Assembly (NCBI GenBank): GCA_949152475.1
Contig: OX424567.1
Location: 31,459,402-31,523,401, forward strand
DNA: 64,000 nt
Reading direction: 5' to 3'
Origin: Terebella lapidaria
Taxonomy: Eukaryota > Annelida > Polychaeta > Terebellida > Terebellidae
The notes below the pieces were generated by a model. That model was not told the origin of the DNA, searched no databases, and saw nothing but the letters and a program-made list of their open reading frames with translations. Positions 1 to 64,000 of this stretch are shown piece after piece. How positions within the stretch are numbered: position 1 is the stretch's first letter; every line of letters starts with the position of its first letter. A program made the translations under genes and the position numbers.

Positions 1-2716
1 AGGCAATGCCCTACATGTACTATAAACCTGTAACAGTGCTCACAATGCTCACAAACCCGGTGCTCACAAACCCCTGTTCGTCATGCCCAATAGTTCTGAT
101 ATAAAGTGGCCTGTGGCTTGACCCAGACTGTATTTAGACATGAGTTTTAAGCTTTATTATATCAGTTGGACACCTCTGAGTCTGAAAACAAAGGAATTGT
201 TTTGTTGTTTGAGATGTGCACTTGGATACATATATGATATACTGTACTACTGCTCAACCGAGTGTGTATATTTAGAAGGGGACATGTCCACAGGGGGTAA
301 TCGTTTCTGCAGCTTATTGTTGTGTGAACGGATTGAGAATCAGATTCACCCCACTGCTCTTTCTACTTTGATATCTCGGCGAGTTTTCAATTTATTCCAA
401 ATGTGAAAAGTGCATTATAAACTAGAAATAACACTGCACCTGACTGTATGAAATGCTTCAGAATTGAATGTTCAGTAAATTTGTGAAAATTGGAGACATG
501 AAAACATTAAAAATATCTGTAAAATCCAGAATCCTCATAAGATTCTGATTAAGCTTTGTCAGATTATAGACAAAATTCGAGGTCAATCATGGATTTGACA
601 TATTTGTCTGATTGATATACCTCTTCTGAATGACATGGTTCAAATTTCATGAGCCCACAATGATTCAAACAGATGTTATTACCGGAAACGTGTTTTTCTG
701 GGATTTCGATGACCTTGACCTTGACCTTTGACCTTTGCACTTAAATTCGTAGAAGTCAATGCTGTCAAAGTGCATATCAAATTTCAAAGGATTCCATTCA
801 CTATTGACGGTGTTATGGCCCTTTGAAATTTCGGATTTTTGACGTTTATGACGTCATTATGACGTCAGTTTACGTCGCAGCGCCAAAAATGAGATATCAC
901 TGGAATCAGGGACTCAAGACCTTTCCAACAATGTACTACTCGATATGCTGCGCCGACCTTCGTACTTAACCTTGACTTCGACCTCAGGCGAACTTCTCAA
1001 GGTCAAGGTCAAATGTCAAGGTCATGGTCACAGAAGATAGAACTCGAGTATATCTACAATATGAACTTGATTTGAAGTCTCTACGATGATTAGAACTGGA
1101 ATAATAAGCACTTATGTGTTTTCGACATTTTGCGTGACCTTGACCTTGTTATTTGACCTTGAGCTTAACAAAGAACTAGGGACCTTCCTTTTTCAGCCTA
1201 AAAAATTTCTACTAAATTTTATGAATTTCCAATGAGAACTGTGGCCTGTAGAGCGCACACAAACAAACAAACAAACAAACATACATACATACATACAAAC
1301 AATCAAACGGAACCGATCAACATACTTGACAAAATCTTTGATTTCGTCAAGTAACAAACGGAACCGATCAACATACTTGACAAAATCTTTGATTTCGTCA
1401 AGTAATAATATCCGGTGCATATATACAAGCTATTGGGCCTTAGGCAATGCCCTACATGTACTATAAACCTGTAACAGTGCTCACAATGCTCACAAACCCG
1501 GTGCTCACAAACCCCTGTTCGTCATGCCCAATAGTTCTGATATAAAGTGGCCTGTCGCTTGACCCAGACTGTATTTAGACATGAGTTTTAGGCTTTATTA
1601 TATCAGTTGGACACCTCTGAGTCTGAAAACAAAGGAATTGTTTTGTTGTTTGAGATGTGCACTTGGATACATATATGATATACTGTACTACTGCTCAACC
1701 GAGTGTGTATATTTAGAAGGGGACATGTCCACAGGGGGTAATCGTTTCTGCAGCTTATTGTTGTGTGAACGGATTGAGAATCAGATTCACCCCACTGCTC
1801 TTTCTACTTTGATATCTCGGCGAGTTTTCAATTTATTCCAAATGTGAAAAGTGCATTATAAACTAGAAATAACACTGCACCTGACTGTATGAAATGCTTC
1901 AGAATTGAATGTTCAGTAAATTTGTGAAAATTGGAGACATGAAAACATTAAAAATATCTGTAAAATCCAGAATCCTCATAAGATTCTGATTAAGCTTTGT
2001 CAGATTATAGACAAAATTCGAGGTCAATCATGGATTTGACATATTTGTCTGATTGATATACCTCTTCTGAATGACATGGTTCAAATTTCATGAGCCCACA
2101 ATGATTCAAACAGATGTTATTACCGGAAACGTGTTTTTCTGGGATTTCGATGACCTTGACCTTGACCTTTGACCTTTGCACTTAAATTCGTAGAAGTCAA
2201 TGCTGTCAAAGTGCATATCAAATTTCAAAGGATTCCATTCACTATTGACGGTGTTATGGCCCTTTGAAATTTCGGATTTTTGACGTTTATGACGTCATTA
2301 TGACGTCAGTTTACGTCGCAGCGCCAAAAATGAGATATCACTGGAATCAGGGACTCAAGACCTTTCCAACAATGTACTACTCGATATGCTGCGCCGACCT
2401 TCGTACTTAACCTTGACTTCGACCTCAGGCAAACTTCTCAAGGTCAAGGTCAAATGTCAAGGTCATGGTCACAGAAGATAGAACTCGAGTATATCTACAA
2501 TATGAACTTGATTTGAAGTCTCTACGATGATTAGAACTGGGATAATAAGCACTTATGTGTTTTCGACGTTTTGCGTGACCTTGACCTTGTTATTTGACCT
2601 TGAGCTTAACAAAGAACTAGGGACCTTCCTTTTTCAGCCTAAAATATTTCTACTAAATTTTATGAATTTCCAATGAGAACTGTGGCCTGTAGAGCGCACA
2701 CAAACAAACAAACAAA
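1..2716 (+). repeat. A1 tandem satellite units (period 1441 bp), two copies
   Basis: Two copies of a 1441-bp unit lie head to tail. The first starts at the window edge and the second at 1442 (AGGCAATGCC). The second is cut at 2716 inside its (CAAA)n tract, where the B1 block begins. In order, a unit holds a GTGCTCACA-rich leader, an AT-rich middle, TGACCT hexamers, a TGACGTCA pair, an AGGTCA cluster, further TGACCT hexamers, the terminal motif GTGGCCTGTAGAG, a CAAA/CATA microsatellite and hairpins. The copies differ at only a few bases by eye. This sub-family is clearly diverged from the A2 units that follow. I see no coding capacity: the short open frames at 140-406 and 1581-1847 have no recognisable product. 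Confidence 0.9.
1324..1403 (+). repeat. Double terminal hairpin of A1 (51-bp tandem)
   Basis: Two identical 29-base hairpins sit at 1324-1352 and 1375-1403. The arms are ACTTGACAAAATC and GATTTCGTCAAGT around a TTT loop, with 12 of 13 pairs. The 51-bp period includes the linker AACAAACGGAACCGATC. Elsewhere in the window a doubled hairpin marks the right edge of a nested insertion. Here the matching left edge is absent, so this may be a scar of a lost insertion or a simple duplication. Confidence 0.85.
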
Positions 2717-3868
2717 CCAGCGACCATAGGTCGTAAGCTTGACGAAATGTTTTCTGAACTGATCCTGACCTTGACCTCTGAGATGTGACTCTGAAATTTT
2801 GCAGGTTATATTAGACAACATGTTATTTAGGCATATACATTCAGTCCAATACCTTAAAATTTGAGTTCACGATGTAGGTTTGAATGTTTGCTGGAATGTC
2901 GAAAAATTTATATTACCGGCCTTACGTTTATGACGTCATAGCGAAAAATCCATCATGGCGGAAAAGTCTCGGACAGCTCTCTCTCAAACCAGGATTCAAC
3001 GAGCTCTCCAGTGGTTCAATCCGCTTCTCTGTACGACAAATACTTTTCAATATATAGCTCCATTTTGAAAATTGACGTTATACGTCATGACGTCATTGAC
3101 GTTGCCTGTAGCGTGTTGAAACTCGGTATATGACTGGGTAATAATATGCCACATATGTTCTCATAATCACAGTCCAATACCTTCAAATTTGAGTGCACAG
3201 TGTATGTTTGAATGTTCGCTGAAAAGTCGAAAAATTGATATGACCGGCCTTACGTTTATGACGTCATAGCGAAAAATCTATCATGGCGGAAAAGTATCAG
3301 ACAGCACCCTCCTAAACCAGAATTCAACGAGCTTTCCAGTGGTGCAATCCGCTTCTCTGTACGACGAATACTTTTTGAGATATAGCCCCATTTCATAAAT
3401 TGACGTTTTTCGTCGTGACGTCATTGACGTTGGATAGATCCAAACAAAACTTCGCTGTGTGATGGACGATATCATCATTTATCGATGTGTAAAATTTCAG
3501 AGGTATCGGACTAAATATGACTCCTGTGTGAATTTTTGAAAATTCGCTAATGATGAGAGATAGGGATTTTTCGACTTTTTAGGAATTTTTGGTGACGTCA
3601 TCAATGAACCGATTTTTTTTCAAAAACGTGCAGTCCCGTAACAGGGCTGATAGCTGTACATCAAAGAAGTTTGGGGATGCTAGCGCAAAAATTGTGGACG
3701 CTAGAGTGCGAAAAGACAAAAGAGTAAAGCATGCAATTTTGCTTATGATGGGAGCGATTCTGTTATCATAAATATCTGGTGCATGCACAGGACCTTTGAT
3801 CGTGAGAGAAATTACTGCTAAAAACCGGGAATGGGGCCGGTTGCTATGCCGGTTCATCACCCCCAAAA
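2717..3868 (+). mobile_element. B1: 5' end of a composite B+A element (left edge of the outermost insertion)
   Basis: The block starts directly after CAAA of the A1 microsatellite, with CCAGCGACC. A 5' hairpin (CGACC ATA GGTCG, 2721-2733) is followed by CTTGACGAAAT (2738-2748), which matches the outer part of the 3' hairpin's right arm read in reverse complement. Two tandem 328-bp repeats follow (anchor ACGTTTATGACGTCATAGCG at 2924 and 3252). Next comes a terminal-like domain with GTGGACGCTAGAG at 3694-3706. It then runs without a break into the A unit near 3868. The A1 host does not resume inside the window, so this insertion is still open at 64000. No protein is encoded. Confidence 0.75.
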
Positions 3869-4461
3869 ATTCTGATATAAAGTGGCCTGTCGCTTGACCC
3901 AGAGTGTATTTAGACATGAGTTCTAGAGTTTATTATATCAGTTGGACACATTGCTTGAGATGTGCACTTGGAAACATATATGATGAACTGTAATACTATG
4001 CAACCGAGTGTGTATATTTAGAAGGGGACATGTCCACAGGGGATAATCGTTTCTACAGCTTATTGGCAAGTGAATTATCGGGTTGAGAATCAGATTCACC
4101 CCACTGCTCTTTCTACTTCGATATCTCGGCGAGTTTTCAAGTTATTCCAAATGTGAAAAGTGGACCATAAACTAGAAATAACACTGCAACTGACTGCAAG
4201 GAAATGCTTCAAAATTAATGTTCAGTAAATGTGTGAAAATTGGAGCCATGAAAACATAAAAAATATCTGTAAAATCCAAAAAACTCATAGGATTCTGATT
4301 AAGTTTTGTCAGATTATAGACAAAGTTCGAGGTCAATAATGGAATTGACATATTTATCTGATTGCCATACCCCTTCTAAATGACATGGTTCACATTTCAT
4401 GAGCCCACGATGATTCAAACGGATGCTATTACAGAAAACGTGTTTTTCTGGAATTTCGATG

Positions 4462-4779
4462 ACCTTGACCTTGACCTTTGACTTTTGTACTTGAGTTCGT
4501 AGAGGTCAATGCTGTCAAAATGCATATTAAATTTCAAGGGATTCCATACACTATTGACGATGTTATGACCCTTTGAAATTTCGGATTATTGACGTTTAAT
4601 ACGTCACTGTGACGTCAGTTTACGTCGCAGCACCAAAAATGAGATATCACTGGAATCAGGGCCTCAAGACCTTTCCAACGATATACTACTCGATATACTG
4701 CGCCGACCTTCGTATTTTGACCTTGACTTCGACCTCAGGCGAACTTCTCAAGGTCAAGGTCAAAGGTCAAGGTCAAGGT
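4462..4779. repeat. Intra-unit inverted repeat (21-nt arms), representative A2 copy
   Basis: Bases 4462-4482 and 4759-4779 are perfect reverse complements: a TGACCT-hexamer run facing an AGGTCA-hexamer run across 276 bases. The same arrangement recurs in every A2 unit, and with small changes in the A5 and A1 units. A transcript from either strand could fold here. Confidence 0.8.
4610..4617. promoter_or_regulatory. TGACGTCA palindrome (full CRE-type site), representative
   Basis: This is the perfect 8-bp palindrome known as the consensus CREB/ATF site. It occurs once per A2 unit, usually twice per A1 unit, and about twice per 328-bp B repeat (inside ATGACGTCAT). The window therefore holds well over fifty copies. 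The sequence match is certain. Binding or function is not shown. Confidence 0.45.
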
Positions 4780-4780
4780 T
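4749..4780 (+). promoter_or_regulatory. AGGTCA hexamer cluster (nuclear-receptor-type half-sites), representative
   Basis: Direct AGGTCA hexamers include TCAAGGTCA, the extended half-site known for ERR/SF-1-type receptors. They also include AGGTCAAAGGTCA, a perfect DR1 as bound by HNF4/RXR-type receptors. The cluster recurs in every A unit and faces an oppositely oriented cluster about 280 bases upstream. This is a motif match only. It could simply be low-complexity drift within the repeat. Confidence 0.4.
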
Positions 4781-7700
4781 ACGGAAGATAGAACTCGAGT
4801 ATATCTACAATATGCACTTGATTTGAAGTCTCTACGACGATTAGAACTGGAGTTATGAGCACTTATGTGTTTTCGACGTTTTGCATGACCTTGACCTTGT
4901 TATTTTATCTTGAGCTTGACAAAGAATCTGGGACCTTCCTTTCTCATCCAGAAATCTTCCTACTAAATTTCATGAATTTCCAATGACAACTGTGGCCTGT
5001 AGAGCGCACACAAACAAACAAACAAACATACAAACAAACGGCACCGATCAACATACTTGACAAAATCTTTGATTTCGTCAAGTAATAATATCCGGTGCAT
5101 ATATACAAGCTATTGGGCCTTAGGCAATGCACTACATGTACTATGAACCTGTAACAGTGCTCACAGTGCTCACAAACCCGGTGCTCACAAACCCCTGTTC
5201 GTCACCCCCAAAAATTCTGATATAAAGTGGCCTGTCGCTTGACCCAGAGTGTATTTAGACATGAGTTCTAGAGTTTATTATATCAGTTGGACACATTGCT
5301 TGAGATGTGCACTTGGAAACATATATGATGAACTGTAATACTATGCAACCGAGTGTGTATATTTAGAAGGGGACATGTCCACAGGGGATAATCGTTTCTA
5401 CAGCTTATTGGCAAGTGAATTATCGGGTTGAGAATCAGATTCACCCCACTGCTCTTTCTACTTCGATATCTCGGCGAGTTTTCAAGTTATTCCAAATGTG
5501 AAAAGTGGACCATAAACTAGAAATAACACTGCAACTGACTGCAAGGAAATGCTTCAAAATTAATGTTCAGTAAATGTGTGAAAATTGGAGCCATGAAAAC
5601 ATAAAAAATATCTGTAAAATCCAAAAAACTCATAGGATTCTGATTAAGTTTTGTCAGATTATAGACAAAGTTCGAGGTCAATAATGGAATTGACATATTT
5701 ATCTGATTGCCATACCCCTTCTAAATGACATGGTTCACATTTCATGAGCCCACGATGATTCAAACGGATGCTATTACAGAAAACGTGTTTTTCTGGAATT
5801 TCGATGACCTTGACCTTGACCTTTGACTTTTGTACTTGAGTTCGTAGAGGTCAATGCTGTCAAAATGCATATTAAATTTCAAGGGATTCCATACACTATT
5901 GACGATGTTATGACCCTTTGAAATTTCGGATTATTGACGTTTAATACGTCACTGTGACGTCAGTTTACGTCGCAGCACCAAAAATGAGATATCACTGGAA
6001 TCAGGGCCTCAAGACCTTTCCAACGATATACTACTCGATATACTGCGCCGACCTTCGTATTTTGACCTTGACTTCGACCTCAGGCGAACTTCTCAAGGTC
6101 AAGGTCAAAGGTCAAGGTCAAGGTTACGGAAGATAGAACTCGAGTATATCTACAATATGCACTTGATTTGAAGTCTCTACGACGATTAGAACTGGAGTTA
6201 TGAGCACTTATGTGTTTTCGACGTTTTGCATGACCTTGACCTTGTTATTTTATCTTGAGCTTGACAAAGAATCTGGGACCTTCCTTTCTCATCCAGAAAT
6301 CTTCCTACTAAATTTCATGAATTTCCAATGACAACTGTGGCCTGTAGAGCGCACACAAACAAACAAACAAACATACAAACAAACGGCACCGATCAACATA
6401 CTTGACAAAATCTTTGATTTCGTCAAGTAATAATATCCGGTGCATATATACAAGCTATTGGGCCTTAGGCAATGCACTACATGTACTATGAACCTGTAAC
6501 AGTGCTCACAGTGCTCACAAACCCGGTGCTCACAAACCCCTGTTCGTCACCCCCAAAAATTTTGATATAAAGTGGCCTGTCGCTTGACCCAGAGTGTATT
6601 TAGACATGAGTTCTAGAGTTTATTATATCAGTTGGACACATTGCTTGAGATGTGCACTTGGAAACATATATGATGAACTGTAATACTATGCAACCGAGTG
6701 TGTATATTTAGAAGGGGACATGTCCACAGGGGATAATCGTTTCTACAGCTTATTGGCAAGTGAATTATCGGGTTGAGAATCAGATTCACCCCACTGCTCT
6801 TTCTACTTCGATATCTCGGCGAGTTTTCAAGTTATTCCAAATGTGAAAAGTGGACCATAAACTAGAAATAACACTGCAACTGACTGCAAGGAAATGCTTC
6901 AAAATTAATGTTCAGTAAATGTGTGAAAATTGGAGCCATGAAAACATAAAAAATATCTGTAAAATCCAAAAAACTCATAGGATTCTGATTAAGTTTTGTC
7001 AGATTATAGACAAAGTTCGAGGTCAATAATGGAATTGACATATTTATCTGATTGCCATACCCCTTCTAAATGACATGGTTCACATTTCATGAGCCCACGA
7101 TGATTCAAACGGATGCTATTACAGAAAACGTGTTTTTCTGGAATTTCGATGACCTTGACCTTGACCTTTGACTTTTGTACTTGAGTTCGTAGAGGTCAAT
7201 GCTGTCAAAATGCATATTAAATTTCAAGGGATTCCATACACTATTGACGATGTTATGACCCTTTGAAATTTCGGATTATTGACGTTTAATACGTCACTGT
7301 GACGTCAGTTTACGTCGCAGCACCAAAAATGAGATATCACTGGAATCAGGGCCTCAAGACCTTTCCAACGATATACTACTCGATATACTGCGCCGACCTT
7401 CGTATTTTGACCTTGACTTCGACCTCAGGCGAACTTCTCAAGGTCAAGGTCAAAGGTCAAGGTCAAGGTTACGGAAGATAGAACTCGAGTATATCTACAA
7501 TATGCACTTGATTTGAAGTCTCTACGACGATTAGAACTGGAGTTATGAGCACTTATGTGTTTTCGACGTTTTGCATGACCTTGACCTTGTTATTTTATCT
7601 TGAGCTTGACAAAGAATCTGGGACCTTCCTTTCTCATCCAGAAATCTTCCTACTAAATTTCATGAATTTCCAATGACAACTGTGGCCTGTAGAGCGCACA

Positions 7701-10700
7701 CAAACAAACAAACAAACATACAAACAAACGGCACCGATCAACATACTTGACAAAATCTTTGATTTCGTCAAGTAATAATATCCGGTGCATATATACAAGC
7801 TATTGGGCCTTAGGCAATGCACTACATGTACTATGAACCTGTAACAGTGCTCACAGTGCTCACAAACCCGGTGCTCACAAACCCCTGTTCGTCACCCCCA
7901 AAAATTCTGATATAAAGTGGCCTGTCGCTTGACCCAGAGTGTATTTAGACATGAGTTCTAGAGTTTATTATATCAGTTGGACACATTGCTTGAGATGTGC
8001 ACTTGGAAACATATATGATGAACTGTAATACTATGCAACCGAGTGTGTATATTTAGAAGGGGACATGTCCACAGGGGATAATCGTTTCTACAGCTTATTG
8101 GCAAGTGAATTATCGGGTTGAGAATCAGATTCACCCCACTGCTCTTTCTACTTCGATATCTCGGCGAGTTTTCAAGTTATTCCAAATGTGAAAAGTGGAC
8201 CATAAACTAGAAATAACACTGCAACTGACTGCAAGGAAATGCTTCAAAATTAATGTTCAGTAAATGTGTGAAAATTGGAGCCATGAAAACATAAAAAATA
8301 TCTGTAAAATCCAAAAAACTCATAGGATTCTGATTAAGTTTTGTCAGATTATAGACAAAGTTCGAGGTCAATAATGGAATTGACATATTTATCTGATTGC
8401 CATACCCCTTCTAAATGACATGGTTCACATTTCATGAGCCCACGATGATTCAAACGGATGCTATTACAGAAAACGTGTTTTTCTGGAATTTCGATGACCT
8501 TGACCTTGACCTTTGACTTTTGTACTTGAGTTCGTAGAGGTCAATGCTGTCAAAATGCATATTAAATTTCAAGGGATTCCATACACTATTGACGATGTTA
8601 TGACCCTTTGAAATTTCGGATTATTGACGTTTAATACGTCACTGTGACGTCAGTTTACGTCGCAGCACCAAAAATGAGATATCACTGGAATCAGGGCCTC
8701 AAGACCTTTCCAACGATATACTACTCGATATACTGCGCCGACCTTCGTATTTTGACCTTGACTTCGACCTCAGGCGAACTTCTCAAGGTCAAGGTCAAAG
8801 GTCAAGGTCAAGGTTACGGAAGATAGAACTCGAGTATATCTACAATATGCACTTGATTTGAAGTCTCTACGACGATTAGAACTGGAGTTATGAGCACTTA
8901 TGTGTTTTCGACGTTTTGCATGACCTTGACCTTGTTATTTTATCTTGAGCTTGACAAAGAATCTGGGACCTTCCTTTCTCATCCAGAAATCTTCCTACTA
9001 AATTTCATGAATTTCCAATGACAACTGTGGCCTGTAGAGCGCACACAAACAAACAAACAAACATACAAACAAACGGCACCGATCAACATACTTGACAAAA
9101 TCTTTGATTTCGTCAAGTAATAATATCCGGTGCATATATACAAGCTATTGGGCCTTAGGCAATGCACTACATGTACTATGAACCTGTAACAGTGCTCACA
9201 GTGCTCACAAACCCGGTGCTCACAAACCCCTGTTCGTCACCCCCAAAAATTCTGATATAAAGTGGCCTGTCGCTTGACCCAGAGTGTATTTAGACATGAG
9301 TTCTAGAGTTTATTATATCAGTTGGACACATTGCTTGAGATGTGCACTTGGAAACATATATGATGAACTGTAATACTATGCAACCGAGTGTGTATATTTA
9401 GAAGGGGACATGTCCACAGGGGATAATCGTTTCTACAGCTTATTGGCAAGTGAATTATCGGGTTGAGAATCAGATTCACCCCACTGCTCTTTCTACTTCG
9501 ATATCTCGGCGAGTTTTCAAGTTATTCCAAATGTGAAAAGTGGACCATAAACTAGAAATAACACTGCAACTGACTGCAAGGAAATGCTTCAAAATTAATG
9601 TTCAGTAAATGTGTGAAAATTGGAGCCATGAAAACATAAAAAATATCTGTAAAATCCAAAAAACTCATAGGATTCTGATTAAGTTTTGTCAGATTATAGA
9701 CAAAGTTCGAGGTCAATAATGGAATTGACATATTTATCTGATTGCCATACCCCTTCTAAATGACATGGTTCACATTTCATGAGCCCACGATGATTCAAAC
9801 GGATGCTATTACAGAAAACGTGTTTTTCTGGAATTTCGATGACCTTGACCTTGACCTTTGACTTTTGTACTTGAGTTCGTAGAGGTCAATGCTGTCAAAA
9901 TGCATATTAAATTTCAAGGGATTCCATACACTATTGACGATGTTATGACCCTTTGAAATTTCGGATTATTGACGTTTAATACGTCACTGTGACGTCAGTT
10001 TACGTCGCAGCACCAAAAATGAGATATCACTGGAATCAGGGCCTCAAGACCTTTCCAACGATATACTACTCGATATACTGCGCCGACCTTCGTATTTTGA
10101 CCTTGACTTCGACCTCAGGCGAACTTCTCAAGGTCAAGGTCAAAGGTCAAGGTCAAGGTTACGGAAGATAGAACTCGAGTATATCTACAATATGCACTTG
10201 ATTTGAAGTCTCTACGACGATTAGAACTGGAGTTATGAGCACTTATGTGTTTTCGACGTTTTGCATGACCTTGACCTTGTTATTTTATCTTGAGCTTGAC
10301 AAAGAATCTGGGACCTTCCTTTCTCATCCAGAAATCTTCCTACTAAATTTCATGAATTTCCAATGACAACTGTGGCCTGTAGAGCGCACACAAACAAACA
10401 AACAAACATACAAACAAACGGCACCGATCAACATACTTGACAAAATCTTTGATTTCGTCAAGTAATAATATCCGGTGCATATATACAAGCTATTGGGCCT
10501 TAGGCAATGCACTACATGTACTATGAACCTGTAACAGTGCTCACAGTGCTCACAAACCCGGTGCTCACAAACCCCTGTTCGTCACCCCCAAAAATTCTGA
10601 TATAAAGTGGCCTGTCGCTTGACCCAGAGTGTATTTAGACATGAGTTCTAGAGTTTATTATATCAGTTGGACACATTGCTTGAGATGTGCACTTGGAAAC

Positions 10701-13092
10701 ATATATGATGAACTGTAATACTATGCAACCGAGTGTGTATATTTAGAAGGGGACATGTCCACAGGGGATAATCGTTTCTACAGCTTATTGGCAAGTGAAT
10801 TATCGGGTTGAGAATCAGATTCACCCCACTGCTCTTTCTACTTCGATATCTCGGCGAGTTTTCAAGTTATTCCAAATGTGAAAAGTGGACCATAAACTAG
10901 AAATAACACTGCAACTGACTGCAAGGAAATGCTTCAAAATTAATGTTCAGTAAATGTGTGAAAATTGGAGCCATGAAAACATAAAAAATATCTGTAAAAT
11001 CCAAAAAACTCATAGGATTCTGATTAAGTTTTGTCAGATTATAGACAAAGTTCGAGGTCAATAATGGAATTGACATATTTATCTGATTGCCATACCCCTT
11101 CTAAATGACATGGTTCACATTTCATGAGCCCACGATGATTCAAACGGATGCTATTACAGAAAACGTGTTTTTCTGGAATTTCGATGACCTTGACCTTGAC
11201 CTTTGACTTTTGTACTTGAGTTCGTAGAGGTCAATGCTGTCAAAATGCATATTAAATTTCAAGGGATTCCATACACTATTGACGATGTTATGACCCTTTG
11301 AAATTTCGGATTATTGACGTTTAATACGTCACTGTGACGTCAGTTTACGTCGCAGCACCAAAAATGAGATATCACTGGAATCAGGGCCTCAAGACCTTTC
11401 CAACGATATACTACTCGATATACTGCGCCGACCTTCGTATTTTGACCTTGACTTCGACCTCAGGCGAACTTCTCAAGGTCAAGGTCAAAGGTCAAGGTCA
11501 AGGTTACGGAAGATAGAACTCGAGTATATCTACAATATGCACTTGATTTGAAGTCTCTACGACGATTAGAACTGGAGTTATGAGCACTTATGTGTTTTCG
11601 ACGTTTTGCATGACCTTGACCTTGTTATTTTATCTTGAGCTTGACAAAGAATCTGGGACCTTCCTTTCTCATCCAGAAATCTTCCTACTAAATTTCATGA
11701 ATTTCCAATGACAACTGTGGCCTGTAGAGCGCACACAAACAAACAAACAAACATACAAACAAACGGCACCGATCAACATACTTGACAAAATCTTTGATTT
11801 CGTCAAGTAATAATATCCGGTGCATATATACAAGCTATTGGGCCTTAGGCAATGCACTACATGTACTATGAACCTGTAACAGTGCTCACAGTGCTCACAA
11901 ACCCGGTGCTCACAAACCCCTGTTCGTCACCCCCAAAAATTCTGATATAAAGTGGCCTGTCGCTTGACCCAGAGTGTATTTAGACATGAGTTCTAGAGTT
12001 TATTATATCAGTTGGACACATTGCTTGAGATGTGCACTTGGAAACATATATGATGAACTGTAATACTATGCAACCGAGTGTGTATATTTAGAAGGGGACA
12101 TGTCCACAGGGGATAATCGTTTCTACAGCTTATTGGCAAGTGAATTATCGGGTTGAGAATCAGATTCACCCCACTGCTCTTTCTACTTCGATATCTCGGC
12201 GAGTTTTCAAGTTATTCCAAATGTGAAAAGTGGACCATAAACTAGAAATAACACTGCAACTGACTGCAAGGAAATGCTTCAAAATTAATGTTCAGTAAAT
12301 GTGTGAAAATTGGAGCCATGAAAACATAAAAAATATCTGTAAAATCCAAAAAACTCATAGGATTCTGATTAAGTTTTGTCAGATTATAGACAAAGTTCGA
12401 GGTCAATAATGGAATTGACATATTTATCTGATTGCCATACCCCTTCTAAATGACATGGTTCACATTTCATGAGCCCACGATGATTCAAACGGATGCTATT
12501 ACAGAAAACGTGTTTTTCTGGAATTTCGATGACCTTGACCTTGACCTTTGACTTTTGTACTTGAGTTCGTAGAGGTCAATGCTGTCAAAATGCATATTAA
12601 ATTTCAAGGGATTCCATACACTATTGACGATGTTATGACCCTTTGAAATTTCGGATTATTGACGTTTAATACGTCACTGTGACGTCAGTTTACGTCGCAG
12701 CACCAAAAATGAGATATCACTGGAATCAGGGCCTCAAGACCTTTCCAACGATATACTACTCGATATACTGCGCCGACCTTCGTATTTTGACCTTGACTTC
12801 GACCTCAGGCGAACTTCTCAAGGTCAAGGTCAAAGGTCAAGGTCAAGGTTACGGAAGATAGAACTCGAGTATATCTACAATATGCACTTGATTTGAAGTC
12901 TCTACGACGATTAGAACTGGAGTTATGAGCACTTATGTGTTTTCGACGTTTTGCATGACCTTGACCTTGTTATTTTATCTTGAGCTTGACAAAGAATCTG
13001 GGACCTTCCTTTCTCATCCAGAAATCTTCCTACTAAATTTCATGAATTTCCAATGACAACTGTGGCCTGTAGAGCGCACACAAACAAACAAA

Positions 13093-14569
13093 CCAGCGAC
13101 CATAGGTCGTAAGCTTGACGAAATGTTTACTGAACTGATCCTGACCTTAACCTCTGAGATGTGACCCTGAAATTTTGCAGGTTATATTAGACAACATGCT
13201 ATTTAGGCATAGACATTCAGTCCAATACCTCCAAATTTGAGTTCACGGTGTAGGTTTGAATGTTTGCTGGAATGTCGAAAAATTTATATGACCGGCCTTA
13301 CGTTTATGACGTCATAGCGAAAAATCTATCGTGGCGGAAAAGTCTCGGACAGCTCCCTCTCAAACCAGAATTCAACGAGCTCTCCAGTGGTTCAATCCGC
13401 TTCTCTGTACGACGAATACTTTTCAATATATAGCTCCATTTTGAAAATTGACGTTATACGTCATGACGTCATTGACGTTGCCCGTAGCGTGTTGAAACTC
13501 GGTATATGACTGGGTATTAATATGCCACATATAGTCTCATAATCACAGTCCAATACCTTCAACTTTGAGTGCACGGTGTAGGTTTGAATGTTTGCTGAAA
13601 TATCAAAAAATTTATATGACCGGCCTTACGTTTATGACGTCATAGCGAAAAATCTATTATAGCAGAAAAGTATCTAACAGCACCCTCCTAAACCAGAATT
13701 CAACGAGCTTTCCAGTGGTGTGATGCGCTTCTCTGTACGACGAATACTTTTCAATATATAGCTCCATTTTGAAAATTGACGTTTTACGTCATGACGTCAT
13801 TGACGTTGCACGTGGCATGTTGAAACTCGGTATATGACTGAGTAATAATATGCCACATATGTTCTCATAATCACAGTCCAATACCTTCAAATTTGAGTGC
13901 ACAGTGTAGGTTTGAATGTTCGCTGAAAAGTCGAAAAATTGATATGACCGGCCTTACGTTTATGACGTCATAGCGAAAAATCTATCATGGCGGAAAAGTT
14001 TCGGACAGCACCCTCCTAAACCAGAATTCAACGAGCTTTCCAGTGGTGCAATCCGCTTTTCAGTACGACGAATACTTTTTGAGATATAGCCCCATTTCAA
14101 AAATTGACGTTTTACGTCGTGACGTCATTGACGTTCGCAGGATCCAAACAAAACTTTGCGGTTTGATGGACGATATCATCATCTATCGATGTGTCAAATT
14201 TCAGAGGTATCGGACTAAATATGACTCCTGTGTGAATTTTTGAAAATTCGCTAATGATGAGAGATGGGGATTTTTCGAGTTTTAGGAATTTTTGGTGACG
14301 TCATCAATGAACCGATTTTTTTCAAAAACGTACATTGCCGTAACAAAGCTGATAGCTGTACATCAAAGAAGTTTGGGGATGCTAGCGCAAAAATTGTGGA
14401 CGCTAGAATGCGAAAAGACAAAAGAGTGAAGCATGCAATTTTGCTTATGATGGGAGCGATTCTGTTGTCATAAATATCTGGTGCATGCACAGGACCTTTG
14501 ATCGTGAGACAAATTACTGCTAAAAACCGGGAATGGGGCCGGTTGCTATGCCAATCCGTCATCCCCAAA
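13093..14569 (+). repeat. B2 block: three 328-bp tandem repeats plus terminal-like domain
   Basis: The anchor ACGTTTATGACGTCATAGCG falls at 13300, 13628 and 13956, each 328 bases apart although the units differ at many positions. The block closes with a domain carrying GTGGACGCTAGAATG near 14396. It then passes through an ATATCTGGTGCATG stretch into the A3 unit. Short open frames around 14043-14619 overlap each other on both strands and look like chance. Confidence 0.88.
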
Positions 14570-15881
14570 AGTTCTGATATAAAGTGGCCTGTCGCTTGAC
14601 ACAGAATGTATTTAGACATGAGTTTTAGACTTTATCATACCAGTTGGACACCTCTGAGTCAAAAAGCAAAAGAAATGTTGTTTGAGATGTGCACTTGGAT
14701 ACATATATGATATACTGTACTACTTCGCAACCGAGTGTGTATATTTAGAAGGGGACATGTCCACAGGGGGTAATCGTTTCTGCAGCTTATTGTTGTGTTA
14801 ACGGATTGAGAATCAGATTCACCCCACTGCTCTTTCTACTTTGATATCTCGGCGAGTTTTGAATTTATTCCAAATGTGAAAAGTGCATTATAAACTAGAA
14901 ATAACACTGCACCTGACTGTATGAAATGCTTCAGAATTGAATGTTCAGTAAATTTTTGAAAATTGGAGCCATGAAAACATTAAAAATATCTGTAAAGTCC
15001 AGAATCCTCATAAGATTCTGATTAAGCTTTGTCAGATTATAGACAAAATTCGAGGTCAATCATGGATTTGACATATTTGTCTGATTGATATACCTCTTCT
15101 GAATGACATGGTTCAAATTTCATGAGCCCACAATGATTCAAACAGATGTTATTACCGGAAACGTGTTTTTCTGGGATTTCGATGACCTTGACCTTGACCT
15201 TTGACCTTTGCACTTAAATTCGTAGAAGTCAATGCTGTCAAAGTGCATATCAAATTTCAAAGGATTCCATTCACTATTGACGGTGTTATGGCCCTTTGAA
15301 CGTTTATTTTGACGTTTATGACGTCATTATGACGTCAGTTTACGTCGCAGCGCCAAAAATGAGATATCGCTGGAATCAGGGGCTCGAGACCTTTCCAAAG
15401 ATATACTACTCGATATGCTGCGCCGACCTTCGTACTTGACCTTGACTTCGAGCTCAGGCGAACTTCTCAAGGTCAAGGTCAAAGTTCAAGGTCAAGGTTA
15501 CGGAAGATAGAACTCGAGTATATCTACAATATGCACTTGATTTGAAGTCTCTACGACGATTAGAACAAGAGTTGTGGCCACTTACGTGTTTTCATGACCT
15601 TGACCTTGTTATTTGACCTTGAGCTTAACAAAGAGGCTGGGACCTTCCTGTTTCAGCCTAAAACCTTTCTATCAAATTCCATGAATTTCCAATGAGAACT
15701 GTGGCCTGTAGAGCGCACACAAACAAACAAACATACAAACAAACGGAACCGATCAACATACTTGACAAAATCTTTGATTTCGTCAAGTAACAAACAAACG
15801 GAACCGATCAACATACTTGACAAAATCTTTGATTTCGTCAAGTAATAATATCCGGTGCATATATACAAGCTATTGGGCCTT
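14570..15881 (+). repeat. A3 unit with doubled hairpin
   Basis: This single A-type unit differs from A2, A4 and A5 at many positions, including about 9 bases of local change near 15300. Its tail carries two hairpins, at 15760-15788 and 15815-15843. The 55-bp spacing is one CAAA longer than the 51-bp version. No left edge of a nested insertion pairs with the extra hairpin. Confidence 0.85.
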
Positions 15882-18617
15882 AGGCAATGCACTACATGTA
15901 CTATAAACCTGTAACAGTGCTCATAGTACTCACAAACCCGGTGCTCACTAATCCCTGTTCGTCATTCCTAATAGTTTTGATATAAAGTGGCCTGTGGCTT
16001 GACCCAGACTGTATTTTGACATGCGTTTTAGGCTTTATTATATCAGTTGGACACCTCTGAGTTGGAAAACAAAAGAAATATTGTTTGAGATCTGCATTCG
16101 GATATATATATATATGATATACTATACTACTAAGCGACCGAGTGTGTATATTTAGAAGGGGACATGTCCACAGGGGGTAATCGTTTCTACAGCTTATTGT
16201 TGTGTGAACGGATTGAGAATCAGATTCACCCCACTGCTCTTTCTACTTTGATATCTCGGCGAGTTTTCAATTTATTCCAAATGTGAAAAGTGCATTATAA
16301 ACTAGAAATAACACTGCACCTGACTGTATGAAATGCTTCAGAATTGAATGTTCAGTAAATTTGTGAAAATTGGAGCCATGAAAACATTAAAAATATCTGT
16401 AAAATCCAGAATCCTCATAAGATTCTGATTAAGCTTTGTCAGATTATAGACAAAGTTCGAGGTCAATCATGGATTTGACATATTTGTCTGATTGATATAC
16501 CTCTTCTGAATGACATGGTTCAAATTTCATGAGCCCACAATGATTCAAACAGATGTTATTACCGGAAACGTGTTTTTCTGGGATTTCGATGACCTTGACC
16601 TTGACCTTTGACCTTTGCACTTAAATTCGTAGAAGTCAATGCTGTCAAAGTGCATATCAAATTTCAAGGGATTCCATACACTATTGACGATGTTATGGCC
16701 CTTTGAAATTTCGTATTTTTGACGTTTATGACGTCACTATGACGTCAGTTTACGTCGCAGCGCCAAAAATGAGTTATCACTGGAATCAGGGGCTCAAGAC
16801 CTTTCCAACGATATACTACTCGATATGGTGCACTGACCTTCGTACTTGACCTTGACATTTACCTCATGGCGAACTTCTCAAGGTCAAGGTCAAATGTCGA
16901 AGTCAAGGTTACAGAAGATGGAACTCGAGTATATCTACAATATGAACTTGGTTTGAAGTCTCTAGGACGATTAGAACTGAAGTTATGGCCACTTATGTGT
17001 TTTTAACGTTTTGCATGACCTTGACCTTGCTATTTGACCTTGAGCTTAACAAAGAGTCTGGGACCTTCCTTTTTCAGCCTAAAACCTTTGTACTAAATTT
17101 CATGAATTTCCAATGAGAACTGTGGCCTGTAGAGGGCACACAAACAAACAAACAAACAAACAAACAAACATACAAACAAACAAACGGAACCGATCAACAT
17201 ACTTGACAAAATCTTTGATTTCGTCAAGTAATAATATCCGGTGCATATATACAAGCTATTGGGCCTTAGGCAATGCACTACATGTACTATAAACCTGTAA
17301 CAGTGCTCATAGTACTCACAAACCCGGTGCTCACTAATCCCTGTTCGTCATTCCTAATAGTTTTGATATAAAGTGGCCTGTGGCTTGACCCAGACTGTAT
17401 TTTGACATGCGTTTTAGGCTTTATTATATCAGTTGGACACCTCTGAGTTGGAAAACAAAAGAAATATTGTTTGAGATCTGCATTCGGATATATATATATA
17501 TGATATACTATACTACTAAGCGACCGAGTGTGTATATTTAGAAGGGGACATGTCCACAGGGGGTAATCGTTTCTACAGCTTATTGTTGTGTGAACGGATT
17601 GAGAATCAGATTCACCCCACTGCTCTTTCTACTTTGATATCTCGGCGAGTTTTCAATTTATTCCAAATGTGAAAAGTGCATTATAAACTAGAAATAACAC
17701 TGCACCTGACTGTATGAAATGCTTCAGAATTGAATGTTCAGTAAATTTGTGAAAATTGGAGCCATGAAAACATTAAAAATATCTGTAAAATCCAGAATCC
17801 TCATAAGATTCTGATTAAGCTTTGTCAGATTATAGACAAAGTTCGAGGTCAATCATGGATTTGACATATTTGTCTGATTGATATACCTCTTCTGAATGAC
17901 ATGGTTCAAATTTCATGAGCCCACAATGATTCAAACAGATGTTATTACCGGAAACGTGTTTTTCTGGGATTTCGATGACCTTGACCTTGACCTTTGACCT
18001 TTGCACTTAAATTCGTAGAAGTCAATGCTGTCAAAGTGCATATCAAATTTCAAGGGATTCCATACACTATTGACGATGTTATGGCCCTTTGAAATTTCGT
18101 ATTTTTGACGTTTATGACGTCACTATGACGTCAGTTTACGTCGCAGCGCCAAAAATGAGTTATCACTGGAATCAGGGGCTCAAGACCTTTCCAACGATAT
18201 ACTACTCGATATGGTGCACTGACCTTCGTACTTGACCTTGACATTTACCTCATGGCGAACTTCTCAAGGTCAAGGTCAAATGTCGAAGTCAAGGTTACAG
18301 AAGATGGAACTCGAGTATATCTACAATATGAACTTGGTTTGAAGTCTCTAGGACGATTAGAACTGAAGTTATGGCCACTTATGTGTTTTTAACGTTTTGC
18401 ATGACCTTGACCTTGCTATTTGACCTTGAGCTTAACAAAGAGTCTGGGACCTTCCTTTTTCAGCCTAAAACCTTTGTACTAAATTTCATGAATTTCCAAT
18501 GAGAACTGTGGCCTGTAGAGGGCACACAAACAAACAAACAAACAAACAAACAAACATACAAACAAACAAACGGAACCGATCAACATACTTGACAAAATCT
18601 TTGATTTCGTCAAGTAA
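15882..18617 (+). repeat. A4 units (period 1386 bp), two copies
   Basis: The starts are at 15882 and 17268. By eye the two copies are essentially identical and share features absent from other sub-families: a TA-dinucleotide run near 16107 and 17493, and a long CAAA tract before the hairpin. The second copy ends with the G1 closing hairpin at 18587-18615. No coding content is seen. Confidence 0.88.
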
Positions 18618-21319
18618 CAAACATACAAACAAACGGCACCGATCAACATACTTGACAAAATCTTTGATTTCGTCAAGTAATAATATCCGGTGCATATATA
18701 CAAGCTATTGGGCCTTAGGCAATGCACTACATGTACTATGAACCTGTAACAGTGCTCACAGTGCTCACAAACCCGGTGCTCACAAACCCCTGTTCGTCAC
18801 CCCCAAAAATTCTGATATAAAGTGGCCTGTCGCTTGACCCAGAGTGTATTTAGACATGAGTTCTAGAGTTTATTATATCAGTTGGACACATTGCTTGAGA
18901 TGTGCACTTGGAAACATATATGATGAACTGTAATACTATGCAACCGAGTGTGTATATTTAGAAGGGGACATGTCCACAGGGGATAATCGTTTCTACAGCT
19001 TATTGGCAAGTGAATTATCGGGTTGAGAATCAGATTCACCCCACTGCTCTTTCTACTTCGATATCTCGGCGAGTTTTCAAGTTATTCCAAATGTGAAAAG
19101 TGGACCATAAACTAGAAATAACACTGCAACTGACTGCAAGGAAATGCTTCAAAATTAATGTTCAGTAAATGTGTGAAAATTGGAGCCATGAAAACATAAA
19201 AAATATCTGTAAAATCCAAAAAACTCATAGGATTCTGATTAAGTTTTGTCAGATTATAGACAAAGTTCGAGGTCAATAATGGAATTGACATATTTATCTG
19301 ATTGCCATACCCCTTCTAAATGACATGGTTCACATTTCATGAGCCCACGATGATTCAAACGGATGCTATTACAGAAAACGTGTTTTTCTGGAATTTCGAT
19401 GACCTTGACCTTGACCTTTGACTTTTGTACTTGAGTTCGTAGAGGTCAATGCTGTCAAAATGCATATTAAATTTCAAGGGATTCCATACACTATTGACGA
19501 TGTTATGACCCTTTGAAATTTCGGATTATTGACGTTTAATACGTCACTGTGACGTCAGTTTACGTCGCAGCACCAAAAATGAGATATCACTGGAATCAGG
19601 GCCTCAAGACCTTTCCAACGATATACTACTCGATATACTGCGCCGACCTTCGTATTTTGACCTTGACTTCGACCTCAGGCGAACTTCTCAAGGTCAAGGT
19701 CAAAGGTCAAGGTCAAGGTTACGGAAGATAGAACTCGAGTATATCTACAATATGCACTTGATTTGAAGTCTCTACGACGATTAGAACTGGAGTTATGAAC
19801 ACTTATGTGTTTTCGACGTTTTGCATGACCTTGACCTTGTTATTTTATCTTGAGCTTGACAAAGAATCTGGGACCTTCCTTTCTCATCCAGAAATCTTCC
19901 TACTAAATTTCATGAATTTCCAATGACAACTGTGGCCTGTAGAGCGCACACAAACAAACAAACAAACATACAAACAAACGGCACCGATCAACATACTTGA
20001 CAAAATCTTTGATTTCGTCAAGTAATAATATCCGGTGCATATATACAAGCTATTGGGCCTTAGGCAATGCACTACATGTACTATGAACCTGTAACAGTGC
20101 TCACAGTGCTCACAAACCCGGTGCTCACAAACCCCTGTTCGTCACCCCCAAAAATTCTGATATAAAGTGGCCTGTCGCTTGACCCAGAGTGTATTTAGAC
20201 ATGAGTTCTAGAGTTTATTATATCAGTTGGACACATTGCTTGAGATGTGCACTTGGAAACATATATGATGAACTGTAATACTATGCAACCGAGTGTGTAT
20301 ATTTAGAAGGGGACATGTCCACAGGGGATAATCGTTTCTACAGCTTATTGGCAAGTGAATTATCGGGTTGAGAATCAGATTCACCCCACTGCTCTTTCTA
20401 CTTCGATATCTCGGCGAGTTTTCAAGTTATTCCAAATGTGAAAAGTGGACCATAAACTAGAAATAACACTGCAACTGACTGCAAGGAAATGCTTCAAAAT
20501 TAATGTTCAGTAAATGTGTGAAAATTGGAGCCATGAAAACATAAAAAATATCTGTAAAATCCAAAAAACTCATAGGATTCTGATTAAGTTTTGTCAGATT
20601 ATAGACAAAGTTCGAGGTCAATAATGGAATTGACATATTTATCTGATTGCCATACCCCTTCTAAATGACATGGTTCACATTTCATGAGCCCACGATGATT
20701 CAAACGGATGCTATTACAGAAAACGTGTTTTTCTGGAATTTCGATGACCTTGACCTTGACCTTTGACTTTTGTACTTGAGTTCGTAGAGGTCAATGCTGT
20801 CAAAATGCATATTAAATTTCAAGGGATTCCATACACTATTGACGATGTTATGACCCTTTGAAATTTCGGATTATTGACGTTTAATACGTCACTGTGACGT
20901 CAGTTTACGTCGCAGCACCAAAAATGAGATATCACTGGAATCAGGGCCTCAAGACCTTTCCAACGATATACTACTCGATATACTGCGCCGACCTTCGTAT
21001 TTTGACCTTGACTTCGACCTCAGGCGAACTTCTCAAGGTCAAGGTCAAAGGTCAAGGTCAAGGTTACGGAAGATAGAACTCGAGTATATCTACAATATGC
21101 ACTTGATTTGAAGTCTCTACGACGATTAGAACTGGAGTTATGAGCACTTATGTGTTTTCGACGTTTTGCATGACCTTGACCTTGTTATTTTATCTTGAGC
21201 TTGACAAAGAATCTGGGACCTTCCTTTCTCATCCAGAAATCTTCCTACTAAATTTCATGAATTTCCAATGACAACTGTGGCCTGTAGAGCGCACACAAAC
21301 AAACAAACAAACATACAAA
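18618..21319 (+). repeat. A2 satellite array, part 2
   Basis: The resumed tail of the interrupted A2 copy (18618-18716, hairpin 18650-18678) is followed by an intact copy at 18717 and one at 20062, which is cut again at 21319. The period is 1345. One difference seen is A at 19799 where other copies have G. Identity to the part-1 copies across the 5.5-kb insertion shows that they belong to one array. Confidence 0.92.
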
Positions 21320-22794
21320 CCAGCGACCATAGGTCGTAAGCTTGACGAAATGTTTACTGAACTGATCCTGACCTTGACCTCTGAGATGTGACTCTGAAAT
21401 TTTGCAGGTTATATTAGACAACGTGCTATTTAGGCATAGACATTCAGTCCAATACCTTCAAATTTGAGTTCACGGTGTAGGTTTGAATGTTTGCTGGAAT
21501 GTCGAAAAATTTATATGACCGGCCTTACGTTTATGACGTCATAGCGAAAAATCTATCATGGCGGAAAAGTCTCGGACAGCTCCCTCTCAAACCAGAATTC
21601 AACAAGCTCTCCAGTGGTTCAATCCGCTTCTCTGTACGACAAATACTTTTCAATATATAGCTCCATTCTGAAAATTGACGTTATACATCATGACGTCATT
21701 GACGTTGCCCGTAGCGTGTTGAAGCTTGGAATATGACTGGGTATTAATATGCCACATATAGTCTCATAATCATAGTCCAATACCTTCAAATTTGAGTGCA
21801 CGGTGTAGGTTTGAATGTTTGCTGAAATATCGAAAAATTTATATGACTGGCCTTACGTTTATGACGTCATAGCGAAAAATTTATTATAGCAGAAAAGTAT
21901 CTAACAAGACCGTCCTGAACCAGAATTCAACGAGCTTTCCAATGGTGTGATGCGCTCCTCTGTACGACGAATACTTTTCAATATATAGCTCCATTTTGAA
22001 AATTGACGTTTTACGTCATGACGTCATTGACGTTGCACGTGGCATGTTGAAACTCGGCATATGACTGGGTAATAATATGCCACATATGTTCTCATAATCA
22101 CAGTCCAATACCTTCAAATTTGAGTGCACAGTGTAATTTTAAATGTTCGCTGAAAAGTCGAAAAATTGATATGACCGGCCTTACGTTTATGACGTCATAG
22201 CGCAAAATCTATCATGGCGGAAAAGTATCGGACAGCACCATCCTAAACCAGAATTCAACGAGCTTTCCAGTGGTGCAATCCGCTTCTCTGTACGACGAAT
22301 ACCTTTTGAGATATAGCCCCATTTCAAAAATTGACGTTTTACGTCGTGACGTCATTGACGTTCGATGGATCCAAACAAAACTTCGCGGTTTGATGGAAGA
22401 TATCATCATTCATCGATGTGTCAAATTTCAGAGGTATCGAACTAAATATGACTCCTGTGTGAATTTTTGAAAATTCGCTAATGATGAGAGATAGGGATTT
22501 TTCGAGTTTTTAGGAATTTTTGGTGACGTCATCAATTAACCGATTTTTTTCAAAAACGTGCAGTGCCGTGACAGGGCTGATAGCTGTACATCAAAGAAGT
22601 TTGGGGATGCTAGCGCAAAAATTGTGGACGCTAGAGTGCGAAAAGACAAAAGAGTGAAGCATGGAATTTTGCTTATGATGGGAGCGATTCTGTTGTCATA
22701 AATATCTGGTGCATGCACAGGACCTTTGATCGTGAAAGAAATTACTGCTAAAAACCGGGAATGGGGCCGGTTGCTATGCCGGTTCGTCATGCCC
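21320..22794 (+). repeat. B3 block: three 328-bp tandem repeats plus terminal-like domain
   Basis: The anchors are at 21527, 21855 and 22183, all 328 apart. A terminal-like domain with GTGGACGCTAGAG lies at 22624, and the block passes into an A5 unit near 22795. It is close to B2, with scattered substitutions. The short open frames on both strands here are not credible genes. Confidence 0.88.
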
Positions 22795-24158
22795 AAAATT
22801 TCTGATATAAAGTGGCCTGTTGCTTGACCCAGACTGTATTTAGACATGAGTTTTAGACTTTATCATACCAGTTGGACACCTCTGAGTCAAAAAACAAAAG
22901 AAATGTTGTTTGAGATGTGCACTTGGATACATATATGATATACTGTACTACTTCGCAACCGAGTGTGTATATTTAGAAGGGGACATGTCCACAGGGGGTA
23001 ATCGTTTCTACAGCTTATTAGCATCTGAACGGATTGAGAATCAAATTCACCCCACTGCTCTTTCTACTTTGATATCTCGGCGAGTTTTCAAGTTATTCCA
23101 AATGTGAAAAGTGGACCATAAACTAGAAATAACACTGCAACTGACTGCAAGGAAATTCTTTAAAATTAATGTTCAGTAAATGTGTGAAAATTGGAGCCAT
23201 GAAAACATAAAAAATATCTGTAAAATCCCAAAAACTCATGGGATTCTGATTAAGTTTTGTCAGATTATAGACAAAGTTCGAGGTCAATCATGGAATTGAC
23301 ATATTTATCTGATTGCCATACCCCTTCTAAATGACATGGTTCAAATTTCATGAGCCCACGATGATTCAAACGGATGCTATTACAGAAAACGTGTTTTTCT
23401 GGGATTTCGATGACCTTGACCTTGACCTTTGACTTTTGTACTTGAGTTCGTAGAGGTCAATGCTGTCAAAATGCATATCAAATTTCAAGGGATTCCATAC
23501 ACTATTGACGATATTATGACCCTTTGAAATTTCGGATTATTGACGTTTAATACGTCATTGTGACGTCAGTTTACGTCGCAGCACCAAAAATGAGATATCA
23601 CTGGAATCAGGAGCTCAAGACCTTTCCAACGATATACTACTCGATATACTGCGCCGACCTTCGTATTTTGACCTTGACTTCGACCTCAACTTCTCAAGGT
23701 CAAGGTCAAAGGTCAAGGTCAAGGTCACGGAAGATAGAACTCGAACATATCTACAATATGCACTTGATTTGAAGTCTCTACGACGATTAGAACTGGAGTC
23801 ATGAGCACTTATGTGTTTTCGACGTTTTGCGTGACCTTGACCTTGTTATTTGACCTTGAGCTTGACAAAGAACTAGGAACCTTTCTTTTTCAGCCTAAAA
23901 CCTTTCTACCAAATTTCATGAATTTCCAATAAGAACTATGGCCTGTAGAGCGCACACAAACAAACAAACAAACATACAAACAAACGGAACCGATCAACAT
24001 ACTTGACAAAATCTTTGATTTCGTCAAGTAACAAACGGAACCGATCAACATACTTGACAAAATCTTTGATTTCGTCAAGTAACAAACGGAACCGATCAAC
24101 ATACTTGACAAAATCTTTGATTTCGTCAAGTAATAATATCTGGTGCATATATACAAGC
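22795..24158 (+). repeat. A5 unit ending in a triple hairpin
   Basis: This first A5-type unit carries three identical hairpins at 51-bp spacing (24001-24029, 24052-24080, 24103-24131), then the usual post-hairpin leader. It breaks off at CTATTG near 24158, where sequence from much further into a unit follows directly. Relative to other A5 copies it also lacks the GGCG within the CTCAGGCGAAC segment near 23688, as does the next unit. Confidence 0.85.
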
Positions 24159-24633
24159 TATTGACCTTCGTATTTTGACCTTGACTTCGACCTCAACTTC
24201 TCAAGGTCAAGGTCAAAGGTCAAGGTCAAGGTCACGGAAGATAGAACTCGAACATATCTACAATATGCACTTGATTTGAAGTCTCTACGACGATTAGAAC
24301 TGGAGTCATGAGCACTTATGTGTTTTTGTCGTTTTGCGTGACCTTGACCTTGTTATTTGACCTTGAGCTTAACAAAGAGTCTGGGACCTTCCTATTTCAG
24401 CCTAGAAAATTTCTACTAAATTTCATGAATTTCCAATGAGAACTGTGGCCTGTAGAGGGCACACAAACAAACAAACAAACAAACAAACATACAAACAAAC
24501 GGAACCGATCAACATACTTGACAAAATCTTTGATTTCGTCAAGTAACAAACGGAACCGATCAACATACTTGACAAAATCTTTGATTTCGTCAAGTAATAA
24601 TATCTGGTGCATATATACAAGCTATTGGGCCTT
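24159..24633 (+). repeat. Truncated A unit (internal deletion junction at about 24158)
   Basis: Post-hairpin sequence CTATTG joins straight to GACCTTCG, which normally lies about 900 bases later in the unit. The join shares only one or two bases. The 3' half resembles A7 rather than A5 (GTCGTTTTGCG, AGAGGGCACAC). It ends in a doubled hairpin at 24516-24544 and 24567-24595. It looks like a deletion or illegitimate recombination product and an A5/A7 chimera. Confidence 0.8.
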
Positions 24634-27278
24634 AGGCAATGCACTACATGTACTATAAACCTGTAACAGTGCTCACAATGCTCACAAACCCGGTGCTCAC
24701 AAACCCCTGTTCGTCATGCCCAAAATTTCTGATATAAAGTGGCCTGTTGCTTGACCCAGACTGTATTTAGACATGAGTTTTAGACTTTGTCATACCAGTT
24801 GGACACCTCTGAGTCAAAAAACAAAAGAAATGTTGTTTGAGATGTGCACTTGCATACATATATGATATACTGTACTACTTCGCAACCGAGTGTGTATATT
24901 TAGAAGGGGACATGTCCACAGGGGGTAATCGTTTCTACAGCTTATTAGCATCTGAACGGATTGAGAATCAAATTCACCCCACTGCTCTTTCTACTTTGAT
25001 ATCTCGGCGAGTTTTCAAGTTATTCCAAATGTGAAAAGTGGACCATAAACTAGAAATAACACTGCAACTGACTGCAAAGAAATTCTTTAAAATTAATGTT
25101 CAGTAAATGTGTGAAAATTGGAGCCATGAAAACATAAAAAATATCTGTAAAATCCCAAAAACTCATGGGATTCTGATTAAGTTTTGTCAGATTATAGACA
25201 AAGTTCGAGGTCAATCATGGAATTGACATATTTATCTGATTGCCATACCCCTTCTAAATGACATGGTTCACATTTCATGAGCCCACGATGATTCAAACGG
25301 ATGCTATTACAGAAAACGTGTTTTTCTGGGATTTCCATGACCTTGACCTTGACCTTTGACTTTTGTACTTGAGTTCGTAGAGGTCAATGCTGTCAAAATG
25401 CATATCAAATTTCAAGGGATTCCATACACTATTGACGATATTATGACCCTTTGAAATTTCGGATTATTGACGTTTAATACGTCATTGTGACGTCAGTTTA
25501 CGTCGCAGCACCAAAAATGAGATATCACTGGAATCAGGAGCTCAAGACCTTTCCAACGATATACTACTCGATATACTGCGCCGACCTTCGTATTTTGACC
25601 TTGACTTCGACCTCAGGCGAACTTCTCAAGGTCAAGGTCAAAGGTCAAGGTCAAGGTCACGGAAGATAGAACTCGAACATATCTACAATATGCACTTGAT
25701 TTGAAGTCTCTACGACGATTAGAACTGGAGTCATGAGCACTTATGTGTTTTCGACGTTTTGCGTGACCTTGACCTTGTTATTTGACCTTGAGCTTGACAA
25801 AGAACTAGGAACCTTTCTTTTTCAGCCTAAAACCTTTCTACCAAATTTCATGAATTTCCAATAAGAACTATGGCCTGTAGAGCGCACACAAACAAACAAA
25901 CAAACATACAAACAAACGGAACCGATCAACATACTTGACAAAATCTTTGATTTCGTCAAGTAATAATATCTGGTGCAGATATACAAGCTATTGGGCCTTA
26001 GGCAATGCACTACATGTACTATAAACCTGTAACAGTGCTCACAATGCTCACAAACCCGGTGCTCACAAACCCCTGTTCGTCATGCCCAAAATTTCTGATA
26101 TAAAGTGGCCTGTTGCTTGACCCAGACTGTATTTAGACATGAGTTTTAGACTTTATCATACCAGTTGGACACCTCTGAGTCAAAAAACAAAAGAAATGTT
26201 GTTTGAGATGTGCACTTGGATACATATATGATATACTGTACTACTTCGCAACCGAGTGTGTATATTTAGAAGGGGACATGTCCACAGGGGGTAATCGTTT
26301 CTACAGCTTATTAGCATCTGAACGGATTGAGAATCAAATTCACCCCACTGCTCTTTCTACTTTGATATCTCGGCGAGTTTTCAAGTTATTCCAAATGTGA
26401 AAAGTGGACCATAAACTAGAAATAACACTGCAACTGACTGCAAGGAAATTCTTTAAAATTAATGTTCAGTAAATGTGTGAAAATTGGAGCCATGAAAACA
26501 TAAAAAATATCTGTAAAATCCCAAAAACTCATGGGATTCTGATTAAGTTTTGTCAGATTATAGACAAAGTTCGAGGTCATTCATGGAATTGACATATTTA
26601 TCTGATTGCCATACCCCTTCTAAATGACATGGTTCACATTTCATGAGCCCACGATGATTCAAACGGATGCTATTACAGAAAACGTGTTTTTCTGGGATTT
26701 CCATGACCTTGACCTTGACCTTTGACTTTTGTACTTGAGTTCGTAGAGGTCAATGCTGTCAAAATGCATATCAAATTTCAAGGGATTCCATACACTATTG
26801 ACGATATTATGACCCTTTGAAATTTCGGATTATTGACGTTTAATACGTCATTGTGACGTCAGTTTACGTCGCAGCACCAAAAATGAGATATCACTGGAAT
26901 CAGGAGCTCAAGACCTTTCCAACGATATACTACTCGATATACTGCGCCGACCTTCGTATTTTGACCTTGACTTCGACCTCAGGCGAACTTCTCAAGGTCA
27001 AGGTCAAAGGTCAAGGTCAAGGTCACGGAAGATAGAACTCGAACATATCTACAATATGCACTTGATTTGAAGTCTCTACGACGATTAGAACTGGAGTCAT
27101 GAGCACTTATGTGTTTTCGACGTTTTGCGTGACCTTGACCTTGTTATTTGACCTTGAGCTTGACAAAGAACTAGGAACCTTTCTTTTTCAGCCTAAAACC
27201 TTTCTACCAAATTTCATGAATTTCCAATAAGAACTATGGCCTGTAGAGCGCACACAAACAAACAAACAAACATACAAA
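24634..27278 (+). repeat. A5 satellite units, part 1 (period 1366 bp)
   Basis: Starts are at 24634 and 26000. The second is cut at 27278 in CATACAAA, where element C enters. The units are nearly identical to the A5 copies from 35612 onward, and these two sets are one array split by an 8246-bp insertion. Confidence 0.9.
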
Positions 27279-28649
27279 CGAGAGCCCCTAGGGCACCCAC
27301 TTGCCGGAACGCATACTCATGATATTTGACAGGTTTCAATGAATTTGAAATTTCCAACTGTATCCTATTCAATATGGTGCACTGATGTTTCCAACTGTAT
27401 CCTATTCAATATGGTGCACTGAACTTTGTACTCGACCTTGATATTGACTTGTGGCGAACCTCTCAAGGTCAAGGTCAAAGGTCACATTCAAGGTCACTCA
27501 TGAAAGGCCTTTTAATATGCCACAATATGGCCTTAGTTTGAACTCTCTGTGACGATTAGTTCCGAAATTATGGCCATCTATGTGATTTTGACCTTTCTCT
27601 TGACCTTGACCTCGACCTTTGACCTTGAGTCACGAAAATTGTGCATTGTTTGTGTATGAAGACATATATTTTACCTGTATAATTCCATCAGAATCGAACA
27701 AGGTTTGTGGACACTATGACCATTTGAAAGTTCGAAAAAATTACGTTTATGACGTCATTGTGACGTCAATAAACGTCACATCTCAAAACTGATGAGAAAG
27801 TATGTACCAGGGAGTCAAGACCTTTCATTTGATATACTACTTGATAGGTTTCAGTTAGTTTTGAAATTGGACCTTGAAGTTTTCCTCATATGACCTTATT
27901 TTCCTGACCAAGTTCAAGGTCAATCATGAAATTGACATATACGCTCGATTGCTATGTCTCTTCTGAATGATATGGTTCGAATTTCATGAACCTACAACAA
28001 TTCAAATGGATGTTTTTACCGGAAACGTGTTTTTCTGGGATTTCGATGACCTTGACCTTGACCTTTGACCTTTGTACTTTAGTTACTAGAGGTCATTACT
28101 GTCAATACGCACATCAAGTTTTAAGAGATTCCATACAGTATTGACGATGTTATGGCCTTTTGAAATTTCGGAAATTTGACGTTTATGACGTCATTGTGAC
28201 GTCAGTGTACGTCGCAGCGCCGAAAATAAGGTATCACTGCAATCAGGGGGCCAAGACCTTTCCAACGATATACTACTCGATATGATTCGCTGACCTTCGT
28301 ACTTGACCTTGACATTCACCTCATGGCGAACTTCTCAAGGTCAAAGTCAAATTTCAAGGTCAAGGCAACAGAAGATAGAACTCGAGTTTATCTACAATAT
28401 GAACTTAATTTGAAGTCTCTAGGACCATTAGAACCGAAGTTATGGCCACTTATGTGTTTTCGACGTTTTGCTTGACCTTGACCTTGACCTTTGACCTAGA
28501 CACTCCAAAATAGGACGTTTTTTGGTCATTATCCTAGAGATTATGCACACGAATTTTTGAAGAATTCAGTGAAGAATTGTGGACGCTAGAGCGCGCACAA
28601 ACAAACAAACGAGAGCCCCTAGGGCACCCACTTGCCGGAATGCATACTC

Positions 28650-31470
28650 ATGATACTTCTGTACGACTAATACTTTCCGATATATATAGCCCCATTTTGA
28701 AAATTGACGTTTTACGTCATGACGTCATTTATGTTGCATGTAGCGTGTCGAACCTCGGTATATGGCTGGGTATTAATATTCCGCATACGTGTTCACAAAT
28801 ACAGTCCAATATCTTCAAATTTGAGTGCACTGTAGCTGTTTGAAAGTTTGTTAAAAAGTCGAAAATTTGGTATGACAGGCGTTACGTTTATGACGTCATA
28901 GCGGAAAATCTATCATGGCGGAAAAGTATCGGACAGTACTCTCCTAAACCAGAATTCAACGAGCTTTCCAATGGTGCAATCCGCTTTTCTTAACGACAAA
29001 TACTTTACGATATATAGCCCCATTTGCGAAATTGACGTTTGACGTCATGACGTCATTGTCGTTGTGCGTAACGTCTTGAAACTCAATATATTGCTGGGTA
29101 ATAATATTCCACGTATGTCCTCATGATTACGGTCAAATTACTTCAAATTTGAAAACACTGTGGATGTTTGAAAGTTTCCTGAAAAGTCGAAAATTTGGTA
29201 TGACAGGCTTTACGTTTATGACGTCATAGCGGAAAATCTATCATGGCGGAAAAGTATCGGACAGTACTCTCCTAAACCAGAATTCAACGAGCTTTCCAAT
29301 GGTGCACTTCGCTTCTCTGTACGACAAATACTTTTTGATATATAGCCCCATTTTCAAAAGTGACGTTTTACGTCATGACGTCATTGACGTTGCACGTAGC
29401 GTGTTGAAACTTGGCATGTGACGGGGTATTATTATTTCACATACTTTCTGATAATTACAGTTCAATATCTTCAAATCCGAGTGCACTGTGGATGTTTGGA
29501 TGTTTGCTGAAAAGTCGAAAAATTGTTATGACAGGCCTTACGTTTATGACGTCATAGCGGAAAATCTATCATGGCGGAAAAGTATCGGACAGCACCCTTC
29601 TAAACCAGAATTCAACGAGCTTTCCAATGGTGCAATTCGCTTCTCTGTACGACAAAAACTTTTTGATATATAGCCCCATTTTCAAAAGTGACGTTTTACG
29701 TCATGACGTCATTGACGTTGCACGTAGCGTGTTGAAACTTGTTATGTGACGGGGTATTATTATTTCACATACTTTCTGATAATTACAGTTCAATATCTTC
29801 AAATTTGAGTGCACTGTGGATGTTTGGATGTTTGCTGAAAAGTCGAAAAATTGTTATGACAGGCCTTACGTTTATGACGTCATAGCGGAAAATCTATCAT
29901 GGCGGAAAAGTATCGGACAGCACCCTTCTAAACCAGAATTCAACGAGCTTCCCAGTGGTGCAATCCGCTTCTCTGTACGACGAATACTTTTTGATATATA
30001 GCCCCATTTTAAAAATTGACGTTTTACGTCATGACGTCATCAACGTTGCACGTAGCGTGTTGAAACTTTTTAGGTGGCTGGGTAATATTATTTCACACAT
30101 GTTCTGATAATTACAGTCCAATATCTTCAAATTTGAGTGCACTGTGGATGTTTGGATGTTTGCTGAAAAGTCGAAAAATTGTTATGACAGGCCTTACGTT
30201 TATGACGTCATAGCGGAAAATCTATCATGGCGGAAAGGTATCGGACAGCACCCTTCTAAACCAGAATTCAACGAGCTTCCCAGTGGTGCAATCCGCTTCT
30301 CTGTACGACGAATACTTTTTGATATATAGCCCCATTTTAAAAATTGACGTTTTACGTCATGACGTCATCAACGTTGCACCTAGCGTGTTGAAACTTTTTA
30401 GGTGGCTGGGTAATATTATTTCACACATGTTCTGATAATTACAGTCCAATATCTTCAAATTTGAGTGCACTGTGGATGTTTGAAAGTTTGCTGAAAAGTC
30501 GAAAAATTGGTATGACAGGCCTTACGTTTATGACGTCATAGCGGAAAATCTATCAAGGCGGAAAAGTATCGGACAGCATCCTCCTAAACCAGAATTCAAC
30601 GAGCTTTCCAGTGGTGCAATCCGCTTCTCTGTACGACGAATACTTTTTGATATATAGCCCCATTTTCAAAATTGACGTTTTACGTCATGACGTCATCAAC
30701 GTTGCACGTAGCGTATTGAAACTTTTCACGTGGCTGGGTAATATTATTTCACACAGGTTCTGATAATTACATTCCAATCCCTTTAAATTTGAGTGCACTG
30801 TGGATGTTTGAAAGTTTGCTGAAAAGTCGAAAATTTGGAATGACAGGCCTTACGTTTATTACGTCATAGCGGAAAATCTATCATGGCGGAAAAGTATCAG
30901 AGAATACTCTCCTAAACCAGAATTCAACGAGCTTTCCAATGGTGCAATTCGCTTCTCTGTACGACAAATACTTTTTGATATATAGCACCATTTCGAAATT
31001 TGACGTTTTACGTCATGACGTCATTGACGTTGCACCTAACGCGTTGAAACTTGGCATATGGCTGCGCATCATTATTCCACATACGTTCTGATAATTACAG
31101 TCCAATACCTCCAAATTTGAGTGCACTGTGGATGTTTGAAAGTTTGCTGAAAAGTCGAAAATTTGGTATGACAGCCCTTACGTTTATGACGTCATAGCGG
31201 AAAATCTATCATGGCGGAAAAGTATCGGATAGTACTCTCCTAAACTAGAATTCAACGAGCTTTCCAATGGTGCAACTCGCTTCTCTGTACGTCAAATACT
31301 TTTTGATATATAGCCCCATTTCAAAAAATCACGTTTCACGTCGTGACGTCATTGACGTTCGAATAATCCGAGTAAAACTTCGCAGTATGATGGATAATAT
31401 TACCATATATCGGTGTGCTAAATTTCAGAGGTATCGGTTCAAATGTGACTGCTGTGTGAATTTTTGAAAA
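28650..31470 (+). repeat. 328-bp tandem array inside D (about 8.6 copies)
   Basis: Anchors for ACGTTTATGACGTCATAGCG-type sequence fall at 28883, 29212, 29540, 29868, 30196, 30524, 30852 and 31180. The spacing is 328, with one of 329. Neighbouring copies differ at many positions, yet length is held almost constant. Each copy has two TGACGTCA palindromes and a CATGGCGGAAAAG segment. The 61-codon open frames at 29488, 29816 and 30144 recur with the repeat and are not conserved in the other copies. Confidence 0.92.
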
Positions 31471-31719
31471 TTCGCCAATGATGAGAGATAGGGATTTTTC
31501 GATTTTTCAATGATTTTTGGTGACGTCATCAATTGACCGATTTCTTCCAAAAAGGGAGGTTCAGGTCCGACAACAGGTATCTATCCATCAAAAAAATTTC
31601 GGAATGATAGCTCGAAAATTGTGGACGTTAATCCGCGCACAAACAAACAAATGAAATCGCTCGCTGCTGCTGACTTGACGGCTGAAAGCCTTCGCTGGTA
31701 CAGCGAGTACTTGCCAGAA

Positions 31720-33654
31720 TGGAAAAAAGAGAACTTTGACCTTGATCTGTAATATCAAGGTCAAATGACACGACCAAGGTCCCTCAAGGGAGGGCTTTTA
31801 ATATGCTACAATATTTTCGAGATCAAACTGTTTTCAATGATTAGTTTTGAAGTTATAGCCGTTTATGTGATTTTGACCTTTTCCATGACCTTGGCCTTTG
31901 ACCTAGAATCACCAAAAGTGTGCAGTCGCGAGAAATGAGACTACAAGATATGCACACTAACATTGAAAGAAATCCAGCGAGAATTGTGGATGCTAGAGGG
32001 CGAAAAACCAAATGAGTTTCTTTGAAATTTCACCAAATTTGTTCATTAAAACACGTCATTATGACGTTGTATGACATCAGATTTTGAAAATAAAAACATA
32101 TTTGGAAAGTACTTCCAAAGACCTTTCAAAAAAGGTACTGCTCGATATATTCGCAAAAGGTCAAGGTCAAGGTCATTTTTGTGATCAACTTTGACCTCAG
32201 GCATCAAGGTCAAAAGTGACATTCAAACTAATTTAAGGAAGGCCTTTTGATATGCTATAATATGTGCCTAGTTTGAACTCTCTATGGCGATTTTTACCAA
32301 AGTTATGGGCATTTATGTAATTTTGACCTTTTCCTTGACCTTGACCTTTGACCTTGGGTCACGAAAATTGTGCATTGCCTGTGCATGGAGATGCGGAATA
32401 TACTTGAAAAATTTCATCAGAGTCGAATAACAATTGTGGACACAAAAATTGACGTTTATAACGTCACTGTGACGTCAATAAACGTCACATATTAAAACTA
32501 ATGGAATAGTATGAATCAAGCGATCATGACCTTCCATTTGATATACTACTTGATAGGTTTCAGTTAGTTTGAAAATTTGACCTTGAGATTTTGCTCATGT
32601 GACCTCAATTTTCCGACCAAGTTCAAGGTCATTCATACCAATGACATATTCGTCTGAACGCCATATCCCTTCTGAATGGTATGATGTAAATTCCATGAGC
32701 CTACGATGATTCAGGCAGATGTTATTACCAAAAAGGTGTTTTCTGGGATTTTGATGACCTTGAACTTGACCTTTGTACCTCAATTGCACTTGGTTTGAAG
32801 TCTCTACGATGAAAATTACTGAGTATTATTATTCCACATATGTTGTCAGAATTACAGTCGAATAGCTTCAAATTAGAATGCGATGTGGATGCTTGAAATG
32901 TTGCTAAAAAGTATGACTGGCCTTACGTTTATGACGTCATATCGAGAAATTTATCATGACAGCAAAGAACCACACGTGGCCCACTTTAAGCAGAATTGAA
33001 CGAGCTTTCCGAAGGTGTAATTCGTTCCACTCTAGGATGAATACTTACCGAGATACTACCTTATTTCGAAAGTTGACGTTTGACGTCATGACGTCATTGT
33101 CGTTGGACGTAACATCTTGAAACTCAGTGAATGGCTGGGTATTAATATTCCACATACGTCCTAACGATTACAATCCAATAGCTTCAATTTTGAGTGCACT
33201 GTGGATGTTTGAAAGTTTGCTGAAAAGTCGAAAAATTGGTATGACAGGCCATACGTTTATGACGTCATAGCGGAAAATCTATCATGGCGGAAAAGTATCG
33301 GATAGTACCCTTCTAAACCAGAATTCAACGAGCTTTCCAACGGTGCAATCCGCTTCTCTGTACGACAAATACTTTCCGATATATAGCCCCATTTCGAAAA
33401 ATGACGTTTCACGTATTGACGTCATTGACGTTCGAACAATCCGCATAAAACTTAGCAGTTTGATGGAGGATACCATTGTATTTCCGTGTGTTGAATTTCA
33501 GAGGTATCGGTTTAAATGTGACTGCTGTGTGAATTTCTGAAAATTCGAAAAAAAATGAGAGATGTCTGGTGCATGAACAGGACCTTTGGCCTTAAGACAA
33601 ATTACCGCTAAAAACCGGGAATGGGGCTGATACCTCCGCCGGTCCGTCACCCCG
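31720..33654 (+). repeat. Interior of E: diverged A-like and B-like modules
   Basis: An A-like stretch ends in a fossil terminal motif, GTGGATGCTAGAGGGCG, at 31986. From about 32014 a second A-like stretch has TGACCT/AGGTCA hexamers and TGACGTCA. Two B-type repeats have anchors at 32925 and 33253 (328 apart). The B terminal domain is internally deleted, with ATGAGAGATG joined to TCTGGTGCATG near 33565. No gene is seen. Confidence 0.7.
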
Positions 33655-35310
33655 AATAGTTGTGATATAAAGTGGCCTGTCGCTTGACCCAGACTGTATT
33701 TAGACATGAGTTTTAGACTTTATTATACCAGTTTGACACCTCTGAGTCGGAAAACAAAAGAAATATTGTTTGAGATCTGCATTCGGATATATATATGATA
33801 TACTGTACTAATACGCGACCGAGTGTGTATATTTAGAAGGGGACATGTCCACAGGGGGTAATCGTTTCTACAGCTTATTGTTGTGTGAATGAATTGAGAA
33901 TCAGATTCACCCCACTGCTCTTTCTACTTTGATATCTCGGCGAGTTTTCAATTTATTCCAAATATGAAAAGTGGACCATAAACTAGAAGTAACACTGCAA
34001 CTGACTGCATGAAATGCTTTAGAATTTAATGTTCAGTAAATTTGTGAAAATCGGAACATGAAAACATAAAAAGTATTTGGTAAATGAAGAATTTTCACAG
34101 GATTCTGATTAAGTTTTGTCAATTCTATAGTTCAAACTTGCTGTCAATAATTTTTTTAAATATGCATGATTAAATCGTGTATATATGTTATATTATAACC
34201 GGACAAGATCATAATATCTACAAATGATGAGTTTCCTTTGAAATTTTACCAATTTGTTGGCACAAAAACGTCAATTACGTCGAAACGGATATATCGATTG
34301 AGCTGAAAATTGGTAGAAACCATCACAGGACGACTCCACATCGTTTGCATCTGTTAGATCTGCAGTAAATGGTATAACTTTGAACATATGACACTCAAAA
34401 GGCCTAAATGTTGGTCTGAAATCACATTTGACGTCATTATGACGTCAATTGACGTTCGATTCCAAAAATAACAACATATTTGGAAAGTACTCTCGAAGAC
34501 CTTTCAAACGAGCTACTACTCGATATTTTTGCAAAAGGTCAAGGTCAAGGTCATTTTTGAGGTCAACTTCGACCTCAGGCGCTTGTAAAGGCTATTGGTT
34601 ATACGCCTTAGGTGTAAATGCAAAAGTTGTTGAGCTAAGTGAGTGCAATACTGTGAATTTACTTTCGTGTCTCTATCTTGCTTAGTTCTTGAGATATAGT
34701 GACCTACATGGTTTTCACTTGCGGGTCAATATTGACCTTGACTTTCGACCTACGACCTTGAAATTTCGTGGATCAAAAGAAGTCATCCTTGCTTATTAAC
34801 AGGTTTATCATTGGATTTTTACGCACATTATTGACGCTTTTATCAGCATGGACAGCTTGAAAAATGCAATTTGGCTTATAATGGGACCGATTTTGTTGCC
34901 ATAGAAACGTCAATTACGTCATAACAAATTGGCCGATTGAGCTAAAAATTGACATTGAGCATAAGGGACCGGTCCCACATCGTTTCCAAGCATCAGATCG
35001 AAAATCGGAGGAGGTGACCTCCAAGGTCAAATATTCGACCTCAGGCAAACTTCTCAAGTTCAAGGTCAAATGTCAAGGTCAAGGTCACGAAAGATAGAAC
35101 TCGAGTTTATCTACAATATGAACTTGATTTGAAGTCTCTAGCACTATTAGAACCGAAGTTATGGCCACTTATGTGTTTTTGACGTTTTGCTTGACCTTGA
35201 CCTTGACCTTTGACCTAGATACACCAAAATAGGACGTTTTCTGCGCGGTATTCCAGAGAATATGTACACGAAATTTGGAGGAAATCGGGTGAGAAATGTG
35301 GACGCTAGGC
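33655..35310 (+). repeat. A6 fragment and A7-like middle segment within E
   Basis: The first part of a diverged A unit occupies 33655 to about 34135 (GATATAAAGTGGCCTGTCGC through the AT-rich middle). From there to about 35000 the sequence resembles the extra middle segment of the A7 units (for example TTATTGACGCTTTTATCAGC). It then returns to an A-type 3' part and GTGGACGCTAG. It has no hairpin of its own inside. Confidence 0.7.
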
Positions 35311-35363
35311 TGTAAACAAACAAACAAACACACAAACAAACACATCCACGAACAGACCAACAT

Positions 35364-35573
35364 ACTTGCCAAAATCGAAGATTCTGGCAAGTAACAAACA
35401 CACACATCCATCCACAAACCAACCGACCAAGATACTTGCCGGAATTTAAATTCCGGCAAGTAACAAACACACACACAAATCCACAAACCAACATACTTGC
35501 CGGAATTTAAATTCCGGCAAGTAACAAACGGAACCGATCAACATACTTGACAAAATCTTTGATTTCGTCAAGT
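35364..35573 (+). repeat. Stack of four closing hairpins (E, D, C, A5 host)
   Basis: Hairpins at 35364-35392, 35434-35461, 35495-35522 and 35545-35573 follow one another, each separated by AAC plus a CAAA/CACA/CATCCA-rich linker. The arms are ACTTGCCAAAATC, ACTTGCCGGAATTT (twice, perfect palindromes) and ACTTGACAAAATC. The order is the reverse of the left edges seen at 31652 (E), 28610 (D) and 27279 (C) and of the interrupted A5 unit. Confidence 0.88.
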
Positions 35574-38500
35574 AATAATATCTGGTGCATATATACAAGC
35601 TATTGGGCCTTAGGCAATGCACTACATGTACTATAAACCTGTAACAGTGCTCACAATGCTCACAAACCCGGTGCTCACAAACCCCTGTTCGTCATGCCCA
35701 AAATTTCTGATATAAAGTGGCCTGTTGCTTGACCCAGACTGTATTTAGACATGAGTTTTAGACTTTATCATACCAGTTGGACACCTCTGAGTCAAAAAAC
35801 CAAAGAAATGTTGTTTGAGATGTGCACTTGGATACATATATGATATACTGTACTACTTCGCAACCGAGTGTGTATATTTAGAAGGGGACATGTCCACAGG
35901 GGGTAATCGTTTCTACAGCTTATTAGCATCTGAACGGATTGAGAATCAAATTCACCCCACTGCTCTTTCTACTTTGATATCTCGGCGAGTTTTCAAGTTA
36001 TTCCAAATGTGAAAAGTGGACCATAAACTAGAAATAACACTGCAACTGACTGCAAGGAAATTCTTTAAAATTAATGTTCAGTAAATGTGTGAAAATTGGA
36101 GCCATGAAAACATAAAAAATATCTGTAAAATCCCAAAAACTCATGGGATTCTGATTAAGTTTTGTCAGATTATAGACAAAGTTCGAGGTCAATCATGGAA
36201 TTGACATATTTATCTGATTGCCATACCCCTTCTAAATGACATGGTTCACATTTCATGAGCCCACGATGATTCAAACGGATGCTATTACAGAAAACGTGTT
36301 TTTCTGGGATTTCCATGACCTTGACCTTGACCTTTGACTTTTGTACTTGAGTTCGTAGAGGTCAATGCTGTCAAAATGCATATCAAATTTCAAGGGATTC
36401 CATACACTATTGACGATATTATGACCCTTTGAAATTTCGGATTATTGACGTTTAATACGTCATTGTGACGTCAGTTTACGTCGCAGCACCAAAAATGAGA
36501 TATCACTGGAATCAGGAGCTCAAGACCTTTCCAACGATATACTACTCGATATACTGCGCCGACCTTCGTATTTTGACCTTGACTTCGACCTCAGGCGAAC
36601 TTCTCAAGGTCAAGGTCAAAGGTCAAGGTCAAGGTCACGGAAGATAGAACTCGAACATATCTACAATATGCACTTGATTTGAAGTCTCTACGACGATTAG
36701 AACTGGAGTCATGAGCACTTATGTGTTTTCGACGTTTTGCGTGACCTTGACCTTGTTATTTGACCTTGAGCGTGACAAAGAACTAGGAACCTTTCTTTTT
36801 CAGCCTAAAACCTTTCTACCAAATTTCATGAATTTCCAATAAGAACTATGGCCTGTAGAGCGCACACAAACAAACAAACAAACATACAAACAAACGGAAC
36901 CGATCAACATACTTGACAAAATCTTTGATTTCGTCAAGTAATAATATCTGGTGCATATATACAAGCTATTGGGCCTTAGGCAATGCACTACATGTACTAT
37001 AAACCTGTAACAGTGCTCACAATGCTCACAAACCCGGTGCTCACAAACCCCTGTTCGTCATGCCCAAAATTTCTGATATAAAGTGGCCTGTTGCTTGACC
37101 CAGACTGTATTTAGACATGAGTTTTAGACTTTATCATACCAGTTGGACACCTCTGAGTCAAAAAACAAAAGAAATGTTGTTTGAGATGTGCACTTGGATA
37201 CATATATGATATACTGTACTACTTCGCAACCGAGTGTGTATATTTAGAAGGGGACATGTCCACAGGGGGTAATCGTTTCTACAGCTTATTAGCATCTGAA
37301 CGGATTGAGAATCAAATTCACCCCACTGCTCTTTCTACTTTGATATCTCGGCGAGTTTTCAAGTTATTCCAAATGTGAAAAGTGGACGATAAACTAGAAA
37401 TAACACTGCAACTGACTGCAAGGAAATTCTTTAAAATTAATGTTCAGTAAATGTGTGAAAATTGGAGCCATGAAAACATAAAAAATATCTGTAAAATCCC
37501 AAAAACTCATGGATTCTGATTAAGTTTTGTCAGATTATAGACAAAGTTCGAGGTCAATCATGGAATTGACATATTTATCTGATTGCCATACCCCTTCTAA
37601 ATGACATGGTTCACATTTCATGAGCCCACGATGATTCAAACGGATGCTATTACAGAAAACGTGTTTTTCTGGGATTTCCATGACCTTGACCTTGACCTTT
37701 GACTTTTGTACTTGAGTTCGTAGAGGTCAATGCTGTCAAAATGCATATCAAATTTCAAGGGATTCCATACACTATTGACGATATTATGACCCTTTGAAAT
37801 TTCGGATTATTGACGTTTAATACGTCATTGTGACGTCAGTTTACGTCGCAGCACCAAAAATGAGATATCACTGGAATCAGGAGCTCAAGACCTTTCCAAC
37901 GATATACTACTCGATATACTGCGCCGACCTTCGTATTTTGACCTTGACTTCGACCTCAGGCGAACTTCTCAAGGTCAAGGTCAAAGGTCAAGGTCAAGGT
38001 CACGGAAGATAGAACTCGAACATATCTACAATATGCACTTGATTTGAAGTCTCTACGACGATTAGAACTGGAGTCATGAGCACTTATGTGTTTTCGACGT
38101 TTTGCGTGACCTTGACCTTGTTATTTGACCTTGAGCTTGACAAAGAACTAGGAACCTTTCTTTTTCAGCCTAAAACCTTTCTACCAAATTTCATGAATTT
38201 CCAATAAGAACTATGGCCTGTAGAGCGCACACAAACAAACAAACAAACATACAAACAAACGGAACCGATCAACATACTTGACAAAATCTTTGATTTCGTC
38301 AAGTAATAATATCTGGTGCATATATACAAGCTATTGGGCCTTAGGCAATGCACTACATGTACTATAAACCTGTAACAGTGCTCACAATGCTCACAAACCC
38401 GGTGCTCACAAACCCCTGTTCGTCATGCCCAAAATTTCTGATATAAAGTGGCCTGTTGCTTGACCCAGACTGTATTTAGACATGAGTTTTAGACTTTATC

Positions 38501-39771
38501 ATACCAGTTGGACACCTCTGAGTCAAAAAACAAAAGAAATGTTGTTTGAGATGTGCACTTGGATACATATATGATATACTGTACTACTTCGCAACCGAGT
38601 GTGTATATTTAGAAGGGGACATGTCCACAGGGGGTAATCGTTTCTACAGCTTATTAGCATCTGAACGGATTGAGAATCAAATTCACCCCACTGCTCTTTC
38701 TACTTTGATATCTCGGCGAGTTTTCAAGTTATTCCAAATGTGAAAAGTGGACCATAAACTAGAAATAACACTGCAACTGACTGCAAGGAAATTCTTTAAA
38801 ATTAATGTTCAGTAAATGTGTGAAAATTGGAGCCATGAAAACATAAAAAATATCTGTAAAATCCCAAAAACTCATGGGATTCTGATTAAGTTTTGTCAGA
38901 TTATAGACAAAGTTCGAGGTCAATCATGGAATTGACATATTTATCTGATTGCCATACCCCTTCTAAATGACATGGTTCACATTTCATGAGCCCACGATGA
39001 TTCAAACGGATGCTATTACAGAAAACGTGTTTTTCTGGGATTTCCATGACCTTGACCTTGACCTTTGACTTTTGTACTTGAGTTCGTAGAGGTCAATGCT
39101 GTCAAAATGCATATCAAATTTCAAGGGATTCCATACACTATTGACGATATTATGACCCTTTGAAATTTCGGATTATTGACGTTTAATACGTCATTGTGAC
39201 GTCAGTTTACGTCGCAGCACCAAAAATGAGATATCACTGGAATCAGGAGCTCAAGACCTTTCCAACGATATACTACTCGATATACTGCGCCGACCTTCGT
39301 ATTTTGACCTTGACTTCGACCTCAGGCGAACTTCTCAAGGTCAAGGTCAAAGGTCAAGGTCAAGGTCACGGAAGATAGAACTCGAACATATCTACAATAT
39401 GCACTTGATTTGAAGTCTCTACGACGATTAGAACTGGAGTCATGAGCACTTATGTGTTTTCGACGTTTTGCGTGACCTTGACCTTGTTATTTGACCTTGA
39501 GCTTGACAAAGAACTAGGAACCTTTCTTTTTCAGCCTAAAACCTTTCTACCAAATTTCATGAATTTCCAATAAGAACTATGGCCTGTAGAGCGCACACAA
39601 ACAAACAAACAAACATACAAACAAACGGAACCGATCAACATACTTGACAAAATCTTTGATTTCGTCAAGTAACAAACATACAAACAAACGGAACCGATCA
39701 ACATACTTGACAAAATCTTTGATTTCGTCAAGTAATAATATCTGGTGCATATATACAAGCTATTGGGCCTT
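35525..39771 (+). repeat. A5 satellite units, part 2
   Basis: After the resumed A5 tail, starts are at 35612, 36978 and 38343. The spacing is 1366 and 1365, the latter from a one-base loss in CATGGATTCTG near 37510. The last copy is 1429 long because its hairpin is doubled with a 63-bp period (39642-39670, 39705-39733). It then gives way to A7. Confidence 0.9.
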
Positions 39772-42700
39772 AGGCAATGCACTACATGTACTATAAACCT
39801 GTAACAGTGCTCACAATGCTCACAAACCCGGTGCTCACAAACCCCTGTTTGTCATCCCCAATAGTTCTGATATAAAATGGCCTGTCGCTTGACCCAGACT
39901 GTATTTAGACTAGAGTTTTAGGCTTTATTATATCAGTTGGACACCTCTGAGTCTGAAAACAAAAGAATTGTTTTGTTGTTTGAGATGTGCACTTGGATAC
40001 ATATATGATATACTGTACTACTATGCAACCGAGTGTGTATATTTAGAAGGGGACATGTCCACAGGGGGTAATCGTTTCTGCAGCTTATTGGCGTGTGAAC
40101 GGATTGAGAATCAGATTCACCCCACTGCTCGTTCTACTTTGATATCTCGGCGAGTTTTCAATTTATCCCAAATGTGAAAAGTGGACCATAAAGTAGAATT
40201 AACACTGCCACTGACTGCATGAAAAGCTTCGTAATTGAAAGTTCAGTAAATTTTTGAAAATTGGAACCATTGACACATAAAATGTATTTGAAAGACCCAA
40301 AGACTGATAGGATTCGGATCTTTTGTGACGTCATCAATAGAGCTATTTTTCTCAAAACCATTCTGTCAAGAGCCATTATCCTACAGAATATCTACATCAA
40401 ATTTGAAAAGAATCAAGCAACAAATGTGGACGCTATGAGTATGAAAAGACAAACAAATGAAATTTTCTCCAATTTTCCGTCATAAAAAGGTAAATTAGGC
40501 CATTACCACTGCAATTATTGAACTGATATTTGTCAAATAGCTTCAGTAGGTATCCCCAATACTTCCCAGAGCACCGGATCAACAATAATCATGAATGGTT
40601 TATGCATCTCATGTAAACAATCAAGTGAAGTATGATAAAATCACGTTTCACGTCATTATGACGTCATATGACGTCAGATTCCAAAAATAAGAACATATAT
40701 CGAAACTACTCCCGAAGACCTTTCAAACGAGTTACTACTCGATATTTTCGCGAAAGGTCAAGGTCAAGGTAATTTTTTGGGTCAACTTCGACCTCAGGCG
40801 CTTGCAAAGGCTATCGGCCATACGCCTTAGGTGTAAATACAAAAGTTGATAGACTAAGTGAGTGCAATACTTTGGATTTACTTCCGCGTTTCTATCTTTC
40901 TTAGTTCCTGAGATGTAGGGACCTACATGGTTTTCACTTGCAGGTCAATATTGACCTTGGCTTTCGACCTTTGACCTTGAAATTTTTTGGAACACAAGAA
41001 CTTATCCTTGACTATAAACGAGTTTATCATTAGATTTTTAAGCACATTATTGACGCTTTTATCAGCATGGACAGCTTGAAACATGCAATTTCGCTTATAA
41101 TGGGACTGATTTCGTTGCCATAGAAACGTCAATTACGTCATAACGAATTGACCGATCGCGCTAAAAATTGATATTGACCATGAGGGACCGGTCCCACATC
41201 GTTTCCAAGCATCAGATCGAAAATCGGAGGAGGTGACCTCCAAGGTCAAATATTCGACCTCAGGCGAACTTCTCAAGGTCAAGGTCAAAGGTCAAGGTCA
41301 AGGTCACGGAAGATAGAACTCGAGTATATCTACAATATGCACTTGATTTGAAGTCTCTACGACGATTAAAACTGGAGTTATGAGCACTTATGTGTTTTCG
41401 TCGTTTTGCGTGACCTTGACCTTGTTATTTGACCTTGAGCTTAACAAAGAGTCTGGGACCTTCCTATTTCAGCCTAGAAATTTTCTACTAAATTTCATGA
41501 ATTTCCAATGAGAACTGTGGCCTGTAGAGGGCACACAAACAAACAAACAAACAAACAAACAAACAAACAAACAAACATACAAACAAACGGAACCGATCAA
41601 CATACTTGACAAAATCTTTGATTTCGTCAAGTAATAATATCTGGTGCATATATACAAGCTATTGGGCCTTAGGCAATGCACTACATGTACTATAAACCTG
41701 TAACAGTGCTCACAATGCTCACAAACCCGGTGCTCACAAACCCCTGTTTGTCATCCCCAATAGTTCTGATATAAAATGGCCTGTCGCTTGACCCAGACTG
41801 TATTTCGACTAGAGTTTTAGGCTTTATTATATCAGTTGGACACCTCTGAGTCTGAAAACAAAAGAATTGTTTTGTTGTTTGAGATGTGCACTTGGATACA
41901 TATATGATATACTGTATTACTATGCAACCGAGTGTGTATATTTAGAAGGGGACATGTCCACAGGGGGTAATCGTTTCTGCAGCTTATTGGCGTGTGAACG
42001 GATTGAGAATCAGATTCACCCCACTGCTCGTTCTACTTTGATATCTCGGCGAGTTTTCAATTTATCCCAAATGTGAAAAGTGGACCATAAAGTAGAATTA
42101 ACACTGCCACTGACTGCATGAAAAGCTTCGTAATTGAAAGTTCAGTAAATTTTTGAAAATTGGAACCATTGACACATAAAATGTATTTGAAAAACCCAAA
42201 GACTGATAGGATTCGGATCTTTTGTGACGTCATCAATAGAGCTATTTTTCTCAAAACCATTCTGTCAAGAGCCATTATCCTACAGAATATCTACATCAAA
42301 TTTGAAAAGAATCAAGCAACAAATGTGGACGCTATGAGTATGAAAAGACAAACAAATGAAATTTTCTCCAATTTTCCGTCATAAAAAGGTAAATTAGGCC
42401 ATTACCACTGCAATTATTGAACTGATATTTGTCAAATAGCTTCAGTAGGTATCCCCAATACTTCCCAGAGCACCGGATCAACAATAATCATGAATGGTTT
42501 ATGCATCTCATGTAAACAATCAAGTGAAGTATGATAAAATCACGTTTCACGTCATTATGACGTCATATGACGTCAGATTCCAAAAATAAGAACATATATC
42601 GAAACTACTCCCGAAGACCTTTCAAACGAGTTACTACTCGATATTTTCGCGAAAGGTCAAGGTCAAGGTCATTTTTTGGGTCAACTTCGACCTCAGGCGC

Positions 42701-45700
42701 TTGCAAAGGCTATCGGCCATACGCCTTAGGTGTAAATACAAAAGTTGATAGACTAAGTGAGTGCAATACTTTGGATTTACTTCCGCATTTCTATCTTTCT
42801 TAGTTCCTGAGATGTAGGGACCTACATGGTTTTCACTTGCAGGTCAATATTGACCTTGGCTTTCGACCTTTGACCTTGAAATTTTTTGGAACACAAGAAC
42901 TTATCCTTGACTATAAACGAGTTTATCATTAGATTTTTAAGCACATTATTGACGCTTTTATCAGCATGGACAGCTTGAAACATGCAATTTCGCTTATAAT
43001 GGGACTGATTTCGTTGCCATAGAAACGTCAATTACGTCATAACGAATTGACCGATCGCGCTAAAAATTGATATTGACCATGAGGGACCGGTCCCACATCG
43101 TTTCCAAGCATCAGATCGAAAATCGGAGGAGGTGACCTCCAAGGTCAAATATTCGACCTCAGGCGAACTTCTCAAGGTCAAGGTCAAAGGTCAAGGTCAA
43201 GGTCACGGAAGATAGAACTCGAGTATATCTACAATATGCACTTGATTTGAAGTCTCTACGACGATTAAAACTGGAGTTATGAGCACTTATGTGTTTTCGT
43301 CGTTTTGCGTGACCTTGACCTTGTTATTTGACCTTGAGCTTAACAAAGAGTCTGGGACCTTCCTATTTCAGCCTAGAAATTTTCTACTAAATTTCATGAA
43401 TTTCCAATGAGAACTGTGGCCTGTAGAGGGCACACAAACAAACAAACAAACAAACAAACAAACAAACAAACATACAAACAAACGGAACCGATCAACATAC
43501 TTGACAAAATCTTTGATTTCGTCAAGTAATAATATCTGGTGCATATATACAAGCTATTGGGCCTTAGGCAATGCACTACATGTACTATAAACCTGTAACA
43601 GTGCTCACAATGCTCACAAACCCGGTGCTCACAAACCCCTGTTTGTCATCCCCAATAGTTCTGATATAAAATGGCCTGTCGCTTGACCCAGACTGTATTT
43701 CGACTAGAGTTTTAGGCTTTATTATATCAGTTGGACACCTCTGAGTCTGAAAACAAAAGAATTGTTTTGTTGTTTGAGATGTGCACTTGGATACATATAT
43801 GATATACTGTATTACTATGCAACCGAGTGTGTATATTTAGAAGGGGACATGTCCACAGGGGGTAATCGTTTCTGCAGCTTATTGGCGTGTGAACGGATTG
43901 AGAATCAGATTCACCCCACTGCTCGTTCTACTTTGATATCTCAGCGAGTTTTCAATTTATCCCAAATGTGAAAAGTGGACCATAAAGTAGAATTAACACT
44001 GCCACTGACTGCATGAAAAGCTTCGTAATTGAAAGTTCAGTAAATTTTTGAAAATTGGAACCATTGACACATAAAATGTATTTGAAAAACCCAAAGACTG
44101 ATAGGATTCGGATCTTTTGTGACGTCATCAATAGAGCTATTTTTCTCAAAACCATTCTGTCAAGAGCCATTATCCTACAGAATATCTACATCAAATTTGA
44201 AAAGAATCAAGCAACAAATGTGGACGCTATGAGTATGAAAAGACAAACAAATGAAATTTTCTCCAATTTTCCGTCATAAAAAGGTAAATTAGGCCATTAC
44301 CACTGCAATTATTGAACTGATATTTGTCAAATAGCTTCAGTAGGTATCCCCAATACTTCCCAGAGCACCGGATCAACAATAATCATGAATGGTTTATGCA
44401 TCTCATGTAAACAATCAAGTGAAGTATGATAAAATCACGTTTCACGTCATTATGACGTCATATGACGTCAGATTCCAAAAATAAGAACATATATCGAAAC
44501 TACTCCCGAAGACCTTTCAAACGAGTTACTACTCGATATTTTCGCGAAAGGTCAAGGTCAAGGTCATTTTTTGGGTCAACTTCGACCTCAGGCGCTTGCA
44601 AAGGCTATCGGCCATACGCCTTAGGTGTAAATACAAAAGTTGATAGACTAAGTGAGTGCAATACTTTGGATTTACTTCCGCATTTCTATCTTTCTTAGTT
44701 CCTGAGATGTAGGGACCTACATGGTTTTCACTTGCAGGTCAATATTGACCTTGGCTTTCGACCTTTGACCTTGAAATTTTTTGGAACACAAGAACTTATC
44801 CTTGACTATAAACGAGTTTATCATTAGATTTTTAAGCACATTATTGACGCTTTTATCAGCATGGACAGCTTGAAACATGCAATTTCGCTTATAATGGGAC
44901 TGATTTCGTTGCCATAGAAACGTCAATTACGTCATAACGAATTGACCGATCGCGCTAAAAATTGATATTGACCATGAGGGACCGGTCCCACATCGTTTCC
45001 AAGCATCAGATCGAAAATCGGAGGAGGTGACCTCCAAGGTCAAATATTCGACCTCAGGCGAACTTCTCAAGGTCAAGGTCAAAGGTCAAGGTCAAGGTCA
45101 CGGAAGATAGAACTCGAGTATATCTACAATATGCACTTGATTTGAAGTCTCTACGACGATTAAAACTGGAGTTATGAGCACTTATGTGTTTTCGTCGTTT
45201 TGCGTGACCTTGACCTTGTTATTTGACCTTGAGCTTAACAAAGAGTCTGGGACCTTCCTATTTCAGCCTAGAAATTTTCTACTAAATTTCATGAATTTCC
45301 AATGAGAACTGTGGCCTGTAGAGGGCACACAAACAAACAAACAAACAAACAAACAAACAAACAAACAAACAAACATACAAACAAACGGAACCGATCAACA
45401 TACTTGACAAAATCTTTGATTTCGTCAAGTAATAATATCTGGTGCATATATACAAGCTATTGGGCCTTAGGCAATGCACTACATGTACTATAAACCTGTA
45501 ACAGTGCTCACAATGCTCACAAACCCGGTGCTCACAAACCCCTGTTTGTCATCCCCAATAGTTCTGATATAAAATGGCCTGTCGCTTGACCCAGACTGTA
45601 TTTCGACTAGAGTTTTAGGCTTTATTATATCAGTTGGACACCTCTGAGTCTGAAAACAAAAGAATTGTTTTGTTGTTTGAGATGTGCACTTGGATACATA

Positions 45701-48700
45701 TATGATATACTGTATTACTATGCAACCGAGTGTGTATATTTAGAAGGGGACATGTCCACAGGGGGTAATCGTTTCTGCAGCTTATTGGCGTGTGAACGGA
45801 TTGAGAATCAGATTCACCCCACTGCTCGTTCTACTTTGATATCTCGGCGAGTTTTCAATTTATCCCAAATGTGAAAAGTGGACCATAAAGTAGAATTAAC
45901 ACTGCCACTGACTGCATGAAAAGCTTCGTAATTGAAAGTTCAGTAAATTTTTGAAAATTGGAACCATTGACACATAAAATGTATTTGAAAAACCCAAAGA
46001 CTGATAGGATTCGGATCTTTTGTGACGTCATCAATAGAGCTATTTTTCTCAAAACCATTCTGTCAAGAGCCATTATCCTACAGAATATCTACATCAAATT
46101 TGAAAAGAATCAAGCAACAAATGTGGACGCTATGAGTATGAAAAGACAAACAAATGAAATTTTCTCCAATTTTCCGTCATAAAAAGGTAAATTAGGCCAT
46201 TACCACTGCAATTATTGAACTGATATTTGTCAAATAGCTTCAGTAGGTATCCCCAATACTTCCCAGAGCACCGGATCAACAATAATCATGAATGGTTTAT
46301 GCATCTCATGTAAACAATCAAGTGAAGTATGATAAAATCACGTTTCACGTCATTATGACGTCATATGACGTCAGATTCCAAAAATAAGAACATATATCGA
46401 AACTACTCCCGAAGACCTTTCAAACGAGTTACTACTCGATATTTTCGCGAAAGGTCAAGGTCAAGGTCATTTTTTGGGTCAACTTCGACCTCAGGCGCTT
46501 TCAAAGGCTATCGGCCATACGCCTTAGGTGTAAATACAAAAGTTGATAGACTAAGTGAGTGCAATACTTTGGATTTACTTCCGCATTTCTATCTTTCTTA
46601 GTTCCTGAGATGTAGGGACCTACATGGTTTTCACTTGCAGGTCAATATTGACCTTGGCTTTCGACCTTTGACCTTGAAATTTTTTGGAACACAAGAACTT
46701 ATCCTTGACTATAAACGAGTTTATCATTAGATTTTTAAGCACATTATTGACGCTTTTATCAGCATGGACAGCTTGAAACATGCAATTTCGCTTATAATGG
46801 GACTGATTTCGTTGCCATAGAAACGTCAATTACGTCATAACGAATTGACCGATCGCGCTAAAAATTGATATTGACCATGAGGGACCGGTCCCACATCGTT
46901 TCCAAGCATCAGATCGAAAATCGGAGGAGGTGACCTCCAAGGTCAAATATTCGACCTCAGGCGAACTTCTCAAGGTCAAGGTCAAAGGTCAAGGTCAAGG
47001 TCACGGAAGATAGAACTCGAGTATATCTACAATATGCACTTGATTTGAAGTCTCTACGACGATTAAAACTGGAGTTATGAGCACTTATGTGTTTTCGTCG
47101 TTTTGCGTGACCTTGACCTTGTTATTTGACCTTGAGCTTAACAAAGAGTCTGGGACCTTCCTATTTCAGCCTAGAAATTTTCTACTAAATTTCATGAATT
47201 TCCAATGAGAACTGTGGCCTGTAGAGGGCACACAAACAAACAAACAAACAAACAAACAAACATACAAACAAACGGAACCGATCAACATACTTGACAAAAT
47301 CTTTGATTTCGTCAAGTAATAATATCTGGTGCATATATACAAGCTATTGGGCCTTAGGCAATGCACTACATGTACTATAAACCTGTAACAGTGCTCACAA
47401 TGCTCACAAACCCGGTGCTCACAAACCCCTGTTTGTCATCCCCAATAGTTCTGATATAAAATGGCCTGTCGCTTGACCCAGACTGTATTTCGACTAGAGT
47501 TTTAGGCTTTATTATATCAGTTGGACACCTCTGAGTCTGAAAACAAAAGAATTGTTTTGTTGTTTGAGATGTGCACTTGGATACATATATGATATACTGT
47601 ATTACTATGCAACCGAGTGTGTATATTTAGAAGGGGACATGTCCACAGGGGGTAATCGTTTCTGCAGCTTATTGGCGTGTGAACGGATTGAGAATCAGAT
47701 TCACCCCACTGCTCGTTCTACTTTGATATCTCGGCGAGTTTTCAATTTATCCCAAATGTGAAAAGTGGACCATAAAGTAGAATTAACACTGCCACTGACT
47801 GCATGAAAAGCTTCGTAATTGAAAGTTCAGTAAATTTTTGAAAATTGGAACCATTGACACATAAAATGTATTTGAAAAACCCAAAGACTGATAGGATTCG
47901 GATCTTTTGTGACGTCATCAATAGAGCTATTTTTCTCAAAACCATTCTGTCAAGAGCCATTATCCTACAGAATATCTACATCAAATTTGAAAAGAATCAA
48001 GCAACAAATGTGGACGCTATGAGTATGAAAAGACAAACAAATGAAATTTTCTCCAATTTTCCGTCATAAAAAGGTAAATTAGGCCATTACCACTGCAATT
48101 ATTGAACTGATATTTGTCAAATAGCTTCAGTAGGTATCCCCAATACTTCCCAGAGCACCGGATCAACAATAATCATGAATGGTTTATGCATCTCATGTAA
48201 ACAATCAAGTGAAGTATGATAAAATCACGTTTCACGTCATTATGACGTCATATGACGTCAGATTCCAAAAATAAGAACATATATCGAAACTACTCCCGAA
48301 GACCTTTCAAACGAGTTACTACTCGATATTTTCGCGAAAGGTCAAGGTCAAGGTCATTTTTTGGGTCAACTTCGACCTCAGGCGCTTGCAAAGGCTATCG
48401 GCCATACGCCTTAGGTGTAAATACAAAAGTTGATAGACTAAGTGAGTGCAATACTTTGGATTTACTTCCGCATTTCTATCTTTCTTAGTTCCTGAGATGT
48501 AGGGACCTACATGGTTTTCACTTGCAGGTCAATATTGACCTTGGCTTTCGACCTTTGACCTTGAAATTTTTTGGAACACAAGAACTTATCCTTGACTATA
48601 AACGAGTTTATCATTAGATTTTTAAGCACATTATTGACGCTTTTATCAGCATGGACAGCTTGAAACATGCAATTTCGCTTATAATGGGACTGATTTCGTT

Positions 48701-49218
48701 GCCATAGAAACGTCAATTACGTCATAACGAATTGACCGATCGCGCTAAAAATTGATATTGACCATGAGGGACCGGTCCCACATCGTTTCCAAGCATCAGA
48801 TCGAAAATCGGAGGAGGTGACCTCCAAGGTCAAATATTCGACCTCAGGCGAACTTCTCAAGGTCAAGGTCAAAGGTCAAGGTCAAGGTCACGGAAGATAG
48901 AACTCGAGTATATCTACAATATGCACTTGATTTGAAGTCTCTACGACGATTAAAACTGGAGTTATGAGCACTTATGTGTTTTCGTCGTTTTGCGTGACCT
49001 TGACCTTGTTATTTGACCTTGAGCTTAACAAAGAGTCTGGGACCTTCCTATTTCAGCCTAGAAATTTTCTACTAAATTTCATGAATTTCCAATGAGAACT
49101 GTGGCCTGTAGAGGGCACACAAACAAACAAACAAACAAACAAACAAACAAACAAACAAACATACAAACAAACGGAACCGATCAACATACTTGACAAAATC
49201 TTTGATTTCGTCAAGTAA
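39772..49218 (+). repeat. A7 satellite array (five copies, 1887-1903 bp)
   Basis: Starts are at 39772, 41671, 43566, 45469 and 47356. The unit is longer than A5 because of an extra middle segment after an internal GTGGACGCTATGAG motif (40426). That segment includes TGACGTCATATGACGTCA and a GTTGCCATAGAAACGTC stretch related to E's interior. Copy lengths 1899, 1895, 1903 and 1887 differ only by multiples of four, matching different CAAA counts before the hairpin. By eye the copies are otherwise nearly identical. The recurrent open frames of about 70 codons on both strands overlap and have no recognisable product. Confidence 0.92.
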
Positions 49219-52200
49219 CAAACGGCACCGATCAACATACTTGACAAAATCTTTGATTTCGTCAAGTAATAATATCCGGTGCATATATACAAGCTATTGG
49301 GCCTTAGGCAATGCACTACATGTACTATGAACCTGTAACAGTGCTCACAGTGCTCACAAACCCGGTGCTCACAAACCCCTGTTCGTCACCCCCAAAAATT
49401 CTGATATAAAGTGGCCTGTCGCTTGACCCAGAGTGTATTTAGACATGAGTTCTAGAGTTTATTATATCAGTTGGACACATTGCTTGAGATGTGCACTTGG
49501 AAACATATATGATGAACTGTAATACTATGCAACCGAGTGTGTATATTTAGAAGGGGACATGTCCACAGGGGATAATCGTTTCTACAGCTTATTGGCAAGT
49601 GAATTATCGGGTTGAGAATCAGATTCACCCCACTGCTCTTTCTACTTCGATATCTCGGCGAGTTTTCAAGTTATTCCAAATGTGAAAAGTGGACCATAAA
49701 CTAGAAATAACACTGCAACTGACTGCAAGGAAATGCTTCAAAATTAATGTTCAGTAAATGTGTGAAAATTGGAGCCATGAAAACATAAAAAATATCTGTA
49801 AAATCCAAAAAACTCATAGGATTCTGATTAAGTTTTGTCAGATTATAGACAAAGTTCGAGGTCAATAATGGAATTGACATATTTATCTGATTGCCATACC
49901 CCTTCTAAATGACATGGTTCACATTTCATGAGCCCACGATGATTCAAACGGATGCTATTACAGAAAACGTGTTTTTCTGGAATTTCGATGACCTTGACCT
50001 TGACCTTTGACTTTTGTACTTGAGTTCGTAGAGGTCAATGCTGTCAAAATGCATATTAAATTTCAAGGGATTCCATACACTATTGACGATGTTATGACCC
50101 TTTGAAATTTCGGATTATTGACGTTTAATACGTCACTGTGACGTCAGTTTACGTCGCAGCACCAAAAATGAGATATCACTGGAATCAGGGCCTCAAGACC
50201 TTTCCAACGATATACTACTCGATATACTGCGCCGACCTTCGTATTTTGACCTTGACTTCGACCTCAGGCGAACTTCTCAAGGTCAAGGTCAAAGGTCAAG
50301 GTCAAGGTTACGGAAGATAGAACTCGAGTATATCTACAATATGCACTTGATTTGAAGTCTCTACGACGATTAGAACTGGAGTTATGAGCACTTATGTGTT
50401 TTCGACGTTTTGCATGACCTTGACCTTGTTATTTTATCTTGAGCTTGACAAAGAATCTGGGACCTTCCTTTCTCATCCAGAAATCTTCCTACTAAATTTC
50501 ATGAATTTCCAATGACAACTGTGGCCTGTAGAGCGCACACAAACAAACAAACAAACATACAAACAAACGGCACCGATCAACATACTTGACAAAATCTTTG
50601 ATTTCGTCAAGTAATAATATCCGGTGCATATATACAAGCTATTGGGCCTTAGGCAATGCACTACATGTACTATGAACCTGTAACAGTGCTCACAGTGCTC
50701 ACAAACCCGGTGCTCACAAACCCCTGTTCGTCACCCCCAAAAATTCTGATATAAAGTGGCCTGTCGCTTGACCCAGAGTGTATTTAGACATGAGTTCTAG
50801 AGTTTATTATATCAGTTGGACACATTGCTTGAGATGTGCACTTGGAAACATATATGATGAACTGTAATACTATGCAACCGAGTGTGTATATTTAGAAGGG
50901 GACATGTCCACAGGGGATAATCGTTTCTACAGCTTATTGGCAAGTGAATTATCGGGTTGAGAATCAGATTCACCCCACTGCTCTTTCTACTTCGATATCT
51001 CGGCGAGTTTTCAAGTTATTCCAAATGTGAAAAGTGGACCATAAACTAGAAATAACACTGCAACTGACTGCAAGGAAATGCTTCAAAATTAATGTTCAGT
51101 AAATGTGTGAAAATTGGAGCCATGAAAACATAAAAAATATCTGTAAAATCCAAAAAACTCATAGGATTCTGATTAAGTTTTGTCAGATTATAGACAAAGT
51201 TCGAGGTCAATAATGGAATTGACATATTTATCTGATTGCCATACCCCTTCTAAATGACATGGTTCACATTTCATGAGCCCACGATGATTCAAACGGATGC
51301 TATTACAGAAAACGTGTTTTTCTGGAATTTCGATGACCTTGACCTTGACCTTTGACTTTTGTACTTGAGTTCGTAGAGGTCAATGCTGTCAAAATGCATA
51401 TTAAATTTCAAGGGATTCCATACACTATTGACGATGTTATGACCCTTTGAAATTTCGGATTATTGACGTTTAATACGTCACTGTGACGTCAGTTTACGTC
51501 GCAGCACCAAAAATGAGATATCACTGGAATCAGGGCCTCAAGACCTTTCCAACGATATACTACTCGATATACTGCGCCGACCTTCGTATTTTGACCTTGA
51601 CTTCGACCTCAGGCGAACTTCTCAAGGTCAAGGTCAAAGGTCAAGGTCAAGGTTACGGAAGATAGAACTCGAGTATATCTACAATATGCACTTGATTTGA
51701 AGTCTCTACGACGATTAGAACTGGAGTTATGAGCACTTATGTGTTTTCGACGTTTTGCATGACCTTGACCTTGTTATTTTATCTTGAGCTTGACAAAGAA
51801 TCTGGGACCTTCCTTTCTCATCCAGAAATCTTCCTACTAAATTTCATGAATTTCCAATGACAACTGTGGCCTGTAGAGCGCACACAAACAAACAAACAAA
51901 CATACAAACAAACGGCACCGATCAACATACTTGACAAAATCTTTGATTTCGTCAAGTAATAATATCCGGTGCATATATACAAGCTATTGGGCCTTAGGCA
52001 ATGCACTACATGTACTATGAACCTGTAACAGTGCTCACAGTGCTCACAAACCCGGTGCTCACAAACCCCTGTTCGTCACCCCCAAAAATTCTGATATAAA
52101 GTGGCCTGTCGCTTGACCCAGAGTGTATTTAGACATGAGTTCTAGAGTTTATTATATCAGTTGGACACATTGCTTGAGATGTGCACTTGGAAACATATAT

Positions 52201-54598
52201 GATGAACTGTAATACTATGCAACCGAGTGTGTATATTTAGAAGGGGACATGTCCACAGGGGATAATCGTTTCTACAGCTTATTGGCAAGTGAATTATCGG
52301 GTTGAGAATCAGATTCACCCCACTGCTCTTTCTACTTCGATATCTCGGCGAGTTTTCAAGTTATTCCAAATGTGAAAAGTGGACCATAAACTAGAAATAA
52401 CACTGCAACTGACTGCAAGGAAATGCTTCAAAATTAATGTTCAGTAAATGTGTGAAAATTGGAGCCATGAAAACATAAAAAATATCTGTAAAATCCAAAA
52501 AACTCATAGGATTCTGATTAAGTTTTGTCAGATTATAGACAAAGTTCGAGGTCAATAATGGAATTGACATATTTATCTGATTGCCATACCCCTTCTAAAT
52601 GACATGGTTCACATTTCATGAGCCCACGATGATTCAAACGGATGCTATTACAGAAAACGTGTTTTTCTGGAATTTCGATGACCTTGACCTTGACCTTTGA
52701 CTTTTGTACTTGAGTTCGTAGAGGTCAATGCTGTCAAAATGCATATTAAATTTCAAGGGATTCCATACACTATTGACGATGTTATGACCCTTTGAAATTT
52801 CGGATTATTGACGTTTAATACGTCACTGTGACGTCAGTTTACGTCGCAGCACCAAAAATGAGATATCACTGGAATCAGGGCCTCAAGACCTTTCCAACGA
52901 TATACTACTCGATATACTGCGCCGACCTTCGTATTTTGACCTTGACTTCGACCTCAGGCGAACTTCTCAAGGTCAAGGTCAAAGGTCAAGGTCAAGGTTA
53001 CGGAAGATAGAACTCGAGTATATCTACAATATGCACTTGATTTGAAGTCTCTACGACGATTAGAACTGGAGTTATGAGCACTTATGTGTTTTCGACGTTT
53101 TGCATGACCTTGACCTTGTTATTTTATCTTGAGCTTGACAAAGAATCTGGGACCTTCCTTTCTCATCCAGAAATCTTCCTACTAAATTTCATGAATTTCC
53201 AATGACAACTGTGGCCTGTAGAGCGCACACAAACAAACAAACAAACATACAAACAAACGGCACCGATCAACATACTTGACAAAATCTTTGATTTCGTCAA
53301 GTAATAATATCCGGTGCATATATACAAGCTATTGGGCCTTAGGCAATGCACTACATGTACTATGAACCTGTAACAGTGCTCACAGTGCTCACAAACCCGG
53401 TGCTCACAAACCCCTGTTCGTCACCCCCAAAAATTCTGATATAAAGTGGCCTGTCGCTTGACCCAGAGTGTATTTAGACATGAGTTCTAGAGTTTATTAT
53501 ATCAGTTGGACACATTGCTTGAGATGTGCACTTGGAAACATATATGATGAACTGTAATACTATGCAACCGAGTGTGTATATTTAGAAGGGGACATGTCCA
53601 CAGGGGATAATCGTTTCTACAGCTTATTGGCAAGTGAATTATCGGGTTGAGAATCAGATTCACCCCACTGCTCTTTCTACTTCGATATCTCGGCGAGTTT
53701 TCAAGTTATTCCAAATGTGAAAAGTGGACCATAAACTAGAAATAACACTGCAACTGACTGCAAGGAAATGCTTCAAAATTAATGTTCAGTAAATGTGTGA
53801 AAATTGGAGCCATGAAAACATAAAAAATATCTGTAAAATCCAAAAAACTCATAGGATTCTGATTAAGTTTTGTCAGATTATAGACAAAGTTCGAGGTCAA
53901 TAATGGAATTGACATATTTATCTGATTGCCATACCCCTTCTAAATGACATGGTTCACATTTCATGAGCCCACGATGATTCAAACGGATGCTATTACAGAA
54001 AACGTGTTTTTCTGGAATTTCGATGACCTTGACCTTGACCTTTGACTTTTGTACTTGAGTTCGTAGAGGTCAATGCTGTCAAAATGCATATTAAATTTCA
54101 AGGGATTCCATACACTATTGACGATGTTATGACCCTTTGAAATTTCGGATTATTGACGTTTAATACGTCACTGTGACGTCAGTTTACGTCGCAGCACCAA
54201 AAATGAGATATCACTGGAATCAGGGCCTCAAGACCTTTCCAACGATATACTACTCGATATACTGCGCCGACCTTCGTATTTTGACCTTGACTTCGACCTC
54301 AGGCGAACTTCTCAAGGTCAAGGTCAAAGGTCAAGGTCAAGGTTACGGAAGATAGAACTCGAGTATATCTACAATATGCACTTGATTTGAAGTCTCTACG
54401 ACGATTAGAACTGGAGTTATGAGCACTTATGTGTTTTCGACGTTTTGCATGACCTTGACCTTGTTATTTTATCTTGAGCTTGACAAAGAATCTGGGACCT
54501 TCCTTTCTCATCCAGAAATCTTCCTACTAAATTTCATGAATTTCCAATGACAACTGTGGCCTGTAGAGCGCACACAAACAAACAAACAAACATACAAA
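49219..54598 (+). repeat. A2 satellite array, part 3
   Basis: The resumed A2 tail (49219-49305) is followed by copies starting at 49306, 50651, 51996 and 53341, at exact 1345 spacing. The last is cut at 54598 (CATACAAA), where element F is inserted. The sequence is essentially identical to A2 parts 1 and 2, 28 kb away. Confidence 0.93.
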
Positions 54599-54628
54599 AA
54601 ATCGGCCATAGGCCAACACTTGACGAAA

Positions 54629-55449
54629 ATCTACACATTTGTTTACATTCAAAACATTTACTCATTATTTACACATTTATGGCATCCCCTGACAACATAT
54701 AGCATTGGAAACTGAACCATTTGAAACATCTAGTTTGCGTATGTATCAACATAATATATTACCTCTAACCATGCTAACGGCACAAAATTTTGATGATGCC
54801 ACTACTAAAAAACCTAAAATATATCAAAATTACAAAAATCCAAAAACAAATATCGATAGCCTAAAAATGAGCGAATAACAAACAGCAAATATTCCCGCAC
54901 AAATATGAAATTTCATTGACAACAAGTAAACAAAACAAATAGGCTTAGGCATGTGGCGATTGCACAGCCCTAAAATATGACCTAATAATTGCTTGTCTTC
55001 TTTTTATCAATGTTTTTTATATTAACAAACAGTTGTAATTAGGTCATATTTTAAGGCTATGAAGAACGGAGTTAACACAAACGCGTTATGACAAAAACAT
55101 GCATCGCTCGATCATAATGAAACCAATGAGACCCTGTAAAATGACACGATACAGTGTTTAATCTGGGCCATTCGCCATGCAACTTACCAGACCCCCAATC
55201 CCACATGCATCATATGAAGCAGACATATCATCTGGTACACGCCTTTTGTCATGCATTTGTTAGCAGCTAATACCACAGGTCATTCACAGTTGTGGCCGTA
55301 ATGCTGAATTTAAAGCGGCTTGTAACTTTAAATATAAAGAACAAACTAGATTTTGATGATACCACTAGAAAGCCCGATAAAATAGTTTGTCACTGTTCGT
55401 GGAACAGTGTTTTTTCCTTCAAAGGTGATCATTATAATTCGAAACAATA
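54629..55449. other. AT-rich non-satellite DNA inside F
   Basis: This stretch lacks the TGACCT, TGACGTCA and CAAA signatures of the surrounding units and is not repeated elsewhere in the window. It contains the inverted repeat at 54966-55058. I see no convincing open frame or RNA gene. It may be host DNA captured by the element or an older mobile sequence. Confidence 0.6.
54966..55058. repeat. Inverted repeat, possible small MITE remnant
   Basis: Arms 54966-54986 and 55038-55058 (21 bases each) are reverse complements at 20 positions, with a 51-base spacer. The arm begins AGCCCTAAAATATGACC. It could be a tiny inverted-repeat element or a stem-loop. No target duplication is evident. Confidence 0.55.
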
Positions 55450-55625
55450 GAATTACATATAAAGCATGGCAGGTTTGGGATGCTTACAAGACCACTCAGA
55501 AACAGAAAAAGTCATTTGGAATTGAATTTTAGAAGAAAAAAAAATATCAGTCAACGGTGAGAATCGAACCACTGACCCCTCGCACACATACCTAAAGCCT
55601 CTACTGACTGCGCCATTCTGTTCAT
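55450..55625 (-). mobile_element. tRNA-derived SINE-like sequence (minus strand)
   Basis: On the minus strand, TGGCGCAGTCAGTAG (55615-55601) fits a pol III A box and GGTTCGATTC (55570-55561) fits a B box, about 30 bases apart as in tRNAs. A run of nine T follows (55544-55536), then about 85 bases of unrelated body. The cloverleaf does not close properly, because the T-stem and D-stem are mispaired. It is therefore a tRNA-derived SINE head or decayed tRNA rather than a working tRNA. The overlapping minus-strand open frame at 55453-55683 is read through this sequence and is not a gene. Confidence 0.55.
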
Positions 55626-55744
55626 TGAAACTCAACACGTGTAAAGTATAGTGCGTAGGAGAGACTTCGCTCAGGATAAACACTGAATTATGCCATGGCT
55701 GTACATTGGACTGGCAGCGTGCAGAATTCGATCGGGAAAACTCG

Positions 55745-56715
55745 TGACCTTGAGTTCTACAACTTCACAATCTTATTCTGCGTGATCAGGCACAACTCCT
55801 GAGTAAAATCCGGCAATATATATTGGAGCCTGGCTCTATAATGTGGTTTTGTATATTGTGAGACAGGAAAAACCTAAATTCATGACCCCCAAATTTTCGA
55901 CCTGGACCGAAAATCCAGAGTTTTGGTCATACGACCATCGGACATGTATCATATGATGCGGATTTGACCATAGAAAAATACAAAAATAATCAGAAAAAAT
56001 AATCATGATTACAAGCGGAGTTATCACGATTTTTCAATTTTGACCTTTACTATGACCTTAACTGTAATTCTTGACCTTGAGCCCTATAACTTCACAGTCA
56101 TGTTCTGCGTGAGAAGGCACAACTCCTGAGTAAAAATCAGAAACATATATTGGAACCTCGCTCTACAATAGGGTTTTGAAAATTGAGACAAGCAAGACCT
56201 AAGTTCATGACCCCCAAATTTTCGACCTGGACCGAAAATCCAGAGTTTAGGTCATACGACCATCAGACATGCATCATGTGATGCGGAATTGACCATAGAA
56301 AAATATAAAAATACACAGAAAAAATAATCTTGATTAGAAGCGGAGTTATCACGATTTTTCGATTTTGACCTTTACTATGACCTTAACTCTAATCCTTGAC
56401 CCTGAGCTCTGAAACTTCAGGATCTTGTTCTGCGTGATAAGGCACAACTCCTGAGTAAAAATCAGCAACATATATTGGAACCTGGCTCTATAATATGATT
56501 TTGAATATTGTGAGACAGGAAAAACCTAAATTCTTGACCCCCAAATTTTCGACCTGGACCGAAAATCGGGAATTTTGGTCGTACGACCATCGGACATGCA
56601 TCAGATGATGCAGAATTGACCATAGAGAAATATATAAATACCCAGAAAAAATAATCTCAATTAGAAGCGAAGTTATTGCGATTTTTCGATTTTGACCTTT
56701 TCTATGACCTTGACC
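55745..56715 (+). repeat. Three-copy 326-bp tandem repeat in F
   Basis: TTCTGCGTGA anchors fall at 55776, 56103 and 56428 (spacing 327 and 325). Each copy includes GGCACAACTCCTGAGTAAAA, an ATATATTGGA stretch, CCCCCAAATTTTCGACCTGG and a closing TGACCTT run. The copies have diverged noticeably. Apart from the TGACCT runs I see no similarity to the 328-bp B repeat, though its length is almost the same. Confidence 0.9.
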
Positions 56716-56894
56716 TCAATTTTTGACCTTGACCTCCTTAAAGTTTACCACTTGGTCCGAAATTGATTGTCTACCTTCTGGTGAAGCTTCATGACGATAC
56801 GACCAAAATTGTGACCTGTAGAGTGCACACAAACAAACAAACAGATAAACTCAACTGACCAACATACTTGACGAAATTTAATTTCGTCAAGTAA

Positions 56895-59800
56895 CAAACG
56901 GCACCGATCAACATACTTGACAAAATCTTTGATTTCGTCAAGTAATAATATCCGGTGCATATATACAAGCTATTGGGCCTTAGGCAATGCACTACATGTA
57001 CTATGAACCTGTAACAGTGCTCACAGTGCTCACAAACCCGGTGCTCACAAACCCCTGTTCGTCACCCCCAAAAATTCTGATATAAAGTGGCCTGTCGCTT
57101 GACCCAGAGTGTATTTAGACATGAGTTCTAGAGTTTATTATATCAGTTGGACACATTGCTTGAGATGTGCACTTGGAAACATATATGATGAACTGTAATA
57201 CTATGCAACCGAGTGTGTATATTTAGAAGGGGACATGTCCACAGGGGATAATCGTTTCTACAGCTTATTGGCAAGTGAATTATCGGGTTGAGAATCAGAT
57301 TCACCCCACTGCTCTTTCTACTTCGATATCTCGGCGAGTTTTCAAGTTATTCCAAATGTGAAAAGTGGACCATAAACTAGAAATAACACTGCAACTGACT
57401 GCAAGGAAATGCTTCAAAATTAATGTTCAGTAAATGTGTGAAAATTGGAGCCATGAAAACATAAAAAATATCTGTAAAATCCAAAAAACTCATAGGATTC
57501 TGATTAAGTTTTGTCAGATTATAGACAAAGTTCGAGGTCAATAATGGAATTGACATATTTATCTGATTGCCATACCCCTTCTAAATGACATGGTTCACAT
57601 TTCATGAGCCCACGATGATTCAAACGGATGCTATTACAGAAAACGTGTTTTTCTGGAATTTCGATGACCTTGACCTTGACCTTTGACTTTTGTACTTGAG
57701 TTCGTAGAGGTCAATGCTGTCAAAATGCATATTAAATTTCAAGGGATTCCATACACTATTGACGATGTTATGACCCTTTGAAATTTCGGATTATTGACGT
57801 TTAATACGTCACTGTGACGTCAGTTTACGTCGCAGCACCAAAAATGAGATATCACTGGAATCAGGGCCTCAAGACCTTTCCAACGATATACTACTCGATA
57901 TACTGCGCCGACCTTCGTATTTTGACCTTGACTTCGACCTCAGGCGAACTTCTCAAGGTCAAGGTCAAAGGTCAAGGTCAAGGTTACGGAAGATAGAACT
58001 CGAGTATATCTACAATATGCACTTGATTTGAAGTCTCTACGACGATTAGAACTGGAGTTATGAGCACTTATGTGTTTTCGACGTTTTGCATGACCTTGAC
58101 CTTGTTATTTTATCTTGAGCTTGACAAAGAATCTGGGACCTTCCTTTCTCATCCAGAAATCTTCCTACTAAATTTCATGAATTTCCAATGACAACTGTGG
58201 CCTGTAGAGCGCACACAAACAAACAAACAAACATACAAACAAACGGCACCGATCAACATACTTGACAAAATCTTTGATTTCGTCAAGTAATAATATCCGG
58301 TGCATATATACAAGCTATTGGGCCTTAGGCAATGCACTACATGTACTATGAACCTGTAACAGTGCTCACAGTGCTCACAAACCCGGTGCTCACAAACCCC
58401 TGTTCGTCACCCCCAAAAATTCTGATATAAAGTGGCCTGTCGCTTGACCCAGAGTGTATTTAGACATGAGTTCTAGAGTTTATTATATCAGTTGGACACA
58501 TTGCTTGAGATGTGCACTTGGAAACATATATGATGAACTGTAATACTATGCAACCGAGTGTGTATATTTAGAAGGGGACATGTCCACAGGGGATAATCGT
58601 TTCTACAGCTTATTGGCAAGTGAATTATCGGGTTGAGAATCAGATTCACCCCACTGCTCTTTCTACTTCGATATCTCGGCGAGTTTTCAAGTTATTCCAA
58701 ATGTGAAAAGTGGACCATAAACTAGAAATAACACTGCAACTGACTGCAAGGAAATGCTTCAAAATTAATGTTCAGTAAATGTGTGAAAATTGGAGCCATG
58801 AAAACATAAAAAATATCTGTAAAATCCAAAAAACTCATAGGATTCTGATTAAGTTTTGTCAGATTATAGACAAAGTTCGAGGTCAATAATGGAATTGACA
58901 TATTTATCTGATTGCCATACCCCTTCTAAATGACATGGTTCACATTTCATGAGCCCACGATGATTCAAACGGATGCTATTACAGAAAACGTGTTTTTCTG
59001 GAATTTCGATGACCTTGACCTTGACCTTTGACTTTTGTACTTGAGTTCGTAGAGGTCAATGCTGTCAAAATGCATATTAAATTTCAAGGGATTCCATACA
59101 CTATTGACGATGTTATGACCCTTTGAAATTTCGGATTATTGACGTTTAATACGTCACTGTGACGTCAGTTTACGTCGCAGCACCAAAAATGAGATATCAC
59201 TGGAATCAGGGCCTCAAGACCTTTCCAACGATATACTACTCGATATACTGCGCCGACCTTCGTATTTTGACCTTGACTTCGACCTCAGGCGAACTTCTCA
59301 AGGTCAAGGTCAAAGGTCAAGGTCAAGGTTACGGAAGATAGAACTCGAGTATATCTACAATATGCACTTGATTTGAAGTCTCTACGACGATTAGAACTGG
59401 AGTTATGAGCACTTATGTGTTTTCGACGTTTTGCATGACCTTGACCTTGTTATTTTATCTTGAGCTTGACAAAGAATCTGGGACCTTCCTTTCTCATCCA
59501 GAAATCTTCCTACTAAATTTCATGAATTTCCAATGACAACTGTGGCCTGTAGAGCGCACACAAACAAACAAACAAACATACAAACAAACGGCACCGATCA
59601 ACATACTTGACAAAATCTTTGATTTCGTCAAGTAATAATATCCGGTGCATATATACAAGCTATTGGGCCTTAGGCAATGCACTACATGTACTATGAACCT
59701 GTAACAGTGCTCACAGTGCTCACAAACCCGGTGCTCACAAACCCCTGTTCGTCACCCCCAAAAATTCTGATATAAAGTGGCCTGTCGCTTGACCCAGAGT

Positions 59801-62800
59801 GTATTTAGACATGAGTTCTAGAGTTTATTATATCAGTTGGACACATTGCTTGAGATGTGCACTTGGAAACATATATGATGAACTGTAATACTATGCAACC
59901 GAGTGTGTATATTTAGAAGGGGACATGTCCACAGGGGATAATCGTTTCTACAGCTTATTGGCAAGTGAATTATCGGGTTGAGAATCAGATTCACCCCACT
60001 GCTCTTTCTACTTCGATATCTCGGCGAGTTTTCAAGTTATTCCAAATGTGAAAAGTGGACCATAAACTAGAAATAACACTGCAACTGACTGCAAGGAAAT
60101 GCTTCAAAATTAATGTTCAGTAAATGTGTGAAAATTGGAGCCATGAAAACATAAAAAATATCTGTAAAATCCAAAAAACTCATAGGATTCTGATTAAGTT
60201 TTGTCAGATTATAGACAAAGTTCGAGGTCAATAATGGAATTGACATATTTATCTGATTGCCATACCCCTTCTAAATGACATGGTTCACATTTCATGAGCC
60301 CACGATGATTCAAACGGATGCTATTACAGAAAACGTGTTTTTCTGGAATTTCGATGACCTTGACCTTGACCTTTGACTTTTGTACTTGAGTTCGTAGAGG
60401 TCAATGCTGTCAAAATGCATATTAAATTTCAAGGGATTCCATACACTATTGACGATGTTATGACCCTTTGAAATTTCGGATTATTGACGTTTAATACGTC
60501 ACTGTGACGTCAGTTTACGTCGCAGCACCAAAAATGAGATATCACTGGAATCAGGGCCTCAAGACCTTTCCAACGATATACTACTCGATATACTGCGCCG
60601 ACCTTCGTATTTTGACCTTGACTTCGACCTCAGGCGAACTTCTCAAGGTCAAGGTCAAAGGTCAAGGTCAAGGTTACGGAAGATAGAACTCGAGTATATC
60701 TACAATATGCACTTGATTTGAAGTCTCTACGACGATTAGAACTGGAGTTATGAGCACTTATGTGTTTTCGACGTTTTGCATGACCTTGACCTTGTTATTT
60801 TATCTTGAGCTTGACAAAGAATCTGGGACCTTCCTTTCTCATCCAGAAATCTTCCTACTAAATTTCATGAATTTCCAATGACAACTGTGGCCTGTAGAGC
60901 GCACACAAACAAACAAACAAACATACAAACAAACGGCACCGATCAACATACTTGACAAAATCTTTGATTTCGTCAAGTAATAATATCCGGTGCATATATA
61001 CAAGCTATTGGGCCTTAGGCAATGCACTACATGTACTATGAACCTGTAACAGTGCTCACAGTGCTCACAAACCCGGTGCTCACAAACCCCTGTTCGTCAC
61101 CCCCAAAAATTCTGATATAAAGTGGCCTGTCGCTTGACCCAGAGTGTATTTAGACATGAGTTCTAGAGTTTATTATATCAGTTGGACACATTGCTTGAGA
61201 TGTGCACTTGGAAACATATATGATGAACTGTAATACTATGCAACTGAGTGTGTATATTTAGAAGGGGACATGTCCACAGGGGATAATCGTTTCTACAGCT
61301 TATTGGCAAGTGAATTATCGGGTTGAGAATCAGATTCACCCCACTGCTCTTTCTACTTCGATATCTCGGCGAGTTTTCAAGTTATTCCAAATGTGAAAAG
61401 TGGACCATAAACTAGAAATAACACTGCAACTGACTGCAAGGAAATGCTTCAAAATTAATGTTCAGTAAATGTGTGAAAATTGGAGCCATGAAAACATAAA
61501 AAATATCTGTAAAATCCAAAAAACTCATAGGATTCTGATTAAGTTTTGTCAGATTATAGACAAAGTTCGAGGTCAATAATGGAATTGACATATTTATCTG
61601 ATTGCCATACCCCTTCTAAATGACATGGTTCACATTTCATGAGCCCACGATGATTCAAACGGATGCTATTACAGAAAACGTGTTTTTCTGGAATTTCGAT
61701 GACCTTGACCTTGACCTTTGACTTTTGTACTTGAGTTCGTAGAGGTCAATGCTGTCAAAATGCATATTAAATTTCAAGGGATTCCATACACTATTGACGA
61801 TGTTATGACCCTTTGAAATTTCGGATTATTGACGTTTAATACGTCACTGTGACGTCAGTTTACGTCGCAGCACCAAAAATGAGATATCACTGGAATCAGG
61901 GCCTCAAGACCTTTCCAACGATATACTACTCGATATACTGCGCCGACCTTCGTATTTTGACCTTGACTTCGACCTCAGGCGAACTTCTCAAGGTCAAGGT
62001 CAAAGGTCAAGGTCAAGGTTACGGAAGATAGAACTCGAGTATATCTACAATATGCACTTGATTTGAAGTCTCTACGATGATTAGAACTGGAGTTATGAGC
62101 ACTTATGTGTTTTCGACGTTTTGCATGACCTTGACCTTGTTATTTTATCTTGAGCTTGACAAAGAATCTGGGACCTTCCTTTCTCATCCAGAAATCTTCC
62201 TACTAAATTTCATGAATTTCCAATGACAACTGTGGCCTGTAGAGCGCACACAAACAAACAAACAAACATACAAACAAACGGCACCGATCAACATACTTGA
62301 CAAAATCTTTGATTTCGTCAAGTAATAATATCCGGTGCATATATACAAGCTATTGGGCCTTAGGCAATGCACTACATGTACTATGAACCTGTAACAGTGC
62401 TCACAGTGCTCACAAACCCGGTGCTCACAAACCCCTGTTCGTCACCCCCAAAAATTCTGATATAAAGTGGCCTGTCGCTTGACCCAGAGTGTATTTAGAC
62501 ATGAGTTCTAGAGTTTATTATATCAGTTGGACACATTGCTTGAGATGTGCACTTGGAAACATATATGATGAACTGTAATACTATGCAACCGAGTGTGTAT
62601 ATTTAGAAGGGGACATGTCCACAGGGGATAATCGTTTCTACAGCTTATTGGCAAGTGAATTATCGGGTTGAGAATCAGATTCACCCCACTGCTCTTTCTA
62701 CTTCGATATCTCGGCGAGTTTTCAAGTTATTCCAAATGTGAAAAGTGGACCATAAACTAGAAATAACACTGCAACTGACTGCAAGGAAATGCTTCAAAAT

Positions 62801-64000
62801 TAATGTTCAGTAAATGTGTGAAAATTGGAGCCATGAAAACATAAAAAATATCTGTAAAATCCAAAAAACTCATAGGATTCTGATTAAGTTTTGTCAGATT
62901 ATAGACAAAGTTCGAGGTCAATAATGGAATTGACATATTTATCTGATTGCCATACCCCTTCTAAATGACATGGTTCACATTTCATGAGCCCACGATGATT
63001 CAAACGGATGCTATTACAGAAAACGTGTTTTTCTGGAATTTCGATGACCTTGACCTTGACCTTTGACTTTTGTACTTGAGTTCGTAGAGGTCAATGCTGT
63101 CAAAATGCATATTAAATTTCAAGGGATTCCATACACTATTGACGATGTTATGACCCTTTGAAATTTCGGATTATTGACGTTTAATACGTCACTGTGACGT
63201 CAGTTTACGTCGCAGCACCAAAAATGAGATATCACTGGAATCAGGGCCTCAAGACCTTTCCAACGATATACTACTCGATATACTGCGCCGACCTTCGTAT
63301 TTTGACCTTGACTTCGACCTCAGGCGAACTTCTCAAGGTCAAGGTCAAAGGTCAAGGTCAAGGTTACGGAAGATAGAACTCGAGTATATCTACAATATGC
63401 ACTTGATTTGAAGTCTCTACGACGATTAGAACTGGAGTTATGAGCACTTATGTGTTTTCGACGTTTTGCATGACCTTGACCTTGTTATTTTATCTTGAGC
63501 TTGACAAAGAATCTGGGACCTTCCTTTCTCATCCAGAAATCTTCCTACTAAATTTCATGAATTTCCAATGACAACTGTGGCCTGTAGAGCGCACACAAAC
63601 AAACAAACAAACATACAAACAAACGGCACCGATCAACATACTTGACAAAATCTTTGATTTCGTCAAGTAATAATATCCGGTGCATATATACAAGCTATTG
63701 GGCCTTAGGCAATGCACTACATGTACTATGAACCTGTAACAGTGCTCACAGTGCTCACAAACCCGGTGCTCACAAACCCCTGTTCGTCACCCCCAAAAAT
63801 TCTGATATAAAGTGGCCTGTCGCTTGACCCAGAGTGTATTTAGACATGAGTTCTAGAGTTTATTATATCAGTTGGACACATTGCTTGAGATGTGCACTTG
63901 GAAACATATATGATGAACTGTAATACTATGCAACCGAGTGTGTATATTTAGAAGGGGACATGTCCACAGGGGATAATCGTTTCTACAGCTTATTGGCAAG
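56895..64000 (+). repeat. A2 satellite array, part 4 (runs off the window)
   Basis: The resumed A2 tail with host hairpin 56915-56943 is followed by starts at 56982, 58327, 59672, 61017, 62362 and 63707, all 1345 apart. The last is partial. Differences noticed are T at 61245 and T at 62078 where other copies have C. With the earlier parts this makes about 19 A2 copies in the window. Confidence 0.94.

Follow-up and report, generated by a model that had tools for sequence, protein, structure and literature searches.

The 64,000-nt stretch of Terebella lapidaria DNA analysed here (the window) is a nest of transposons in which host and guest are one class of element. Its pieces are Helentrons, endonuclease-bearing rolling-circle transposons, together with their non-autonomous derivatives, and its satellite consists of the hairpin-bearing end of such an element, repeated in tandem. 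The first-pass annotation had treated the satellite as a mere host of inserts, a view we abandon because the monomer proves to be the hairpin end of one of these families.

Strands below give the proposed 5′ to 3′ direction, which we infer. The outermost layer is array X (1..2717, minus strand), which extends from an opening at window position −6661 to a close near 106030; its 1441-nt unit comprises 1390 nt and a 51-nt stub and carries two hairpins. Inserted in X in register is element A1 (2718..64000, minus strand, running on to 101623), with one palindromic end and 24 hairpins, giving 23 complete units of 1345 bp. The palindromic-end segment of A1 (2718..3848, minus strand), its proposed 3′ end, holds the palindrome CGACCATAGGTCG and the subterminal inverted repeat CTTGACGAAAT, followed by two partial copies, recognised by eye, of a 328-bp-type repeat. 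Inserts in A1, all on the minus strand, include G1 (13094..18615), G2 (21321..49216) and F (54600..56892, start ± 4 nt). G1 has one palindromic end and four hairpins (15788, 15843, 17229 and 18615), with two identical 1386-bp units. G2, with 16 hairpins, has a single palindromic end that belongs to G2 itself; it contains two arrays, of 1366-bp and 1899-bp units, and a shortened unit, chained by 51- and 63-nt stubs, while F has the perfect hairpin ACTTGACGAAATTTAATTTCGTCAAGT and internal 325-bp repeats. A 1366-bp unit of G2 holds insert C (27280..35522), of the ACTTGCC family; C holds D (28611..35461), with 8.2 copies of a 328-bp repeat; and D holds E (31652..35392), whose start was placed from the target tract to about ± 5 nt, again all on the minus strand. 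Of the five or six nesting levels first suggested, six are borne out, along the path X > A1 > G2 > C > D > E.

Insert length was taken as the hairpin-to-hairpin distance across the interrupted unit minus one unit period. Measured in this way, the sizes first given for G1 (5525), G2 (27899), C-D-E (8246) and F (2296) were reproduced, and in-silico removal followed by alignment to an intact neighbour left 0, 1, 5 and 0 edits, respectively. Three further inserts, involving the flanks, were healed similarly: H (1395; 7 edits, six of them a single 6-bp deletion), the RepHel-bearing insert R beside the window (28490; 2 edits) and A1 itself as an insert of 98909 in X (7 edits). All seven inserts tried heal to an intact unit with 0–7 edits per about 1345–1390 bases and, with healed units exact or nearly exact, nested insertion in register proves to be the right reading. 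To the right of the insert, five of the seven cases keep a 51-nt remnant of the host unit and the other two keep 63 and 79 nt, in units of about 1345 nt; under uniform placement such lengths would arise with a chance of ~1e-10, calculated post hoc. The further claim that units resume at the very base where they stopped is good to within 3–4 nt and not exactly so, as a trim of 3–4 nt is needed at the join. The trimmed letters (AAC, or AAAA in F) are common to both edges, where a 3–4 nt target duplication would, from the sequence, be indistinguishable from shared ends.

With unit identity of up to 100%, nesting might in principle come from collapsed or mis-joined repeats. We regard such an assembly artefact as very improbable: the seven breakpoints lie in the same short tract, the healed units are exact or nearly so, and the same kinds of junction are found on another chromosome, which random mis-joins would not give. 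On that chromosome, the edge/hairpin parser was run over 30 kb (C1:38544001-38574000) and recovered these junctions with one exception, an element with two palindromic ends and one hairpin, and one missed opener.

One side of each element is a palindrome adjoining a subterminal inverted repeat, and the other is a hairpin built from that repeat. The window contains 40 exact copies of the representative terminal hairpin (5055..5083, minus strand), none of them on the opposite strand; its 13-bp stem has a G·T pair on the minus strand that is an A·C mismatch on the plus strand. The small palindrome alone had no clear folding advantage over shuffled sequences (z −0.2 to −1.9). Over 134 kb, elements landed in one orientation in an (ACAA)n tract that lies 51–79 nt from the outer hairpin end of another copy; apart from the 3–4 nt common to both edges, no target duplication was present. 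The representative landing tract (5009..5039, no strand assigned) reads (ACAA)n ... CATACA^AACAAACGG and lies 51 nt from the hairpin's outer end. AA follows 75 of 75 hairpins on the plus strand, corresponding to a TT target, and AAAC precedes the first 12 of 99 palindromic ends. In a screen for insertions of reversed orientation, the 51-nt site was found at 1115 exact positions, 674 of them with the context intact, 231 located behind a hairpin end and 210 in other contexts; neighbouring exact palindromic ends less than 200 kb apart share a strand in 50 of 51 pairs. Exact register is what would be expected of Helentron insertion without target duplication into (ACAA)n near a hairpin, and repeated insertion of the elements at one position within each other explains why interrupted repeats resume where they stopped.

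Units are up to 100% identical within an array, and arrays differ by ~5–22% from one another. This pattern would also suit an ordinary satellite that grew by unequal exchange and was struck by unrelated transposons, an account that can hardly be right given that unit and insert are alike in hairpin class, end design and target, and that X, A1, G1 and G2 each bear the unit's sequence as their own end.

The assignment to Helentrons draws on proteins as well as ends. R, the 28.5-kb insert beside the window, encodes OTU, Helitron_like_N (Rep) and PIF1 domains and, downstream of these and after one in-frame stop, an Exo_endo_phos open reading frame. On C4, an uninterrupted frame of 2295 codons terminates at a distance of 2.9 kb from a palindromic end belonging to the family seen in the window, and its last 1722 codons encode OTU, Rep, PIF1 and Exo_endo_phos. 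A hairpin search of the 18 kb upstream of this gene found none, and the 5′ end of the C4 element was not seen. Features by which Helentrons are defined were found here: RepHel (Rep plus PIF1 helicase), a C-terminal AP-type endonuclease, subterminal inverted repeats with palindromes, and a TT target without target site duplication. Absence of target duplication is a known signature of Helitrons and Helentrons alike. Canonical Helitrons have 5′-TC and 3′-CTRR ends, a hairpin a few nucleotides from the 3′ end and an AT target; we rejected this class, as the hairpin here is terminal, the edges are AAC.../...CAAGT and the target is A^A.

Helentrons and HINEs (the DINE-1 group), in the part of PMC4067079 available to us, likewise have a RepHel with an AP-type endonuclease, subterminal inverted repeats and palindromes, and insert between T's with variable terminal T's and no target change; one family described there, Helentron-Da-40, has its RepHel reversed. 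Here, in contrast to that description, the hairpin ends are arrayed and the preferred target is another copy's end. The Cg_HINE elements of Pacific oyster, in the available text of PMC7492417, match in their 5′ subTIR with complementary inverted repeat, a microsatellite of mostly 4-nt units, tandem repeats, 3′ subTIR plus palindrome, and a TT target without duplication; they array short internal repeats (100–500 bp), whereas here the whole 1.3–1.9-kb hairpin end is arrayed.

Although the window had been described as a balanced parse, we found 7 palindromic openers against 12 closers, a closer being a hairpin followed by a target remnant. Within G1, two closers stand against a single opener, and within G2 five closers against the one opener that belongs to G2 itself. 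The opener counts are minimum values, since the rule used required a 3-nt loop in the palindrome and an adjacent CTTGAC/CTTGCC repeat and overlooked a C1 opener of the CTTGGC family. Terminal hairpins as such number 44 (≤1 mismatch allowed) against 7 palindromic ends in the window and, for one family genome-wide by exact patterns, 1135 against 99.

Many hairpins with a single palindromic end per array is an observation; from the hairpin excess, pairing, anatomy and coding direction we infer that, on the window's minus strand, the hairpin acts as 5′ origin and the palindrome as 3′ terminator. Of 10 hairpin types in 134 kb, five are imperfect, and all five pair by G·T only on the minus strand. 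Imperfect types may share ancestry, and array growth makes hairpin counts non-independent. The end anatomy equals that of HINE/Cg_HINE when read on the minus strand. Among 150 scored RepHel matches, five are located inward of one of the 99 family palindromic ends at no more than 12 kb, a limit of our choosing, and all five read towards that end.

Canonical Helitrons have their hairpin at the 3′ end, and the polarity could be reversed here, with the palindromic end as 5′ start, the hairpin as 3′ terminator, and G1 and G2 arising by repeated end-bypass. The RepHel in R does read from palindrome to hairpin, and in the range 12–30 kb inward from a family palindromic end all six RepHel pairs share the strand of that end, as do all pairs outside such ends; these may be R-like neighbours. 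The C1 element with two palindromic ends and one hairpin also fits reversal, and means that the palindrome side too can be passed or doubled. Terminator bypass is known for Helitrons, according to the available parts of PMC5148889 and PMC6431247. We nevertheless judge the reversed polarity unlikely, for unless the arrays of G2 grew later, its formation would involve bypassing 15 intact terminators, the imperfect hairpins are fully paired only on the minus strand, the five RepHels that lie inside family ends and closest to them run in the opposite direction, and HINE anatomy matches the other orientation.

With the hairpin as origin and the palindrome as terminator, we think it moderately likely that the locus is a Helentron nest built by multi-origin copying. 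Copying would start at any upstream origin, pass further origins freely and end at the first terminator. Nested copies begun at an outer origin would then yield elements with many hairpins and one palindrome, such as G1 and G2, whose chained stubs would record the nest of origin. Arrays would form from a circle that had lost its terminator and was copied many times over, or else through unequal exchange.

G1 and G2 might instead have formed in place, under either polarity, from ordinary insertions with one palindrome and one hairpin, if recombination between homologous heads deleted the extra palindromic ends. The heads are direct repeats, and of nine palindromic-end pairs less than 3.5 kb apart, seven are spaced 2632–2730 bp, as undeleted nests would give. 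Assembly-wide, private markers of G1 gave two hits, both in G1 itself, and that of G2 one hit, in G2 itself; with these markers confined to the window, there is no donor to support movement as one piece. Formation in place would, however, require about four separate clean deletions for G2 and one for G1, and we rate it as rather improbable. The A1 inserts are unit-private, and variation among the 23 A1 units amounts to 6 substitution columns and a single 6-bp deletion. Divergence among units is higher in G2 than in the surrounding A1 (9.2e-4 vs 2.6e-4, p = 0.0026; p = 0.12 without edge units), a difference that also speaks against formation in place, and from which G2 may have arrived in A1 as a ready-made array.

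Tandem arrays, nested copies and copies with several 5′ ends have been described for Helitron-type elements (PMC5148889, PMC12628747, PMC7492417, each in the part available). Many of the plant tandem arrays (Xiong et al. 2016, via PMC12628747 and PMC7492417) combine several 5′ ends with one 3′ end, a counterpart of the arrays here if the hairpin is 5′; they are plant Helitrons, and the descriptions available there do not include in-register nesting six deep. Fusarium FoHeli composites also combine several 5′ termini with one 3′ terminus, and their duplicated 5′ pieces, typically short (<200 bp), are attributed to self-insertion; the portion of PMC5148889 available describes no long arrays, in contrast to the chains of 4–16 ends here. 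Biochemical studies of how Helentrons transpose are called for (PMC4067079, available part).

Origin stacking could, as a tentative suggestion, be a selfish device, by which arrays would raise their own odds of being copied and hit. Were copying to end at the single palindrome alone, whole nests, 20 kb long or longer, would move as one piece. With each unit serving as a putative origin as well as a landing site, the locus could grow inward by itself, writing its history as 51-nt stubs. The locus combines two routes from transposon to satellite, tandem copying of one end and self-targeted insertion, and is young enough to be read base by base. The excess of one end, together with the strand on which hairpins pair, provides a naturally occurring record of polarity, and other genomes can be used to test it.

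The sequence read comprised the window, at C14:31459402-31523401, with 20 kb to its left and 50 kb to its right (134 kb in all; window coordinates below 1 or above 64000 lie in these flanks) and a 30 kb locus on another chromosome, and searches covered the 761.6 Mb assembly. A1, an element carrying an array of 1345-bp units, runs from window position 2718 to 101623 and is hosted by an outer array, X. The first-pass annotation held that interrupted units resume in exact register, and this was borne out. Taken as the distance between flanking hairpins minus one period, the insert lengths were reproduced for G1 (5525 nt), G2 (27899 nt) and F (2296 nt), all within A1, and for the C-D-E stack within G2 (8246 nt); their rejoined flanks differed from an intact neighbouring unit by 0, 1, 0 and 5 edits, respectively. 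Two further inserts in A1, H (1395 nt; 7 edits after joining, six of them one 6-bp deletion) and R (28490 nt; 2 edits), are also in register, as is A1 itself within X (98909 nt; 7 edits). For the seven inserts tested, joining took the removal of 3–4 nt because AAC (AAAA in F) is common to both edges. The right-hand remnant is 51 nt long in five inserts and 63 nt and 79 nt in the remaining two. The depth, earlier put at five or six, is six levels, running inwards from X through A1, G2, C and D to E. Tandem repeats of 325–328 bp occur in G1 (window 13218–14135), G2 (21445–22362), D (28658–31359) and F (55745–56736).

Contrary to what had been proposed, the nest is not balanced: the window holds 44 hairpins, the structure found on one side of an element, against 7 palindromic ends, which mark the opposite side. 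The array junction AATAATATC follows 32 of the hairpins and a target remnant the other 12. Across the 134 kb, the plus strand carries 75 terminal hairpins and 18 palindromic ends; four minus-strand matches, at three places, are these palindromes in reverse. X has 15 hairpins, A1 24, G1 4, G2 16, and C, D, E, F, H and R one each; in none of these ten elements was a second palindromic end found that belonged to the element itself. For the window's own (main) family, exact genome-wide matches number 1135 for the hairpin, 774 for its right arm plus array junction, and 99 for the palindromic end. At C1:57297970-57358391, one exact palindromic end is followed by 38 same-strand hairpin-plus-array-junction matches, most of them at a spacing of 1344 or 1359 bp; this is apparently another such element, 60 kb long. 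In a simple copy at C1:1915710-1918388, a single palindromic end lies 2.68 kb from a single hairpin. Elements also lie side by side at window coordinates −13094, −10031, −6669, 106168 and 107912, with the next palindrome 11–20 nt past the hairpin end, which we read as repeated landings in one tract.

These features are best explained by a nest of Helentrons. On the minus strand an element starts with ACTTGACGAAATC-AAA-GATTTTGTCAAGT; a (TTGT)n tract comes next, after a short spacer, and at the far end stand the inverted repeat ATTTCGTCAAG and then the palindrome CGACCTATGGTCG. This is the order of Cg_HINE (5′ subTIR, complementary IR, microsatellite, 3′ subTIR, palindrome) in the relevant part of PMC7492417, and end order, TT target and unchanged target site agree with HINEs as excerpts of PMC4067079 describe them. 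AAC probably belongs to the end of the element itself, since AAAC precedes 12 of 12 palindromic ends examined (the first 12 of the 99, on C1 and C2), two of which lie outside any microsatellite. R, inserted into A1 at the position that F and G2 also used, has a 1999-codon ORF encoding DUF6570, OTU, Helitron_like_N and PIF1 domains; past one in-frame stop, a further ORF encodes an Exo_endo_phos domain. A 2295-codon ORF on C4, unbroken by stops, ends 2.9 kb from a main-family palindromic end and has OTU, Rep, PIF1 and Exo_endo_phos all within its last 1722 codons. This domain set is that of Helentrons in the portion of PMC4067079 concerned. At least 150 matches to RepHel (Rep plus PIF1 helicase) occur in the genome, many of them in reading frames some 2300 codons long. 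R also contains a 758-codon DDE_1 ORF with a weak PHD match (74393–76666, minus strand), a cut-and-paste transposon or captured gene, and, near its hairpin end, a 399-codon reverse transcriptase (RVT_1) ORF (95237–96433, plus strand).

Five lines of evidence suggest that the hairpin is the 5′ origin: agreement with HINE anatomy; the greater number of hairpins than of palindromic ends; published Helitron arrays, in which multiple 5′ ends go with a single 3′ end in the parts of PMC12628747 and PMC7492417 concerned; hairpin pairing; and RepHel direction. Of the 10 hairpin types in the 134 kb, five are imperfect; in all five, which may share ancestry, the odd pair is G.T when read on the minus strand, A.C on the plus, and the main one forms a complete fold on the minus strand. 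All 5 RepHel genes that lie inside a main-family palindromic end at no more than 12 kb, a limit of our own choosing, read towards that end. Against this polarity, RepHel pairs 12 to 30 kb inside lie on the strand of that end (6/6), as do all pairs outside palindromic ends, and RepHel in R runs from palindrome to hairpin. The same-strand genes may belong to R-like elements that landed nearby in a common orientation; a reversed RepHel is known in one Drosophila family, according to excerpts of PMC4067079. An element on C1 combines two near-identical bodies and two palindromic ends with a single hairpin. Because of the strand counts by distance, we hold the Helentron explanation with the hairpin as 5′ origin slightly less firmly than before, as moderately probable.

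Across the 23 complete units of A1 (30.9 kb), substitutions fall in six columns, and a single deletion of 6 bp is present. The inserts G1, G2, F, H and R are each confined to a single A1 unit and thus postdate formation of the array. X units are more diverged (mean identity 99.07%). The five array types compared are about 5–22% apart from one another, so the arrays grow locally.

G1 and G2 each have one palindromic end followed by a chain of hairpins, some linked by stubs of 51, 55 or 63 nt resembling landing-site remnants. At C4:28820636-28839421, 14 stub junctions are spaced 1445 bp apart, and this array, like X, has a 51-nt stub already within its unit. Copying from an outer origin that halts at the first terminator would turn a nested copy into one palindrome with many hairpins, a scheme modelled for Fusarium elements in part of PMC5148889. 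The same pattern would result if elements nested in place and deletions between their heads came later. In the assembly, private markers of G1 and of G2 matched only the window, leaving no donor to decide between the two routes. Units of G2 vary more than those of A1 although G2 lies inside A1 (15 differences in 16312 bases versus 8 in 30929, p = 0.0026; p = 0.12, not significant, without edge units), suggesting that G2 was already an array when it inserted. A shortened 413-bp unit at window 24131–24544 has a junction word unique in the assembly.

Excerpts of earlier work on Helitrons or Helentrons describe TT targets, insertion that leaves the target unduplicated, tandem repeats within elements and microsatellites (PMC4067079, PMC7492417), and truncated-copy arrays and self-insertion (PMC5148889, PMC12628747); a review, in part, mentions 'shuffled' Helitron loci in oyster, with elements within elements. 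Our limited search of the literature found no description of a satellite of Helentron hairpin ends hosting its own kind six levels deep.
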